Of a stretch of DNA of 64,000 nt, positions 1 to 64,000 are shown one piece after another. The stretch is from Bacteroides cellulosilyticus DSM 14838. Its GTDB lineage: Bacteria > Bacteroidota > Bacteroidia > Bacteroidales > Bacteroidaceae. The notes under the pieces are model-generated. The model saw nothing but the letters and a program-made list of their open reading frames with translations, did no database searches and had not been told where the DNA came from. The position numbers and the translations under genes were made by a program. How positions within the stretch are numbered: position 1 is the stretch's first letter; every line of letters begins with the position of its first letter. Location of the stretch: assembly GCF_000158035.1 (NCBI RefSeq), contig NZ_EQ973490.1, positions 1,052,517 through 1,116,516 of the forward strand, written 5' to 3'.

Positions 1-7
1 AAACCCT

Positions 8-1024
8 TTACGGTTTCCAACTCACCGAATAATCTCGATCTTCTTCTCTGAAATAATTCTGTCGATAGACTTTTGCAGCCCGTTTCAGAGAATCTACCCG
101 ATATGAATAATTCGAATCCGGCAGAGCCAACGGTTTGAAAAATGAGGAATCAATCCACGTGGCCGGACGGGGTATGGAATCTCCCTCATACAAAGTATAT
201 GTTTTTCCGTCTGTTCCCATCAGCACAATCCAAGAATGCCCATTTTTACTATAGTTAGCCCATCTTTCAACACAATCATAAGCTATCGGAATCCCCAACG
301 CCCTCATAACGTTTCCTGTTACTATGCAACGCTGCTCACAACGGGAAAATCTCGCATCTCGCATTGTCAGAACATCCAGTAAATACGGACATTTTGATGA
401 AGCCGAACGGAGTTCTTTATCTACAGCCCTTGCAAGTAAGGCAAAAGCCTGTTTCATATCTGTTACCCCACGAATGCATCCGGCATAGTCTTGTATCAGA
501 CTATCCCGCCAGTGCTCAACCAACTGTTCGTCACTAACCCGGTAAGGCAGAATGTACCGGCAAAACATTTCAAAGCTTACCTCTTTGTACCAAGGGGCAG
601 TCTCCCAAACCTGAAATGCCCTGTCTATGTCTTCAATAAGATAAGAACTTTCAATCACTTCAAGATCATAAGACTTCACAAAGTCTTCATCTGAATATCT
701 CACAGAAGTTTCTTTCCAAAGACTATCCAAGAAATCACGACTAAAAGGTTTTAACCGCATTCTCAACTTCTGTTTATAGAAATCCGTTGCCGATCCTTGA
801 TTAGAAAAATGCCCTACCATATTTTCAATCAAAAAACAGGCGGCTTCATATCTTAATGAATCATTCTGATAATATAACAGTACCTTTTCCAACTCATTAC
901 AGTTGTTTCCTGATTTTTTTAATGCATAATTAACACCTTGAGAGACACCATTCAAGTGACTATTGCAGGAAACAATTACAAAAAAAAGAGAAATAAATGC
1001 TATATAATTTGATATGCGGTTCAT
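8..1024 (-). CDS. Transglutaminase-like exported lipoprotein
   Basis: This encodes 338 residues. The N-terminus is hydrophobic and ends in a lipobox-like VSC near residue 20, so export and lipid anchoring are likely. Around residues 230-280 there is a cysteine in RCEQRC followed by VMRALGIPI, then GHSW and a later KTYTLYEGD. This Cys...His...Asp order and the RALGIP signature are typical of the transglutaminase-like fold. Such proteins may be peptidases or have lost activity, and no substrate can be named. It is the last gene of a minus-strand run of propeller lipoproteins and NVEALA peptides. A decayed relative lies at 2222-2346. Confidence 0.7.
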   Translation of the reverse strand: MNRISNYIAFISLFFVIVSCNSHLNGVSQGVNYALKKSGNNCNELEKVLLYYQNDSLRYEAACFLIENMVGHFSNQGSATDFYKQKLRMRLKPFSRDFLDSLWKETSVRYSDEDFVKSYDLEVIESSYLIEDIDRAFQVWETAPWYKEVSFEMFCRYILPYRVSDEQLVEHWRDSLIQDYAGCIRGVTDMKQAFALLARAVDKELRSASSKCPYLLDVLTMRDARFSRCEQRCIVTGNVMRALGIPIAYDCVERWANYSKNGHSWIVLMGTDGKTYTLYEGDSIPRPATWIDSSFFKPLALPDSNYSYRVDSLKRAAKVYRQNYFREEDRDYSVSWKP

Positions 1025-1052
1025 TGTTTACACAGATTTATAAAACGATACT

Positions 1053-2072
1053 CTATTTCAGATTTGCCACCAATAATTCATAATCTTCAACAAGTCCTAT
1101 CGCATACATTATACTATCATCGGCAGAAACACACAATGCCGTCAAGTCAGTATTACATGTATATATTTTCAGCAAATCCCCATTCCAATCATATACGCGA
1201 ATTACATTTCCTGTAAAAGCAGATAGCCCAGATTCTCTAGTTGACTTTCCTGATAGCAATGCATAAACATACCTATCTGTTACTGCAACATCAATAAAAC
1301 CTAATATATTACTCCTGCTCATAGCTGAAGCATAAGAATTATTGCCCAATTCCGGTTTATATGTCGGATAGCAATCAACATGCGATTTCAACAACTCAAT
1401 ATTAGCAAGGGAAAGTTTGTAAAATGATATAATCGGTGACATAAAAATAGCATGAACCAAAGAATTCCCCTTAGGTGATATAATTATTTTCCCTTGATAC
1501 GCCATAGCTCTCGCCAATTCCGGAACATTTCTTTCTGCTTCATCTCTATATGGCTGCTCTCCTATCGTATCTACGGCAGTCCCTTTTATGTCCAAAATAT
1601 GAAACAACCCCTTTTCATAAGGGCCTATCCCAACGAATGTATTGAAAGCAGTCGGAACAAGCCTATAATGTATAGACTCATAGCGAACATTCTTATTTAA
1701 TAGAATTCTATCTTTTAAAAATATTATATCATTAAAAGTTCTCAATCTACGATCATAAAAACCACAGTTATTATTTATATGATAGAAATTATCAAAATGC
1801 AGAAACTCTCCAGGACCTTGTCCTATCTGACCAACATCCTTAGATGTTAATTTATTCAAGTTTACCCAATGAAACAAGGAGTCAGCCTGACGGTCTGCTA
1901 TCAACAAATTTGAGTCAACTAGCAACATTTCAGTAGCCTTTCCAATCATGAGACCATCAACAAACAAAGTTTCAAACTCTAACTTTGTTTCCTTTACTTC
2001 AGTTTTCACCTTATCTGAACATGATATAAAAGCACTTAATAGTACTAATAGAAGGAATAGTCCTGCTTTCAT
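1053..2072 (-). CDS. BF3164/TolB-like six-bladed beta-propeller lipoprotein
   Basis: This encodes 339 residues with a signal peptide and lipobox (FISC, Cys about 18). Within it are GQIGQGPGEF, a central DVAVTDRYVYALLSG and a C-terminal SADDSIMYAIGLVEDYELLV. These are the recurring blade signatures of Bacteroides BF3164-type propeller lipoproteins. The cell location is probably the envelope surface or the periplasm. The biochemical role is unknown. It is one of three propeller genes in the cluster and lies 28 bp upstream of the transglutaminase-like gene, so the two are probably co-transcribed. Confidence 0.75.
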   Translation of the reverse strand: MKAGLFLLLVLLSAFISCSDKVKTEVKETKLEFETLFVDGLMIGKATEMLLVDSNLLIADRQADSLFHWVNLNKLTSKDVGQIGQGPGEFLHFDNFYHINNNCGFYDRRLRTFNDIIFLKDRILLNKNVRYESIHYRLVPTAFNTFVGIGPYEKGLFHILDIKGTAVDTIGEQPYRDEAERNVPELARAMAYQGKIIISPKGNSLVHAIFMSPIISFYKLSLANIELLKSHVDCYPTYKPELGNNSYASAMSRSNILGFIDVAVTDRYVYALLSGKSTRESGLSAFTGNVIRVYDWNGDLLKIYTCNTDLTALCVSADDSIMYAIGLVEDYELLVANLK

Positions 2073-2221
2073 TATTCTTTATTATTTAAAAAGCCTATTT
2101 AAATTTTCCTCATAAACATTCAACACATTAATTCAAAATTACTTCTATAATCATTCAACATCTCTATTCGTTTAGTATTTCATTATCTCACTTATAAAAA
2201 CAGGAAACAATCTAAAATCAA

Positions 2222-2346
2222 CCTCCGTTACACCACGAATATATCCAATATAACTTTGTATCAGACTATCTCGCCAGTCCTTGACTAGAAAAATGCCCTA
2301 ACATATTTTCAATCAAAAAACAAGCAGCTTCATATATCTAATGTTA
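2222..2346 (-). pseudogene. Decayed remnant of a transglutaminase-like gene
   Basis: Two blocks in this spacer match the gene at 8-1024. The block near 2226-2278 matches about 463-515, including a shared ATCAGACTATC core. The block near 2278-2336 matches about 795-855, including AATGCCCTA and ATTTTCAATCAAAAAACA. The blocks are fused, so about 280 bp between them has been lost. No open frame remains. It is best read as the residue of a second gene copy after internal deletion. Confidence 0.7.
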
Positions 2347-2354
2347 CATGAGGG

Positions 2355-3233
2355 TCACCTGGCATTTCCCGTTATACGAAGTTGAATAGGAGAAAATTTC
2401 GCATTACAAAATACTGTTATCGTTTTATCAAAATATTCTGGATTATCAGCTTTATAGCCCACCTCTAACTTTATATCCTTACCTGATGGCACAGGTTCTT
2501 TTGAATAGCCCACAGACACACAGCCACAAGAAGTATTTACGTCTTCTATGACTAAAGGTTTGTCACCTATATTGGTCAAAACAAATATGGTCTTTTGTTC
2601 TTTTTGCCATGCAAAATCACCAAGAAACACAGAAGCTTTATCAACTTTGACCTTTGTTTCAATAGCCTTATTCTTCGTATTACTCACCACTTCCTTTCCC
2701 TGAATAATGCTCAAATATAGTTCTTTTACATTCGAATTATGTATAGGATTACCAATTGCAGTAACATGGCTATTGGAATCTAACAGGAAAGTTTGCAGTT
2801 GCATTTCTTTAGGAAATCTGTTCAGCCTGTCAAAACTGCTGTGTTCATCAATATACACAGGATAATCAAATCCTGTTTTTTTAAGAAAGTGAATTAAATC
2901 TTTCTTCTTGTTTGACTGAAATACAAAAACAAAAGGAACAGATCCATTTGATATAGAATCTACCACATATATAAATTCGCTCCACTTAGGTAACTCTAAT
3001 TTACAACTCATACATCCTGTTGAATCAATATAACTAAGAATCGCATATTTTCCTTTTTGCAAATGCACCTTTCGCTCATTATATTTCCTACTATAACTAA
3101 CGAAGGATGTATCTTTTGGGAAAATAATCTCACGACTCTGCCAATATGAAACAACTTGCGCCATCTTCTTTCTTTCCGAATCTTCACAAGAGCAGATAAA
3201 GAATATCACAATAACATAAATAAGCTTTTTCAT
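2355..3233 (-). CDS. Thioredoxin-like lipoprotein with C-terminal DUF1573 domain
   Basis: This encodes 292 residues. The lipobox is ICSC near residue 16. Residues about 55-165 resemble a TlpA/thioredoxin-like fold with a CMSC (CxxC) motif at residues 74-77. Residues about 195-292 match the DUF1573 immunoglobulin-like domain (NTSCGCVSV, PVPSGKDIKLEVGY). A periplasmic thiol-disulfide role is plausible. It overlaps the upstream propeller gene by 4 bp, which implies translational coupling. The nearby NVEALA peptide at 4537-4818 has six cysteines, so disulfide handling of that peptide is an attractive but untested idea. Confidence 0.75.
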   Translation of the reverse strand: MKKLIYVIVIFFICSCEDSERKKMAQVVSYWQSREIIFPKDTSFVSYSRKYNERKVHLQKGKYAILSYIDSTGCMSCKLELPKWSEFIYVVDSISNGSVPFVFVFQSNKKKDLIHFLKKTGFDYPVYIDEHSSFDRLNRFPKEMQLQTFLLDSNSHVTAIGNPIHNSNVKELYLSIIQGKEVVSNTKNKAIETKVKVDKASVFLGDFAWQKEQKTIFVLTNIGDKPLVIEDVNTSCGCVSVGYSKEPVPSGKDIKLEVGYKADNPEYFDKTITVFCNAKFSPIQLRITGNAR

Positions 3234-4420
3234 TTACGTAAATAATATTTCAGAATTACAGGATTATCATCTTCATTTAACCGCTCCATTTTAGATATTT
3301 CCTCGGGCGACATCAAACGAGTATCCACCAGCCTCGATACATAATAAGGATCCGCAATAGACATTAATACATTATCAACAATGCCAAAGCAAGGTTGCAT
3401 TATAAAAGGCTTTCCTTCATTCAATAGAAATCCCTTCTTCTTCTTCCTATTATAAATATAATTTCCTCCAAAACCTGTTTTACCTTTGGCAAAATAGATG
3501 TAAACATAATCATCATTAAAAAATTTCACCAAAGGAACTACAAATGCAGATTCCCGTATAAATTGAGCTCTTTGTCTTATTTCTTTTGACAATTTATTCC
3601 TTTCACTATCTGTCTTTGTTTTTTCTGTTCCCGTCCTTTTTCCTACTGCTACTCCAGGCAATCCTTTTTCTTTTATTTCAGAATCACCAAAGTCAAGATA
3701 AATAATAGGGATTAACTCTTTCTTTTTCTCATCTATTTGATAGAAGTTATAATTAACGCCTCTGGGAACAAAATACAAATTATCATCATTTTTGTAAAAG
3801 CATTCTCTATCCATTGTATTATCAGAAGAGATTGTTCCACTATAATTGGCGACTTCCACTTGCTGTGTCTTCAAATTTGCAAAAGTAACCTCTTGATCCG
3901 TCCAAATTGATGGAACCGTAAACACATAATCATCAGCACTTAAAGCCATAAGAGCATCAAAATAGAACTCTGTCTTTATTGTTCTTTTAGCTATCAACTC
4001 AAATGTAGGGCTATAAGTATATATCATACCATAAGGGCTTAGTAAATCAATACCTTTCAAATAAGGGTTGAATTTAATATCTACCGCCATATGATATTCC
4101 TGTGGTCCTTCGCCTTTCATTTTTCTTGAACTGCCAATAAATTCTCCCTTTCCAGAAAATGTTTGTACCACTTGCTTTTTACCATATATAGCATAAATAT
4201 CCATATTCTTATCATATATCGTCTTCTTATAACCACTTATTAAAGAAGAGTCTGTCGTTTCTAAAGGTACGATTTCAATTTTCTCAATGAATAATGAAGC
4301 ATCAGAGGTTACTTTGTGCACTTCAACAGGGATTCTTTCAATATCAACAGCCATTTTTGAATGCTCAGATGAACATGCACAAAAAATCAACATCAAAACT
4401 ATTTTCAAAATTTTACTCAT
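3230..4420 (-). CDS. Six-bladed beta-propeller lipoprotein (DUF5128/BF3164-like)
   Basis: The chosen start gives 396 residues beginning MSKILKIVLMLIFCAC, a signal peptide with a lipobox. The frame stays open to 4558, but that longer start would overlap the upstream NVEALA gene and put about 46 non-signal residues in front of the signal peptide. Features include PLETTDSSLISG near the N-terminus and KMKGEGPQEY, the glycine-rich blade turn common in this family. It lies directly downstream of an NVEALA peptide gene, the same order as at 6123 and 5081. The function is unknown. Confidence 0.75.
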   Translation of the reverse strand: MSKILKIVLMLIFCACSSEHSKMAVDIERIPVEVHKVTSDASLFIEKIEIVPLETTDSSLISGYKKTIYDKNMDIYAIYGKKQVVQTFSGKGEFIGSSRKMKGEGPQEYHMAVDIKFNPYLKGIDLLSPYGMIYTYSPTFELIAKRTIKTEFYFDALMALSADDYVFTVPSIWTDQEVTFANLKTQQVEVANYSGTISSDNTMDRECFYKNDDNLYFVPRGVNYNFYQIDEKKKELIPIIYLDFGDSEIKEKGLPGVAVGKRTGTEKTKTDSERNKLSKEIRQRAQFIRESAFVVPLVKFFNDDYVYIYFAKGKTGFGGNYIYNRKKKKGFLLNEGKPFIMQPCFGIVDNVLMSIADPYYVSRLVDTRLMSPEEISKMERLNEDDNPVILKYYLRK

Positions 4421-4536
4421 AACACAAAAATTATAAGTTTGCATCAAAAGCTTCAAACGCTCCCAATTTTTTCTTTCATTACAAGCTGTATAAAAGGAAT
4501 GATTTGAGTAGAAACTTTCGATACAAACTCTATTAA

Positions 4537-4818
4537 TTACATACAAGGAGAAAGGCACGAATCCGACATATAACCGCTAAACTTACAATCATCATAATGG
4601 ATAAACCAGCTCACATAGCAATCTCCTGATGTAGTCCAACAAGTTCCACCATAGTCATCACAGGTTATTTCAACTTCTGGCAATTCATATCTAGCTAAGG
4701 CCTCTATATTAGCTAAAGCTAAATCAGAAATGAAGTCATTTTTCTGATTAGAATAAACTCCATATCCCGCAATTGCCACAAATATTGCAACAAAAGCAAT
4801 TTTCGTAAACTTCTTCAT
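4537..4818 (-). CDS. NVEALA-family small exported peptide, cysteine-rich
   Basis: This encodes 93 residues. An N-terminal hydrophobic segment (residues 5-22) is followed by LANIEALA at about 36-43, a variant of the NVEALA signature found in Bacteroidetes peptides. The C-terminal half contains six cysteines (ITCDDYGGTC, GDC, DDC, DSC, SPC), which suggests a disulfide-stabilised secreted domain. The next gene downstream is a propeller lipoprotein. What the family does is not known; signalling or adhesion peptide roles are speculation. Confidence 0.8.
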   Translation of the reverse strand: MKKFTKIAFVAIFVAIAGYGVYSNQKNDFISDLALANIEALARYELPEVEITCDDYGGTCWTTSGDCYVSWFIHYDDCKFSGYMSDSCLSPCM

Positions 4819-4953
4819 TTTTACATTGTTTAAAATGAGAATTCATTTTTATAATTAATATTAAGCACATATATTGTGCAGTCGAGATTTAAGATACAGC
4901 ATATCTTATAGGAATATTGTTCACACTGCACTATCGTCACAGCTGAAACCAGT

Positions 4954-4985
4954 TTCCGTTTTTGCTTAAAAATACATATCTTTGC
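4954..4985 (+). promoter_or_regulatory. Possible plus-strand Bacteroides sigma-70 type promoter
   Basis: A TTTC (4954-4957), 20 bases, and a perfect TAnnTTTG box, TATCTTTG (4978-4985), fit the Bacteroides primary-sigma promoter with one -33 mismatch. It points away from the flanking minus-strand genes, towards a hairpin followed by TTTTA. No plus-strand gene follows, so it may drive a small RNA or may be fortuitous. Confidence 0.4.
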
Positions 4986-4991
4986 CAGGCT

Positions 4992-5068
4992 TCTAATTTT
5001 TAGGGGTTACGGAGCATTCGGTATTCTATTGCACCAACAAGTCGTTTATCGTCTGCTCCTTTTATAAT
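4992..5068 (+). ncRNA. Candidate small RNA between two minus-strand genes
   Basis: The stretch starts about seven bases after the TATCTTTG box and ends in a GGAGCA...TGCTCC pair followed by TTTTA (about 5012-5065), a weak intrinsic-terminator pattern. The predicted transcript is about 75-80 nt and contains no convincing ORF. I do not recognise the sequence. The hairpin could instead serve the minus strand. Confidence 0.25.
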
Positions 5069-5080
5069 TTAACTATCACT

Positions 5081-6160
5081 TTACATGCAGTTGATGCTGT
5101 ATTCTAATATCGGTTCATCCTTATTCACATCCGTAGCTATTATAATGCTCTTCTGCTCATCTACTGAAATTCCATGAACATAGTGATCAAGCACATATTT
5201 CCGAAGCGGTTTAGCCTCCAGGCTGAATACATAAATATATTTTCCACCATCCGGTAAATTAATACCTTGCCGTGCTTTCTGCGCAATATCTTTAAATGCA
5301 CGTCCTTGAAAGACAACATAAATAGCAGTATCGGTCACTTGTACATCGCTAAACCCCATGATACCGGTCGGTATGCCATAACCTTGGGAAATCTGAAACT
5401 CCGGTTCGCCATTAGGCCCAATACAAGCTATATGCGTACTATCCTTCAAATTATATATTTCAAGCACTTCTCCCAGTTGAGTAGCCGCCACAAGTATTCC
5501 ATTATGAGGATTGTAATCAATGAAACTCCGCCATGCCTGCGCTAAAGCAGGACGGGCACTCTCCAAAGCATCCTCATTGGTAGTGGGAATATTCCCTACT
5601 TTACGAAGTAATTTACCCTGCCGACTTACCAAACAGAAGCGGCTATCGCCCGAATAATCAGGAATGATAAAAGTGGAATCGTCATATTGCACAAAGTCCA
5701 GTGCCCGAAGTAGTTCTTCATCCAGGCTCACTACCTCCAGACTAAGCAACGAGTCACTGGATGAAGCAAAACCGAACCGAGTTAATTCAGACTTATTGGA
5801 ATCAAGTGTCCATAAAAACTGCCCATTCCATCGGAAATTTTCAGCAGAAAGTATTTCTTCCGGAGCATCTCCCCGCTTGCCAAAAGAGGTCAGGTATTGG
5901 AAATCCGGATAACGGAAAGCATGAAAGAAGTATTCTGTGGCATGCAAATCCATCACTACAACTTTATCACCCTGCACATGTACCCGGAAAGGATAGCGGA
6001 ATAGAATACTATCCTGCGGAATCACCCTCGCCTTCAGTTCAATAGTTCGCGGAAAGTCCACATAAGCGACATTTGTCTTCTGCACTTCTTGCCGGCAAGA
6101 AGAAAGCGAAAAAGAGAACAAGCTAATGAGGCAGGCTATAATAAACAAGCACATGAGCAA
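5081..6160 (-). CDS. BF3164/TolB-like six-bladed beta-propeller lipoprotein
   Basis: This encodes 359 residues. It has a strongly hydrophobic N-terminus with a lipobox (LSSC near residue 22). YLTSFGKRGDAPEEI is the typical blade turn, and GIPTGIMGFSDVQVTDTAIYVVFQGR matches the late-blade signature of the family. The start lies inside the end of the upstream NVEALA gene (38 bp overlap); a methionine two codons later is an alternative start. Translational coupling with the peptide gene is likely. Envelope location is expected; the function is unknown. Confidence 0.75.
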   Translation of the reverse strand: MLMCLFIIACLISLFSFSLSSCRQEVQKTNVAYVDFPRTIELKARVIPQDSILFRYPFRVHVQGDKVVVMDLHATEYFFHAFRYPDFQYLTSFGKRGDAPEEILSAENFRWNGQFLWTLDSNKSELTRFGFASSSDSLLSLEVVSLDEELLRALDFVQYDDSTFIIPDYSGDSRFCLVSRQGKLLRKVGNIPTTNEDALESARPALAQAWRSFIDYNPHNGILVAATQLGEVLEIYNLKDSTHIACIGPNGEPEFQISQGYGIPTGIMGFSDVQVTDTAIYVVFQGRAFKDIAQKARQGINLPDGGKYIYVFSLEAKPLRKYVLDHYVHGISVDEQKSIIIATDVNKDEPILEYSINCM

Positions 6161-6359
6161 CTTCAGTATTATTAAAGGGACAAACTATAGAACCTGAACC
6201 TATACAATCTCCGCCATCTGCTGCTTCGCCGGCAGCCAAAGCTTCCACATTATCTAATAATAGAGTGTCCAAATTCTCAGGTTGCCGACTTTTACTATAT
6301 CCTAAGGCCACAACAACCAAGATCATAGCAATTCCGATAAATTTCATTTTGTTTCTCAT
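6123..6359 (-). CDS. NVEALA-family small exported peptide
   Basis: This encodes 78 residues from MRNKMKF, the start that places the hydrophobic segment at the N-terminus; the frame is open upstream to 6452 but that part lacks signal character. LLLDNVEALA at about residues 31-40 is the exact family signature. It is followed by AADGGDC and a short tail with only two cysteines, unlike the six in the relative at 4537. The end overlaps the next propeller gene. The leaders of both NVEALA genes contain an AT-rich TAAACAAT-type stretch just before the start. Confidence 0.8.
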   Translation of the reverse strand: MRNKMKFIGIAMILVVVALGYSKSRQPENLDTLLLDNVEALAAGEAADGGDCIGSGSIVCPFNNTEVAHVLVYYSLPH

Positions 6360-6488
6360 AGTTCCTTTACATTTTATATTGTTTAATGCAAGTAAAGGTA
6401 GGAAACGTTGTATAGAAGAAGGTGGAAATTTTATCGTTTTCTTTCCCACCATGCCGTGACAAAAATATCACGCCTTATTTTCAGGCAA

Positions 6489-7520
6489 TTATCCTTTCGC
6501 GTGTTCTTGTTTAGGGATTACCATCTGGCATGCTTTCTTTCCCGGAAGCGATAGAAAATCCACCTTATTATCAAATAACTCCCGTAAATTCCGAATTGCA
6601 TTCCGGCGTCGCTCTCCTAAACCGGCACTATCCAAAGACCAACCACACACCTTGGCTATCTCATCGTATGTAAGAAAGTGGTCAGGAGCCGTCAGAAAAG
6701 CATAAAGCAACTTACTATTCTGTAAAGAACAAGGTTTCTCAATACCCTGGCAGGTCAATGTATGCTTTAGTATATTAAAAACATATTCTCCAATCTGATA
6801 GGTATCCTGAACCGATGTACCGGTAGCTCTCCTTTTTCGCAGTTTCAGTATCATAAACCAGACTAGTAAACTAAAAAACAGAATAAGCCAAACACAAGAT
6901 AACAGCAAAACCCAAGTGGAGGTCCAATCAACACTTTGCCAAAAAGCGGGTAACAGGTATGCTGTCAGCACCGTGGTATACATGCAGTCCAAATAATAAG
7001 TCCCCAGTTCATTTTGCGGGAAACAAATAGTGCTATCTCCCAAGTATGATTCTTGTGCGGCATCTTCTCCCAACGGGGTTCTCTTCAAAAATAAAGTTGA
7101 CGAAACACCATTTTGACTATTTTTTATTCTTTCTTGCCAATTATCGTAAATCCGTTCCAAGGGAAAACTATCTAAAGAAAACAAAACGTCAACCTTGGCG
7201 CCCATCACCTCCAATGAATACAAAGCTTGAGTCTCTTTCACTGAATCAATCATCACTTCAAACATTCCTTTTTCGGTAACAGACAGCCTTTTAGTATGTT
7301 TCTTCTCTCCAAAGAACCTCGAATAAGGAATCTTCATTCTTTCAAACTCCCTGTCCAATTCCAGCTCCACCGCCTCGCATAAATTCTCCTTTGCAACTTC
7401 TTTCACAGCTGCCTTCCCTTGCCTGGCACTGTGGCATACAGCTACGCACCACAACAATGCCATGCAAGCCAAAGCGGCAATCCATCCACATAGTATCGAC
7501 CTATACAGTTTTTTATTCAT
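6489..7520 (-). CDS. Membrane-anchored winged-helix transcription regulator
   Basis: This encodes 343 residues from MNKKLYRS. There are two hydrophobic helices, at about 8-30 and 203-228. A predicted periplasmic domain of about 170 residues lies between them. A C-terminal cytoplasmic winged helix (about 245-335) of OmpR/ToxR type contains LLYAFLTAPDHFLTYDEIAKVCGW and RRNAIRNLRELF. This is a ToxR-like one-component layout: the periplasmic part would sense and the winged helix would bind DNA. It lies directly upstream of the NVEALA and propeller genes on the same strand, so it probably controls them. Starts at 7526 or 7571 are possible, but a -7-like box at 7550-7557 argues against 7571. Confidence 0.75.
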   Translation of the reverse strand: MNKKLYRSILCGWIAALACMALLWCVAVCHSARQGKAAVKEVAKENLCEAVELELDREFERMKIPYSRFFGEKKHTKRLSVTEKGMFEVMIDSVKETQALYSLEVMGAKVDVLFSLDSFPLERIYDNWQERIKNSQNGVSSTLFLKRTPLGEDAAQESYLGDSTICFPQNELGTYYLDCMYTTVLTAYLLPAFWQSVDWTSTWVLLLSCVWLILFFSLLVWFMILKLRKRRATGTSVQDTYQIGEYVFNILKHTLTCQGIEKPCSLQNSKLLYAFLTAPDHFLTYDEIAKVCGWSLDSAGLGERRRNAIRNLRELFDNKVDFLSLPGKKACQMVIPKQEHAKG

Positions 7521-7549
7521 CGCCATTTCTATCAAGTTTACTTCTGCTA

Positions 7550-7582
7550 CAAAATTAACAAATAACATCAATTACATCCAAC
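7550..7582 (-). promoter_or_regulatory. Probable promoter of the membrane regulator gene
   Basis: Read on the minus strand, GTTG, 21 bases and TAATTTTG (7550-7557) fit the Bacteroides TTTG/TAnnTTTG pattern with one mismatch in the -33 box. Transcription would start near 7543, just ahead of the start codon at 7520. Confidence 0.45.
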
Positions 7583-7955
7583 GATGTATACTTTTAATCT
7601 AATAAATTATGCACTTGCTTTTTCTGTTATAAACTAAACTTATCCTCCACCCTTGCATGAGTGCACTTCGTATCGCTACTTGAAACACGGCGTATCAATA
7701 TGCTAAACAAAATATTTTGGATCATCAGAATAAAGTATTTTACAGACAAAAAAACAAATAGTCGGCTCTATGAACTAACTATTTAGTCCACAGTAACGGA
7801 TCTACATATTCTGCAAGTCAGTTCTATATGTCCTGCGCATTGGATATATAGATCCTACATATTACTTGTTTTTTCTGTCGTAGAATAATTGTGCGCATTA
7901 CCATTTATACGCCAAGTTACTATTTACATGCTACATAGAAAAAAAACGCAAAAAT
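7583..7955. other. AT-rich spacer upstream of tRNA-Met
   Basis: No ORF or RNA gene is apparent here. At about 7799-7864 a GGATCTACATATT segment faces a later ATATATAGATCC, followed by a second CTACATATT. This makes an imperfect inverted and direct repeat of unknown role. Confidence 0.4.
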
Positions 7956-7986
7956 TTTGGCAGTTTCAAAAAAAGCTGTATCTTTG
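7956..7986 (+). promoter_or_regulatory. Promoter of tRNA-Met
   Basis: TTTG (7956-7959), 19 bases and TATCTTTG (7979-7986) match both Bacteroides promoter boxes exactly. The tRNA begins 22 bases after the -7 box. Confidence 0.85.
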
Positions 7987-8007
7987 CACCCGCAAACAGG
8001 AAATGAT

Positions 8008-8081
8008 GGCGGGATAGCTCAGCTGGTTAGAGCGCATGATTCATAATCATGAGGTCCCCGGTTCAATCCCGGGTCCCGCTA
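8008..8081 (+). tRNA. tRNA-Met (anticodon CAT)
   Basis: The cloverleaf folds as follows: acceptor GGCGGGA with TCCCGCT, D stem GCTC/GAGC, anticodon stem CATGA/TCATG around the loop TTCATAA (anticodon CAT), and T arm CCCGG TTCAATC CCGGG, with discriminator A. The CCA end is not encoded. An elongator Met tRNA is most likely. A lysidine-modified Ile-CAT tRNA cannot be excluded from the anticodon alone. Confidence 0.93.
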
Positions 8082-8096
8082 CAAGATTAAGATTTA

Positions 8097-8139
8097 GACT
8101 GTTAGGAGGCTTCCACTCTTGGCGGTCTTTTTTGTTTTT
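8097..8139 (+). terminator. Possible terminator after tRNA-Met
   Basis: GACTGTT and GGCGGTC can pair, with three G-T wobbles, and are followed directly by six T and then more T-rich sequence. The stem is weak but its position right after the tRNA fits. Confidence 0.4.
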
Positions 8140-8393
8140 TACCCTCGGTTTGCGCTATGGTTTACAAGGATCAACGTAAAAACGGATGGATCAATGTAAA
8201 AGCCAGCCTCAAATTTAATGTAGCAAGGTTCAACAGATTACCCTTCCACACCTCTGCATCCCCTCTATTCATCCGCCTTATCGGGTGGAAAGGTATAATC
8301 TACGTATTTTCCACAACATAACAGATAAGCATTTTCCTATTACAATACGCCATATACTACGCCAATTATAGAATACATTATACTGTTTTGCAT
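8140..8393. other. Spacer without recognised genes
   Basis: No supported coding region is present. Two near copies of GGATCAAyGTAAAA occur at about 8168-8203. Otherwise nothing was recognised. Confidence 0.4.
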
Positions 8394-8516
8394 AAGGCTT
8401 GACATTGCTTTACATAAAGCATGTCAATCGTTTGACTATAGTCAGTAAGTTGTTTGATTATAATCCGCAAGCTTACTGACTATAGTCAGCAGACTTACTG
8501 AAGGTAGTCAACATCA
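8394..8516. repeat. Cluster of palindromic and inverted repeats
   Basis: TTGACATTGCTTTA faces TAAAGCATGTCAA, forming a near-perfect hairpin at about 8399-8431. Then GACTATAGTCAGTAAG (about 8436-8451) is followed by its exact reverse complement CTTACTGACTATAGTC (about 8473-8488). A third degraded copy, CTTACTGAAGGTAGTC, is at about 8494-8509. The core GACTATAGTC is itself a palindrome. No gene is present; a binding-site array or structured RNA is possible. Confidence 0.65.
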
Positions 8517-8697
8517 AATAATTCCTATAGCAAAACGAATGAATACTATATCCACATATTGCCTTCACCGCACCCGTTTCTACCCCTTCCATCCGTTAAG
8601 GCCGATGAACAGAGGGATGCAGGACAGCCGTTCATTCGAAAAGTTCATAGCTATTGCTGGAAAATTAAAGGTTACATATTGAAAAAGCACCTCCATT

Positions 8698-8729
8698 TTT
8701 GATGCCATAAAGCTTTTTACCTATCTTTG
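8698..8729 (+). promoter_or_regulatory. Promoter of the urea transporter transcript
   Basis: TTTG (8698-8701), 20 bases and TATCTTTG (8722-8729) match the Bacteroides promoter exactly. Transcription should start near 8736, about 90 bases ahead of the transporter start. Confidence 0.75.
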
Positions 8730-8731
8730 CA

Positions 8732-8824
8732 ATGATCGAAAAAGAAACCAAACTCGTTCAACACGTCATATATAAAGCCTTTAAAGGCAAGACAAGAATA
8801 CAAACTTTTTTCTATATGCAATAG
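8732..8824 (+). CDS. Possible 30-residue upstream ORF
   Basis: An ORF for MIEKETKLVQHVIYKAF... runs from just after the promoter box and ends four bases before the transporter ATG, in another frame. If translated it could couple to the transporter, but the ATG probably lies slightly upstream of the transcription start. The leader may equally be non-coding. Confidence 0.2.
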   Translation: MIEKETKLVQHVIYKAFKGKTRIQTFFYMQ

Positions 8825-8828
8825 AGTT

Positions 8829-9680
8829 ATGCGCGAGGGATTATTTGTTATCAGCCGTGGCATCGGCCAAGTGATGTTCCAAAACAATGCATTTTCAGGT
8901 ATATTAATGCTATCAGGAATTCTGTACAGTTCCTGGCAATTGGCTTTATTAGCTATTATTGGCAATATAATAAGTACTGCAACTGCCTGGATTTGCAGCT
9001 ACAGCCGTGAGGATATAAAAAATGGACTATACGGATTCAATGGTACTTTAGTAGGTATCGCCATCGGAGTATTTATAGAGATAACATGGCTATCAATGTT
9101 GCTTCTGCTAATAACTTCCGCCCTATCCACCTGGATCACTTATCTCTTCAGCCTTCAGCATCGTTTATCCGGATATACGGCTCCCTTTATTTTATCTGTA
9201 TGGATATTACTGGTTGGATGTCACTGGATATTTCCTTCATTATTATTATCCACCACACCTGTTGGGGCAGAGCCATCCTCTGATTTCCTCCGCGCTTTCT
9301 GTTTGAATATAGGTCAAGTAATGTTTCAGGGGAATAGTATATCAGGATTATTCTTTCTGATTGCCATTGCAGTTAATTCCCGCATCAATACTTTCTATAC
9401 TGCTTTAGGTTCCATCCTTCCAATAGTTGTGGCTGTGCTAAGCGGTATGGATCATGCCATACTAAATGCCGGATTGATCGGTTATAACGGTGTATTGTGC
9501 GCCATTGCTTTGGGTGATAAAACAATACGTTCCGGAGTATGGTGTGTATGTTCCATCCTTATATCCATTTTATTACAATGGCTGGGTATGCATTGGGGAA
9601 TTACAACCCTGACTGCCCCTTTTGTCTTTTCCGTATGGATAACCATTATATTAAAGAGAAGCCTGGAGAAAACTGTATAG
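8829..9680 (+). CDS. Urea transporter, UT family
   Basis: This encodes 283 residues and is almost entirely membrane-spanning. The two halves repeat each other, as known for the UT-B fold. RGIGQVMFQNNAFSG and later NIGQVMFQGNSISG are the paired entry segments. GLYGFNGTLVGIAIG and GLIGYNGVLCAIALG are the paired UT signature segments lining the pore. A role in facilitated urea passage across the inner membrane is expected. No urease genes lie in the window. It has its own promoter at 8698-8729 and is convergent with a NigD-like gene, from which a terminator separates it. Confidence 0.88.
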   Translation: MREGLFVISRGIGQVMFQNNAFSGILMLSGILYSSWQLALLAIIGNIISTATAWICSYSREDIKNGLYGFNGTLVGIAIGVFIEITWLSMLLLLITSALSTWITYLFSLQHRLSGYTAPFILSVWILLVGCHWIFPSLLLSTTPVGAEPSSDFLRAFCLNIGQVMFQGNSISGLFFLIAIAVNSRINTFYTALGSILPIVVAVLSGMDHAILNAGLIGYNGVLCAIALGDKTIRSGVWCVCSILISILLQWLGMHWGITTLTAPFVFSVWITIILKRSLEKTV

Positions 9681-9689
9681 TATATCGTA

Positions 9690-9732
9690 AAAAAGGAAGA
9701 AGGACACCAAAGTTAATGGTATCCTTCCTTCT
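9690..9732. terminator. Bidirectional terminator between convergent genes
   Basis: GGAAGAAGGACACCA and TGGTATCCTTCCTTC form a stem around AAGTTAA, with an A-run on the left side. It lies between the urea transporter and the NigD-like gene, which converge. Confidence 0.65.
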
Positions 9733-9758
9733 ATCAATCAATCATAGTCATACAAAAA

Positions 9759-10511
9759 CTATTTCAACTTTAAATTACTTCTTACAGCCGCAGCAGCGGG
9801 CTCACTCGGTGCAACGGATTTCCGGGTGCAATAATCAAATTCGGCTGATTTATCACCGCTGAATGACTTCCATTTCAGTTTCAACTTAACAGTTTTACCC
9901 TCCGTATCAGGCAATTCATCCAACTTAAAGGCAACCAAGCCATCATCCGTTTTTCCATACGTATCACCGTACGCATTATGCCGGAACTCCACTTCATAAG
10001 GATTATCCGGATTTTGTCCTAACAATAAGTTTACAAAATGTTTCTGCGAACCTCCCCATACAGTTCTGAAACGGAGTGTCAGATAGCCATCTTCTGCAAG
10101 AGTCACCCAGTCATTTACTATTTCCACAGGATCTGTACCATATATTTTATCATTTTCTTCTCCCAGATCCGGAGCGATAGGCTTTGTCAAGATACTATCT
10201 ATCCAGTTGATGTGCACTGCTTTCGTGTATTCACCACTGGCTTCGTCCACTTCACTGTAATTCATCAATGCTCTGACCTCTTTATCTCCAAAAGGAGAGG
10301 TTTTCACATTGGTCGGTAATAAGGTCGTCTTATCATCCAACTGCAAGAAAAATGCTCCATCGGCAGCTTCCTTCACTGTCACAAGGGCATTAGGATACCT
10401 CAGGTAATAAGCGTTATTGTCGTCGTCGTCCAGGCAGGACTGAAAACCTATAGAAGTGGCTACTACTGTTGCCACGGCAAGTGCTTTACTAAATACTGAA
10501 TTAATTTTCAT
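9759..10511 (-). CDS. NigD-like lipoprotein
   Basis: This encodes 250 residues. The signal peptide is followed by a lipobox (FQSC) and an Asp-rich linker (LDDDDN), as usual for exported Bacteroides lipoproteins. VTVKEAADGAFFLQLDDKTTLLPTN is the N-terminal NigD OB-like domain signature. The C-terminal half contains TVWGGSQKHFVNLLLG and VEFRHNAYGD, as in NigD C-terminal domains. The family is abundant in Bacteroidales and has no established activity. It appears to be a single-gene unit. Confidence 0.85.
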   Translation of the reverse strand: MKINSVFSKALAVATVVATSIGFQSCLDDDDNNAYYLRYPNALVTVKEAADGAFFLQLDDKTTLLPTNVKTSPFGDKEVRALMNYSEVDEASGEYTKAVHINWIDSILTKPIAPDLGEENDKIYGTDPVEIVNDWVTLAEDGYLTLRFRTVWGGSQKHFVNLLLGQNPDNPYEVEFRHNAYGDTYGKTDDGLVAFKLDELPDTEGKTVKLKLKWKSFSGDKSAEFDYCTRKSVAPSEPAAAAVRSNLKLK

Positions 10512-10597
10512 AATGTACTTCCTCTAATTAAATATTCAAAATAACTTCTTTGTATTAGAGAAATAACAAATTAGAAAAAAGACTGCATAGCATATTG

Positions 10598-11416
10598 TTA
10601 ATTAACAATAATGTCTATTATTTCCAAATCATCCGGCACGTGTACCACACCGGAAAATCCCTGAGCAGCTTCTTCCGTATAACACGCTTTACGCGTATTC
10701 AGCGTCTTATCTTCCGTATGATATAACAACAGATTCTTCACTTTTAGTTCTTCCGCCAGCTTCCCGGCATCCAGTGCCGTACTATGGTGTTTCTCATAAG
10801 GTTTGAATATATCACGGTCTTTATACAGACAGAAAGCCTCGCACAACAACCAGTCAGCCCCTTCCACATAGGGACGATTCTTCTCATTATAAGGTTCATC
10901 TCCAAGACAAACCAGCGATTGGCCATTCGGCAATGTGGTACGAAAACCATATTGTTTCTCTTTGGTCGATCCTATATCAAAAGATTGTAGTTTTAACTCC
11001 CCTGCTTTAAATCTCTCTCCGTCCTTAACCTCACAAAGTTCAATGCCATTTCCCAAATACTGTACAATTTTCTTAGGTAACGTCATCCGGCAGATCCAAT
11101 CCAGAACTTGTAATACTTTATCATGTCCATACAGCCGGAAGACTCCTGCATATCTCCCACTTTGCATCTGCTGTGCTACCATCCGGATTACCCATACCGC
11201 ACCCAATATATGATCCGTATGAGCATGTGTCACAAACATATCATGAATACGCTCAATGGCGATACCGGCTTTCTCCAACTGAACCAATATTCCATTCCCT
11301 CCACCGGCATCCACAAGCAGCACATTTTCAGCTGTCCGGATTGCGAAACAAGTATTATAGCATCTGGTAACGCCTGCATTACCTGTACCTAACATAATAA
11401 TCTGAGTATCCTTCAT
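10598..11416 (-). CDS. Metallo-beta-lactamase-fold hydrolase, RNase Z-like
   Basis: This encodes 272 residues from MKDTQIIMLGTGN, which begins directly with the first beta strand of the fold. A longer start at 11452 would overlap a TATCTTTG -7 box (11450-11457, minus strand), so it is rejected. HAHTDH (H64, H66, D68, H69) is the zinc motif. CLGDEPYN and LLYHTED supply further likely ligands. The overall pattern resembles RNase Z/ElaC-like and related phosphodiesterase-type members. The substrate cannot be fixed from sequence alone. Confidence 0.8.
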   Translation of the reverse strand: MKDTQIIMLGTGNAGVTRCYNTCFAIRTAENVLLVDAGGGNGILVQLEKAGIAIERIHDMFVTHAHTDHILGAVWVIRMVAQQMQSGRYAGVFRLYGHDKVLQVLDWICRMTLPKKIVQYLGNGIELCEVKDGERFKAGELKLQSFDIGSTKEKQYGFRTTLPNGQSLVCLGDEPYNEKNRPYVEGADWLLCEAFCLYKDRDIFKPYEKHHSTALDAGKLAEELKVKNLLLYHTEDKTLNTRKACYTEEAAQGFSGVVHVPDDLEIIDIIVN

Positions 11417-11463
11417 CCTCTTAATTCTATAATTACGAAATCTGAGCCACAAAGATAAACAGA

Positions 11464-11514
11464 ATATGCCATTCTATAAGGAAAGATCAAAACTCTCCTT
11501 ATAGAATGGCATAT
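11464..11514. terminator. Perfect 19-bp stem between tricorn-like and hydrolase genes
   Basis: ATATGCCATTCTATAAGGA and TCCTTATAGAATGGCATAT are exact complements separated by 13 bases. It follows the tricorn-like gene on the minus strand and precedes the promoter of the next gene. No long T-run follows on that strand, so termination efficiency is uncertain. Confidence 0.6.
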
Positions 11515-11540
11515 TTATAACAGTATAGTAAAGTATATAA

Positions 11541-14500
11541 TTACTTACTGAAATCTCTTGGAGCCGGAACAGGCGGCAATGGTTTACGGTTCTGCAACTC
11601 CTTCATTACTTCTTCGATAGCCTTATTGAGCTGTTCGTCTTCACCGTTCCATTCCTTCACCGGATCGTTATCAATCAAGATATCCGGATCGACACCATGA
11701 TTTTCAATAATCCACTGGCCTGTTTTCGCATCATAACTGGTGAAGAAAGGAACACGGATATCCGTACCGTCCATATAAGGCAACGGTCCGCTGATACCTA
11801 CAATACCACCCCAGGTGCGGGTACCGATTAGTTTACCAAGTCCCAGTGCACGGAAGCCCCACGGGAAGAGATCACCATCAGAAGCAGAATATTTATTAAT
11901 CAAACAAACCTTCGGCCCCACTTGTACAGCATCGGGTATAGTGCCGACACGCTTCGTACCACGTCCCATCGTCAAGCGGTAAGGTTCGCGAGACAAGCGT
12001 TCCAGAATCATAGGAGATACATTACCGCCACCATTAGCACGGTCGTCTATAATCAGACCTTCCTTGTCGAGCTGCGGATAGAAATAACGGGAGAACTCGT
12101 TCAGACCCTCTGGACCCATATCAGGAATATAGATATAACCAATACGTCCATTGGATGCCTTTTCCACCTTCTTCAGGTTATCCTGTACCCAGTTATACTG
12201 ATAAAGAGGATACTCATTTTCCAGCGGACTGATGACAATCTTTCTTGCACCTGCCAATTGCGGTTTGCTGTTCAGCGAGATTTCTGTCGGTACATCAGCC
12301 TTTCCTACCAGTAAAGCATAGATATTCTTCACCGTATTCGTCGGTATACCGTCAATGGCAACAATGTATTCCCCGGCCTTAGCCTCAATACCCGGTTCAG
12401 TAAGCGGAGAGCGCAGTTCCTTACTCCAGGAAGCACCGGGAAGTATCTTATCCAAACGGAAGAAACCACTCTTATCTGCCGATACCTCAGCACCCAGCAA
12501 ACCAGTCTTGATACGTGCCGGTTTATCCGTTTCACCCGGATTGACGTATGCGTGCCCGCAGTTAAGCTCACCAATCATCTCTCCAATGATATAGTTTAGG
12601 TCGAGACGCGTCTTTGCATAAGGCAGCAGAACAGAATATTTCTGTTTGATTGCTTTCCAATCCACACCATGCATATTCTCCAGATAAAAGCCATCACGAT
12701 AAGCACGCCAAGCCTCATCAAAGATTTGCGCCCACTCCTTGGGATAATCTATCGTAATGGACATATTATCCATATTGACAGGTGTACTCAGATTAGCCGC
12801 TCCTTCCGGTATAGCGGTTACATAAAGCTTGTTGTCCTTGTAGAACAAAGCCTTTTGACTACCCGGAGTAACCGTCATCATAGCACCATCGGCAACCGTT
12901 TCTTCTTTCTGACCTTCAAGATCGAAGAACTTCGTTCCGCCATTGCCCCAGTAATATACTTTCTTTCCGTTTGAATAGAAATTAGTATAATAAGAAGCCG
13001 ACAATGGAAGCTTGATGATACGGTCAGTGATACCTTCCGGATCAAACTTGACGAGTGACGCAGAAGCAGTTTCCTGTTTCGCGTCTTTCTTTCCGGCAGT
13101 CTTTTCAGTAGCCTTCGGGGCCTCACTCTCACTGTCGTTCTTCATTCCGGCATCTTTCTGTATAAAAGGTGACGGGGTATCTTTCGAGAGCAAAGCAAGA
13201 TAAACTCCATACATATTATTATAGACATGGTTCCATTCCAACCAGCCGTATGTAGGGTTGAAATCGCGGGCAGATGAGAAAATCAGATACTTACCATCCG
13301 TACTGAATACCGGTGAAGAAGAATTATACCACTTGTCCGTCACCGGATATTCCTTCTTTCCGGCAATATCATAGACATATACAACAGTTATTTCATTATC
13401 TGCATCACGGGTATAAGTCAGCCATTTGCTATCCGGTGAAAAAGTCACATCCTGCGGTTCCCCCATCGGGTCTTGTAATAACATAGTCACCTGTCGTGAA
13501 GCTACATCCAGCAGATTGATACGATTTTGACGGTCGGTATAAACAATCTTCTTACTGTCCGGACTCCATTCGAAAGAGCGGATATACGTATCATTATTCT
13601 TGGTCAGCTGCACCGGATTACCTTCTACTGCATCCTGAAGATAAAGTTCTGTCTCTCCGGTAGCATCCGAGATATAAGCAATGCATTTTCCATCAGGAGA
13701 CCATTGTGCATCACGTTCGTGGGCACCCGGAGTGCGGGTTATATTTTTCGTCACACCCTTGGTCGAGGGCAGATTAAAGACCTCTCCGCGAGCAGTCACC
13801 ACTACCCGTTCTCCATCGGGAGATGCACTGGCGGCTGTCAGATATTTAGCTCCATTCTTTATGGCGCTGCGTGCATAGATATTATCCGAAGCAAGACTGA
13901 TATTGACTTTCTCGGGCTGACGGGTGGCAGCATCCATCTTATAGATATATCCGCCATTCTCAAACACAATGGTATTGCCGGAAGCACTCGGGAACTTTAC
14001 ATCATATTCGGTAAAGTTAGTAACCTTCGACGTCTGTTTGGTCTTCGTATTATAAACAAAGATATTCATGGTGCGGTCACGGTCGGAAAGGAAAAATATA
14101 TCATCGCCGATCCACATGGGGAAGATATCCTGAGCAACATTATTCGTTATATTTTCCACTGATTTCTTTGCCGGATCGTATATCCAGACATCATCCGCCA
14201 TACCGCCTTTATAATACTTCCAAGTACGGAATTCACGCATGGTACGGTTGTAAGCCAGTCGCTTGCCGTCGGGAGAATAACTACAGAATCCACCCTCGGG
14301 CAAAGGGATAATTTCGGGCATACCACCCTCTTGATTGACAGAATAAAGCTTACCGGCAAAACCGTCACTGATACGGTTACGATAAATGATCTGTTTACCA
14401 TCCGGTGTCCAGGTCATCACAATATTGTTAGGTCCCATACGATCGCCCAGGTCATCACGGGAATTCGTTGCAGTATACGTCAGGCGTTGCGGTTCTCCAC

Positions 14501-14789
14501 CAGCTGCCGGGATGGTGTATACTTCCGTATTTCCATCATACTGACCGGTAAAAGCAATCGTTTTGCCATCGGGTGAAAAACGAGGGAACATTTCGTAACC
14601 CACATGCGAAGTCAGGCGCTGCGCTTCTCCTCCAGTGACAGGCACTCTATACAAATCGCCTGCATACGAGAAAACAATCTCGTTCCCGTTCGTTGCCGGA
14701 AAACGCAATAAACGCGCTTCATCTGCTGCCGAAAGACAGACAGATACACCTACAAGGGCAAATAAGGATAAAAGTAATTTCTTATTCAT
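11541..14789 (-). CDS. Tricorn-like S41 protease
   Basis: This encodes 1082 residues with a signal peptide (about 1-21). Residues about 25-550 carry TolB/WD40-like blades (FSPDGKTIAFTG, WTPDGKQIIYR, FSPDSKWLTYT). A lysine/alanine-rich linker lies near 555-590. A core domain and a PDZ domain (about 770-850) follow. The C-terminal S41 domain includes DDRANGGGNVS and YSASDGD, with the probable nucleophile at Ser970, and TRTWGGIVG. Tricorn proteases degrade peptides into short products; the signal peptide here suggests periplasmic peptide processing. A perfect promoter lies just upstream, so the gene is transcribed independently of the regulator gene behind it. Confidence 0.88.
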   Translation of the reverse strand: MNKKLLLSLFALVGVSVCLSAADEARLLRFPATNGNEIVFSYAGDLYRVPVTGGEAQRLTSHVGYEMFPRFSPDGKTIAFTGQYDGNTEVYTIPAAGGEPQRLTYTATNSRDDLGDRMGPNNIVMTWTPDGKQIIYRNRISDGFAGKLYSVNQEGGMPEIIPLPEGGFCSYSPDGKRLAYNRTMREFRTWKYYKGGMADDVWIYDPAKKSVENITNNVAQDIFPMWIGDDIFFLSDRDRTMNIFVYNTKTKQTSKVTNFTEYDVKFPSASGNTIVFENGGYIYKMDAATRQPEKVNISLASDNIYARSAIKNGAKYLTAASASPDGERVVVTARGEVFNLPSTKGVTKNITRTPGAHERDAQWSPDGKCIAYISDATGETELYLQDAVEGNPVQLTKNNDTYIRSFEWSPDSKKIVYTDRQNRINLLDVASRQVTMLLQDPMGEPQDVTFSPDSKWLTYTRDADNEITVVYVYDIAGKKEYPVTDKWYNSSSPVFSTDGKYLIFSSARDFNPTYGWLEWNHVYNNMYGVYLALLSKDTPSPFIQKDAGMKNDSESEAPKATEKTAGKKDAKQETASASLVKFDPEGITDRIIKLPLSASYYTNFYSNGKKVYYWGNGGTKFFDLEGQKEETVADGAMMTVTPGSQKALFYKDNKLYVTAIPEGAANLSTPVNMDNMSITIDYPKEWAQIFDEAWRAYRDGFYLENMHGVDWKAIKQKYSVLLPYAKTRLDLNYIIGEMIGELNCGHAYVNPGETDKPARIKTGLLGAEVSADKSGFFRLDKILPGASWSKELRSPLTEPGIEAKAGEYIVAIDGIPTNTVKNIYALLVGKADVPTEISLNSKPQLAGARKIVISPLENEYPLYQYNWVQDNLKKVEKASNGRIGYIYIPDMGPEGLNEFSRYFYPQLDKEGLIIDDRANGGGNVSPMILERLSREPYRLTMGRGTKRVGTIPDAVQVGPKVCLINKYSASDGDLFPWGFRALGLGKLIGTRTWGGIVGISGPLPYMDGTDIRVPFFTSYDAKTGQWIIENHGVDPDILIDNDPVKEWNGEDEQLNKAIEEVMKELQNRKPLPPVPAPRDFSK

Positions 14790-14812
14790 ACTCTTAAAAA
14801 TTAATTGACTTA

Positions 14813-14843
14813 CAAAAGTATGAAAAGAAAAAGATAGTACAAA
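14813..14843 (-). promoter_or_regulatory. Promoter of the tricorn-like protease gene
   Basis: Read on the minus strand, TTTG (14840-14843), 19 bases and TACTTTTG (14813-14820) match the Bacteroides consensus fully. The expected transcription start is about 14806, 17 bases before the ATG. Confidence 0.75.
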
Positions 14844-14869
14844 TTTATAGAACGAATTTGTTGACAGAA

Positions 14870-17800
14870 TTATTCTTTTCCATTAACAAATTCTCCGGGT
14901 TTGATACCGAATTGCTTTTGGAAACATTTGGCAAAATAAGATGGATTATTAAAACCTACCATATAGCAAATCTCATTGATCCGGTATTTATTCTCTGAAA
15001 GCAAGGCAGCAGCTTTCTTTAACCTCACAATCTGAATCAGTTCATTCGGAGTAACATTAGCCAGCGTTTTTATCTTGGCAAATAATCCGGAACGACTGAT
15101 GCAAAGTTCTTCTGCCAGAAAATCAACAGACAGTTCCGAATTTGAGAAGTTTTGCTCTATAATCTCATTGATACGGGTAAGGAATTTATTATCCATAGAG
15201 TTATTGGCAATACTGTTCAACGGTACCAATGGCATTTTAGAGAATTTCTGACGCAACAAATTACGCAGATCAAGCAGATTCTTAATACATGCTTCCAGAT
15301 ACTGCACCGAGAAAGGCTTTTCAATATAAGCATCCGCCCCGCAGTCCATACCTTCTATCTTTGAATTCGTATCCGTTTTAGCTGTCAGCAAAATAAACGG
15401 TATATGACTGATGGCCTGATCGGCACGCAAAGCCTTGCAAAGTTCCACTCCATCCATGCGCGGCATCATCCAGTCGCTCACAATCAGGGTCACATCATTC
15501 TCTTTCAACTTTTCTAAAGCCTCTATCCCATCTTCAGCCGTAAGAATAGAGTATTGATTAGAGAAATTGCCGGAAAGGAAGTTCAGCATTTCTTCGTTAT
15601 CATCCACAATCAGCATGACCGGTTTATCCTTAGAGACCGCCGCCGGTAAGCTTTCCGACAAAATATCCTCGGGAATTGCCGGATTCAATCCATTCGTTTC
15701 CCCTTCCTGAATTGCTTCCTGACTTTGTTCGATGGGCAATGTTACTATAAAGGACGATCCTTTATTGACTTCAGACTCCACTTCTATGCAGCCATTATGA
15801 GACTCCACAATGCTTTTCACAATACTCAGTCCAATACCTGTACCGGGTTTATTGTCCATGGCCTGATAGAAAGGTTTGAAAATCTTCTTCTGATCCTCCT
15901 TACTTATACCGATTCCATTATCCGTTACCCTGATTACAAATGTATGCTGTTCCGGTTGCACCACACACGAAAGGATAACTTCATCTTTTGTATACTTACT
16001 TGCATTCGTCAGCAAATTACTGATAAGCTTTGTAACTGCCTCGCTATCCACCATAGCCGTAAAATTCGCATCGGGATACTCCACCGTAAGATGGGCACCA
16101 TGTTGGGTAATGAAAGGATTAAACCGTTCACAAACAGCCTCCAGCAATTGACGAATATTCTGTGAGGTGTATTTCATGGTCATCCCCTCCTGTTCCACTT
16201 TGCGGAAGTCCAACAACTGATTTACCAGGAACAATAATCTCTGACTATTACGGTCTATAATATTAAGGTCATCACGCAGCATCGCCGGCATAGGTATGGA
16301 TGATCTCATAATCTTTTCCAACGGACCAATGATAAGCGAAACCGGAGTACGGATTTCATGAGCTATCATTGTGAAAAACTTAATCTTAGCCTCATGCACC
16401 TCTTTCTCTTTATTCACATTCAGTTGCTTAATTTCTGCTGTATGTTTCTTTTCACTCCTTTTCAGCAGAAAGCGGATGAAGAAAGTCAATGCCACACACA
16501 GCAACAGGAAATAAAGCAATTTGGCCGGTAGACTCCAATAGAAAGGCGGATGAATAACTATTTTCAGGCTTGCTTCCTGCTCGCTCCAGATACCATCGTT
16601 GTTAGTAGCTTTCACCTTAAAAGTATAGGTTCCGGCAGGCAGATTGGTATAAGTAGCCTTATTTTGAGAACCTACATAATTCCATTCTTTATCAAAACCC
16701 TCCAGTTTATAGGCATACTGATTCTTTTCGGGCGTACAATAGCTCAATGAAGCATAAAGCAAGCTGAAGACATGATCTTTATAAGATAATTCCAACTGTT
16801 CCATATGGTTCAGAGCCTTCGGCAACAACTTATCACCTATCCGGATCTCTTTATTGAATACTTCCAGTCCCGTAATAATTACCGGAGGGAGTACCTTGTT
16901 CGTTTTAATCTGATAAGGATAGAAAGCATTAAACCCATTTACAGAACCAATGTAGATTTTCCCATCGGAAGCTTTCAAAGCAGCATTCACCAGAAACTGC
17001 TCACTTTGCAATCCGTCGCTTCGTGTAAATACCTGACAACTTTCTCCGGGAACATATCGCACCAGCCCTTTTGTAGTAGTCAGCCATAAGACACGCTGAT
17101 CTTCAATAATAGCACAAATATTACGGCTTGGAATATCCAATGGAATTAATTCAAATTGGTCTTTCTTTGCATTGTATTTGCAAAGTCCGTTCATCGTTCC
17201 AATCCACATTTCCCCATTTCCATCTATCAATACACAATTCACCTGATCATTAATCAATGCACCGGGGGCACTGCTATGTACATAATTCGTCCATTCCTGC
17301 TTATCCGGATCATACTTGAACAGCCCGTTTCCCTGAGAAGAGAACCAGATATTTCCATCGGCATCCTGATCTATGTCCATGATCCAGGAACCAAGATCTC
17401 TTATTCGGGTAAAGTTATCCTCTTCCCTGTTATACAAGTTTACTCCCGACATGGAAGTTACCCAAATACGTGCTTCACGGTCCTTAAAGATAGCATAAGA
17501 ACTGCTTCTATCAAGGGTAGTGGGATCTCCCGCTTTAGTTGTATAAATCCTGAATACCCCTGTCTTTGTATTCAACACATTAACTCCCCCCGTATAAGTA
17601 CCAATCCATAAATCATCACCATCCATACAAAGTGCATGTACGTTATGATAAGAAAGACTATTTCCGTGCTCATCGGGTAGATAATGAGTAAAGTGTTTAT
17701 CTTTAGGTGAAAAGCAACTCAAACCACCATCATCAGAGGCAATCCAAATATGCCCGTAAGTGTCTTCACAAAAGCGTCCGATAACAGTTCCATTGACAGA

Positions 17801-18844
17801 ATTGGAAAAACGAGAATGAGCAAAGCACTCAAACTGCCCGGTATTGGGTGACAGATAATTCACACCTCCATAGAAAGTTCCTATCCAGATTCCACCTTCA
17901 CGGTCTTTTACAATAGGATAAACAAAACGATTGGACAAAGAATAAGGATTCGTTTCATCTTCTGTAAATAATTGGTGTTCGCATGTAAGGGTATTAAACA
18001 GTAAAAGCCCGTCATCCGAACCTATCAGTAGTTGATGGGGAGCATATTCCATCAAAGAGTGAATATGCGTTGCCCCTTTACCATCCGACGGGTGCAAGTA
18101 AGTAGTTGCCTTACCGGTATACCGGTCTATCTTTTGCAAACCGCACTCCCAGGTTCCCAACCAGAGTGCATGTTCAGAATCTTCCAGCATAACCAAAGAG
18201 TTGGAATCATACCCACCCGTGTCGTAGGTAATATGGAAAGGCTCAAATTTATTCTCCGCTTTATTCAACTTAGAAACGGTCGGGTTTCCCCAATTAGTAA
18301 CAGCCCATATTTGATTTTCACTATCAATCAACACGCTGGCCATCAATCCATCAGCATCTTTAAACTCATAACGCTCCAGATAACGTTTGGATACATTATA
18401 TTTGAAGATTCCCTGACCTACGGTTGAAAACCACAAATTACCATCCCTGTCTTCAGCAATATGATTCACATTGGTTTTAATGCTATCTCCTTTGGCAGTC
18501 AGAAGTTTAAACGGCTCGAAGTTCTCTGTTTCATAATCATAAATATAAACTCCGTCCCCTGTTCCTATCCAAATCCTATCTGTAGTATCGTATAAAAATG
18601 AAATATAATCATTAACTCCTTCCGGATTCAATCTGTATATTTTAATAGTGGTACCGTCATAACGGTTTAGACCATCATCCGTACCTAACCACATAAAGCC
18701 ATATTTATCCTGCATAATAGCACGTACAGCGCTGGAGGATAATCCATCTTCTACTGAAAAATGACGAAACCAAAAATCAGTAGAACCGGCAGAAAGCATC
18801 AGCGGAACCATAACAGCTACCATCGCAAGGATAATCTTTTTCAT
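14870..18844 (-). CDS. Hybrid two-component system regulator (HTCS)
   Basis: This encodes 1324 residues. A signal peptide precedes about 14 propeller repeats (for example FMWLGTDDGLNRYDG, IWIGTFYGGVNYL), then a Y_Y_Y domain (about 690-750) and a membrane helix (about 775-800). Next are a HisKA domain with MIAHEIRTP (His about 831), a HATPase (NLLTNASKYT, DNGIGI), a receiver (VSDWMMPRMDG, Asp about 1123) and an AraC helix-turn-helix at the C-terminus. HTCS proteins bind an oligosaccharide in the periplasm and activate the adjacent PUL. Its start overlaps the EamA stop by 4 bp, so it sits at the 3' end of the minus-arm operon. Confidence 0.95.
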   Translation of the reverse strand: MKKIILAMVAVMVPLMLSAGSTDFWFRHFSVEDGLSSSAVRAIMQDKYGFMWLGTDDGLNRYDGTTIKIYRLNPEGVNDYISFLYDTTDRIWIGTGDGVYIYDYETENFEPFKLLTAKGDSIKTNVNHIAEDRDGNLWFSTVGQGIFKYNVSKRYLERYEFKDADGLMASVLIDSENQIWAVTNWGNPTVSKLNKAENKFEPFHITYDTGGYDSNSLVMLEDSEHALWLGTWECGLQKIDRYTGKATTYLHPSDGKGATHIHSLMEYAPHQLLIGSDDGLLLFNTLTCEHQLFTEDETNPYSLSNRFVYPIVKDREGGIWIGTFYGGVNYLSPNTGQFECFAHSRFSNSVNGTVIGRFCEDTYGHIWIASDDGGLSCFSPKDKHFTHYLPDEHGNSLSYHNVHALCMDGDDLWIGTYTGGVNVLNTKTGVFRIYTTKAGDPTTLDRSSSYAIFKDREARIWVTSMSGVNLYNREEDNFTRIRDLGSWIMDIDQDADGNIWFSSQGNGLFKYDPDKQEWTNYVHSSAPGALINDQVNCVLIDGNGEMWIGTMNGLCKYNAKKDQFELIPLDIPSRNICAIIEDQRVLWLTTTKGLVRYVPGESCQVFTRSDGLQSEQFLVNAALKASDGKIYIGSVNGFNAFYPYQIKTNKVLPPVIITGLEVFNKEIRIGDKLLPKALNHMEQLELSYKDHVFSLLYASLSYCTPEKNQYAYKLEGFDKEWNYVGSQNKATYTNLPAGTYTFKVKATNNDGIWSEQEASLKIVIHPPFYWSLPAKLLYFLLLCVALTFFIRFLLKRSEKKHTAEIKQLNVNKEKEVHEAKIKFFTMIAHEIRTPVSLIIGPLEKIMRSSIPMPAMLRDDLNIIDRNSQRLLFLVNQLLDFRKVEQEGMTMKYTSQNIRQLLEAVCERFNPFITQHGAHLTVEYPDANFTAMVDSEAVTKLISNLLTNASKYTKDEVILSCVVQPEQHTFVIRVTDNGIGISKEDQKKIFKPFYQAMDNKPGTGIGLSIVKSIVESHNGCIEVESEVNKGSSFIVTLPIEQSQEAIQEGETNGLNPAIPEDILSESLPAAVSKDKPVMLIVDDNEEMLNFLSGNFSNQYSILTAEDGIEALEKLKENDVTLIVSDWMMPRMDGVELCKALRADQAISHIPFILLTAKTDTNSKIEGMDCGADAYIEKPFSVQYLEACIKNLLDLRNLLRQKFSKMPLVPLNSIANNSMDNKFLTRINEIIEQNFSNSELSVDFLAEELCISRSGLFAKIKTLANVTPNELIQIVRLKKAAALLSENKYRINEICYMVGFNNPSYFAKCFQKQFGIKPGEFVNGKE

Positions 18845-19752
18845 TTCTTTACCAGATATTGGTTGAACATAATTCCCAGTACAATCAATATGAGGCCGAT
18901 ATACGTTGTAAACACAATTTGTTCACCCAATATGATTGCAATAAAGAACAAAGACAAGAAAGGAGACAGGTAGCAAAGCTGATTGACCAGTGCCGGATTC
19001 GTAGTTTTCCGCATGGCAAGACTGAAAAAGATGAAAGGGATACCCATCTCAAATCCGCCGACATACATTCCTGACAAGATACCGGGCAAAGTATTCAAGT
19101 GAACACCCACTATCATTGCGCCAACCAGTAAATATGCCGTACCAAACAAAAAGCTCATAAACAGTGCAACGCTACCATCTGTCCGATCCTTAAATTTATT
19201 ATTTATCATCCAGTACATAGCCCACAACAAGGCACTCAATGCTGCCAACAACAACCCATGAACAGGTATATCCATGCCACCCGACTGCCCGGTTCCTACA
19301 GAAATAAGTACTACTCCACCCAGAGAAATAAACATACCGATATATTTCTTCGGAGGTATGGGCTGACGGGCAAATAGGGCCAGCAAAATTAATAGCACAA
19401 TAGGCCATGCATAATTGATAGGTTGAGCCACTTGTGCAGGCAGCAAATCATAAGCTTTAAACAACACCAGATAATAAGCCACTGGATTCAGTAAGCCTAA
19501 TAATGCAAAATATCCCCATTGCCGGGCAGGCAATGCAGACAGTAGTTTCCACTTCTTCTGGAAGGTCAGCAAAAGGGCAAATATAAGTAATGAAGTACAA
19601 CTGGCTATCAACAACATCTCAAAATGAGTAAGATGCGTCAAAGCAATTTTAAAAGCGGTGGCAACAGTAGACCAACTAAGCACCGCAATACAGGCATAAA
19701 TGATAGCCCTCGTATTGTTACGACTATTTACATAAGTTGCCCTTGCAAGCAT
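18841..19752 (-). CDS. EamA/DMT-family membrane transporter
   Basis: This encodes 303 residues from MLARATYVNSRNN. There are ten hydrophobic helices in two five-helix halves, as in EamA (RhaT/YdcZ-like) permeases. SWSTVATAFKIALTHL and QPINYAWPIVLLI are typical. The frame stays open to 19812, but that start would overlap the preceding gene by 50 bp. The substrate is unknown. Its position between PUL genes suggests export or uptake of a sugar or amino acid from the degraded glycan. It overlaps the HTCS start by 4 bp. Confidence 0.82.
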   Translation of the reverse strand: MLARATYVNSRNNTRAIIYACIAVLSWSTVATAFKIALTHLTHFEMLLIASCTSLLIFALLLTFQKKWKLLSALPARQWGYFALLGLLNPVAYYLVLFKAYDLLPAQVAQPINYAWPIVLLILLALFARQPIPPKKYIGMFISLGGVVLISVGTGQSGGMDIPVHGLLLAALSALLWAMYWMINNKFKDRTDGSVALFMSFLFGTAYLLVGAMIVGVHLNTLPGILSGMYVGGFEMGIPFIFFSLAMRKTTNPALVNQLCYLSPFLSLFFIAIILGEQIVFTTYIGLILIVLGIMFNQYLVKK

Positions 19753-19762
19753 AGCATTTTGT

Positions 19763-21091
19763 TTATAAAGGTTTACTTCCTGTAACTTTGATGCGATATG
19801 GCCATTGGGCATCTTTTTCCTCCGGATTGGGATTCATCCAATGTTCAGTAGGGGCACCCATCACAACCAGCCACAAATGAGTCAAATTATTTACTTTTGG
19901 AGCTGTAAAAATAATACTTTTTCCGCTATTATCACTCACATCCCCATAAATAGATTTACCATCCTCCGTTATGGCTACAAAACCATAACGCCAATCGGCT
20001 TTATCCGTATGAATTGCATTATATCCTTCCTTTCCTGCTTCTCCGCAGAACTCTACTTTTACTTTCTTTCCCTGTTCAGGTAAAGCTAACGGAATAGCAT
20101 TAAATCCATAATTCTCGGGACAGTTGTCCAGTGCGATTCCATACCACCCGTCCGATAGAGTGGTTAAGCTGGTAGTATATTTATTGGCATACGGTCGAGT
20201 TTCTTTCCATACACGAGAAAAATCCCAGTTGATAAAATGACGATAAGCATCAAACATTTCATCACAGAACTGCTTCTGATCTAATCCGGCCATCCGCTTG
20301 TAAGTTATCACCGGATCTTCTCCCTGCTTACCTTGACGATAGAGTTCGGCAATAAAAGGCAATCCTCGTTTCATACCCCAATATTCCAGTACATAGGGAG
20401 AGTGATAGATATTTTCCAAATGGAGATAAGCTTTATGAGTCAGCTTCATGAAAGCATCCCAATGATATTTTTCATCAGTGATCCATTCGGGATTTACTTG
20501 CCATAACATCCACTGCGAGGTCATTTCAAAGAAACCGCATCCTCCCCAAGCCTCTCCTTCTCCATCACAACTGATCTGAGCCTGAAAGCTATGTCCCAAT
20601 TCATGGGCAATGCAATTCAGTTTCTTATCCTGCACACGATTGGGAGCAATCCATAATGCACCGATTTCTCCATCATAATCACCACCATAGGCAGTGCCTT
20701 CCAAAGAGTAGTTTAGCATGACCATCATACGATACTTATCACACTTTGAACCCGGTTTGGAAAACTTCAAGGTATCTCGGAAGAAATGATAGAAACTTTC
20801 CAATTTTTCCGTTAAGTTCGACAAATCCACTTTCATATCATGCCCTTCCAATTGAGGAGGATTAGACAGATCATTTCCAAAACCTTTTTCCCAGAAGATG
20901 ACGAAATTATCAGTATATGCCATGCGGTGATAACTCCATTTACTATCAGGATTTTGAAGATCCATACCCTGCAAATCTTTAGGGATATAAATTTCTTTAC
21001 CGGAAGGCATTGGAACTTCAGTGGCACTCTGAACTTCAGAACAACAGCTAACCAATAAGAAGGTAGATAGAAGAAAAATATATTTATTCAT
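19763..21091 (-). CDS. DUF6055-like exported protein with zincin motif
   Basis: This encodes 442 residues with a lipoprotein signal (LVSC near residue 16). HELGH at H163-E164-H167 is a gluzincin-type zinc motif, and GEGEAWGGCGFFEMTSQW follows downstream with possible further ligands. The C-terminal part (about 310-440) is beta-rich. The pattern fits DUF6055 proteins, which are predicted secreted metallopeptidase-like proteins. Peptidase activity has not been shown and is inferred from the motif. It lies between SusD and EamA in the minus arm, which would make sense if the target is a glycoprotein. Confidence 0.7.
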   Translation of the reverse strand: MNKYIFLLSTFLLVSCCSEVQSATEVPMPSGKEIYIPKDLQGMDLQNPDSKWSYHRMAYTDNFVIFWEKGFGNDLSNPPQLEGHDMKVDLSNLTEKLESFYHFFRDTLKFSKPGSKCDKYRMMVMLNYSLEGTAYGGDYDGEIGALWIAPNRVQDKKLNCIAHELGHSFQAQISCDGEGEAWGGCGFFEMTSQWMLWQVNPEWITDEKYHWDAFMKLTHKAYLHLENIYHSPYVLEYWGMKRGLPFIAELYRQGKQGEDPVITYKRMAGLDQKQFCDEMFDAYRHFINWDFSRVWKETRPYANKYTTSLTTLSDGWYGIALDNCPENYGFNAIPLALPEQGKKVKVEFCGEAGKEGYNAIHTDKADWRYGFVAITEDGKSIYGDVSDNSGKSIIFTAPKVNNLTHLWLVVMGAPTEHWMNPNPEEKDAQWPYRIKVTGSKPL

Positions 21092-21182
21092 ACAGTCTTT
21101 AATTAAGTAAAGGGTGGTAACTAAAAACTTTGATACATCGCTTCCAGTTACTCACCCTTTATAGTATTAATAATGCTCTCTA

Positions 21183-22976
21183 TTAATTTTCATAAGGTTT
21201 TCCATCCAGATTAGGACATTTATTTAATTCATAACGAGGAACAGGCATCCAGTACATTTGTGGAGAAACAAATTTACGTTGTTGCAAAGGATTCTCATTA
21301 TGCTGATAAAGCAATGTACCATCTTTCAGTTTATAAATTTTTAAACCAGTAGGCCAGTTCTCCTGAGAATAAATTGTTTCCATTTTCTTCCAACGGCGAA
21401 GATCAAAGAAACGCTGTCCCTCAAACATCAGCTCAATCATACGTTCATATTCATATTCAGCGCGAATATCTGTTCCGAGAGCATCAGGCAACAGAGCACG
21501 GTTCCTAATATAGTTAATATACTTCAGAGCCTCATCCTTATTACCAAGTTCAATCTGGCATTCCGCATAGTTCAAATAGAATTCTGCCAAACGAAAGAAT
21601 ATCCACGGTGTTGTATCCATAATGGTCTCACTATACTGGTCATAAGTTGGATCCAGGAATTTGCGCATATAATAACCAGTCTGAGTTGCATTCCAATATT
21701 CTCCATCCGTATAGCTGGGTGACTGTTCTCCAGGAAGCACCCCTTCTTCCCCTGGTTCGTAAATAGCTATAGCATGGTTATCATCTCCATACCCCCACAT
21801 GGCTCCATCATATAAAATATTAGCATAAAAGCGTATTTCACGACCTTCCCAAGGTTTGATCTCAGTAGCCTCAATAGTTGCATCTTTATAAATAATCTGA
21901 TTTGTTTCCGGATCAACGCTAGGTAATGAAATATTATAAGAAGCTAAGCCCTTCACCGTATATTTGCTACCATCTTCATTCTGGAAAGCATTTACAATAT
22001 CATAAGTAGGCAACCATACTCCCCAACCATTATAGCCATTGTAAGGGCCATTAGGAGACTGGAACAAATAGTGTAGAGCACTTCCATAAGTACCTTTATT
22101 GTTATACAGTTTCTCGAAAATTATTTCGGGATTCTGCGTATTGTAAAACAGAGCTGCATATTCTTCACTACTGCTGACAGTAGGTAAACTGTATACTCCT
22201 AAATCAATAATATCCTTGCTTGCCTTAGCAGCCTCTTGCCATTTCTCCGTAGAAGGTTCTCCAAACAAAGGACTTGCCTTATAGAGCAAAGTACGAGCTT
22301 TCACTGCCATAGCAGCTCCCCGGGTAGCGCGTCCAAAATCATCACTACTTTCATATTTTAAAGGTAACTTTTCAATTGCACTCTCACAATCTTTTACGAT
22401 AAAATCTGCTACATCATCCATATCAGCACGTGTCTCCACCCAATCGGAATCAATATCAAACGTATGGTCTACCAAAGGAATGCGCCCGTAAAGTGAGTAA
22501 AGCTGATGATAGAAAAAAGCACGTAGAAAATAAGCCTGCCCGATAATTTCTGCTTTTCGGGTCTCTTCACTATCGGAAACAGCAGGTACCTTATCTATAT
22601 TCTCAAGCAACTGATTCACCTTTTTAATACCACTATAATAAAAGTTCCATGTATTACCTCTGGCTTCCGAAAAACCGACATTGTAATTATCGCAAGAAAC
22701 ATTTCCTAATGTATAAACTTCCGTTGCATAGCCGGTACGATGAAACAATTCATCCGTATAACTACAGAAAGGTACACCGTTTTCATTTTCTCCTTCCACA
22801 TAAGTATAGCAATTATTAAGGAATGCTTCTGCCAAATCCATATTTTCCCATACAGCCGCATCACTTATAGAATCGTGCGGATTGATATCCAAGAAGTCTG
22901 AGCAAGATACCGTGCTAATGCTCAGCAGAACCCAAAAAGCTCCTTTTAATATATTTCTTTTCATATTGTTTCTCAT
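21183..22976 (-). CDS. SusD/RagB-family outer-membrane lipoprotein
   Basis: This encodes 597 residues with a lipobox (VSC near residue 25) followed by SDFLDINPHDSISDAAVW, the usual SusD N-terminus. AYFLRAFFYHQLYSLYGRIPLVDH and FFRLAEFYLNYAECQIELGN are TPR-type segments. ERMIELMFEGQRFFDLRRWKK and the PVPRYELNKCPNL end are diagnostic. It forms the lid of the TonB-dependent glycan importer with the SusC encoded 13 bp upstream. A start four codons later (MKRN) is equally possible. Confidence 0.95.
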   Translation of the reverse strand: MRNNMKRNILKGAFWVLLSISTVSCSDFLDINPHDSISDAAVWENMDLAEAFLNNCYTYVEGENENGVPFCSYTDELFHRTGYATEVYTLGNVSCDNYNVGFSEARGNTWNFYYSGIKKVNQLLENIDKVPAVSDSEETRKAEIIGQAYFLRAFFYHQLYSLYGRIPLVDHTFDIDSDWVETRADMDDVADFIVKDCESAIEKLPLKYESSDDFGRATRGAAMAVKARTLLYKASPLFGEPSTEKWQEAAKASKDIIDLGVYSLPTVSSSEEYAALFYNTQNPEIIFEKLYNNKGTYGSALHYLFQSPNGPYNGYNGWGVWLPTYDIVNAFQNEDGSKYTVKGLASYNISLPSVDPETNQIIYKDATIEATEIKPWEGREIRFYANILYDGAMWGYGDDNHAIAIYEPGEEGVLPGEQSPSYTDGEYWNATQTGYYMRKFLDPTYDQYSETIMDTTPWIFFRLAEFYLNYAECQIELGNKDEALKYINYIRNRALLPDALGTDIRAEYEYERMIELMFEGQRFFDLRRWKKMETIYSQENWPTGLKIYKLKDGTLLYQHNENPLQQRKFVSPQMYWMPVPRYELNKCPNLDGKPYEN

Positions 22977-22989
22977 TAAAGGTTAATAA

Positions 22990-25900
22990 TTAGAATGTAA
23001 CGTTTACTCCAAAAGTCAAGGTGCGTTGGATAGGATAGCCCTTGATACCAGCTGTCATTTCAGGGTCGAAGATGCCCATACTGTCAATCGTGAAAAGATT
23101 ATTTCCATTAGCATAGATACGTAACTTCTCAAGACCCAATTTCTTTACCATAAGATTCGGGAAAGTATATCCCAATTCCACTGATTTCAAACGGACAAAT
23201 GAAGCATTACGAAGCCACCAAGTTGATGAAAGGGAATTACGATTATCTACGGCAGCTGCTTTCATAAAAGCACGGGGCCACTTAGCACTCGCATTCTCTT
23301 CGGCAGTATTGGTTTCTATCCAACGACCTTCATAAAAATCAGTAGGCATATTCATAGCTGGCATAACCAACTGTTCTGCATCAGCCTGTCCTTGGAAAAA
23401 TACATTCAGGTCGATTCCCTTCCATGCACCATTCAATGTCAAACCGAATATCCATTTCGGAGTGGTCGATTTATCTATTCTGATTGCATCATCCCATGTA
23501 ATGCTTTTATCACCATTTGTATCCTGATAAATCAAGTCACCCGGTTTAGTACCCGGAAGATGCGGAGTAGCATCGATTTCTTCTTGTGTCTGATAAATAC
23601 CTATAGCCTTATATACTGTGATACCATCAATGGGATGTCCCGTTGCACGCTGCCATTCGGGAGTCTTTGTAGCTTCGTCCATATAAACCACTTCATTATT
23701 GGCATAAGTAAGATTACCTGTTGCTCCCCATTCAAAATCACCTGCCTTATCACGATAAGTAGCAACTACCTCAAAACCATGATTCTTAACTTTACCCAGA
23801 TTCTCCGCCGGCAAAGACAATCCTGAATAAGTAGGAACAGAAGCATTACGAGTAATTAGAATATCATTACGACGTGATTGGAAGTAGTCAAAATCCAAGC
23901 CCAACTTTCCGCTCAAGAATTGTGCTGAGAAACCTACATTCCATGTCTTAGCCTTTTCCCAGGTTACTAACGGATTGGCAGTACGTGTTTCATAAACACC
24001 TTGCACATAACTTGGGTCCGTACCGAACGCATACGATGCACTACTATTAAAAGAATACATCGATAAATATTGATAAGCGGTAATATTATCATTACCCATC
24101 ATACCCCATGATCCTTTAATCTTGAAGAAATTGACAACATTCAGTAAAGGTTCAAAGAAGTCTTCCTGAGAAATGACCCATGCAGCCGATACAGAAGGAA
24201 AAACACCCCAACGATGACCTTGGGCAAAGTTCATGGAACCATCATAACGGATAGTGAATTCTGCCAAATATTTATCCTTATAACCATAATTGATACGTCC
24301 GAACCAGTTCTGTCGTGCTGTTTCTGTAGAATTTCCACCATTGTCCTTATCAGCATCCACTTTACTACCAAAGTCTAAGTCTGGTAATGCAGAAGACAGA
24401 TAATTAGTACGGTAGCCACTTAAAGAGCTATAATTATATTTACTCTGTTCGTAAGAAGCAAAAGCATCGATACGATGGGCTTCATTAAAAGTACGTGTAT
24501 ATCCTATACGGGCATTCAATGTAATAGTATTGCTCTTATTTGACCATGAATTTACACTGATAGCACCCGTCGCATCTTTATGGTTAGTGTATTCATCAGT
24601 AGCAGAACTATAAGAATAAATATCATAAGGCGTATTTATACTCTTACCGTCATTGAATGAATAATCCAATGCTGCGTAACCTTCAGCATACAATCCGGGA
24701 GTAAGTGCATCCAGATCAATGCGAACCTTAGGTTTCAGATTCAAGGTATGATAATTAGTCTTATTGGTTCCCGGAGTATCAGATACCATCAAAAGCGCAT
24801 TGTTAGTGATACCGTCATATCCAATTCTCAACAATCCGTTCGGATAGTAAGGCGCCGACATCGGATTGGTAGTAAGGAAGTATCCGAATAAATCTTCCGT
24901 AGAGTAAATACCACGATTACGTACTTCCTGGCGCCCCAGAATATCCATACTGAATTTAATGGATTTATTAATCTTCGCATCAATATTAGTAGTGAACTGA
25001 TATTGATTATAATTCTGTGGAGTATTCTTATAAATAGCATCTTGATAGGCATACTGTGCCGAAGAATAGAATGAGAGTTTATCATTTCCACCGCTTACCG
25101 AAAGGCTATGTTGGGTATTAGTAGCCCAATTCTTCGTTACAGAGTCCCACCAATCCGTATCAGGAAAGCTGATAGGATCGCTTCCGTCCAAGATTTTAGC
25201 CATAGCTGTTTCCGAATAAGTAGGTGTATTACCTTGTGCTGCATCGAACTCATTGACATAAGTAGCATACTGATAAGAATTTAACATTTCAGGGATGCGT
25301 GTCGGTTGAGAGAATGATACATTACCACTATAATTAACCTTCACTTTCCCTTCAGCACCACGTTTGGTGGTAACCAAGATAACACCATTAGCAGCACGTG
25401 CACCATAAATAGCAGCAGAAGCATCCTTTAATACGGAGATGGATTCAATATCTTCGGGATTCAAACGACTGAATGAACGGTCGGCAATACCATCTACTAC
25501 AATTAGCGGAGCAGTACTTCCCAAGGTTCCCTTACCACGAATCAGGATATCAGCATTATCTTCGCCAGGTTCACCAGAACGTGTATTAGCAATAACACCG
25601 GCTGTTTTACCTGCAAGTGTATTCGTTAGATTGGCAGCAGCAAGTTTTTTAATTTCATCTCCGCCCACTTGAGATATAGATCCTGTCAAAGTAGCCTTTT
25701 TCTGGGTACCATATCCCACAACCACTACCTCATCAAGCATCTCAGTATCTTCCTTTAAAGTTATACTGAATGTTTTTTTTCCATCTACCGGAACATACAC
25801 GGTCTCATATCCCACATAAGAAACAGTCAAGATTGACTTTACAGGAACAGTTAATGTAAAATTTCCATCAATATCTGTTATTGTACCGTTGGACGTACCC

Positions 25901-26118
25901 TTCACCACTACACTGGCACCAATAATAGCTTCACCATTGGAATCTATAATTTTACCAGTTATAGTACCTGTTTGCTGTACAATTTCCGTCCTCATAGTCT
26001 CTGTCACTTCCGAGAATGCAAATGCCTGGCTTACACTGGCACCTGCTGCAAGGAAAAGGCAGATTGTTGCCTTTAGGACAGCTTTGCTGAACAAGGCTCG
26101 ATTTTCATGTGTATTCAT
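22990..26118 (-). CDS. SusC/RagA-family TonB-dependent outer-membrane transporter
   Basis: This encodes 1042 residues with a signal peptide and an N-terminal carboxypeptidase-D-like domain (GKIIDSNGEAIIGASVVVKG). A TonB-box-like LDEVVVVGYGTQKK and a plug with VIANTRSGEPG and DASAAIYGARAANGVILVTTKRG follow. The rest is a beta-barrel ending in a terminal aromatic residue (GVNVTF). It imports oligosaccharides with its SusD partner. The GH127 gene ends 68 bp upstream, and no strong promoter is seen between them. Confidence 0.95.
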   Translation of the reverse strand: MNTHENRALFSKAVLKATICLFLAAGASVSQAFAFSEVTETMRTEIVQQTGTITGKIIDSNGEAIIGASVVVKGTSNGTITDIDGNFTLTVPVKSILTVSYVGYETVYVPVDGKKTFSITLKEDTEMLDEVVVVGYGTQKKATLTGSISQVGGDEIKKLAAANLTNTLAGKTAGVIANTRSGEPGEDNADILIRGKGTLGSTAPLIVVDGIADRSFSRLNPEDIESISVLKDASAAIYGARAANGVILVTTKRGAEGKVKVNYSGNVSFSQPTRIPEMLNSYQYATYVNEFDAAQGNTPTYSETAMAKILDGSDPISFPDTDWWDSVTKNWATNTQHSLSVSGGNDKLSFYSSAQYAYQDAIYKNTPQNYNQYQFTTNIDAKINKSIKFSMDILGRQEVRNRGIYSTEDLFGYFLTTNPMSAPYYPNGLLRIGYDGITNNALLMVSDTPGTNKTNYHTLNLKPKVRIDLDALTPGLYAEGYAALDYSFNDGKSINTPYDIYSYSSATDEYTNHKDATGAISVNSWSNKSNTITLNARIGYTRTFNEAHRIDAFASYEQSKYNYSSLSGYRTNYLSSALPDLDFGSKVDADKDNGGNSTETARQNWFGRINYGYKDKYLAEFTIRYDGSMNFAQGHRWGVFPSVSAAWVISQEDFFEPLLNVVNFFKIKGSWGMMGNDNITAYQYLSMYSFNSSASYAFGTDPSYVQGVYETRTANPLVTWEKAKTWNVGFSAQFLSGKLGLDFDYFQSRRNDILITRNASVPTYSGLSLPAENLGKVKNHGFEVVATYRDKAGDFEWGATGNLTYANNEVVYMDEATKTPEWQRATGHPIDGITVYKAIGIYQTQEEIDATPHLPGTKPGDLIYQDTNGDKSITWDDAIRIDKSTTPKWIFGLTLNGAWKGIDLNVFFQGQADAEQLVMPAMNMPTDFYEGRWIETNTAEENASAKWPRAFMKAAAVDNRNSLSSTWWLRNASFVRLKSVELGYTFPNLMVKKLGLEKLRIYANGNNLFTIDSMGIFDPEMTAGIKGYPIQRTLTFGVNVTF

Positions 26119-26186
26119 ACTACATCTTTAATTTAAAGGTTAATATTTTATTACAAGTTATAATTCACTAAATCAAGATAAAACTA

Positions 26187-28622
26187 TTAGTTTACTTTCC
26201 ATTCAATAACCCCACCCGATGCACCTTTCTGCAATTGGGCAGCTATTTTCAGTCCTGTCGTTTTCACCGGTTTGAAATCAAGGCTGTTGTAGCAGTCTTT
26301 CTTTACCGTATATTCGTTCAAAGCTTCTACTTCTTTCCAGCTTTTACCATCTTTATAGTAGAGTATCCAACTTTCCGGCACCCGGAAATCCCCGTCATAA
26401 TGATCGAAATCCAACCAGTACACTTCTACGTTTGAAATCGTATAAGGTTGATCAAATTGATAAGCCAAAGTTTCCTGTGTTCCATTTCTCAACCACCAGT
26501 AGTGATAAGGTTTGGAAATATCCGATGAGCGCTTTGGTTCCCACTGGTCATTCACACCCCATGCCCAGGTTTCAACCGAAGCAGATTCAGGAGCATCTTT
26601 CTGGATAGGTGCTTGTATCATCAGTGTATGTGCCTTGCTGGCGATTGTTGGCTCCGGAGTAGGACGGGCATACTCTGCAGCTTCAGGAATCCATACCGCC
26701 ATCTGGTCTGCACCACGATTATTCCAAGTGGAATAAGGAATGGCTTTGAAAGGGACCTCTTTCACACTACCATCTTTTTCTATTTCCTTAGCTGTACCAG
26801 TCAACACCATGACACCGTTTAATAAATCAGCATCGTAAGTTGCCTCCATTGAAGTTCCGTCAGGAATAAACTTATTAAAGACAATGCTGTCAACCTGATC
26901 TTTACCTTCCAGGCAGAACATAATTGGGCCACGCTCGATAGCAAGCTTACCACGGTCATCTTCTACATTATCATTCGCTTTCACACGGCGGACATCCATC
27001 GGGAAATTAATTTCCACAACATCTCCAGTCTTCCAGTCATGGAGAATCGTAGCATAACCATCCAGTTGCGTGGCATTTACTTTCTTGCCATTAATAGAGA
27101 TAGTGTAAGCCTTTGCCTTATCAGTAAACGAATAAAGGTCCGTAGGTACAGGAGCATCCTGTGCCCATCCCGGAATACGAACGCGCAAAGCAAACTCCTG
27201 TTCTTTTTCGGGATTAACGGAAATGCTGACTTTGCCATCCCACGGATAGGTTGTGATCTGTTCCAATTTTACATTGTTAGTTTCCGTATTCAATTCGGCT
27301 TTACTCTGGATATAAAGATTGACATAAATATCATTGCCCTGAGTAGCATACATGTAAAAAGGTACGGAAGCCATGAAACGCGTTACATTACCCGGACAGC
27401 AAGCGCAACCAAACCATTGCTGGCGTTCATGTTGCCCCATAGACTCAAGCGGATTATCATAGAAAAATTTATCGCCACTGAGTGAAACACCCGAAATAAC
27501 TCCATTATAAAGAGCACGCTCCAGTACATCGGCATACTTGGCATTACCCGTAGCCAGGAACATACGGTGATTCCAATATACATTGGCAATGGCAGCACAA
27601 GTCTCACAGTATGCGGTATGGTTATTCAATTCATAGTTAGGACCAAATCCTTCACCCTGCGGACGTGAACCGATACCACCAGTGATAAAAAGCTTCTTAC
27701 TTGCCATATTTTCCCAGATACGGCTTAAAGCATTGAAATAAGCTGTATCCTGAGTTAATGAAGCTACATCGGCAACACCGGAATAAAGATATCCCGCACG
27801 TACGGCATGACCTACTATTTCATCTTGTTGCAAAATGGGTTTGTGATCTTGGCTGTATTCGCTGAGACGATGTCCGTCTGTTCCGCGACCGGTTTCCTCT
27901 ACAAAGTATTTAGCCATTTTCAAATACTTTTCATCACCTGTCACCTTATATAACTTAGCAAGGGCCATTTCAGCGATAGGATGCCCGGAAGGAACATGCT
28001 TCTGTCCTTCATTCGGACCAAAGACCTCACATACCAAGTCGGCATTCTTGATAGCCACATCAAGGAGATTACGCTTCCCTGTTGCACGATAATGAGCAAC
28101 GGCAGCTTCATACAAATGACCGCTATTATAAAGTTCATGACTATTAATCTTTTCCCAACGACTCTTTCCCCACCAACCGGAAAGGCGATAGCATTTATTA
28201 GTAACACAAGTGGTAAGATAGCCATCCGGTTCCTGAGCAGTAGCAATCAAGGTAATAACGCTATCCAAATAAGCATCCAGCGCTTTATCATATTTCACAG
28301 CCAGCGAATAAGAGGCTCCTTCTATAATCTTATAAGGATCAGTATCATCAAAAGAAAAGTCACCGCGATGTTCTCCCTTCATCAGACCACCAGCTATGGC
28401 GAAGTTATCAAAGCGTCCATTCTTCTCACATTCCTTAAATGCTGAAGGTATGGAAACAGTACGATTGGTTTCAATGCGTGGAGTCCAGAAGTTATCATCC
28501 AAGTGGACTTGAGTAAAGGGAACTTCTTTTATCGGTGCATCGGGCTGAACATACGAGTCGTTACAAGCACTCATACTAAAAAGGGCAACACTACCGAAAA
28601 AGTATTTAGTTATTCTATTCAT
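26187..28622 (-). CDS. GH127 beta-L-arabinofuranosidase-family lipoprotein
   Basis: This encodes 811 residues from MNRITKYFFG, with a lipobox (SAC, then NDSY). The catalytic (alpha/alpha)6 domain spans about 40-470. GH127 zinc and nucleophile residues are present: E340 and C342 in YCETC, then C408 and C409 in FGCACCPGN. In characterised GH127 enzymes one of the paired cysteines is the nucleophile. The C-terminal part is beta-rich, with a discoidin-like tail. The likely activity is release of beta-L-arabinofuranose. It is first in the minus arm. A further in-frame start nine codons upstream is less likely because it would precede the signal peptide. Confidence 0.88.
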   Translation of the reverse strand: MNRITKYFFGSVALFSMSACNDSYVQPDAPIKEVPFTQVHLDDNFWTPRIETNRTVSIPSAFKECEKNGRFDNFAIAGGLMKGEHRGDFSFDDTDPYKIIEGASYSLAVKYDKALDAYLDSVITLIATAQEPDGYLTTCVTNKCYRLSGWWGKSRWEKINSHELYNSGHLYEAAVAHYRATGKRNLLDVAIKNADLVCEVFGPNEGQKHVPSGHPIAEMALAKLYKVTGDEKYLKMAKYFVEETGRGTDGHRLSEYSQDHKPILQQDEIVGHAVRAGYLYSGVADVASLTQDTAYFNALSRIWENMASKKLFITGGIGSRPQGEGFGPNYELNNHTAYCETCAAIANVYWNHRMFLATGNAKYADVLERALYNGVISGVSLSGDKFFYDNPLESMGQHERQQWFGCACCPGNVTRFMASVPFYMYATQGNDIYVNLYIQSKAELNTETNNVKLEQITTYPWDGKVSISVNPEKEQEFALRVRIPGWAQDAPVPTDLYSFTDKAKAYTISINGKKVNATQLDGYATILHDWKTGDVVEINFPMDVRRVKANDNVEDDRGKLAIERGPIMFCLEGKDQVDSIVFNKFIPDGTSMEATYDADLLNGVMVLTGTAKEIEKDGSVKEVPFKAIPYSTWNNRGADQMAVWIPEAAEYARPTPEPTIASKAHTLMIQAPIQKDAPESASVETWAWGVNDQWEPKRSSDISKPYHYWWLRNGTQETLAYQFDQPYTISNVEVYWLDFDHYDGDFRVPESWILYYKDGKSWKEVEALNEYTVKKDCYNSLDFKPVKTTGLKIAAQLQKGASGGVIEWKVN

Positions 28623-28674
28623 AATATGTAATAAAGATATGGATTTCATAATTCTTCTTGCAATTAGCGTATTA

Positions 28675-28682
28675 CAAAGTAA
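28675..28682 (-). promoter_or_regulatory. Possible -7 box of the minus-arm operon
   Basis: Minus-strand TTACTTTG differs by one base from TAnnTTTG and is the same octamer as the one ahead of the GH97 gene (29513-29520). A matching -33 box was not found, as expected for an activator-dependent promoter. Confidence 0.35.
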
Positions 28683-29013
28683 TGGATTTCTTTTTTAACA
28701 GGATAAAACAATAATCTATATGAATGCTAAAATAGTCGAGTCACAAAGCCTCAGAAGGGGATTTAGACAATCATTTCATATATTGGATTATTTTTTCATA
28801 CCTGTAGGTACTATACACAATAAGCCCATAAATGACAAACGAAAAGGGAACGGAACACCAATTATTAACTGAATCTGCAATATTTTACAGGAAGTGCTTC
28901 TCATATTCATCGCATATAATGATCATTCAAAAACTACACCCAACCAGACAGATATCCGGAATGCACCTACTCCTTACTTACTCCCTATCTACTCTTTCTT
29001 ATTATACAAGGAG
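28683..29013. other. Divergent intergenic region between PUL arms
   Basis: No supported gene is present. The stretch is AT-rich. An open frame at 28832-29080 covers part of it but is explained by the decayed regulator end. Near 28984-29010 faint similarity to the 3' end of the propeller-AraC regulator gene may continue upstream of the clear repeat. Confidence 0.4.
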
Positions 29014-29080
29014 AAAGAAGCGTTCGGCCCGGCGAATATCAGAAACAGATAAAAGAGAAGAAAGTACCCATCCATCTTAA
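29014..29080 (+). pseudogene. 3' remnant of a propeller-AraC regulator gene
   Basis: The sequence encodes degraded equivalents of the last 20 or so residues of the regulator at 39589-42477, with the same terminal EESTHPS and stop. The upstream body of the gene is missing. Confidence 0.7.
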
Positions 29081-29123
29081 TTAAGCAGCAAAGCACCCGA
29101 TTATTTCAGGTAATTTTGTTCAA

Positions 29124-29174
29124 ATCATAGGGGGTAATTAGTCAATTTAGAGTTGATTAATTACCCCCTATGAT
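29124..29174. terminator. 22-bp stem-loop in leader, copy A
   Basis: ATCATAGGGGGTAATTAGTC and its continuation AA pair with the later TTGATTAATTACCCCCTATG-AT across a TTTAGAG loop; the single non-Watson-Crick position is a G-T. It follows the regulator remnant by 43 bases. No T-run follows, so it may act as a processed or regulatory stem rather than a classical terminator. Confidence 0.55.
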
Positions 29175-29288
29175 TTGATTTATAAGCATTAACAGCTTTG
29201 CCCTTATTTGTTTTCCTTTGCTGCCGAAAGATGGATGAGCTCACCTCTATCGAAAGAAAAAGAAACCTTTAATTTTAAATTCAAATTC

Positions 29289-29372
29289 ATGAAGAACTAT
29301 CATTTTAAAGGTACAAAGAAGCTACGCCCTAAATACGAGATAAATAAGAATCAGATAAGTACATGCAAATGA
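29289..29372 (+). pseudogene. 5' remnant of a susC gene
   Basis: The first seven codons (MKNYHFK) equal those of the SusC gene at 42686; after that the sequence diverges and stops after 27 codons. No plug or barrel sequence remains. Confidence 0.6.
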
Positions 29373-29512
29373 ATGAAAAAAATAGTCCAATCGAATACAA
29401 GAATACTACAAACAGCCATTCAGAAGGCCACAGAAAGGTATCTTTTGGACTATTCTTTTATTTCATTATATTATTCAGTCTTTCCGTTCGCTCTTTTTTC
29501 TTTTACTTTGCA

Positions 29513-29520
29513 AACAGACA
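29513..29520 (+). promoter_or_regulatory. Probable -7 box ahead of the GH97 gene
   Basis: TTACTTTG is one mismatch from TAnnTTTG and lies 20 bases before the chosen ATG. A TTCG at 29487-29490 is a weak -33 box at a 22-base spacing. Confidence 0.4.
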
Positions 29521-29539
29521 AATAAGAATTAACCGAATT

Positions 29540-32266
29540 ATGAAAAACAACCTCTCTTTCAAATTAGTCATTATTTCCCTATTTCTGTATTGCGGAAATA
29601 ATTCACTCGAAGCAGCATCCGGAAAGAAATACGCACTGACATCTCCCGACGGAAAACTGAAAGTAGAAATCAGTACCGGAGACAAATTATCTTATCAGAT
29701 AATGCACGAAAAGGATACAATTCTCTCTCTTTCTAACATAGGCTTGGTTCTGGCTGACGGAACCGAAATAGGAAACAACTCTCAGGTAACTGGTATAAAA
29801 AGGAAAAAGATCAGGGATAATGTAGAATCCCCTTTCTACCGCTTCAAGGAGTTCGTTGCTGCATGCAATGAACTCGACTTGAAGTTGATAGATGGTTTTG
29901 GAGTTACTTTCCGCGCTTATAATGATGGAGTAGCCTACCGTTTCTATACTACACGTACAGCAGGTGTTACAGTCAAAGATGAAATAGCTGATTTCAACTT
30001 TAATCAAGATTATACAGCTTATCTTCCTTATACGACGAATGACAAAAAGCCGATGGCAATGGCTTTTCAAAATATATACGATGTTACCCCACTATCGAAG
30101 GCACAGCCGAAAGTAGCTTTCCTACCCGTTACAGTGGACTGCGGTAAAACCAAATTAACTCTACTGGAATCTGATCTTGAAGCATATCCGGGAATGTTTG
30201 TAGAATCTCAGAAAGATGGATATGGGCTAAAAGGTGTTTTTGCTTCCTACCCTACCCAAACAGATTTCTATCCTTGGCGTATGCAGGAGTATGTAACAGA
30301 AACCAGTGATTTCATAGCACGCAGTAGTGGTGCACGTACTTATCCCTGGCGCATACTGGCTGTTACTGAAAAGGATACGGATATGCCTGTTAATAATCTG
30401 GTGTATGCACTGGCATCTCCCAATCGCATAGGTGACACATCATGGATAAAGACCGGAAAAGTAGCCTGGGATTGGTGGAATGACTGGAATCTGAAAGGTG
30501 TCCCCTTTAAGGCAGGTATCAATATGGATACCTATAAATATTACATAGATTTCGCCAGCAGGAATGATATAGAGTTTATAGTGCTCGACGAGGGTTGGTA
30601 TAACCCGAAAAGCGGTGATATGCTGACTGTCATTCCGGAACTGGACCTTCCGGAACTGATTGCCTACGGAAAACAGAAAGGAGTTGATATCATTCTTTGG
30701 ACAGTATTCAATGTACTCGACAAACAACTGGAAACCGCCTGCAAGAAGTACTCCGAAATGGGTATCAAAGGCTTCAAAGTAGACTTTCTGGATCGTGACG
30801 ATCAGACTGCCGTTGAAATGGTATATCGTATCGCTGATGCTACGGCAAAACATAAGTTGACACTCGACCTTCATGGCATTTACAAACCTACAGGTATCAA
30901 TCGCACTTATCCGAATATCATCAACTTTGAGAGCCTGTTCGGTATGGAAGAGGTGAAGTGGACGGATATCAAGAATAACATGCCTCTTTACGATGTGACC
31001 TTCCCTTATATCCGTATGATGGCAGGTCCGGTAGACTATACTCCGGGTGCCATGCGCAATGCAACGAAAGCCGACTGGCGTGCCGTCTATTACTCACCGA
31101 TGAGTATGGGAACCCGTTGTCATCAGTTGGCCGCTTATATTGTACACGATTCCCCGCTCACCATGCTGTGCGATGCTCCGACGAATTATCTGAATGAACA
31201 GGAATGTGTGGACTTCATCACTTCAATTCCCGTGGAGACGGATTCTACCTTTATCGCCGCAGGTAAAATGGGAGAATATATCGTCAGTGTACGAAAGAAA
31301 GATATCAACTGGTACATTGGCGGGATGACAAACTGGGATGAACGTGATGTAGAACTTGACTTTTCGTTCCTGCCTTCCAATGTTCGCTATACAGCCACAC
31401 TCTTTGCTGATGGTATTAATGCGAACAAGCAAGCGGAAGATTATCGTACAGAGAAACTGATTATAGACAAAAACAGCCGGATAAAGATACATTTAGCTTC
31501 GGGCGGGGGATTCGCGATGAAGCTTGAGTTATATCCGGTGCGGGGTGAAGTAACGTCCATACCCGAGAGAAAGAATATTCCTTCTTTTTATAAGAAATAC
31601 ATTGAAACTGAGGGATTGTATGTCACTTCCTCCGAAAAGGTAAGTGATGAAGCGTTGCTAAAAGCATGTGATATCATCAGTCTGATGCTATCAAAACGTC
31701 CGGATGTAAAAGCGCATATGGTGAAAAAAGGTTGCCACGTGATGGTTATCGGTAAAGACGAAGAAACTTGTGATTTACCGGAGTTTGCACACATCTGTAA
31801 TTCGCCGGACAGCATTGCATACTGGAACTGGCGTGCCCGTGGTTTCGGTGGGGCACCGGAAGATGAGTTCTCCGCCAGTTGCGGAGAAGAGAATCTGTTG
31901 GCTTTACCACAAGATAAATATACAGGCGAAAATATTTTGATTCATGAATTTGCCCATCTGATACATATGGTAGGAATTGCAGGTGTGGAACCGGATTTCA
32001 ATGACCGACTGGAAGTATTGTGGAAAAGTGCTGGAGAAAAAGGACTATGGGCCGGTACTTATGCATTAAGTAACAAAGAAGAGTATTTTGCTGAATGTGT
32101 ACAGTCTTTCTTTAACTGTAACCGTTATGCTGATCCTGCCAATGGTATACACAATTCTATGAATCGTCGCGTAAAGCTGAAAGCTTACGATCCGGAAATG
32201 TACAAGCTGTTGAAAGAATATTTTTATGAAATAGAGATACCGATTAATAATGAAATACATAAATGA
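29540..32266 (+). CDS. GH97 glycosidase fused to a zincin-like domain
   Basis: This encodes 908 residues from MKNNLSFKLVI, which starts the signal peptide. A longer frame from 29363 would begin upstream of the probable promoter. Residues about 30-690 are a GH97 enzyme: N-terminal beta-sandwich, TIM barrel with VLDEGWY and GIKGFKVDFLDRDDQ, and a C-terminal beta domain. D415 in KVDF is where retaining GH97 enzymes carry their nucleophile, so an alpha-galactosidase or beta-L-arabinopyranosidase type is more likely than a SusB type. Residues about 700-905 hold HEFAHLIH (H802, E803, H806), a gluzincin-like domain with a downstream NKEEYFAE segment. A glycosidase-metallopeptidase fusion is unusual. 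Confidence 0.82.
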   Translation: MKNNLSFKLVIISLFLYCGNNSLEAASGKKYALTSPDGKLKVEISTGDKLSYQIMHEKDTILSLSNIGLVLADGTEIGNNSQVTGIKRKKIRDNVESPFYRFKEFVAACNELDLKLIDGFGVTFRAYNDGVAYRFYTTRTAGVTVKDEIADFNFNQDYTAYLPYTTNDKKPMAMAFQNIYDVTPLSKAQPKVAFLPVTVDCGKTKLTLLESDLEAYPGMFVESQKDGYGLKGVFASYPTQTDFYPWRMQEYVTETSDFIARSSGARTYPWRILAVTEKDTDMPVNNLVYALASPNRIGDTSWIKTGKVAWDWWNDWNLKGVPFKAGINMDTYKYYIDFASRNDIEFIVLDEGWYNPKSGDMLTVIPELDLPELIAYGKQKGVDIILWTVFNVLDKQLETACKKYSEMGIKGFKVDFLDRDDQTAVEMVYRIADATAKHKLTLDLHGIYKPTGINRTYPNIINFESLFGMEEVKWTDIKNNMPLYDVTFPYIRMMAGPVDYTPGAMRNATKADWRAVYYSPMSMGTRCHQLAAYIVHDSPLTMLCDAPTNYLNEQECVDFITSIPVETDSTFIAAGKMGEYIVSVRKKDINWYIGGMTNWDERDVELDFSFLPSNVRYTATLFADGINANKQAEDYRTEKLIIDKNSRIKIHLASGGGFAMKLELYPVRGEVTSIPERKNIPSFYKKYIETEGLYVTSSEKVSDEALLKACDIISLMLSKRPDVKAHMVKKGCHVMVIGKDEETCDLPEFAHICNSPDSIAYWNWRARGFGGAPEDEFSASCGEENLLALPQDKYTGENILIHEFAHLIHMVGIAGVEPDFNDRLEVLWKSAGEKGLWAGTYALSNKEEYFAECVQSFFNCNRYADPANGIHNSMNRRVKLKAYDPEMYKLLKEYFYEIEIPINNEIHK

Positions 32267-32333
32267 CCAGCGTAGTGCTGGAGCAAAGTTTGCTGCGCGG
32301 TGCAAGTAATTTTTCTAACAATAAAGTAACAAT

Positions 32334-34736
32334 ATGAATAGAACCATCCTTTTAATCACTTCCTTTTTAATAGGAGTTGTCTCTGCCTTTGCACAGGCCG
32401 CTTTCAATGCTCCGGGGACGGGTAATCCCGTGATTCCCGGATATTTCGCCGACCCTACTATCAAAAAGTTTGGTGATACTTATTATATGTACGCCACTAC
32501 CGATGGCAGTGGTGCAGGCTTTGGCCCCGCACAAGTATGGACCAGCAAGGACTTCGTAAACTGGACCTTGATGCCCATGAACTGGCCCGACAGTCACTGG
32601 ATATGGGCACCTGATGTGATGCAGCATTCTGATGGGAAGTACTACTACTTTTACTGCCAGCCCTGTATCATCCATTGCGGAGTCAGTGAAACTCCCCGTG
32701 GTCCGTGGAAGAATATCCTGGGCAATAGCGAAGCGGTCCTTATCCCCGACCGCTTCGTAACAAATGCCATCACTCTGGATGGACAAACATTTGTGGACGA
32801 TGACGGTTCAGTCTATATGTACTGGGGAACCTGGGGCATTTACAAAGGTTTCGGTTGCGGTGCCGGAAAATTAGCTCCCGATTTGAAGAGTTTTACCGAA
32901 ACCCGCCTCATCCCCAATACCGAAGCTACCGATTTCTTCGAAGCACCTTTTGTAATCAAACGCAATGGAACCTACTACTTTATGTATTCCTCCGGTTCCT
33001 GCCACGACCACACATACCGTGTGCAATACGCCACTTCAGACAAGCCCCTGGGTCCTTACACCTATGGTGGCTGTATCCTCGAAACCAATGCTGACGGAAC
33101 CATTCACGGTCCCGGGCACCACAGTATCCTTCAGGAAGGCAATGATTACTATATCGTTTATCACCGCCACGATAATCCACACTCCAACCGTGGTTTCCAC
33201 CGCCAGCTTTCCATCGACCGCATGACATTCAATGCAGACGGGACGATTCAGAAAATCATCCCTACTCATGACGGCGTAGGTGTACTGGCCCCCTCCGTTG
33301 TTAAATCAAACAACCTCGCCTTTGGTAAAAGCGTGCGTGCCTCTTCCTCTTATGATGACAACTTCCGTCCTGAATATGCCGTAGATGATAACAACGGAAC
33401 TTTATGGCGTCCGCGCGGCATGGGACAGGAATGGCTTGAAATAGACCTGGGACGCCCCCAACAGATACAAACGATCTGGACACAATTTGAATATGGCACT
33501 CAGTTCTATCAATACCTGATTGAAACTTCAACAGATGGTAAACGCTGGACTATCTTTGCCGACAAGCGGAACAATCATCTGGCAGGCAGCCCAATGGTAG
33601 ATTTCGGAAAAGCCAAAGCCCGCTTCGTGCGCCTCACCTATACCGGCGGACAGAAGAATGGCTTCGGTGGCGCTATCTGGAACCTCAAGGTATTTTCCGG
33701 TATCGAAGACTCCGCTCCCCAACAATGGCTCGGACTGACAGCCGCCGACTGGAATGGCCGCCAATGGCAGAATAATGAAGGAATGTTAGGAGGTGCTTTT
33801 ATCCTGAAAGCAGGATCAGCTCGCACCGAGCGCATTGACGGACGCGACGCACTGGTTCTCGAACCGGGCACTACGCTAGAATACCGTCATCCGTTACTTT
33901 CTCCCTCCAAAGAGCATACAATTAGTGGGTTAGTTCATAGGTTAGGTAGATGGCAAAGCTACGAAGCGGAACCTGCCCTTTCATCCGGTGTGATTTCGCT
34001 TCAAAGCAGAGCCGAACCCTTAATCATCACTAATCTGCGTTACTATAACTGGAAACAGGCACCTGCCGAACAGGAATATGATACCACTACGGATATCGTC
34101 CGCTTACCGGCTGCTGATCAGCGAAAGCGTGGCCTAGTAGTAAGCATCACCGCTGATGACTTCGCCGCAGGCGACACCGTACATTATCTTTCCAATCATG
34201 GAATAGAAGGATACTTCGAAGCCCACAAAGCCCCCTCCATCATTAAGGAAGTGGAAGGAAAAAAGAGTTTCAGTTTTGATGGTCATCAGGTATTCCAGTC
34301 CAACTTCTCCCTGCCTGCAACCTTGCTGGACAATGCCCCCTATACATTGGAAGCCTGGATACTGAATGATTCTATTGCCGAAAACGAATGTGTAGCCGAC
34401 TTCACGACTTCGCATGACGAATTGGAAAAGATTATGCTCGTCAATGGCACGGAGCCCCGATGCGGTGTCATCAACCACTACGGCTGGTACGAAGATGCCG
34501 GATACAAGGACATGAAAGAGCTGACCGGCAAATGGCAGCATATCTATATTTGTTTCGACGGCCGCATGGAACAAGTATATATCAATGGTAAATTAATTAG
34601 CGAAAAAGATATTCAATTGCTAATAAAACCATCACAATACGTAACTTTGGGGCGGAATGCAGAACACAACTGGCCGTTCACGGGCTACCTGCATTCACTG
34701 AAACTATGGGACGAATATATTCCAATCAAGAAATAA
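32334..34736 (+). CDS. GH43 enzyme with F5/8-type and LamG-like domains
   Basis: This encodes 800 residues with a signal peptide (about 1-21). The GH43 five-bladed domain (about 25-330) shows GYFADPTI (catalytic Asp), WIWAPDV and DFFEAPFVIKRNGTYYFMY (catalytic Glu), plus GPGHHS. Residues about 330-455 form a discoidin/F5-8C domain (VDDNNGTLWRP, EWLEIDLG). Residues about 650-795 form a LamG/concanavalin-like domain (YTLEAWILND, WQHIYICFDG). GH43 members act mostly on alpha-L-arabinofuranosides or xylosides; which one applies here cannot be decided. It is probably co-transcribed with the genes on both sides. Confidence 0.9.
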   Translation: MNRTILLITSFLIGVVSAFAQAAFNAPGTGNPVIPGYFADPTIKKFGDTYYMYATTDGSGAGFGPAQVWTSKDFVNWTLMPMNWPDSHWIWAPDVMQHSDGKYYYFYCQPCIIHCGVSETPRGPWKNILGNSEAVLIPDRFVTNAITLDGQTFVDDDGSVYMYWGTWGIYKGFGCGAGKLAPDLKSFTETRLIPNTEATDFFEAPFVIKRNGTYYFMYSSGSCHDHTYRVQYATSDKPLGPYTYGGCILETNADGTIHGPGHHSILQEGNDYYIVYHRHDNPHSNRGFHRQLSIDRMTFNADGTIQKIIPTHDGVGVLAPSVVKSNNLAFGKSVRASSSYDDNFRPEYAVDDNNGTLWRPRGMGQEWLEIDLGRPQQIQTIWTQFEYGTQFYQYLIETSTDGKRWTIFADKRNNHLAGSPMVDFGKAKARFVRLTYTGGQKNGFGGAIWNLKVFSGIEDSAPQQWLGLTAADWNGRQWQNNEGMLGGAFILKAGSARTERIDGRDALVLEPGTTLEYRHPLLSPSKEHTISGLVHRLGRWQSYEAEPALSSGVISLQSRAEPLIITNLRYYNWKQAPAEQEYDTTTDIVRLPAADQRKRGLVVSITADDFAAGDTVHYLSNHGIEGYFEAHKAPSIIKEVEGKKSFSFDGHQVFQSNFSLPATLLDNAPYTLEAWILNDSIAENECVADFTTSHDELEKIMLVNGTEPRCGVINHYGWYEDAGYKDMKELTGKWQHIYICFDGRMEQVYINGKLISEKDIQLLIKPSQYVTLGRNAEHNWPFTGYLHSLKLWDEYIPIKK

Positions 34737-34758
34737 TACCATAAAACGAATAATAACC

Positions 34759-37164
34759 ATGAGAAAAGTATTAGTTACCACCCTGCTGGTTGCCGCCACC
34801 GTAGGCAGTCAGGCGCAAGTGAAAAACCAATCGCACGGGTATCCCATCGATCCCGTACCTTTCACCTCGGTGAAAGTAACCGACTCCTTCTGGGGACAAC
34901 GTCTCAACGCGAGCCGAGAGGTAACCATCCCCTTGGCATTCAGCAAATGCGAGGAAACCGGAAGATACCAGAACTTCGTCAACGCAGCCCATCCCAGTGA
35001 TACCATTAAAGTAGGCGGACTGGCTTTCGACGATACGGACGTATACAAAACCATCGAAGGTGCCAGCTACCTGTTGCAGACGTATCCCGATAAGAAACTG
35101 GCCAAATACATTGACAGCGTGCTCGTCATTGTAGCCGCCGCACAGGAACCGGACGGATACCTTTATACCAGCCGAACCATGAATCCGAAACATCCCCATG
35201 AATGGGCGGGAAGCAAACGCTGGGAAAAGGTAGAAGACCTAAGCCACGAGTTCTACAACCTAGGGCACATGGTGGAAGGCGCCATCGCCCACTACCAGGC
35301 CACCGGAAAGAAGAACTTCCTCAATATCGCCATCCGATACGCCGACTGCGTATGCCGTGAAATCGGTACAGGCGAAGGGCAGCAAATTCGTGTCCCCGGA
35401 CATCAGATTGCCGAAATGGCACTTGCCAAACTTTATCTGGTTACCGGAGACCAGAAATACCTCGACCAGGCCAAGTTCTTCCTCGACCAGCGTGGATATA
35501 CCAGTCGTACCGATGAATACAGCCAGGCACATAAGCCGGTGGTTCAACAGGATGAAGCTGTGGGACACGCCGTTCGCGCCGCATATATGTATGCAGGTAT
35601 GGCCGACGTAGCCGCCCTGACGGGAGACACCGCCTACATTCATGCCATCGACCGCATCTGGGACAATATCGTTGGCAAGAAATATTACATCACCGGCGGT
35701 ATCGGAGCTACAGCAGCCGGAGAGGCTTTCGGCAAGAACTACGAATTGCCCAACATGTCAGCCTATTGCGAGACTTGTGCTGCTATCGGCAACGTGTATG
35801 TCAACTACCGTCTTTTCCTCCTGCACGGTGAATCCAAATACTACGATGTACTGGAACGCACTTTATACAATGGCCTGATTTCAGGCGTATCCTTAGATGG
35901 CGGCGGTTTCTTCTACCCCAACCCGCTGGAAAGTATGGGACAGCATCAACGCCAGCCCTGGTTCGGTTGTGCCTGCTGCCCGTCCAACATCTGCCGTTTC
36001 ATCCCGTCCCTGCCGGGATATATCTACGCTGTGAAGGATAAGGACGTTTACGTCAACCTCTTCATGTCCAACACTTCCGACCTGAAAGTGGGTGGCAAAG
36101 CTGTTTCTATCGAGCAAACCACCAAATACCCGTGGAACGGTGACATTACCATCGGCATCAACAAGAATAACGCCGGACAGTTCAACCTGAAAGTCCGTAT
36201 TCCCGGATGGGTTCGGGGTCAGGTAGTCCCCAGTGACCTGTATACCTATAGTGACGGCAAGCGTCTGAAATACACAGTGAAAGTAAACGGAGAAGCCGTA
36301 CAGAATGAACTGAAAGATGGTTATTTCTGCATCGACCGCCGTTGGAAAAAGGGTGATAAGGTGGAAGTACACTTCGACATGGAACCGCGCACCGTGAAAG
36401 CCAACAATAAGGTGGAAGCCGACCGTGGACGCATTGCCGTAGAACGCGGACCGATTGTATACTGTGCAGAATTCCCGGATAACAACTTCGACATCTTCAG
36501 CGTATTCATGAACCGTAACCCGAAGTTTGAAGTGGTGGAAAAGCCCGATCTACTGTATGGCATCAACCAATTGAAGACCGGCGCACAGACACTTGGCTAT
36601 GACGATCAGGGTCGCCTGACCACTACCGATGTGAACCTGACACTGATACCTTACTACGCATGGGCCCACCGTGGTTCGGGAGCTATGGAAGTATGGTTGC
36701 CACAAGAGCTGAGCGCATCCCGCCCCGCCATGCCTGCCACACTGGCTTCGGAAAGTAAAATAGACGCATCCCACCGCGCAAGCTCCATTTCAGCCATCAA
36801 CGACCGCCTGGTTCCGAAAGATGAGAACGACCGTTCCCTGCCCTACTACCATTGGTGGCCCAAACAGGGAACTACGGAATGGATCACGTATGAGTTCCCG
36901 GCAGAAGCTACCGTATCAAGTTCCACCGTATATTGGTTCGACGATGCTCCCTGGGGCGGTTGTCGTGTACCGAAAAGCTGGAAGATATATTATAAAGATG
37001 CACAAGGCCAGTGGCAACCCGTCACAGGTGTCGACAAATATGGCGTTGTAAAAGGTGCGGGAAACACCGTAAACTTTGATCCCGTGAAGACCAAATCAGT
37101 AAAACTGGAAATCACCCTGCCGGACAAAAATGCAGCAGGTGTTTATGAATGGGAAGTACAATAA
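34759..37164 (+). CDS. GH127 beta-L-arabinofuranosidase
   Basis: This encodes 801 residues with a signal peptide ending near GSQAQ. E338 and C340 (CETC) plus C406 and C407 (FGCACCPSN) are the residues needed for zinc-cysteine GH127 catalysis. EYSQAHKPVVQQDEAVGHAVRAAYMY and NPLESMGQHQRQPWFG are family signatures. It closely resembles the enzyme at 26187-28622 in domain order, including a discoidin-like C-terminal tail. It starts 22 bp after the GH43 gene and ends 13 bp before the DPP-IV-like gene, so it is within one operon. The likely product is L-arabinose from beta-linked arabinofuranose. Confidence 0.92.
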   Translation: MRKVLVTTLLVAATVGSQAQVKNQSHGYPIDPVPFTSVKVTDSFWGQRLNASREVTIPLAFSKCEETGRYQNFVNAAHPSDTIKVGGLAFDDTDVYKTIEGASYLLQTYPDKKLAKYIDSVLVIVAAAQEPDGYLYTSRTMNPKHPHEWAGSKRWEKVEDLSHEFYNLGHMVEGAIAHYQATGKKNFLNIAIRYADCVCREIGTGEGQQIRVPGHQIAEMALAKLYLVTGDQKYLDQAKFFLDQRGYTSRTDEYSQAHKPVVQQDEAVGHAVRAAYMYAGMADVAALTGDTAYIHAIDRIWDNIVGKKYYITGGIGATAAGEAFGKNYELPNMSAYCETCAAIGNVYVNYRLFLLHGESKYYDVLERTLYNGLISGVSLDGGGFFYPNPLESMGQHQRQPWFGCACCPSNICRFIPSLPGYIYAVKDKDVYVNLFMSNTSDLKVGGKAVSIEQTTKYPWNGDITIGINKNNAGQFNLKVRIPGWVRGQVVPSDLYTYSDGKRLKYTVKVNGEAVQNELKDGYFCIDRRWKKGDKVEVHFDMEPRTVKANNKVEADRGRIAVERGPIVYCAEFPDNNFDIFSVFMNRNPKFEVVEKPDLLYGINQLKTGAQTLGYDDQGRLTTTDVNLTLIPYYAWAHRGSGAMEVWLPQELSASRPAMPATLASESKIDASHRASSISAINDRLVPKDENDRSLPYYHWWPKQGTTEWITYEFPAEATVSSSTVYWFDDAPWGGCRVPKSWKIYYKDAQGQWQPVTGVDKYGVVKGAGNTVNFDPVKTKSVKLEITLPDKNAAGVYEWEVQ

Positions 37165-37177
37165 AGGTTAGTTAGAT

Positions 37178-39430
37178 ATGAATGTTTGTAAGTTAGGTTT
37201 GTCGATAGCCATGCTCCTTAGCGGGGGCATGGCTTTCGCACAAGGCACAGTGGACGATTATAACCGTGCCTACGCATTGAGAGAGAAATTCAGTGCCAAC
37301 AAAGTTTTCTACTCCAACGTCACGCCGCAGTGGATAGAAGGCACACATCAGTTCTGGTATGTACGCAATACGCCCGAAGGCCGTATCTACGTATCGGTGA
37401 ACGCAGACAAGAAAAACAGAAAGGAGTTGTTCGACCACAAGCGTCTGGCAAGCGCACTGAGCAACGCATCCGGCAAAGAAGTAAAGCCCGAAGCAATCCA
37501 ACTGGAACGGCTACGAGTGAACCCGAGCTTAGATACGCTTCGTTTTGTTTTTGGTAATCAGCGCTGGATGTACGCCACCCGCAAAAATCAGTTGGTAAAT
37601 GAAGGTGCCCTGCCCGACCGCAATGCACCACAAAAACACTGGATGGAACGGGATGACGAAAAAGAAGCCGCTCCCGTAACTTCACCCGATGGAAAGTATA
37701 CCGCCTATATCAAAAATCAGAATGTATATGTGAAGGAACTTGCCACGGGAAAAGAGAAGCAGTTGAGCCTTGACGGTACACTCAGCAACTATTACTCAGT
37801 TTATATCCGCTGGTCTCCGGACAGCAAGAAGGTGGTATCCTGCAAAATCCGCCCAGTAGAGAAACGCTATGTGTACTATGTAGAGTCTTCTCCGGCAGAT
37901 CAGCTCCAACCGAAACTGCACAAGCAGGAATATGCCAAACCGGGAGACGAACTTCCTTTCAAGATACCTTGCATTTATGAAGTTGAAACAGGACGAGGCA
38001 TCATCCCCAGCACCGACCTCTTCGACCGGCAGTATGAAATATACGGTCCCGAATGGAACCCGGACAGCCGTTCCGTTACCTTCGAGTACAACCAGCGCGG
38101 ACATCAGGCATATCGTGTACTTGAACTCTCTGCCGAGACAGGCACCGTACGTCCTCTGATAGAAGAAACCAGCGACAAATACGTGAATTATACCCGCCGT
38201 TTCCGCCACGACCTAAGGGATAACAAGCACATCATCTGGATGAGCGAACGGGATAACTGGAACCACCTGTACATGTACGACCGCTCTACCGCACAACCCG
38301 TCCATCAGATAACCCGCGGCAAATGGTATGTGCGCGAAGTGCTCCGCGTAGACGAGGACAACCGGCAGATTTATTTCTCCGCAAATGGTGTACAACCCGG
38401 TGAGGATCCTTATCTCATCCGCTATTACCGCATTGGTTTTGACGGGAAAGACTTGGTTTGCCTTACTCCGGAAGAAGGAATGCACCGTGCCTGGTTCTCG
38501 GGAGATATGAATTATCTGGTAGACGTTCACTCTATGGTAAACAAAGCTCCTGTTACCGTATTGCGCAGTGCCGAAGATGGCAAGGTGGTGATGCCGCTGG
38601 AGACAGCCGATATCAGTCGTCTGGAAGCAGAAGGCTGGAAAGCACCGGAAGTATTTACCGCCAAGGGGCGTGACGGCAAAACGGATATGTGGGGACTGAT
38701 TGTTCGTCCCACTAACTTCGACCCGAACCGGAAGTATCCGGTTATCGAATACATTTACCAAGGTCCCGGCGACCAGTATGTACCAAAGACTTTCATCCCG
38801 TACAACTGGTACATGACTTCCCTTGCCGAACTCGGTTTTATCGTCGTCATGGTAGACGGAATGGGAACTTCTTTCCGTTCACGTGAATTTGAGAATGTAT
38901 GTTATAAGAATCTGAAAGATGCAGGACTTCCCGATCACATCGCCTGGATTAAAGCTGCCGGAGAGAAGTATCCGTATATGGATATGGATCGTGTAGGCAT
39001 CTACGGCTGTTCCGCCGGTGGCCAAGAATCCACCACTGCCGTGCTGCTACATCCCGAATTCTATAAAGCCGCTTATTCCGCCTGTGGCTGCCACGACAAC
39101 CGCATGGATAAAATCTGGTGGAACGAACTCTGGCTGGGATATCCCGTAGGAGATCAATATAAGGAAGGATCGAATGTAGAGAATGCCCATTTGCTGAGCC
39201 GTCCCCTGATGCTGGTGGTAGGCGAACTGGACGATAATGTAGATCCTGCCTCAACCATGCAGGTGGTGAACGCACTGATAAAAGCCAACAAAGATTTTGA
39301 ATTGGTAGTGATTCCCGGTGCACACCACACGATGGGAGAAGATTTCGGGGAACATAAACGCTATGATTTCTTTGTACGCCATTTACAAGGAGGAATTCCA
39401 CCGGAATGGAATGCAATAACATATCGCTAG
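37178..39430 (+). CDS. Dipeptidyl peptidase IV-like S9 peptidase
   Basis: This encodes 750 residues with a signal peptide ending near AFAQG. The N-terminal DPP-IV beta-propeller (about 100-490) includes WSPDSKKV and WNPDSRSVTFEYNQRG. The alpha/beta-hydrolase domain has GIYGCSAGGQES with catalytic Ser612, GELDDNVDP (Asp) and PGAHHTMGE (His). DPP-IV removes X-Pro dipeptides from peptide N-termini, usually in the periplasm. A proline-specific peptidase inside a glycan operon is notable and would fit proline-rich plant glycoproteins. A strong bidirectional terminator follows. Confidence 0.9.
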   Translation: MNVCKLGLSIAMLLSGGMAFAQGTVDDYNRAYALREKFSANKVFYSNVTPQWIEGTHQFWYVRNTPEGRIYVSVNADKKNRKELFDHKRLASALSNASGKEVKPEAIQLERLRVNPSLDTLRFVFGNQRWMYATRKNQLVNEGALPDRNAPQKHWMERDDEKEAAPVTSPDGKYTAYIKNQNVYVKELATGKEKQLSLDGTLSNYYSVYIRWSPDSKKVVSCKIRPVEKRYVYYVESSPADQLQPKLHKQEYAKPGDELPFKIPCIYEVETGRGIIPSTDLFDRQYEIYGPEWNPDSRSVTFEYNQRGHQAYRVLELSAETGTVRPLIEETSDKYVNYTRRFRHDLRDNKHIIWMSERDNWNHLYMYDRSTAQPVHQITRGKWYVREVLRVDEDNRQIYFSANGVQPGEDPYLIRYYRIGFDGKDLVCLTPEEGMHRAWFSGDMNYLVDVHSMVNKAPVTVLRSAEDGKVVMPLETADISRLEAEGWKAPEVFTAKGRDGKTDMWGLIVRPTNFDPNRKYPVIEYIYQGPGDQYVPKTFIPYNWYMTSLAELGFIVVMVDGMGTSFRSREFENVCYKNLKDAGLPDHIAWIKAAGEKYPYMDMDRVGIYGCSAGGQESTTAVLLHPEFYKAAYSACGCHDNRMDKIWWNELWLGYPVGDQYKEGSNVENAHLLSRPLMLVVGELDDNVDPASTMQVVNALIKANKDFELVVIPGAHHTMGEDFGEHKRYDFFVRHLQGGIPPEWNAITYR

Positions 39431-39451
39431 GATTTATATAATGTATACCTC

Positions 39452-39488
39452 AAAAGTAGAGCCGGATTTAGGTCTGACTCTACTTTTT
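39452..39488 (+). terminator. Intrinsic terminator after the GH97-DPP operon
   Basis: AAAAGTAGAG and CTCTACTTTTT form a stem ending in T residues. It closes the transcript of the genes at 29540-39430. Confidence 0.75.
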
Positions 39489-39557
39489 ATTGTATTAACT
39501 ATCAATTAAATAATTTTTCATTCATTACAGGTAATAAGATTTCTGAGTTTTTATTCA

Positions 39558-39565
39558 TATCTTTG
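39558..39565 (+). promoter_or_regulatory. -7 box of the propeller-AraC regulator
   Basis: TATCTTTG matches TAnnTTTG exactly and lies 23 bases before the ATG at 39589. No matching TTTG is present at the normal distance, so the promoter may be weak or activated. An ATG at 39565 would lie at the box itself and is rejected as the start. Confidence 0.5.
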
Positions 39566-39588
39566 TGTATCGATATATAAAAGATACT

Positions 39589-42477
39589 ATGATAAAAGCC
39601 ATCTCAAATATGATTATCAGACAAAAAGTCTACCTGATGCAGCTCTTGTGTCTTTTAATATTCAGCCCCTTGCTGCATGCTCAGGATATCGTGGTCAGAG
39701 AAATACCTTCCTTAGATAAACTTCCGGTGAATGCCATCCATCGTATATTTCAGGACAGCGATGGCTACATGTGGTACGGCACTTTCAACGGTCTCTGCCG
39801 AAACGACGGATACAATATCCGCGTTTTCCGCTCCGATCTGTATCACCCGGGACTCTTATCGGATAATTATATTACTTATATCTCCGAAGACCACGACAAA
39901 AAAATCTGGTTCGGAACCATGAAAGGAGGCTATATACTGGATAAGGCTACCTGCCGGATCACTCCCATGGATTTGCAGGAGTGCTCCGACAAGAATGTAT
40001 TCACTATAAACGTAACCCGGGACGGGAGTATATGGGTAAGCATGCATGGCGTATTATTCCGGTTCAAGGCTGACGGCACTCTGATAAAGCGGTATAAAAC
40101 CGAATACAACCACTCTCCTGAATTTGTGTACATCGTCTACGAAGACAAGAACGGGGATTTAATAATCTCCCTCACCCGAGGCGGAATGTATAAACTCAAT
40201 AAAGATACGGACAACTTTGAAGCCTACTTCCACCACAGGGATTATATGGACATTGAACGGATCATCTGGGACGAAACAAACGGATATTACTGGCTCGGCA
40301 CCTGGGGAAAAGGAATCGTACGCTTCGACCCGAACAGTAAATCTCCGGAAACGCAATATATTCCCCAGCCTCTCCCTGTAGATATCACAGGAAATGCTAC
40401 GGGAGCTATCTACCACATGGTGCAGGATGATGTATTCCACTATATATGGGTCACTTCCTGGAAAGACTTGTTTGCTTTCCGCATCACAAAGGAGGGACAC
40501 TTAGAACAAGTGGACACTTCCTCTTTCCTTACCCCTGGCAACAAAATACTTTATGAAATATATAAGGATAAAGACGGGAAGCTATGGGTATCGGCTTTCG
40601 ATGTAGAAAGCTTTATTATCGATATCCGCGATTACATTGTCCAGAAGTATCCCCTGCCGGATTTAAGAAACCAGTTAAAGGCGAATCCCGCCATAAATTC
40701 ACTGTGCAAAGATGAAGACGGTATCTTCTGGTTCTCACAAGACCGATACGGCCTATGCATTTATGACAGCCGGAAAGAAAAGCTCAAACACTATTCACAA
40801 TGTCAAGGAACCCGGAATTTACCATTTGGAGATGTCACCAACATAGCCAGATCATATAACCACAACTGGATATGGGCTACTTCGTATGGCCCCACCGTCT
40901 TCGGCCTAAGCCAGCAGAATATGGAAATGAAAGAAGATGTACGGATAGAACTTGGCAACGTCACAAATAATCCGGGACTGATTACCTCACTATTCGAAGA
41001 CCCTCAGAATAATCTATGGATAGGTACTACGACAGGATTGTTCGTATACCGGATTATGAGTGCAACTCTTGAAAGCATTCCGGAAGTATCGGGTCCGGTT
41101 GCCGGCATCACCCAAACAGCCGACAGCCGGATATGGACTGTCATCCGAAACAAAGGCATCTACCGGATTGAGCAGGATAAAGGTATCGAATCTTATCCCT
41201 TCGATAAAGACTTTGTATGCATAGATGCCACGAGTGACGGAAACCTCTGGATGGGTACTACCGAAGGGGAAGTCTTACTGTTCGACCCGAGACAAAAGGA
41301 GAAACTGAAAGACTACAGTTTCAGTTGCGGCATGAAGGGGGATATCATCAATAATATCACTGTAGACGTCTACAATCATGTATGGATCACTACCAATCAG
41401 ATGATTAAAGAGTTCAACCCGCGCAATGGCGCTTACCGGAGTTACAGCACCAGGGATAAGAATTTCCTCCTTACCCGTCTGCTATCCAAAGCCGTCTACT
41501 ACGACCGGAAAGGAGAAATCTATTTCGGCGGAATCTCAGGCATTGTGTCCATCTCACCAACCCAGCAACTGGAAAGCATACCCGAACAGGTAACCACCCA
41601 TATCAGTGACATCAAGATCATGGGAAAGAGCATTTGGGACGACCAGTTGAAGCAATACCCTATAAATACACCTATCCGCCTGTCACCCAATGATCAGAAT
41701 CTGGAAATCGAATTCTCTTCATTAGATTTTCATAACTTAGACCAGATACGTTATGCATACCGGATGGTGGGTATAGACAACGACTGGATCTACCTAAATG
41801 ACCGGAAGAATTCCGCCTTCTACAACAGATTGGACAAGGGAAAATATACATTCCAGGTGAAAGCTACCGATAAAAACGGGTTATGGAGTAATGAAGTGAC
41901 GGAGATAACAATCCACCGCCTACCTGCCTGGTACGAAACCTGGTGGGCTTATCTCTTTTATACCCTGCTAGTTATGGGCATCATAGGATATAGCATTTAT
42001 GCCTATCTGAAACGGATGAAACGCAAGAACGACGAGAAATGGGCGGACAGTGCCGAGTTGGTGAAAATGCATCAATACCTGGATACCAAAGACAGCATTT
42101 CCACCTCTGAATTTGCCGAGATAGATAAGTTACTTCTGGATCGGGCGACCAAAGCGGTAGAAGAACATCTGAATGAACCGGAATTCAATGTGGTATCACT
42201 GGCAGAGGCTATGAATATGTCCCGTTCCACACTTTCTCGGAAGATAAAAGTAATCACTGGCAAAACTCCGTTGGATTTTATAAAGGATATAAAGATGCAA
42301 CATGCCTGCCGGATGTTGGAAAATAAAACAGCAACTGTGGCAGATGTTATCACAGCATTGGGCTACAGTGATTATAAGAATTTCACCCAGTCGTTTAAAG
42401 AAGCGTTCGGTGTGTCGCCCGGTGAATATCAGAAACAGATAAAAGAGAAGAAAGAAGAAAGTACTCATCCATCTTAA
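39589..42477 (+). CDS. Propeller/Y_Y_Y/AraC regulator lacking kinase and receiver
   Basis: This encodes 962 residues. A signal peptide ends near LLHAQ. About a dozen two-component-type propeller repeats follow (GYMWYGTFNGLCRND, NLWIGTTTGLFVY), then a Y_Y_Y domain (about 680-765) and a membrane helix (about 783-806). About 40 residues later comes an AraC helix-turn-helix (about 850-950; SLAEAMNMSRSTLSRKIK, DYKNFTQSFKEAFGVSPGEY). Histidine kinase, ATPase and receiver domains of HTCS proteins are absent. It therefore looks like a membrane one-component regulator built from HTCS parts. It lies between the two halves of the plus arm and probably controls the susC gene that follows. Confidence 0.88.
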   Translation: MIKAISNMIIRQKVYLMQLLCLLIFSPLLHAQDIVVREIPSLDKLPVNAIHRIFQDSDGYMWYGTFNGLCRNDGYNIRVFRSDLYHPGLLSDNYITYISEDHDKKIWFGTMKGGYILDKATCRITPMDLQECSDKNVFTINVTRDGSIWVSMHGVLFRFKADGTLIKRYKTEYNHSPEFVYIVYEDKNGDLIISLTRGGMYKLNKDTDNFEAYFHHRDYMDIERIIWDETNGYYWLGTWGKGIVRFDPNSKSPETQYIPQPLPVDITGNATGAIYHMVQDDVFHYIWVTSWKDLFAFRITKEGHLEQVDTSSFLTPGNKILYEIYKDKDGKLWVSAFDVESFIIDIRDYIVQKYPLPDLRNQLKANPAINSLCKDEDGIFWFSQDRYGLCIYDSRKEKLKHYSQCQGTRNLPFGDVTNIARSYNHNWIWATSYGPTVFGLSQQNMEMKEDVRIELGNVTNNPGLITSLFEDPQNNLWIGTTTGLFVYRIMSATLESIPEVSGPVAGITQTADSRIWTVIRNKGIYRIEQDKGIESYPFDKDFVCIDATSDGNLWMGTTEGEVLLFDPRQKEKLKDYSFSCGMKGDIINNITVDVYNHVWITTNQMIKEFNPRNGAYRSYSTRDKNFLLTRLLSKAVYYDRKGEIYFGGISGIVSISPTQQLESIPEQVTTHISDIKIMGKSIWDDQLKQYPINTPIRLSPNDQNLEIEFSSLDFHNLDQIRYAYRMVGIDNDWIYLNDRKNSAFYNRLDKGKYTFQVKATDKNGLWSNEVTEITIHRLPAWYETWWAYLFYTLLVMGIIGYSIYAYLKRMKRKNDEKWADSAELVKMHQYLDTKDSISTSEFAEIDKLLLDRATKAVEEHLNEPEFNVVSLAEAMNMSRSTLSRKIKVITGKTPLDFIKDIKMQHACRMLENKTATVADVITALGYSDYKNFTQSFKEAFGVSPGEYQKQIKEKKEESTHPS

Positions 42478-42706
42478 TTAAGCAGCAAAGCACCCGATTA
42501 TTTCAGGTAATTTTGCTCAGATCATAGGGGGTAATTAGTCAATTTAGAGTTGATTAATTACCCCCTATGATTTGATTTATAAGCATTAACAGCTTTACTC
42601 TTATTTGTTTTCCTTTGCTGCCGAAAGATGGATGAGCTCACCTCTATCGAAAGAAAAAGAAACCTTTAATTTTAAATTCAAATTCATGAAGAACTATCAT
42701 TTTAAA
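42397..42706 (+). repeat. Copy B of the 300-bp duplication
   Basis: It covers the last 27 codons of the propeller-AraC regulator, the 208-bp leader and the first seven codons of susC. Both genes are intact here, so this is the likely source or functional copy. Near-identity to 29014-29309 extends through non-coding leader sequence. Confidence 0.9.
42521..42571. terminator. 22-bp stem-loop in leader, copy B
   Basis: The structure is the same as at 29124-29174 with identical arms and a TTTAGAG loop. It begins 43 bases after the regulator stop and ends about 115 bases before susC. Termination of the regulator transcript or control of susC expression are both possible. Confidence 0.6.
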
Positions 42707-45688
42707 AGATCATCAAAGAAAACTCTCCTCTCCGTGATGATGGTATCCGCTCTCTATGCGGGCTACCCACAGGATGCTTTTGCAACGGTAAATGAAGTAC
42801 AAGCAGTCATGCAATCCAACCCTGTAAAGGGACAGGTAGTAGATGAAAACGGAGACCCCGTCATCGGAGCTACCGTAATGATGAAAGGTACATCCAAAGG
42901 AGCTATTACAGACCTTAACGGTAACTTCACGCTGGAAAATGCAGCTAAAGGTACATTGGTAATTTCTTATATAGGTTACATTACAGAAGAAGTGCAGACA
43001 AACGGACAAGCATCTGTAAAAGTGGTATTAAAAGAAGATGCCAAGCGGCTGGATGAAGTAGTGGTAATAGGATATGGCACACAACGCAAGGAGGAACTGA
43101 CAAGCTCGGTGATGAGTGTGAAAGCCAGTGAGTTTGTACAAGCAACAAAACCGGATGTAGCAGGGCTAATCAGGGGTAAGGTTGCAGGCTTAGCTGTAGT
43201 TTCGCCTGATGCCAATCCATTGTCCACTTCACAAGTTTCGTTGCGTGGTGTTGCTACGCTCAATTCAGGCACCTTTCCTTTGGTCATCATTGATGGTGTC
43301 CAGGGAGATCTCAACAGCGTTTCTCCGAATGATATTGCACAAATCGATGTATTGAAAGATGGTTCGGCCGCAGCCATCTACGGAACCAGAGGAACTAATG
43401 GTGTAATACTGATAACCACCAAAAGTGGTAAAACCGAAATGAAACCCTCAATCGAAGTCAATAGTTATATTTCGTTTCAGAAAATAAATAAGAAACTTCC
43501 TATGATGAATGCCAATCAATACCTTGAAAAGGTTCAGCAAGGAATTCCCGGTGCAATGGATGGTGGAGCCAAAGTCGACTGGATGGACGAAATACTACAA
43601 ACTCCGTTTAATCAGACATACAGTATTAACCTCAGGGGAGGATCGGCAAATACCAGCTATATCGCCAGTTTCGATTATACCTCGAATGAGGGAATTGTAA
43701 AACGCTCAAAAGTAGATATGATTTATCCTCGTATTAACATCGTTCACCGTATGTTCGACAACAAACTTAAAGTAGAGGCAAATCTGAATGGTTATCAAAG
43801 GAAGTACGACATCGGATACAGTAATGATGTATATCAGAGTGCTTTGATTTTTAATCCGACAAGTCCTATTAAAGATGAAAATGGTAACTGGACCGAAATA
43901 GCACGTGATATGATTTTTAATCCAGTTGCCCTTTTAAACGAAACAAAAGGGGAAAATAAGACAACTAACTTAAGGGCGTATTCCTCAATCACTTTTATCC
44001 CAATCGAAGGTCTGGACATTAAGTATCTGATCTCAAACGAAACCAACAACAACTTTTCCGGATATTATGAGACAAAGAAGCATAAATCAACCACTATAAG
44101 CAAAAAGAACGGATATGCCTCACGTTCAACAGCCCGCAGCGAAAATACCATGATGGAATTAACCGCCCAATATAACAAACTGTTCAGCAATTCTCACAAT
44201 CTAAATGCATTAGTCGGATATAGTTGGAATAAATGGAACTATCAATCCGCTTCTATGGATAATTATGACTTTCCGTCCGACGACTATTCATACAATAATA
44301 TGGGATTGGGCAATGCTTTGAAAGAAGGGAAAGCTAATCAAGCTTCTTATCAAAACGAGAATAAGCTCATAGGATTTTTTGCAAGAGTGAATTACAATTA
44401 CAAAGGCAGGTATTTTGTCTCCGCCAGCATAAGGCATGAAGGTTCTTCCCAATTCGGTGAAGATCACAAATGGGGTAACTTCCCGGCAATATCCTTGGCG
44501 TGGAATATAAAAGGGGAACAGTTCCTTCATAATATCCAAGCGATTAGCACTCTCAAGCTAAGAGCCGGTTTTGGTATAACGGGCACTGAACCGGGTACTC
44601 CCTATCTCTCCTTAAATAAACTGAACATGGGAGGTTACGGTTATTACAATGGTAAATGGACGAATCTGTTGCGACCGGATGGAAATCCTAATCCAGATTT
44701 ACGATGGGAGAAAAAAGAAGAATTGAATATCGGTCTTGATTTTGGTTTCTTTAGCGACAGGATATCCGGAAGTATTGATTTCTATAACCGGGAAACAAAA
44801 GACCTGATTGGAGATTATCAAGTCCCCGTGCCGCCTTATTTTAGTCCATGGATTAAAGCGAATGCCGGTTCGATACGGAACACAGGTCTTGAAGTTTCTC
44901 TCAATATAGTTCCTGTCCAAAACAAGAATTTCACTTGGGATTCAGGCATCAACTTCTCAACTAATAAAAACAAACTCCTATCATTATCCAGTGACAAGTA
45001 TTTCTCCGACTCCCATCAAAATAAAGGAAACACGCTTGCCCCCATTCAGCAGCCGACTCACAGAATACAAGAAGGAGAACCCGTTGGAAACTTTTATGGT
45101 TATAAAACTATCGATATAGACGAAAACGGACACTGGATAATAGAAGGCGCAGATGGCAAGCCCAAACCGATTTCAGAACAACAGGAGTCCGACAAGAAAG
45201 TTCTGGGTAATGGTCTTCCCAAATTTTACCTGAATTGGAATAATACAATCAGATATAAACAGGTTGATTTCTCTGTCACTATGCGAGGAGCATTCGGCTT
45301 TCAGATATTAAATATGGCAGAGATGCATTACGCAGCTCCTGTTTCATTATTAGGAGGAGATAATGTTATGGAAAAAGCATTTGATAATGTATATGGCAAA
45401 CGACCATTGGCTTACGACCAGTCCTTGCAGTACGTAAGCTACTTCGTTCAGGATGGTGATTATTGGAAAATTGACAATATCACAATCGGATACACTCCGA
45501 AGATTGGAAAGAATAAATGGGTAAAAAGTTTCAGAATTTACGGTAGTATATCAAATCTTGCCACAATAACCGGATATAGCGGGATTGACCCGGAAGTCGG
45601 AGTTACAGGCCTGACTCCCGGTATAGATGACAGATACAGATACCCCTCTGCCCGCACATTCTCTTTAGGCATAAATTTGAATTTCTAA
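42686..45688 (+). CDS. SusC/RagA-family TonB-dependent outer-membrane transporter
   Basis: This encodes 1000 residues from MKNYHFKRSSKK. An upstream in-frame ATG at 42605 would put 27 poorly conserved residues ahead of the signal peptide. The N-terminal carboxypeptidase-like domain (GQVVDENGDPVIGATVMMKG), TonB-box-like LDEVVVIGYGTQRKEE, plug (DGSAAAIYGTRGTNGVILITTKSG) and barrel ending in aromatic GINLNF are all present. It works with the SusD encoded 19 bp downstream. Expression likely depends on the regulator just upstream. Confidence 0.95.
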   Translation: MKNYHFKRSSKKTLLSVMMVSALYAGYPQDAFATVNEVQAVMQSNPVKGQVVDENGDPVIGATVMMKGTSKGAITDLNGNFTLENAAKGTLVISYIGYITEEVQTNGQASVKVVLKEDAKRLDEVVVIGYGTQRKEELTSSVMSVKASEFVQATKPDVAGLIRGKVAGLAVVSPDANPLSTSQVSLRGVATLNSGTFPLVIIDGVQGDLNSVSPNDIAQIDVLKDGSAAAIYGTRGTNGVILITTKSGKTEMKPSIEVNSYISFQKINKKLPMMNANQYLEKVQQGIPGAMDGGAKVDWMDEILQTPFNQTYSINLRGGSANTSYIASFDYTSNEGIVKRSKVDMIYPRINIVHRMFDNKLKVEANLNGYQRKYDIGYSNDVYQSALIFNPTSPIKDENGNWTEIARDMIFNPVALLNETKGENKTTNLRAYSSITFIPIEGLDIKYLISNETNNNFSGYYETKKHKSTTISKKNGYASRSTARSENTMMELTAQYNKLFSNSHNLNALVGYSWNKWNYQSASMDNYDFPSDDYSYNNMGLGNALKEGKANQASYQNENKLIGFFARVNYNYKGRYFVSASIRHEGSSQFGEDHKWGNFPAISLAWNIKGEQFLHNIQAISTLKLRAGFGITGTEPGTPYLSLNKLNMGGYGYYNGKWTNLLRPDGNPNPDLRWEKKEELNIGLDFGFFSDRISGSIDFYNRETKDLIGDYQVPVPPYFSPWIKANAGSIRNTGLEVSLNIVPVQNKNFTWDSGINFSTNKNKLLSLSSDKYFSDSHQNKGNTLAPIQQPTHRIQEGEPVGNFYGYKTIDIDENGHWIIEGADGKPKPISEQQESDKKVLGNGLPKFYLNWNNTIRYKQVDFSVTMRGAFGFQILNMAEMHYAAPVSLLGGDNVMEKAFDNVYGKRPLAYDQSLQYVSYFVQDGDYWKIDNITIGYTPKIGKNKWVKSFRIYGSISNLATITGYSGIDPEVGVTGLTPGIDDRYRYPSARTFSLGINLNF

Positions 45689-45707
45689 TCTATTAAAACG
45701 AATTATT

Positions 45708-47327
45708 ATGAAAAAAAGAACTTTCACTAAATATATATCTTTGTTTTTATTGACGATAGGTACTATCAATTGCACCAACCTGGATGAGAAAGTATTTTCA
45801 TCTGTTACAGAAGAAACCTATAATTATACTCTTGCAGATTTCGGACCTAATATCGCAGGAGCTTATGCAGCGTTAAATTATGGTTATGTGGGCACGTATT
45901 GGCAAACTCAGGAATTAACGGGATGTTGTATATCAACCCCTGCTAATGCAAGCGGTTGGGATGACGGGGGTATCTATAAACGCTTGCAATTCCACAATTG
46001 GAATTCTGAACTGGGACAGATTTCAGACTTGTGGAACAACTATTTCACCGGTGTAATATTGTGCAACAGCGCCATTAATAAACTTGAACGCGACTTGATA
46101 CCTTCTCCATCGGTTACAGAAAAGCAAACGGGTCTGGCTGAATTAAGGGCATTGAGAGCTTATTATTATTGGATTCTCTTTGATAATTTTGGTGATATCC
46201 CATTGGTAACGACCATGTCTCAGGATCTTCCGGAGAAAACGCCAAGAGCAGAGGTTTACAATTTCGTTGTAAGGGAACTAAGTGAAGTGATACCTTCCCT
46301 GAACGAAGAACAAGGGGGTAATATGTATGGACGCATTAATAGATGGGCAGGAAAAGCTATATTAGCCAATGTATATCTGAATGCAGAAGTCTATACGGGT
46401 ACCGCCCGCTGGAATGAATGTCTGTCACAATGCAACGATATCATTAATAGCGGAAAATGCGATCTGTCACCAGAGTTTAAAGACTCCTTCAGGGCTCAAG
46501 GTGTGGAATCTTCAAAGGAGGTGTTGTTTACAATCCCTTATGATTACAATAGGGGAGTAGTAGGAAACTACCTTTTCATGAATTCATGGCATAGTGAGCT
46601 GCAAAAGAAATTCCTTTTGAACGCAGTACCCAATGCAGCCGGTGGGCCGAAAGGTACAACACAATTCATTGACACCTATCAGGAAGGTGATTCCAGGCTT
46701 GAAGACACCTGGTTGATGGGCCAGCAATTTGATGCAGAAGGAAATCCATTATACGGTGTTTATGACAAGAAAGGAGAACTATTAATATTCTCCAAAGAAC
46801 TTCCTGACGGAAATTATACAAACGAAATGGAAGGATACAGGTATAATAAACAAGAAGTTCCTGCCGGTTCAGAATGGAGTTGTAGCACAGATATTCCACT
46901 TTTACGTTATTCGGAAGTACTATTGATGAAAGCCGAATGCTTGTTAAGGACAAATCAGCCCGGAGCCGGTGAATTAGTAACTGAAGTAAGAAAAAGAGCT
47001 TTTAAAGCAAACCCATCAAAAGCAATCGTAACAGACGATGAATTGAAAGAGAATTCCAGTTACAAATGGGGAGTGGTTGAAAAATATCAGATCACAGATC
47101 CCGGCAACCAAGATCCAATAGAATTCGGACGCCTGTTTGATGAAAGATGTTGGGAGTTCGTATGGGAGGGATATACCCGGAGAGACATGATACGCTTTGG
47201 CATATTCTGTAAGAAAAGCTGGTTGTCACATAAACCGCAGGGCGATCATCGTATTGTGTTCCCAATACCTCAGAGAGCCGTAGATGCCAATCCAAAATTA
47301 ACACAGAATCCTGCCTACGCAAATTAA
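45708..47327 (+). CDS. SusD/RagB-family outer-membrane lipoprotein
   Basis: This encodes 539 residues with a lipobox (INCTN). ELRALRAYYYWILFDNFGDIPLVT is the SusD TPR signature. LLRYSEVLLMKAECLLRT, LFDERCWEFVWEGYTRRDMIRFG and the end PIPQRAVDANPKLTQNPAY are diagnostic. It binds the glycan at the cell surface and covers the SusC channel. It differs strongly from the SusD at 21183-22976, so the two pairs probably accept different oligosaccharides. Confidence 0.94.
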   Translation: MKKRTFTKYISLFLLTIGTINCTNLDEKVFSSVTEETYNYTLADFGPNIAGAYAALNYGYVGTYWQTQELTGCCISTPANASGWDDGGIYKRLQFHNWNSELGQISDLWNNYFTGVILCNSAINKLERDLIPSPSVTEKQTGLAELRALRAYYYWILFDNFGDIPLVTTMSQDLPEKTPRAEVYNFVVRELSEVIPSLNEEQGGNMYGRINRWAGKAILANVYLNAEVYTGTARWNECLSQCNDIINSGKCDLSPEFKDSFRAQGVESSKEVLFTIPYDYNRGVVGNYLFMNSWHSELQKKFLLNAVPNAAGGPKGTTQFIDTYQEGDSRLEDTWLMGQQFDAEGNPLYGVYDKKGELLIFSKELPDGNYTNEMEGYRYNKQEVPAGSEWSCSTDIPLLRYSEVLLMKAECLLRTNQPGAGELVTEVRKRAFKANPSKAIVTDDELKENSSYKWGVVEKYQITDPGNQDPIEFGRLFDERCWEFVWEGYTRRDMIRFGIFCKKSWLSHKPQGDHRIVFPIPQRAVDANPKLTQNPAYAN

Positions 47328-47344
47328 AAGATTTAATTCATTAT

Positions 47345-50122
47345 ATGACAAAAGCAATGATAAAGAGATGTACCGGGACACTTGTAGCCCTGTGTATCTA
47401 CTCAATATCAGGATTGAACGCCCAAAATATAACAGTGAAAAACGATTGTTTTCGGACTGATTTTTCAGAAGATGGCGTGTCTGTTTTTCAGGTTGACAGA
47501 GATTCTGTCAACCTGATAGCAGACAATCAGATGTGGGGAGATATTTTGATACGATATCGTGTTAACCAAGAAGACTGGAATATGCTTGAAACGGGATTGA
47601 CCAGACGTACTTGTATAAATAAAAATACATATGTATATACTGATTCGTTGTGCTATATGCCTTTATGTATGAAGCGATATTACACTCTCGCTGAAGATGG
47701 TCTGCATTTGAAAATCGAGATTTCAAATATTACCAACCGCTCTGTAGAATTAGGTGATATAGCTTTCCCCTTTAAGTGGAGAGAAGGATTCAATGCCGCT
47801 CCAAGCACAATCTTTGAGAGCAACTTTACACATAAGCACAATATAGCTCTGAATTCTTCATTTCAGATACTTTCCAAACCATCAGGTGTGGGTCCCTTTT
47901 ATATCATGATGACCGGTGAGGGCACTCCACTGGAATACTTTGATACTACTAATAATGTATATACAGCATATCTTCATTCCGGATGTACTGGTCCCAAAAC
48001 TGAAGGCAGCTGGCGTATTCCTCATACAACAAGAGTATTGACACCTGGAGAAAAAGTAAACTATAGTTTTTTACTCACTTCCGTTTCCCGATATGAGGAC
48101 ATACGTAACGCCATTTATACAAATGGATTACTGGATGTTCGTACCGCCCCCGGATATACTATTCCCAGTGATTTATCTGTAAGAGTTGCCATTCGTCTCA
48201 AAGGAACAATTCAATCTCTTGTAGCAGAACATCCGCAACAAACAGAAATTAAACAGCTTGGAAGAAGTCCCGATGGCAGGTACTTGTATGACATACGTTT
48301 TCACAAACTTGGAGAGAATATTATTTGGGTCAATTATAACCATGGTGAAAAGTCTTTCCTGGAATTCTTTTCTACGGAACCTCTGGATGTTCTTATCAAA
48401 AAAAGGAGCTCTTTCATTGTCAACAAACAGCAACATAAAGCTCCGGGCAAATGGTGGGATGGCTTGTATTCTGTATATGATATGAAATATGGGAAACTAC
48501 GAGGGCCGGAAGATACCGACGGATTTAATGGTTGGTGGGAATACGTCTGGGGATGTGATGATCCGATATTGAGTAAGGCACCTTTTGTTGCCGCTAAAAA
48601 TGTAGTGTATCCTGATTCTACGGAAATAGCTTCCTTAGAATACTACCTGAAGAATTTTGTATGGGGAAAACTCCAACGAACAGATCAAGAAACTCCTTAT
48701 CCATTCGCTATCTACGGGGTACCCAACTGGCATGTAGCCCGTGATTCAGCCTTACAAAAGCTATACAAATATGATGCAAAAGATCGGATAAAAGTCTGGA
48801 GAGCATATGATTATCCACATATTTTCAAGCTTTATTATCACATGTCACAAATAGCGGAAATGATTCCCGAATGGACACATTACCTGACTGCCGATGAGTA
48901 TTTCGACCGAGCTGTACAGACCGCTATGGCTTACTTTAAGTATCCGTATGAAATTTGGTCTTGGCTGGATATCTATAAATGGGGTATGTATAACGAATGG
49001 GTAGTTCTTGAACTTATAAAAGGATTGGAACAAAGAGGCAGGAACGATGAAGCTGCATACTTGAGAGGCGAATGGGAGAAAAAAGCCAAGTATTTTATTT
49101 ATGACGATAAATATCCTTATCGTTCGGAACATAGTTTTGACCGCACAGCTTTTGAATCATCGTATGCCCTGGCTAAATATGCGATAGAACATCCGATGAA
49201 ACCGGATAAAGACTTATGGTATGACAAAAATAAAAGAACGTGGCATTCACACCCGAAGGTGACAGTAGAAGATGCTGAAAGATTTATGAAGCAACAGCAT
49301 TATGCAGGCTTGTCCGTACGCGGGTGGATAGCTCCCAAATATTACCTGTCCGGCACAGATTGCGCATTCAAGCAACATACGGGCGACATGTCTTATATGG
49401 CCATGATGGGAGGTTGGTCTGTACTGGACTATGGTCTGCTTTACTCGAAGAACCCTGATTGGATCGAATTAGGATATAACTCTTTCCTTAGCTCATGGTC
49501 GTTAATGAATACAGGAAACGAGACATCCAACTATGGCTATTGGTATCCGGGAAAAGAAAAAGACGGAGCCACCGGATGGTGTTTTGTAGGTGCAAAGAAT
49601 GGATATACATGGTTGCATAGAAATGAAAAGCGTGGCCCTTGGCGTTATGATGGAGAGATAGACCTAGGATATGGCGCGGCCTTTCATACTGCCCGCACAA
49701 TTGTAATACAGGATTCAATCTTTGGTCTCCATGCCTATGGTGGGGTATTGAGCAAAGAGGAAACTTCCCTGTCTGTTATTCCGCGTGACGGGGTAAGACA
49801 GCAATTCAGTTTTATAACTTCTGAATTTCGCTATCATCTCACTTTGTCAAGAGACGGATTTCTACCAGAAGCACCAATAAAGATTGAAAGAAAGGGGAAA
49901 CAATCGCATTTTATGCTGGAAAATAAAATTAATACTGCTATGGGTACTAAGCCATCTAAATCTGGGCATTCAACATTATTACAAATCAGAGCAGACAAAA
50001 TTGTTCCTTACAAAGTACAAGTGGGTAAGAAAGTTTGTACGATGCAGAAATGTACTGTCGGATGGGAAGTGAGATTACCAGTAAGTGAAATCACCGAAGA
50101 AATTACAATATGGTGGAAATAA
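47345..50122 (+). CDS. DUF5695-like exported protein, putative glycan-active
   Basis: This encodes 925 residues with a signal peptide ending near GLNAQ. The N-terminal part (about 25-330) is beta-rich. Residues about 370-720 are helical with many aromatic residues (GFNGWWEYVWGCDDP, EIWSWLDIYKWGMYNEWVVLELI), suggesting an (alpha/alpha)6 barrel. A final beta domain follows. I think it belongs to the DUF5695 group, but only by general resemblance; no catalytic residues can be assigned. It lies between SusD and a GH127-superfamily gene, so a glycoside hydrolase or lyase role is plausible. Confidence 0.55.
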   Translation: MTKAMIKRCTGTLVALCIYSISGLNAQNITVKNDCFRTDFSEDGVSVFQVDRDSVNLIADNQMWGDILIRYRVNQEDWNMLETGLTRRTCINKNTYVYTDSLCYMPLCMKRYYTLAEDGLHLKIEISNITNRSVELGDIAFPFKWREGFNAAPSTIFESNFTHKHNIALNSSFQILSKPSGVGPFYIMMTGEGTPLEYFDTTNNVYTAYLHSGCTGPKTEGSWRIPHTTRVLTPGEKVNYSFLLTSVSRYEDIRNAIYTNGLLDVRTAPGYTIPSDLSVRVAIRLKGTIQSLVAEHPQQTEIKQLGRSPDGRYLYDIRFHKLGENIIWVNYNHGEKSFLEFFSTEPLDVLIKKRSSFIVNKQQHKAPGKWWDGLYSVYDMKYGKLRGPEDTDGFNGWWEYVWGCDDPILSKAPFVAAKNVVYPDSTEIASLEYYLKNFVWGKLQRTDQETPYPFAIYGVPNWHVARDSALQKLYKYDAKDRIKVWRAYDYPHIFKLYYHMSQIAEMIPEWTHYLTADEYFDRAVQTAMAYFKYPYEIWSWLDIYKWGMYNEWVVLELIKGLEQRGRNDEAAYLRGEWEKKAKYFIYDDKYPYRSEHSFDRTAFESSYALAKYAIEHPMKPDKDLWYDKNKRTWHSHPKVTVEDAERFMKQQHYAGLSVRGWIAPKYYLSGTDCAFKQHTGDMSYMAMMGGWSVLDYGLLYSKNPDWIELGYNSFLSSWSLMNTGNETSNYGYWYPGKEKDGATGWCFVGAKNGYTWLHRNEKRGPWRYDGEIDLGYGAAFHTARTIVIQDSIFGLHAYGGVLSKEETSLSVIPRDGVRQQFSFITSEFRYHLTLSRDGFLPEAPIKIERKGKQSHFMLENKINTAMGTKPSKSGHSTLLQIRADKIVPYKVQVGKKVCTMQKCTVGWEVRLPVSEITEEITIWWK

Positions 50123-50167
50123 TGCATATAAACCATTAAAAACAATTCATTATTAACATATCAAAGT

Positions 50168-52162
50168 ATGAAAACAAAGATTATTGCAATTTTAGTATTT
50201 GCCAGTTTGATGACGAAGCTTAATGCTCAGAATCACGATAAAGTAGGATTACTGGAAAAGCCGGTACCTGTTTCTTCTGTAAGAAATATAACCGGATTCT
50301 TCGGACATCGTATGGAAGTTAACCGGAATGCCTACCTGAAACACTTTCCAATAGATAAATATGTGGACTTTGTTGTAAACAGGCAACATTCGGCTTGGGA
50401 CTGGACACAGGCAGAACAGCATGGAAAGTGGATAGAATCAGCTTATCTGTCGGCAGTTCAGGGTGATGACAAGGAATTACTAATTAAAGCTGAAAGCGTA
50501 CTGAATCGCATCATTGACTCACAGGAAGCAAACGGTTATGTAGGAGCCACAGCCAAGAGTTTCCGGTCTCCCGAAAGACCAGTCAGAGGAATGGACGCTT
50601 ACGAATTATATTTTGTTTTCCATGCCTTTATCACAGTATATGAAGAAACAGGAGATAAAAAAGCACTAACTGCCGCAGAGAAATTGGCAGACTATTTCTT
50701 GCAATATTTCGGACCGGGTAAACTGGAATTCTGGCCCTCTGATCTGAGAGCACCTGAAAACAAACAAAAACATCTGGACGGACACTCAGACTTTGCAGGG
50801 CATAGTGTACACTATTCTTGGGAAGGTACTTTACTTTGTGACCCCATAACAAGACTATATGAACTGACAGGAAAGAAGAAGTATCTGGAATGGAGCCAAT
50901 GGGTAGTCAGCAACATCGACAAATGGAGTGGATGGGATGCATTCTCCCGTTTGGATTCCGTTGCGGACGGTACTTTAGGGGTGGATAAACTTCAACCTTA
51001 TGTACATTCGCATACTTTCCACATGAACTTTATGGGCTTCTTGCGACTGTATCGTATCACCGGTGATAAAACATTGCTGCGTAAAGTGTCCGGAGCATGG
51101 GACGACATTCATGAACGCCAGATGTACATCACCGGTGGTGTAAGTGTTGCCGAACATTATGAACACGACTATGTGAAACCACTTTCAGGTAATATCGTGG
51201 AAACCTGTGCCACAATGTCATGGATGCAACTCACACAACAGTTGTTGGAATTAACCGGAGAATCCAAATATGCGGATGCCATGGAACGCCTGATGATTAA
51301 CCATGTATTTGCCGCCCAGGATTGTGAAAGCGGAGTTTGTCGATATCATACAGCTCCGAATGGAAGTAAGCCTGACGGTTATTTCCATGGGCCGGATTGC
51401 TGCACAGCAAGCGGACACCGGATTATCTCAATGTTACCCACCTTCATTTACGCAGAAAAAGGAAAAGAGTTTTATATCAATCAATACATCCCCTCGCAAT
51501 ATACCGGAAAGGATTTCGCATTTGAAATCACCGGAAACTATCCGGAATCCGAAAATATGCAGCTGACCATTGTTTCAGAGAAAGCAAAAAACAAAACATT
51601 AAACCTACGTATCCCCTCCTGGTGTGAACATCCGGAAATAAAGGTGAACGGTGAAAACATCGCAGATGTAAAGCCCGGTGCTTACCTGAAATTATCACGC
51701 AAGTGGACAAAAGGGGATAAAGTAAGTATCACTTTCCCTATGGAAGAGAAATGGGTATCACGTAGTCATCATAGCAAATATGTTTCCTATAAACTAGCAG
51801 GTGGGGAAATCATGTATAAGGAAGAACCGACTGATAGAATTCCTTATGCCTTTGTACGCGGTCCGATTGTTTACTCACTGGACATGGTATGGAATAAGCA
51901 GCTTTGCAACGATGATGTGAATATGGATCAGGATATACGGATGAATACAACGATGAAACCTACACTGATCAATAAGCCTGATAACAATATGTTAGGGCCG
52001 GTTTATCAAACGAAAGCCTTATATAAAGGTAGTGAGGTAGATGTGATTCTCACTCCGTTCGCAAACATAGGGCAATGGTTCCGCCCGGATGGAATAAAGC
52101 CACAGAAATATGCTAACGCTTTCACGTATGGAATCTGGCTGTATAACATAGATACAAAGTAA
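50168..52162 (+). CDS. GH127-superfamily (DUF1680) glycosidase
   Basis: This encodes 664 residues with a signal peptide ending near KLNAQ. E345 and C347 (VETCATMSW) and C411-C412 (GPDCCTASGHR) retain the zinc-cysteine catalytic set of GH127/GH146-like enzymes. It lacks the long discoidin tail of the two GH127 proteins at 26187 and 34759 and is more divergent, so another family of the same superfamily is possible. It closes the plus arm; a hairpin terminator follows. The likely substrate is a beta-L-arabinofuranoside or a related sugar. Confidence 0.8.
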   Translation: MKTKIIAILVFASLMTKLNAQNHDKVGLLEKPVPVSSVRNITGFFGHRMEVNRNAYLKHFPIDKYVDFVVNRQHSAWDWTQAEQHGKWIESAYLSAVQGDDKELLIKAESVLNRIIDSQEANGYVGATAKSFRSPERPVRGMDAYELYFVFHAFITVYEETGDKKALTAAEKLADYFLQYFGPGKLEFWPSDLRAPENKQKHLDGHSDFAGHSVHYSWEGTLLCDPITRLYELTGKKKYLEWSQWVVSNIDKWSGWDAFSRLDSVADGTLGVDKLQPYVHSHTFHMNFMGFLRLYRITGDKTLLRKVSGAWDDIHERQMYITGGVSVAEHYEHDYVKPLSGNIVETCATMSWMQLTQQLLELTGESKYADAMERLMINHVFAAQDCESGVCRYHTAPNGSKPDGYFHGPDCCTASGHRIISMLPTFIYAEKGKEFYINQYIPSQYTGKDFAFEITGNYPESENMQLTIVSEKAKNKTLNLRIPSWCEHPEIKVNGENIADVKPGAYLKLSRKWTKGDKVSITFPMEEKWVSRSHHSKYVSYKLAGGEIMYKEEPTDRIPYAFVRGPIVYSLDMVWNKQLCNDDVNMDQDIRMNTTMKPTLINKPDNNMLGPVYQTKALYKGSEVDVILTPFANIGQWFRPDGIKPQKYANAFTYGIWLYNIDTK

Positions 52163-52176
52163 ATAAGAATAAATTA

Positions 52177-52224
52177 GCCCCTGCAAACAATCATGAAATG
52201 CTCCCATGATAGTTGTAGGGGCTT
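52177..52224. terminator. Bidirectional terminator between PUL and kdp kinase gene
   Basis: AGCCCCTGCAA pairs with TTGTAGGGGCT across about 26 bases that include CATG/CATG. It separates the convergent glycosidase and histidine kinase genes. Confidence 0.65.
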
Positions 52225-52230
52225 ATTCGT

Positions 52231-53670
52231 TTATGCTTTCAGTCGCATAATGAACTTACTTCCTTTCCCCAATTCGCTTTCCACCGTCAGTGTTCCCCCA
52301 TGTGCCTCCACAAAATCTTTTGAAATGGAAAGTCCCAGTCCACTGCCTTGCACCTTTGTGCCGGGCACACGGAAATAACGGTCGAAAATGCTCTGATGAT
52401 AACGGGGATCGATACCTTTGCCGAAATCCTGCACATACAGTTCAACAAACTCCTTCTCACGCTTGGCACCAATAACGACACGCCCGTTTTCTTTTGAATA
52501 ACGGACTGCATTGCTCAGAAGGTTCGTCAATACCCAAGCTATCTTCTCACTATCCACAAACAGTTTCGGCATTTTTTCCTCCGGATACTCTACTTCTATC
52601 TGGATACCGAACTTATCCGCCTGAACCTGATTGGCTTTAATGGCATATTCTATAAGTTCGATAGGCTTGGTTATCTTCGGCATCATCTGGAGCTTGCCGG
52701 CTTCTACTTGTGTCATATTCAGAAGTTCACCAGTGATACCCAGCAGGCGGTCGGCATTTTCTTTAATGCTTTTCGATAATTGTTCCTGCTCATCATTCAA
52801 AGCTCCTACCCTCTTATCCTCCAGCAACTGCAAACTCATAAGAATAGCTGAGATAGGCGTTTTCAGTTCATGGGAGATGGTGGAGATAAAGGTTGTTTTG
52901 GCAGAATCCAACTCTTTAAATTCGGTGATATTTTTCAGCAGGATCACATCACCCAAGTTCTGCGGTTCATCCGTATCGGCATCCGTATTTATAATGGTGA
53001 TGTAAGAAGCCTGAAAATAGCTTTCCTTATTATCCGCATAGATTTTCAAGGGTTCTTTCTTCTCACCCGGAGTAATCAGTTCCCGAACCAGACGACGAAG
53101 GAGATCATTCTTTAAGGACAGTTCCTCGGCAGAGTGGCGGATTACATCTTCACGTTTCAGATTCAATACGGTGAGTGCTTCTTTATTGATAAAGAGTATT
53201 TCATGCTCACAATTCAGGCCGATAATAGGTTCATGAATACTGTTCACAACGGCTTCAAGAAACTTCTTTGCAGAAAGAATATCGTTCAGCGTACTGGCAC
53301 GATATTCAGTCAGGCGCTCAGCCATACTGTTGAAGCTATCGGCCACCTGACGGAATTCCTCGTGTCCGCTCATATCCAAACGTTTCTCATAGTTATGATT
53401 GGCAATTTCAAGGATACCACGCGTCAATTCCTGAATAGGCTTGTTGATGGAACGGGGAAGCCAGACCAGCAACACGATACTGGCAAGAATGCAAATAGCA
53501 CCTGTAACGGAAATCCACAGCAAAGCACGTTCCAGTCCGGGCATGGCGGCAGGGCTGTCTGGTTCGGTAGCTGTCAGTATCTGAAGATTCACTACGGAGA
53601 GAGCAACCAGCAGAATGATCATACCAGCCAGAATGCCTACACTGAGTATTAATTTAGTACGAATATTCAT
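52231..53670 (-). CDS. Membrane sensor histidine kinase of the kdp locus
   Basis: This encodes 479 residues. Two membrane helices (about 7-29 and 48-68) enclose a very short periplasmic loop. A HAMP linker, a PAS-like domain (about 135-240), HisKA with STISHELKTP (H267) and HATPase (NLLSNAVRYS, GKGID, GSGLGLSISK) follow. The gene starts 21 bp after the KdpD-like gene, which itself lacks a kinase domain, so the two probably act together as a split KdpD. The best candidate partner regulator is the sigma-54 activator at 61283-62626. The pairing is inferred from position. Confidence 0.85.
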   Translation of the reverse strand: MNIRTKLILSVGILAGMIILLVALSVVNLQILTATEPDSPAAMPGLERALLWISVTGAICILASIVLLVWLPRSINKPIQELTRGILEIANHNYEKRLDMSGHEEFRQVADSFNSMAERLTEYRASTLNDILSAKKFLEAVVNSIHEPIIGLNCEHEILFINKEALTVLNLKREDVIRHSAEELSLKNDLLRRLVRELITPGEKKEPLKIYADNKESYFQASYITIINTDADTDEPQNLGDVILLKNITEFKELDSAKTTFISTISHELKTPISAILMSLQLLEDKRVGALNDEQEQLSKSIKENADRLLGITGELLNMTQVEAGKLQMMPKITKPIELIEYAIKANQVQADKFGIQIEVEYPEEKMPKLFVDSEKIAWVLTNLLSNAVRYSKENGRVVIGAKREKEFVELYVQDFGKGIDPRYHQSIFDRYFRVPGTKVQGSGLGLSISKDFVEAHGGTLTVESELGKGSKFIMRLKA

Positions 53671-53691
53671 AATGCACTGATGAATTAAATT

Positions 53692-54816
53692 TTATGCAAG
53701 TATAATCAAATCTACGTTTGCCTGAGCTAAATCATTCACAAATTTTCTGTATTTCAACACCATAAACAAAGATTGAGGTAAACGGAAAGAAGGACTGCCC
53801 ATACAAACAGAAGTGATCTGTCTCTCTTTACAAGTACGGATGATGGCATCCAATACATCTTTGGATTGTACCTGAACCACTTCACCATCCAACTCAGTGA
53901 CCAACTTAAAGTGATTCAACAGATAGCGCTGACTTGCCAGGTCGATACGGTCAGCACTCTCGCGGGGTGTTTGTACATATAGGGCTATAAAAGAAGTATT
54001 GTAACGGGTTGCCAGACGTGCCGCCTTACGAATGATGCGTCGAGGCGTCTTCTCCTTACTGCTGATGCATGCCAGAAACTTCTCATGCCGGACTCCTACA
54101 CTGGAAACGACCACTTCATTCTCCACTTTCTTCTCCACACGCAACGCTACTTCCTTCAAAGCCAATTCACGCAATTGAAGGATATTCTCGGTTTTGAAGA
54201 AGTTATTCAACGCCATGGGTACTTTCTCCGGTTTATAGATTTTACCGGCTTTCAGGCGGGTGATGAGTTCTTCGGCAGTGAGGTCGATGTTCACCACTTC
54301 ATCCGCTTCCTGCAATACACTGTCAGGGATACGCTCTTTGACTTCGATGCCGGAGATGCCCTGAACTTCTTCGTTGACGCTTTCAATGTGCTGGATGTTG
54401 ACAGCGGAAATCACATTGATACCTTCGTCCAGCAAATCCATCACGTCTTGCCAGCGTTTCTCGTTTCGGCTGCCCTCTACGTTGGTATGCGCCAGTTCGT
54501 CTACAATGACAATATCGGGATGGATACGGATAATACCCTCCAAATCCATCTCTTCCAGTTCCTTTGCCTTGTAGAATATCTTCCGCCGCGGAATGACAGG
54601 GAGTCCTTCCAGTAATACTTCCGTCCCGGCACGACCATGGGTTTCGACGTAACCGATTTGTACATCTACACCATTATCCAAAAGGTCATGGGCTTCCTGA
54701 AGCATCCTATACGACTTACCTACACCGGCAATCATGCCGATGTAGATCTTGAATTTTCCACGACGGGACTTCTTAATCAGGTCGAGGAAGTGCTGTACAC
54801 TTTCTTCTCTGTTCAT
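53692..54816 (-). CDS. kdpD: KdpD sensor-domain protein without kinase domain
   Basis: This encodes 374 residues. Residues about 19-225 are the KdpD N-terminal domain, with a Walker A motif (GMIAGVGKS, 27-35) and IVIVDELAHTN. Residues about 240-370 are a universal-stress-protein domain. The membrane and kinase parts of classical KdpD are missing. No signal peptide is seen, so it is cytoplasmic. In other bacteria this domain senses potassium or ATP state and tunes the kinase; here it would do so in trans on the kinase encoded next. The symbol denotes homology to the KdpD N-terminus only. Confidence 0.88.
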   Translation of the reverse strand: MNREESVQHFLDLIKKSRRGKFKIYIGMIAGVGKSYRMLQEAHDLLDNGVDVQIGYVETHGRAGTEVLLEGLPVIPRRKIFYKAKELEEMDLEGIIRIHPDIVIVDELAHTNVEGSRNEKRWQDVMDLLDEGINVISAVNIQHIESVNEEVQGISGIEVKERIPDSVLQEADEVVNIDLTAEELITRLKAGKIYKPEKVPMALNNFFKTENILQLRELALKEVALRVEKKVENEVVVSSVGVRHEKFLACISSKEKTPRRIIRKAARLATRYNTSFIALYVQTPRESADRIDLASQRYLLNHFKLVTELDGEVVQVQSKDVLDAIIRTCKERQITSVCMGSPSFRLPQSLFMVLKYRKFVNDLAQANVDLIILA

Positions 54817-54826
54817 ACTTTCATTT

Positions 54827-54923
54827 TTAGGCGCGGATTACGCGGATTACACGGATTAAAGGCTGCGCTATTACGCTGTATTACAGAACAAGAATCCGTG
54901 TAATCCGCGTAATCCGTGCCTAA
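54827..54923. repeat. 31-bp inverted repeat built on GGATTACnCGGATTA
   Basis: TTAGGCGCGGATTACGCGGA (continuing TTACACGGATT) is complementary to 54893-54923, with one mismatch. Each arm holds three phased ATTAC-type units. It lies between kdpD and the frameshifted porin gene. It looks like a mobile or amplified intergenic palindrome rather than a simple terminator. Confidence 0.7.
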
Positions 54924-54933
54924 TCTTTAGTTA

Positions 54934-55684
54934 TCACGGTTTCAACGTTATACCAAATACCAAATGAGCATCCTCCAAACATGGATTCCAGATAGCTTGC
55001 GCAAAGATAGGCAATGAAAACGAATCTGTTATCCTGATAGCCGTGGTAGCTTTCAACGCTACATTGGTAAAAGCAAAACCGGAATTTCCATATCCTACTG
55101 TATAAGTTTTATAAGGAACGAATCCTACGGTTGCATTCAAATCTACCGACTTCACACTGAACGGATAGTTCAGCTCGCAATAGGAAGAATAATTTTGCTT
55201 ACCTTCCTCATTCTTATCGGCACCGGCAAACATCAGATACCATGCCATAGACAAAGGAAGTTTCTCACAAGGCAACGTATAAGCCAAACCTGCTTCAAAG
55301 AAGTGAGCAGTTTCATGGCTCTTGAAGTTGAAGTACTTCCCGGCTCCCTGACCTGCCCACCATAGACTTGCTACGGACAGTGGTGGGCCCTGATTCACCT
55401 AAAGTATAAGCAGCCGTCAGATCTATCTCCTTGCTTGCCAGTCCTTCTGAAGATTTATTACCATCGAAGTCTGTCGAGCCCCAGGCTGTCACAGAAAAAT
55501 CACCTATGCTGAATCCTAAAGTCGGCTGGAAACTTGCTCCGGTCTGATAAACACCACGCCAGACGTAAGAGCTGACTAAATCACCCTGCACAGTAAATTC
55601 CTGAGCCTTTGCACTTGTAGTTCCTAAAATACAGGCAACAGCAACTGCTGCTGTCGCAAAAATATTGTTTCTTAATCTTTTCAT
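54934..55684 (-). pseudogene. Frameshifted outer-membrane (TorF-like porin) gene of the kdp locus
   Basis: Two overlapping frames together make one protein of about 250 residues. The first (55684 to about 55385) encodes a signal peptide ending in SAKAQ and barrel strands (GDLVSSYVWRGVYQTGASFQPT, FSVTAWGSTDF, KEIDLTAAYTLGESGP). The second (about 55393 to 54934) continues with PLSVASLWWAG, KYFNFKSHETAHFFEAGL and ends VFGITLKP. The break falls in GGGCCCACCACTG at about 55378-55392. Either a real one-base indel or a sequencing error is possible. The frame is otherwise well preserved, so any inactivation is recent. Confidence 0.8.
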
Positions 55685-55725
55685 AATTCATTCAATCTTT
55701 TTAAAAGTAAGGTTGTCTTTAAAAA

Positions 55726-55800
55726 AGAGAGGCAGCGTTCCATTCACCCTGTTTTAGACATCACCATGGCAAAATATGAATGGAATCTGTCCGCCTCTCT
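55726..55800 (-). terminator. Terminator after kdpC
   Basis: AGAGAGGC...TTCCATTCA pairs with TGAATGGAA...GCCTCTCT. On the minus strand the stem is followed by TTTTTT. It should end the kdpABC transcript and separate it from the porin gene. Confidence 0.75.
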
Positions 55801-55812
55801 ACCAACCTAAAG

Positions 55813-56388
55813 TTATTTCTTATTTGCTTCTTCCAGTGCGATATTCAGTTTCAGAACATTCACCTTCTCCGTACCGAAAAGGCCGAGAAGCGGTTTCTGT
55901 ACTGCATTGTCTACGAGAGTCTTTACTTGTGCCTCGTCCATGCCACGTGCCTGGGCCACGCGTTTCACCTGTACATAAGCACTGGCGGGAGTGATATCCG
56001 GATCAAGCCCCGAAGCACTGGCAGTTACCATTTCTGCCGGAACGTCTTTACGGTTCAGATAAGGATGGTGTACGAGGAAAGTATCGATACGGGCTTCTAC
56101 CTCCGAAAGATATTCTTCGTTGGTAGGGCCTTTGTTGCTACCGGAAGAACTGGTAGCATCGTAACCGTCACCGGCATGGGAAGGGCGTCCCCAGAAGTAG
56201 ACGTCTTTTGTGAACATCTGTCCTACATTAGCGGCACCGACAACTTTACCATCCAGAGTCGCTACTTCCGCATTACCCTTATTGGGACCTGCCACCTGGG
56301 CAAATATCCACAGGATAAGGATATAGAATACAGAGAAGAACACGCAAAATGCAAGTGTTATTTTAAGGGATTTGAATAATGTTTTCAT
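55813..56388 (-). CDS. kdpC: KdpC, potassium-transporting ATPase subunit C
   Basis: This encodes 191 residues with one N-terminal membrane helix (about 12-33). WGRPSHAGDGYDATSSSGSNKGPTN and ASGLDPDITPASAYVQVKRVAQARG are the KdpC signatures. KdpC sits beside KdpA and KdpB in the inner-membrane complex and is thought to aid high-affinity potassium binding. It starts 12 bp after kdpB. Confidence 0.97.
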   Translation of the reverse strand: MKTLFKSLKITLAFCVFFSVFYILILWIFAQVAGPNKGNAEVATLDGKVVGAANVGQMFTKDVYFWGRPSHAGDGYDATSSSGSNKGPTNEEYLSEVEARIDTFLVHHPYLNRKDVPAEMVTASASGLDPDITPASAYVQVKRVAQARGMDEAQVKTLVDNAVQKPLLGLFGTEKVNVLKLNIALEEANKK

Positions 56389-56400
56389 TACTGTTTTTAT

Positions 56401-58452
56401 TTATTGAAAGAATAAACTGACAATCATATCTATTAATTTAATTCCGATAAAGGGTGCAATGACACCGCCTAAGCCATAAATCAGCAAGTTGCGGCGAAGC
56501 AATGCACTGGCACCAATCGGTTTATACTGTACTCCTTTCAGTGCCAACGGAATCAATATAGGAATAATTATAGCGTTAAAAATTATAGCTGAAAGGACGG
56601 CTGACTCAGGACTATGCAGCCCCATAATATTCAGCGGTGCCAACTGAGGGATGGCTACCATAAACAAAGCGGGAATAATCGCAAAGTATTTAGCCACGTC
56701 ATTTGCTATAGAGAACGTGGTCAACGTACCGCGCGTCATCAACAACTGTTTACCGATTTCCACAATTTCAATCAGCTTCGTAGGATCATTATCCAAGTCC
56801 ACCATATTACCGGCTTCCTTTGCAGCCTGCGTACCGCTATTCATAGCAACGCCCACATTTGCCTGTGCCAATGCCGGAGCATCATTTGTACCGTCTCCCA
56901 TCATTGCCACCAGTTTACCGGACTGCTGCTCTTTCTTGATATACTCCATCTTATCTTCCGGCTTAGCCTCAGCTATAAAATCATCCACACCAGCCTTTTC
57001 TGCGATATACTTTGCTGTCAGCGGATTATCTCCAGTCACCATCACCGTCTTCACTCCCATCTTGCGAAGGCGTTCGAAACGTTCCTGAATACCTGGTTTG
57101 ATGATGTCCTGCAACTCAATAACGCCGGCCACCTGCCGGTTGACACACACTACCAACGGTGTACCGCCGTTACTTGAAATTGCAGCAATCACATCTTCCA
57201 CCTCTTTCGGGAAACTGTTTCCGGCACTCTCTGCAATCTTACGGATAGCATCGAAAGCACCTTTACGTATCTGAGTACCATTTTGCAAATCCACGCCTGA
57301 ACACTTTGTTTCAGCAGTGAACTTAATCATTCGGGCACCCGTAGTATTCAGGTCACGCATACGGCGACCTGTTTCCCGTCCCAGTTCTATAATTGATTTA
57401 CCCTCCGGCGTTTCATCTGAGATGGAAGACAGCAGGCAAGCCTCAATAAAATCACGTTCGTCCACACCGGGAGCTGCATAGAACTTCGTAGCTTTACGGT
57501 TACCGATTGTAATAGTTCCCGTTTTATCCAGCAGCAACGTATCAATATCACCGGCCGTTTCCACTGCCTTACCCGATTTCGTTATCACATTGGCACGAAG
57601 CGCACGGTCCATACCTGCAATGCCGATAGCAGAAAGTAGGCCACCGATCGTAGTCGGTATCAGGCAAACAAACAGGGAAAGAATAGCTGCAATCGAGATA
57701 TACGTTCCCGGATGCTCTATATTTGTATAATCCGCCATTGGAATCAGCGTGACGCAAACAATCACGAATACCAGTGTGAAACCTGCCAGCAGGATAGTCA
57801 GCGCTATTTCATTCGGTGTTTTCTTCCGGGTAGCACCTTCCACTAATGCAATCATCTTATCCAGGAAGCTCTCACCCTGTTGTTGGGTTACCAATACCTT
57901 TATCTTATCAGAAAGCACCTTCGTACCACCGGTTACGGAACTCTTATCCCCACCCGCCTCACGGATTACCGGGGCAGATTCACCTGTAATGGCACTTTCA
58001 TCAATGGAAGCCAGTCCTTCTACAATCTCACCATCAGCCGGAATCGTATCACCGGCTTCGCAAATAAAGTAATCACCTTTCTTCAGGCGTGCACTACTGA
58101 TATTGCAGACTTTGCCATCAATCAGAATTTTAGCGGGAGTCTCCTCACGCGTTTTGCGTAGGCTGTCGGCCTGAGCCTTACCACGAGCCTCGGCAATAGC
58201 CTCAGCAAAGTTAGCGAACAACAGAGTAACAAAGAGAACGACGAACACCAGAAAGTTGTACCCGAATGTTCCATATTCCGTAGTTCCCAGCGAGAGGATG
58301 CAGACTACCAGCATCACCAGCGTCACAAGCTCCACCGTAAACATAATCGGATTCTTAATCATCACCCGTGGATCCAACTTCACGAATGATTGCTTCAAGC
58401 TTTCCATTACTTGCTCCTTTTGAAACAAAGAAGCTGATTTCTTATCTTTCAT
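56401..58452 (-). CDS. kdpB: KdpB, potassium-transporting P-type ATPase catalytic subunit
   Basis: This encodes 683 residues, normal for KdpB. D309 in LLDKTGTIT is the phosphorylated aspartate. TGESAPV is the actuator-loop motif and [31 protein letters not shown] the hinge motif. ATP hydrolysis here drives potassium import through KdpA. It lies 23 bp downstream of kdpA and upstream of kdpC in one transcript. Confidence 0.98.
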
Positions 58453-58475
58453 TTTATGAAATTACTAATTATGAA

Positions 58476-60182
58476 TTACAAACTAAAATGTTCGGCAATC
58501 GTACTCAACGCATGCACCGGGAAGAATGACAGGGCAGCCACAATGAAGATAACCGCAAAAGTCATCACTGCAAATGTCACCGTATCCGTCTTCAGTGTAC
58601 CGGCACTTTCCGGGATAAATTTCTTCTGCGCCAGCAAACCGGCAATGGCCACCTGCCCTACAATCGGGATAAAACGGCTCAGAATAAGTACCCAACCACA
58701 CGAATAATTCCAGAAATAAGTATTATCTCCCAGTCCCTCGAAACCGGACCCATTATTAGCTGCACACGAAGTAAACTCATATAATTGCTCACTCAGCCCG
58801 TGGAAACCCGGATTATTCAGCCATCCGCCCTCACTCGCCACGAAATCGGGATGATGGGCAAACAGATACGTAGACAGAGCCGTTCCTACCAGGATCACAA
58901 ACGGATGAAGTAATGCCACAACGGTCGCAATTTTCATTTCGCGTGCCTCCACCTTCTTTCCGAGGAATTCCGGTGTACGTCCTACCATCAGTCCGCTGAT
59001 AAACACGGCTATAATTATAAATGTATAGTAGTTCATCCAACCTACCCCGACACCACCGAACCAGGTATTAATCTGCATATTCAGCATCTCCATCATACCA
59101 CTGAGCGGCATCGTAGAGTCGTGCATACCATTCACCGAACCATTGGAAGTGACGGTGGTCGTAATGCTCCACAAGGCTGTTGCAGCAGAACCAAGCCGTA
59201 CCTCTTTTCCCTCCATCGCTCCGCCATCCTGCGCAATACCCAGTTCGTCAATACGCGGGTTACCGTTCATCTCCTGATAGACATTGATGCCGACACCCGC
59301 CAGATAGGCAAAAAGCATTACACCGAATATACTATAAGCTAGTTTCTTACGATTGGAATAGAAACCGAGTGCGAAAACCATTGCCATCGGTATGATCAGG
59401 ATAGACCAACATTCCACCATATTGGACAGATACGTAGGATTCTCCAACGGATGCGAAGAGTTTACACCGAAATAACCGCCACCATTGGTACCCAATTGTT
59501 TAATAGGCACAATGGCTGCCGCAGGTCCCTGCGAAACCAGTTGTTCCTGTCCTTCCAGCGTGGTCACCTCCATCTTGCCATCGAATCCCATTGGAGTGCC
59601 CTGAAGAATCAGGATAAAGCCCACAATCAGGGAAAGAGGCAACAGGATACGTGTACTGCTCAATACAAGGAAGTTCCAGAAGTTACCTATTGTCTTCGTT
59701 GTCTTTACACTGATGGACTTCATGACACCTGCCATAGCCGCCATACCCGTTGCCGCCGTAATAAACTGAAACAGCATGATGACGAACAATTGCGTAAAGT
59801 AAGTTAATCCGCTTTCACCGGAATAATGCTGTAAGTTACAGTTCACCATAAAACTGATGCAGGTGTTAAATGCCTGATCCGGACTCTGCGGTCCGTTACC
59901 GTCAGGGTTCAGAGGCAGCCAGTGTTGAGTAACCAGCAGCACCATGCCCCACACAAACCAGAAAGCATTCAATATCAACAATGCTTTCAAGAACTGTTTC
60001 CAGTTCATCTCCTCCTGTGGATTGATACCGGAAACTTTGAATATCAATCTCTCGACCGGCTTCATGAAGTCCGACCATGTTTTTTGTCCTTTATAGACTT
60101 TTGCAATATACTTTCCTAATGGATAAGCCAATACCACCATCAGGATAACTTGCAACGCTACGCCTAAAATTTCTGTGTTCAT
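58476..60182 (-). CDS. kdpA: KdpA, potassium-transporting ATPase channel-like subunit
   Basis: This encodes 568 residues with ten or so membrane helices. The potassium-binding loops appear in order: NCNLQHYSGE, GTNGGGYFGVNSSHPLENP and CAANNGSGFEGL. KdpA forms the potassium path through the inner membrane. The start follows the KdpF-like ORF by 12 bp. Confidence 0.98.
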   Translation of the reverse strand: MNTEILGVALQVILMVVLAYPLGKYIAKVYKGQKTWSDFMKPVERLIFKVSGINPQEEMNWKQFLKALLILNAFWFVWGMVLLVTQHWLPLNPDGNGPQSPDQAFNTCISFMVNCNLQHYSGESGLTYFTQLFVIMLFQFITAATGMAAMAGVMKSISVKTTKTIGNFWNFLVLSSTRILLPLSLIVGFILILQGTPMGFDGKMEVTTLEGQEQLVSQGPAAAIVPIKQLGTNGGGYFGVNSSHPLENPTYLSNMVECWSILIIPMAMVFALGFYSNRKKLAYSIFGVMLFAYLAGVGINVYQEMNGNPRIDELGIAQDGGAMEGKEVRLGSAATALWSITTTVTSNGSVNGMHDSTMPLSGMMEMLNMQINTWFGGVGVGWMNYYTFIIIAVFISGLMVGRTPEFLGKKVEAREMKIATVVALLHPFVILVGTALSTYLFAHHPDFVASEGGWLNNPGFHGLSEQLYEFTSCAANNGSGFEGLGDNTYFWNYSCGWVLILSRFIPIVGQVAIAGLLAQKKFIPESAGTLKTDTVTFAVMTFAVIFIVAALSFFPVHALSTIAEHFSL

Positions 60183-60194
60183 TTTCTTTCTACT

Positions 60195-60275
60195 TTAAAA
60201 CTTCTCCGGTCTCACAAGTACATAAATCAAATACCCGAAAACCGCAATACCCAATACAAATAATGCTGTATACAT
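60195..60275 (-). CDS. kdpF: KdpF-like 26-residue membrane peptide
   Basis: A 26-codon ORF encodes MYTALFVLGIAVFGYLIYVL with a VRPEKF tail. A single membrane helix followed by a short tail, directly upstream of kdpA, matches KdpF, which stabilises the Kdp complex. A purine-rich GAAGGAGAGAG precedes the ATG, an unusually good ribosome site for this genus. It is easily missed because of its size. Confidence 0.8.
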   Translation of the reverse strand: MYTALFVLGIAVFGYLIYVLVRPEKF

Positions 60276-60290
60276 AATTCTCTCTCCTTC

Positions 60291-60386
60291 TTAAATCTTT
60301 TCAAACCAGTCCACACATTTCCAAAACAGCCAGAAAGCGAACAAGCCACTCAGCAGGCAGAAAATAAATGAAATCGTTAGTCCCAT
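60291..60386 (-). CDS. 31-residue membrane peptide at the head of the kdp operon
   Basis: A 32-codon ORF encodes MGLTISFIFCLLSGLFAFWL then FWKCVDWFEKI. One hydrophobic helix is followed by an aromatic, charged end. It lies 15 bp upstream of the KdpF-like ORF and about 40 bp downstream of the predicted transcription start. I do not recognise a family. A small Kdp accessory peptide is a reasonable guess. Confidence 0.55.
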   Translation of the reverse strand: MGLTISFIFCLLSGLFAFWLFWKCVDWFEKI

Positions 60387-60436
60387 GTTTTTTACCTTTA
60401 TTGAATTAATACTATTTATTTTATCGGAAGGTTATG

Positions 60437-60452
60437 TGCCAATAGCGTGCCA
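60437..60452 (-). promoter_or_regulatory. Sigma-54 (-24/-12) promoter of the kdp operon
   Basis: The minus strand reads TGGCACGCTATTGGCA, against the consensus TGGCACGnnnnTTGCA: 11 of 12 defined positions match, with the GG and GC doublets correctly spaced. Transcription would start near 60425, upstream of the two small membrane ORFs. An NtrC-type activator gene lies just upstream, which supports the assignment. Confidence 0.75.
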
Positions 60453-60532
60453 GAAGGATGGACAAACTCATAAGCGTCTAATAAACAGCCTTATGCAACA
60501 AGCGAATCAGGATACTCCCTTAAAGAGCACCC

Positions 60533-60566
60533 TTTCAAAATGAAAAGGTATTATCTATTTTGAAAA
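60533..60566. promoter_or_regulatory. Possible enhancer site for the sigma-54 activator
   Basis: TTTCAAAAT and ATTTTGAAA form an inverted repeat separated by about 15 bases, centred about 120 bp upstream of the predicted start. That is a normal distance for NtrC-family binding sites. The assignment is positional. Confidence 0.4.
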
Positions 60567-60574
60567 GAATTGAG

Positions 60575-60943
60575 GGAAAGAATAAGGAAAAGAAACAATA
60601 CTATTGGGCGATTTCTGTCTGATTCCAGATTACCCAATACCCCCGTTGCATGCGTCGAACTTTTCTATCGGACTTTGTGCAACTTAATCAAAATGTCAAA
60701 ATGTAAATCGTGATATCTGAGATTTCTTTCTTTCGCACCAATACTTGTTGTGCTACAAAAAAACGCAAGTATTTCCTGTTAGAAAAATCCAATATGACTT
60801 AAAACCGAGAAAGAAAGTATATTTTAGAAACCGATTTCGTCATATTTAGTTCTTATTAATTGCATATATAATATATTCCCACAAAATCGATTATTAGATT
60901 CCGTTGCTTATCTTCTTTGAAATAGAGAAATATCGACCGCTTT
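60575..60943. other. AT-rich spacer upstream of the kdp promoter
   Basis: No ORF, tRNA or clear hairpin is supported. No confident promoter box was found in this stretch. Confidence 0.4.
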
Positions 60944-61136
60944 TTGACAAGGCTACACCCTTTTTGGAAGATGGTGTAACCTTTTAGTGATGATAGTGTA
61001 GCCTTATGAAGCAAAAGGTGTAGCCCTTTTGCGAATCACATCATCCGTTTGAGTGAAATTGATGATCTGTTTGATTAAAACAGATGATATATATGGGCTG
61101 AATAGATCATCTGTGGGCTGCCAATAGATGATATAA
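60944..61136. repeat. Two families of short degenerate repeats
   Basis: The first half holds four copies of a GGTGTAGCCTTTT-like unit, one inverted (AAGGCTACACCCTTTTT at about 60949, GGTGTAACCTTTT, AGTGTAGCCTTA, GGTGTAGCCCTTTT). The second half holds about five copies of GATGATCTGTTT or its reverse complement (GATGATCTG, CAGATGATAT, GATCATCTGT, AGATGATATA). No gene is present. It recalls the repeat cluster at 8394-8516 in style but not in sequence. Confidence 0.65.
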
Positions 61137-61282
61137 TCCTTATAAACTAATGTTATATTCTTCTAGAAGCAGCTTTCCAGCGGGAGCGCTTATTATTAAT
61201 AACGATGAAAGTTCAACATATAGCAGCAAAACTTCCCATTTTGGTATCTTATTGTCATATCAGATCTGATTGTGAATACAAG

Positions 61283-62626
61283 CTATATCCTATACTCCTC
61301 AATCTTCCTGTACAGCGTAGTCAAACCAATTTTCAGTAAACGGGCGGCCTCCGTCTTATTCCCCTTCGTGTACTCCAATACGCGCGCAATGTGACGACGC
61401 TCCATAGCCGAAAGTTCGAAGCTGCCAGGCGTCTCTTCATCCGACTGTTCGTAGTGGGCATTCTGGATGTCAAGTGGCAGATCGGCAATAGTCAACTGTT
61501 CGCCTTCGCAAACAATAAGACTGCGTTCTATCACATTACGGAGTTCGCGGATATTTCCTTTCCACGGTTGTAACTCCAAAGTAGCGAGGAAGTCAGGGGT
61601 TATTTCAGTTACCGGGCGGGAAAGTTGTGCGGAAAAGTTCTTCACGAAAGCCTTTGCCAACAGACGGATATCTCCTGCGCGCTCACGCAATGGCGGCAGA
61701 TGCACCTGGAATACAGAAAGACGATAAAACAGGTCTTCCCGGAAACGTCCTTTGACTATTTCTTCCGGCAAATTACGATTCGTTGCGGCTATAATACGCA
61801 CATTGACGCGTGTCGGCTTGGTGTCTCCTATCTTTATATATTCTCCCGTTTCGAGTATCCGCAATAGTTTGGCTTGCAATTCAAAAGCCATTTCACCTAT
61901 TTCATCCAGGAAGATCGTTCCATTGTTCGCCTCCTCAAAAAGTCCTTTCTTATCTTTCAACGCCCCTGTAAAGGAACCTGCTTTGTGACCAAACATCTCA
62001 CTTTCCAACAACTCCTTGCTAAACGAAGAACAGTTTACAGCCACAAAATTCTGCCGTGCACGCTTGCTGCTATAATGGATGGCCTGCGCAAACACTTCCT
62101 TGCCTGTTCCCGTTTCTCCGGTCAGCAATACAGGCACATCAGTCACCGACACTTTCTGCGCCAATAAAACAGCATCTTTCAAAGATTTGGACTCTCCCAG
62201 GATAGAATCAAAAGAGTACGCCTGCCCTACCTTCTTCTCAAGCTTTTCAAGACGGGCATTCATTGCGGCTTTCTCTACCGCACGACTGATAAGGGGAATA
62301 ATCTTGTTATTGTCATCTCCTTTGGTGATATAGTCGAAAGCTCCGTTCTTGATGGCTTGTACGCCATCGGGAATATTGCCATGAGCTGTCAAGAGAATGA
62401 CTTCCACATTGGGTGCAGCTTTCTTGATAGCCAACACCAAGTCTACCCCATTTCCATCGGGCAGAAAAACATCACACAAAGCGACATCGGGACTTTGCAG
62501 TTCCAACTGTTTCAGGGCAGCCCTGCAATCACCAGCCTGACATACTTCATATCCCTCCAACTCCATCATCCGTGCCAGCAGGGTACGGATTTGCACCTCG
62601 TCATCAACGATTAAAATCTTGCTCAT
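61283..62626 (-). CDS. NtrC-family sigma-54-dependent response regulator
   Basis: This encodes 447 residues from MSKILIVDDE. The receiver domain has its phosphoacceptor at D52 (ALCDVFLPDGNG). The AAA+ domain contains GETGTGKE (Walker A) and GSFTGA, a variant of the GAFTGA loop that contacts sigma-54. A Fis-type helix-turn-helix ends the protein (KTEAARLLKIGLTTLYRKIEEY). The start is supported by a -7 box at 62674-62681; the frame is open to 62707. Together with the -24/-12 promoter upstream of the kdp genes, it is the best candidate to activate kdp expression in place of the usual KdpE. Confidence 0.92.
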   Translation of the reverse strand: MSKILIVDDEVQIRTLLARMMELEGYEVCQAGDCRAALKQLELQSPDVALCDVFLPDGNGVDLVLAIKKAAPNVEVILLTAHGNIPDGVQAIKNGAFDYITKGDDNNKIIPLISRAVEKAAMNARLEKLEKKVGQAYSFDSILGESKSLKDAVLLAQKVSVTDVPVLLTGETGTGKEVFAQAIHYSSKRARQNFVAVNCSSFSKELLESEMFGHKAGSFTGALKDKKGLFEEANNGTIFLDEIGEMAFELQAKLLRILETGEYIKIGDTKPTRVNVRIIAATNRNLPEEIVKGRFREDLFYRLSVFQVHLPPLRERAGDIRLLAKAFVKNFSAQLSRPVTEITPDFLATLELQPWKGNIRELRNVIERSLIVCEGEQLTIADLPLDIQNAHYEQSDEETPGSFELSAMERRHIARVLEYTKGNKTEAARLLKIGLTTLYRKIEEYRI

Positions 62627-62673
62627 ATCTTTCGGATAAGTTTTAAACTGATAAATGCTAAAAACAGGGTGTG

Positions 62674-62681
62674 CAAATATA
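62674..62681 (-). promoter_or_regulatory. -7 box of the response regulator gene
   Basis: Minus-strand TATATTTG matches TAnnTTTG. The predicted start of transcription is about 40 bases before the ATG. The -33 box is not clear. Confidence 0.45.
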
Positions 62682-62905
62682 AAGCTTTTCCCTAATACGA
62701 ACGGCACATCTTTTGAACTTTTATAGTAGAAAGCTTGAAAACCCCGAAACTGATTTTAGAGCTTAACTCCATTCGTACAAGGAGATAAGAGCAGAAAAGA
62801 GCAAACAGGCAGCGGGGAGTTTCCCTTCCATTTTGATAAAATCATTCTGAAATGGCAAGGGGGCTTCACAAAAAGATTTGATTAATAACTAAAAAAAAGA
62901 AGAAT

Positions 62906-64000
62906 ATGAGAATCTACAAATTCGATGGAAATGCAACCGCATCCGTAAGAGGTATGCAACATGTGGCAAAACTGATTCAAGACAATACGTCTAAAATAGT
63001 CGTACTATCCGCTCCCAAAGATGTTACCAAACATTTGGGCGAGGTAGCTGCCAGCTTCTTCAACCGAAACATAGAGGAAGCACACGACAAAATAACCCGA
63101 CTGGAATTCCAGTTCATTGACTTTGCCAATGAACTACTTACGAACGACACTATCAAGCACGAAGCCATCCGGGGCATTCTCGACTGTTTCCAAGCAATAT
63201 GGAAATACAGTATGGAACCTTTCTACTCTACCGATGAAAAGGAAATTCTGGCACAAGGAGAGTTACTGACATCCACCTTGCTGGGATTCTACTTACAGGA
63301 GCAAGGAATGGACAACAGCGTGATTTGTGCTTTCGACTTCATACGCACCGGTATGAACGGGGAAGCGGATGAGGAATATATCAGCCAAAAGGTGAAAGAG
63401 ATATGTAAAGCATACCCCAATACACATCTGTTTCTCACACAGGGAAGCATTTGCAGGAATGCCTTTGGTGAGACCGATTACCTAAAACAAGGTGGAAGTG
63501 ACTACACCGCTGCCCTAATAGGGACAGCTATACAGGCAGAGGAAATACGGATATGGACAGATGTCGATATACACAGCAATGATACACTGGTAGTGAAAGA
63601 TGCCGACACCATAAAAAACCTGAGTTTCAGTGAAGCTGAACGGCTCATCTACTTTAATCCCCAAATCCTGCACCCGCTTTGTCTGGCTACAGCATGGAAA
63701 GAGAATATTCCCATCCGTCTGCTCAACCCGATGAATCCGACATCAGAAGGGACTTATATATCCGCCAACAGATTGAACGGAAACATGGTAAAGGCAGTCG
63801 CTACCAAAGATTCTATCACATACATCCGGTTCGAATCGAACCATACACTCCGGCCTTATATGTTCATCAGCAAGATTTTCGATATCTTCGCCAAATATAA
63901 GACGATGCCCTGTCTGCTGACTTCATCCAACGATAACATATCCGTAGCCACAGATGACAGGAACTTTCTTTCTCTCATCCTGCGGGAACTGAACAAGTAT
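62906..64000 (+). CDS. Aspartokinase-like protein, partial at window end
   Basis: The frame runs open from ATG 62906 to the window edge, 365 codons, with no stop. IVVLSAPKDVTKHLG, a helical insert, LAQGELLTSTLLGFYLQEQG and KQGGSDYTAALIG are aspartokinase signatures. The last 70 residues look like the start of an ACT regulatory domain (MVKAVATKDSITYIRFES). The N-terminal nucleotide-binding motif KFGGTSV is replaced by KFDGNATASVRG, which is unusual. It could be a functional divergent aspartate kinase of the lysine-threonine pathway, or a paralog with altered activity. Confidence 0.8.
   Translation, partial: MRIYKFDGNATASVRGMQHVAKLIQDNTSKIVVLSAPKDVTKHLGEVAASFFNRNIEEAHDKITRLEFQFIDFANELLTNDTIKHEAIRGILDCFQAIWKYSMEPFYSTDEKEILAQGELLTSTLLGFYLQEQGMDNSVICAFDFIRTGMNGEADEEYISQKVKEICKAYPNTHLFLTQGSICRNAFGETDYLKQGGSDYTAALIGTAIQAEEIRIWTDVDIHSNDTLVVKDADTIKNLSFSEAERLIYFNPQILHPLCLATAWKENIPIRLLNPMNPTSEGTYISANRLNGNMVKAVATKDSITYIRFESNHTLRPYMFISKIFDIFAKYKTMPCLLTSSNDNISVATDDRNFLSLILRELNKY

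Follow-up and report, generated by a model that had tools for sequence, protein, structure and literature searches.

The locus between positions 19763 and 39430 of the window (the whole stretch of 64,000 nucleotides of Bacteroides cellulosilyticus DSM 14838 DNA that was analysed) is likely a polysaccharide utilization locus (PUL) for extensins or similar hydroxyproline (Hyp)-rich glycoproteins, as its gene set fits β-L-arabinofuranose (β-Araf) on Hyp, α-galactose (α-Gal) on serine and runs of proline and Hyp. Its range would, with similar probability, extend to further plant glycoproteins that carry arabinosylated Hyp, for example solanaceous lectins, with peptidases supplying the endo-cut usually made by a surface glycanase. 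Extensins are abundant and very resistant plant wall proteins. Their glycans consist of α-Gal on Ser and Ara1-4 on Hyp according to PMC13164431, the Hyp-bound chain being given as Araf-α1,3-Araf-β1,2-Araf-β1,2-Araf-β-Hyp in PMC6085000.

A SusC/SusD pair, linked enzymes and a regulator, as expected of a PUL, were recognised with Pfam and NCBIfam (Table 1). The span proposed in the earlier note was correct, 19763 and 39430 being the ends of the DUF6055 and S9 peptidase genes, respectively, and the enzymes it had listed (two GH127 with a third relative at 50168, a GH43 and a retaining-type GH97) were all matched by Pfam/NCBIfam. Judging from its position, the hybrid two-component regulator (HTCS) probably controls the minus-strand operon.

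Table 1. Features of the locus and of its surroundings, in window coordinates.
Feature	Position	Strand	Basis and remarks
HTCS, hybrid two-component regulator	14870..18844	-	Pfam Reg_prop, Y_Y_Y, HisKA, HATPase, Response_reg, HTH_18
EamA-family transporter	18841..19812	-	Pfam; last gene before HTCS
DUF6055 gluzincin	19763..21091	-	Pfam E 8e-157; HELGH-X21-E
SusD-like protein 1	21183..22976	-	Pfam
SusC-like TonB-dependent transporter 1	22990..26118	-	NCBIfam TIGR04056, 1019.7 bits
GH127a, predicted β-L-arabinofuranosidase	26187..28649	-	Pfam PF07944 (GH127 catalytic domain) E 1.2e-115; lipobox-like N-terminus
GH97 catalytic part, predicted retaining α-galactosidase	29540..31525	+	Probable start, Met60 of listed ORF 29363-32266
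Gluzincin domain C-terminal to GH97, PPEP-like predicted fold	31526..32263	+	Model pLDDT 90.7
GH43 with F5/8-type C and laminin-G-like domains, predicted α-L-arabinofuranosidase	32334..34736	+	Pfam
GH127b with C-terminal F5/8-type domain, predicted β-L-arabinofuranosidase	34759..37164	+	Pfam PF07944 E 5.8e-127
S9 peptidase with DPPIV_N propeller	37178..39430	+	Pfam
PUL B regulator: Reg_prop, Y_Y_Y, AraC-type HTH	39565..42477	+	Pfam
Adjoining PUL B: SusC2, SusD2, DUF5695, distant GH127-like protein	42605..52162	+	Pfam
Third GH127-like protein, distant, in PUL B	50168-52162	+	Pfam/NCBIfam

The DUF6055 protein (442 aa) scored 522.9 bits against PF19527 (Pfam cut-off 27). The earlier note had counted two zincin-motif proteins; the HExxH motif was indeed found twice among the 16 window proteins searched, but the second occurrence (HEFAH) is part of the GH97 ORF, as its C-terminal domain, which rules out two free zincin proteins. 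In DUF6055, the HELGH motif starts at aa 163, and H163, E164, H167 and E189 (X21) were invariant in 24 DUF6055 sequences, in agreement with the gluzincin pattern HExxHX(8-28)E. The Svx/AvrXca profile NF040510 aligned over the peptidase region with an E-value of 1.4e-20 but below its equivalog cut-off (73.5 vs 625 bits), and by sequence the peptidase domain appears to be a relative of Svx/AvrXca rather than a member. The HExxH...E gluzincin signature is common to DUF6055 and these proteins of Pectobacterium, Dickeya and Xanthomonas, from which DUF6055 differs by its length, its β-rich C-terminal region, its setting in a nutrient-uptake locus and a score far below the cut-off. Svx from Pectobacterium was reported to cleave carrot extensin and not mucin (PMC13164431). 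Members of the Svx/AvrXca type have a second domain that is acyltransferase-like.

The predicted DUF6055 model (pLDDT 87.8), in which the C-terminal third is β-rich, had the M30 lugdulysin as its best VIA match (Z 16.6), while Foldseek returned poor alignments only (top, M60 peptidase; E 2.8e-4, TM 0.28) and the sequence had no match among solved structures at E up to 1. Its N-terminus is lipobox-like. A lipobox regular expression matched 10 of 24 DUF6055 sequences and 8 of 15 GH127a relatives, vs none of 29 GH127b, 28 GH43 and 31 S9 sequences, counts that are a hint only since this crude expression does not pick up either SusD lipobox. In a set of 11 genomes, selected because their DUF6055 frames were long or because they belong to the same genus, two had DUF6055 and GH97 in one ORF; a third apparent fusion (G078, frame of 1109 aa) was rejected, a stop codon separating both parts. 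Among 35 DUF6055-centred loci, a non-random set hand-picked from the listed matches (one per genome, longer contigs favoured), 25 were without GH127, GH97, GH43, S9, aminopeptidase P or PPEP-like domain, which speaks against the extensin reading.

GH97 exceeded the cut-off of the NCBIfam model NF053844, 'retaining alpha-galactosidase' (857.7 vs 800 bits), and aligned with the solved α-galactosidase 3a24 (E 5e-196). A predicted α-galactosidase fits the Ser-linked α-Gal of extensins, which was not part of the earlier note's argument. In the 24 relatives where GH97 is fused in this way, only 644-713 codons are open ahead of the zincin domain; since the same stretch in the window exceeds this range from the listed start (721 codons) and falls within it from Met60 (662 codons), translation probably starts at Met60.

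The C-terminal domain of GH97, with its HEFAH motif at aa 861 of the listed ORF, has a predicted fold closest to Pro-Pro endopeptidases (PPEPs, M34-like), which cut between neighbouring prolines. The top Foldseek match of the model was PPEP-3 (E 4.8e-5), and Z-scores reached 14.8, 14.7 and 14.2 for PPEP-3, PPEP-2 and PPEP-1, respectively, vs 12.0 for the next family (rmsd 3.3-3.4 over 174-188 residues; identity only 13-18%). W100, H140, E141, H144, Y179 and E186 were present in all 44 sequences of the domain, and E185 in 43, in an alignment made without L040:7344-8063, which contains a stop. The residues to be compared in PPEP-1 are Trp103, E143, Y178 and Glu184/185 (PDB titles; PMC12828418). 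By spacing and not superposition, the Tyr-to-Glu distance is 7, as from Y178 to Glu185 in PPEP-1, and, again by spacing alone, the invariant W100 lies 41 residues before the catalytic Glu vs 40 for the S-loop Trp of PPEP-1, so that it may correspond to the S-loop Trp/Tyr in contact with the substrate. The domain would have in common with PPEP-1, -2 and -3 the fold (Z 14-15, predicted model), HExxH, the catalytic Tyr and the spacing of the Glu tandem; it differs by its occurrence mainly in Bacteroidota genomes, its fusion to glycosidases, its low identity and its ATLF score. As the window copy missed the Pfam ATLF cut-off (22.9 vs 27.4 bits), the domain is called PPEP-like and not PPEP; 43 of 44 relatives gave an ATLF match with an E-value no higher than 1, the lowest being 9.5e-8. 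The best match of the PPEP-like alignment profile to PDB sequences (PPEP-3, E 0.011) is suggestive only, so the link to PPEPs is drawn from the predicted fold and residue spacing.

Across genomes, 42 loci with the PPEP-like domain were compared, excluding from all counts the weak partial matches L044-L047 (E 7e-8 to 1e-6). The 10-base placeholder region L117 was omitted as well. GH127 was present in 34 of them, S9 in 31, GH43 in 28, an α-galactosidase (GH97 or GH27) in 26 and DUF6055 in 18, and 41 had at least one partner (these or aminopeptidase P) near the domain. These counts cover related species and not independent events, and absences are partly contig-end artefacts since 17 of the 42 loci were shorter than 20 kb. 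The pairing with GH127, found within about 10 kb of the domain in the 34 loci, is not due to chance, as only about 0.03 to 0.05 GH127 would be expected per 20 kb; the genome of the window (6.87 Mb) gave at least 10 matches to the GH127b query (10 of 16 candidates scored). Moreover, the PPEP-like domain lay in one open frame with a partner in 30 loci, namely GH97 (24), GH127 (2), GH43 (2), GH27 (1) or S9 (1). Domain spans of the six non-GH97 fusion frames were confirmed, GH27 being assigned by Pfam; each occurs in a single genome, mostly MAGs, and the contig of L028 is just 3.2 kb long, from a MAG that bears the label Clostridiaceae.

Open frames shared with a glycosidase (29 of the 42 loci, the remaining fusion being with S9) indicate that the peptidase is not a mere passenger. 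They argue against a pectin PUL, in which β-L-arabinofuranosidases would act on side chains of rhamnogalacturonan II (RG-II) or branched arabinan next to unrelated peptidases. Such a PUL is highly improbable here: β-L-Araf is contained in RG-II and arabinan according to PMC10850190, and both GH127s match the profile of an RG-II enzyme, aceric acid hydrolase (E about 1e-144, below cut-off), but an ordinary pectin PUL was discarded, no pectate lyase, GH28, GH106 or GH78 being found in the 35 of 67 listed window ORFs that were scanned. The same fusions, with the repeated linkage to GH127 and GH43, leave only a slim chance to a cassette that scavenges proline-rich or O-glycosylated proteins at large (e.g. 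collagen or the proline-rich proteins of saliva), its plant-type glycosidases serving other substrates. Enzymes of the PPEP-like, S9 and aminopeptidase P types are generally proline-directed and the cassette is present in P. vulgatus and other gut species, as scavenging would have it; however, the L-arabinofuranose substrates of GH127 and GH43 are plant-type, and several cassette hosts, to judge from record names, apparently derive from samples of rumen or of termite gut.

Concerning the arabinosidases, 6ex6 was a close solved relative of GH127a (E 1.6e-207) and the nearest one of GH127b (1150.7 bits), and is presumably BT3674, from the arabinogalactan PUL of B. thetaiotaomicron. The zinc/cysteine-site motifs ETC and CACC are intact in both proteins, by alignment to 6ex6 for GH127b and as read in the sequence for GH127a. 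GH43 is predicted by sequence to be an α-L-arabinofuranosidase, its best solved relative being 5msx, which is taken to be BT_3662 (E 9.4e-49 over residues 29-439). GH127 enzymes have a Cys nucleophile and a zinc site (PMC10728902).

The closeness of GH127b to 6ex6 raises the first rival, a PUL for arabinogalactan proteins (AGPs), which are likewise Hyp-rich; GH127, GH43 and GH97 would trim their side chains and the peptidases digest their core. The primary substrate of PUL BT3674-87, which also combines such a GH127 with arabinofuranosidases, is arabinogalactan (PMC3243724), and according to PMC10850190, larch arabinogalactan is attacked by BT3674 in concert with exo-galactanases. This report lessens the value of GH127 as an extensin marker, for which the earlier note had used it. 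GH127b alone would thus permit AGPs, but its short sister form separates the two by context, and the AGP reading is unlikely. Among 40 GH127b-type loci, picked within the genus from the top of the list, 19 had the extra C-terminal domain, 15 of them with a PPEP-like domain close by and 17 with S9, whereas the short 6ex6-like form had the PPEP-like domain in none of 21, S9 in one and no DUF6055. Relatives of GH43 (at most 36% identity) and GH97 (at most 26%) occurred in 8 and 16 short-form loci, respectively, the long- vs short-form comparison counting for these families only relatives above 45% identity. One scanned short-form locus had GH51-type, GH2, GH88-type and GH43 enzymes and another GH97. 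Also against AGPs, Pfam found no further sugar hydrolase family (GH16, GH30, GH35, GH2 etc.) in the scanned window proteins around the cassette. Of 121 unmatched ORFs (≥250 aa) in related loci, 20 were scanned, the hydrolase-like ones being two GH2, one GH43, one GH127 and one BNR_4.

The preferred extensin reading has parallels in the hypBA1-hypBA2-hypAA genes of Bifidobacterium longum and XeHypBA1/BA2/AA of Xanthomonas, which likewise combine GH127/GH146 and GH43 and remove Ara4 from the Hyp of extensin and solanaceous lectins (PMC6085000, PMC10850190). Those systems use GH121, whereas here the match to the NCBIfam HypBA2 (GH121) profile was confined to the C-terminal accessory domain of GH127b, leaving no GH121 counterpart for the Hyp-arabinobiosidase step among the ten window proteins scanned. 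No peptidases are described for them in the available portions of both sources, in contrast to the SusC/SusD PUL with an α-galactosidase and three peptidase domains found here.

The DPP-IV-like peptidase that the earlier note took to cut after proline does possess DPPIV_N and Peptidase_S9 domains (Pfam) and aligned with the solved bacterial DPP IV 2d5l (E 5.8e-52), but with a 9-residue gap opposite EFGIEKGTF. Given this gap, cleavage after proline is insecure. In DPP IV (S9B), the N-terminus of the substrate is bound by an acidic motif, which may lie in the missing segment. In one Prevotellaceae locus (L041), the PPEP-like domain has as neighbours P5C dehydrogenase, aminopeptidase P and trans-4-hydroxyproline dehydratase, together with what is probably the activase of that dehydratase. 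As no hydroxyproline dehydratase over cut-off was found in the genome of the window, Hyp itself may not be catabolised there. This Hyp-catabolism neighbour, the Svx-related DUF6055, the PPEP-like fold and the repeated peptidase-glycosidase fusions support, through predicted activities, the arabinosylated proline-rich glycoprotein target proposed earlier.

In the proposed mechanism, DUF6055, a probable lipoprotein, would cut the glycoprotein extracellularly, perhaps reading its sugars, and the glycopeptides would be imported by SusC/SusD. GH43 would then take off the capping α-L-Araf and the two GH127s strip the β-L-Araf chain down to Hyp, while GH97 would free Ser of α-Gal, after which its fused PPEP-like domain could cut the bared Ser/Hyp/Pro run. 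The S9 peptidase, with aminopeptidase P in some relatives, may trim the pieces. There is about an even chance that the Bacteroidota PPEP-like clade represents a Hyp-adapted 'shave-and-cut' endopeptidase, variously fused to those glycosidases by which its cleavage sites are exposed (GH97/GH27 for Ser-α-Gal; GH127 and GH43 for Hyp-arabinosides), and that extensin is a regular gut nutrient, used through a PUL whose endo-step is proteolysis instead of glycan cleavage.

A literature search, which took in few subscription journals, found no report on extensin use by gut Bacteroidota. The locus offers a complete and testable parts list and would supply defined tools for dismantling extensin. For DUF6055, which Pfam lists without a known function, a likely substrate is now suggested, and PPEP-like enzymes are extended to a group in whose diet a preference for proline would be plainly useful.

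The adjoining PUL B (39565-52162), whose regulator shows no kinase or receiver domain in the Pfam listing, was kept apart from the extensin cassette and given no assignment. In some relatives, the EamA transporter accompanies aminopeptidase P together with the PPEP-like domain (L014-L016, L043 and L021) or DUF6055 (L091 and L092).

The region around GH97 reads as a single PUL made of two divergent operons (coordinates are collected in the table below). The minus-strand operon is transcribed in the order GH127a, SusC, SusD, DUF6055 zincin, EamA transporter and HTCS regulator, the frames of the last three overlapping. The plus-strand operon encodes GH97, GH43, GH127b and an S9 peptidase, with intergenic gaps of 67, 22 and 13 bases. 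The listed start of GH97 is probably too early and Met60 the true one, since the open frame preceding the zincin domain covers only 644-713 codons in 24 GH97-PPEP relatives. Downstream of the HTCS gene lies a gene for a large tricorn-type protease (PD40 propeller, tricorn PDZ and S41), and elsewhere in the window TolB-like and other six-bladed propeller proteins cluster with an NVEALA-family protein.

Coordinates of the features discussed (window positions unless a related locus is named)
Feature	Position	Strand
Propeller proteins and NVEALA-family protein	1053-6452	-
Tricorn-type protease	11541-14789	-
PUL of two divergent operons	14870-39430	
EamA transporter	18841-19812	-
DUF6055 zincin	19763-21091	-
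GH127a	26187-28649	-
GH97, probable start (Met60)	29540	+
GH127b	34759-37164	+
S9 peptidase	37178-39430	+
PUL B	from 39565	
PUL B regulator	39565-42477	+
SusC2/SusD2, DUF5695, distant GH127-like protein	42605-52162	+
Hydroxyproline gene run	L041:414-9433	
DUF4859 proteins	L014:1084-2088	
	L025:3841-5385	
	L033:18321-19781	
S9 relative in a short-form GH127b locus	L071:4278-6527	-

Two zincin-motif proteins had been proposed in the earlier note. Two zincins are indeed present, one being the DUF6055 protein, but the other forms the last 246 residues of GH97. The window copy of this second domain had only weak matches in Pfam (ATLF, 22.9 bits, under the cut-off, and M90). Its predicted structure (pLDDT 90.7, pTM 0.90) was closest, among solved structures, to the Pro-Pro endopeptidases (PPEP-3, Z 14.8; PPEP-2, 14.7; PPEP-1, 14.2; next family, 12.0), and PPEP-3 was the sole Foldseek match under 0.001. 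The best E-value of a sequence profile search was 0.011, leaving the link to PPEPs invisible by sequence profiles alone. Residues W100, H140, E141, H144, Y179 and E186 were invariant in 44/44 sequences and E185 in 43/44; in PPEP-1, Trp103, E143, Y178 and the Glu184/185 tandem are spaced almost identically (PDB titles; PMC12828418). PPEPs are described as cleaving between prolines (PMC12828418), and the extensin repeat as a Ser followed by four Hyp (PMC13164431).

Scanning 84,980 species genomes of a GTDB-based collection for this PPEP-like domain gave 46 loci, found in Bacteroides, Phocaeicola, Dysgonomonas, Proteiniphilum, Paludibacter, Tannerella and Prevotellaceae. Outside these groups the domain occurred in a single Clostridiaceae-labelled MAG and in five Verrucomicrobiales, one of which is within the 42 strong loci used hereafter. 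Phocaeicola vulgatus ATCC 8482 (L005), a commensal laboratory strain, carries the cassette. With at most 10 kb fetched on each side of the domain, and 17 of the 42 loci shorter than 20 kb, at least one partner occurred in 41/42: GH127 in 34, an S9 relative in 31, GH43 in 28, an alpha-galactosidase (GH97 or GH27) in 26, DUF6055 in 18 and aminopeptidase P in 6. As the order and orientation of these cassette genes varied among groups, their linkage has been kept through rearrangement, though the hosts are related species and the loci not independent events.

In 24 of the 42 loci the PPEP-like domain shared one open frame with GH97. It was also fused to GH127 (L029, L035), GH43 (L032, L034), S9 (L028) and, in L033, GH27, another alpha-galactosidase family (confirmed with Pfam), the domain spans of these six loci having been checked; in 12 loci it was free-standing. 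DUF6055 in turn shared one open frame with GH97 in two genomes (G110, by Pfam, and G123) and was encoded next to it in two others (G017, G065). Through these recurrent fusions and adjacencies, two peptidase folds and two alpha-galactosidase families keep meeting; Ser-linked alpha-Gal on a Hyp-rich chain would explain the pairing. A further candidate fusion (G078) was rejected, as DUF6055 and GH97 are there in-frame neighbours separated by one stop codon; the main lines of evidence stand without it.

The window DUF6055 protein matched PF19527 at 522.9 bits (Pfam) and the Svx/AvrXca profile with an E-value of 1.4e-20, yet well under that profile's equivalog cut-off. Svx of Pectobacterium atrosepticum is reported to cleave carrot extensin and not mucin (PMC13164431), and its two domains have been suggested to recognise Hyp-arabinans and Ser-alpha-Gal (PMC13164431; earlier PMC10815107, PMC9266454). 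In DUF6055, His163, Glu164, His167 and Glu189 were invariant across 24 aligned sequences, and the predicted structure (pLDDT 87.8), beta-rich in its C-terminal third, had lugdulysin, an M30 peptidase, as its closest match (Z 16.6; rmsd 4.4 across 274 residues). DUF6055 is a broad family, present in 88 of the 201 genomes that were sampled within the source organism's taxonomic family, and 25 of 35 hand-picked DUF6055-centred loci lacked GH127, GH97, GH43, S9, aminopeptidase P and the PPEP-like domain alike; DUF6055 does not by itself, therefore, mark extensin. DUF4859 proteins, candidate sugar- or glycoprotein-binding modules, adjoined DUF6055 in several PULs (L014, L025, L033 and others) and shared its frame in other genera.

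GH127b is very similar to the solved 6ex6 (1150.7 bits), which we take to be BT3674 of an arabinogalactan PUL, and this likeness by itself would allow a PUL for arabinogalactan proteins. However, among 40 GH127b-type loci hand-picked from a genus-wide search, two forms were found, a long one with an extra C-terminal domain, as in the window (19 loci), and a short one (21 loci). The short form occurred in another context: the PPEP-like domain accompanied it in 0/21 loci, an S9 relative in 1/21 and a GH43 above 45% identity in 0/21, compared to 15/19, 17/19 and 17/19 for the long form (two of the four long-form loci without the PPEP-like domain, L065 and L067, are cut by contig ends). The long form thus belongs with the peptidases, which argues for extensins or similar Hyp-rich glycoproteins over arabinogalactan proteins. 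Short-form loci held a more distant GH43 in 8/21 and a distant GH97 in 16/21, and one that was scanned encoded a polysaccharide set (GH51-type enzymes, GH2, a GH88-type protein, GH43 and a different GH97). One short-form locus (L071) encoded an S9 relative 77% identical to that of the window, the rest of the cassette being absent.

One Prevotellaceae locus (L041), probably of rumen origin judging by the isolate name, encoded on one strand, in this order, P5C dehydrogenase, the PPEP-like domain, aminopeptidase P, trans-4-hydroxyproline dehydratase (1147.5 bits, above the cut-off of 1100), a protein whose closest match is the dehydratase activase (323.2 bits, below the cut-off of 425) and a Xaa-Pro-peptidase-like protein. 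No hydroxyproline dehydratase exceeded the cut-off in the window's own genome, so B. cellulosilyticus may exploit the sugars and peptides while leaving Hyp unused. Aminopeptidase P and an EamA transporter lay between DUF6055 and GH97-PPEP in L014-L016 and L043 (aminopeptidase P checked with Pfam in L014). The transporter, whose cargo may be a peptide, amino acid or sugar product, also recurred by aminopeptidase P, with DUF6055 and/or the PPEP-like domain, in L021, L091 and L092. The S9 enzyme, previously proposed as a DPP-IV-like peptidase cutting after proline, does align to solved DPP IV, but with a gap opposite the EFGIEKGTF segment, which makes dipeptidyl cleavage after proline uncertain.

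In Bifidobacterium and Xanthomonas, GH43/GH121/GH127-type enzymes are known to remove Hyp-arabinosides (PMC6085000, PMC10850190), extensin cleavage is described for Svx (PMC13164431), and a GH127 role in extensin breakdown was predicted for Latescibacteria (PMC4454575). In the literature searched, no report was found that describes an extensin PUL in Bacteroidota, gives DUF6055 an extensin role (one paper, on Aspergillus peptidases, names DUF6055) or links a PPEP-like domain to glycosidases by fusion. The new element proposed here is a PUL whose endo-acting step would be proteolysis and whose fused proteins are each predicted to combine glycosidase and peptidase activities, removing sugar and cutting peptide.

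The first PUL is adjoined by PUL B, comprising a regulator, SusC2, SusD2, DUF5695 and a distant GH127. In the regulator, Pfam listed Reg_prop, Y_Y_Y and AraC HTH domains but neither a kinase nor a receiver domain; the protein may therefore act as a one-piece transmembrane transcription factor. SusC2/SusD2 are paired with the DUF5695 and distant GH127-like proteins, and DUF5695-like proteins (21-22% identity) also adjoined the PPEP-like domain in L023 and L034.
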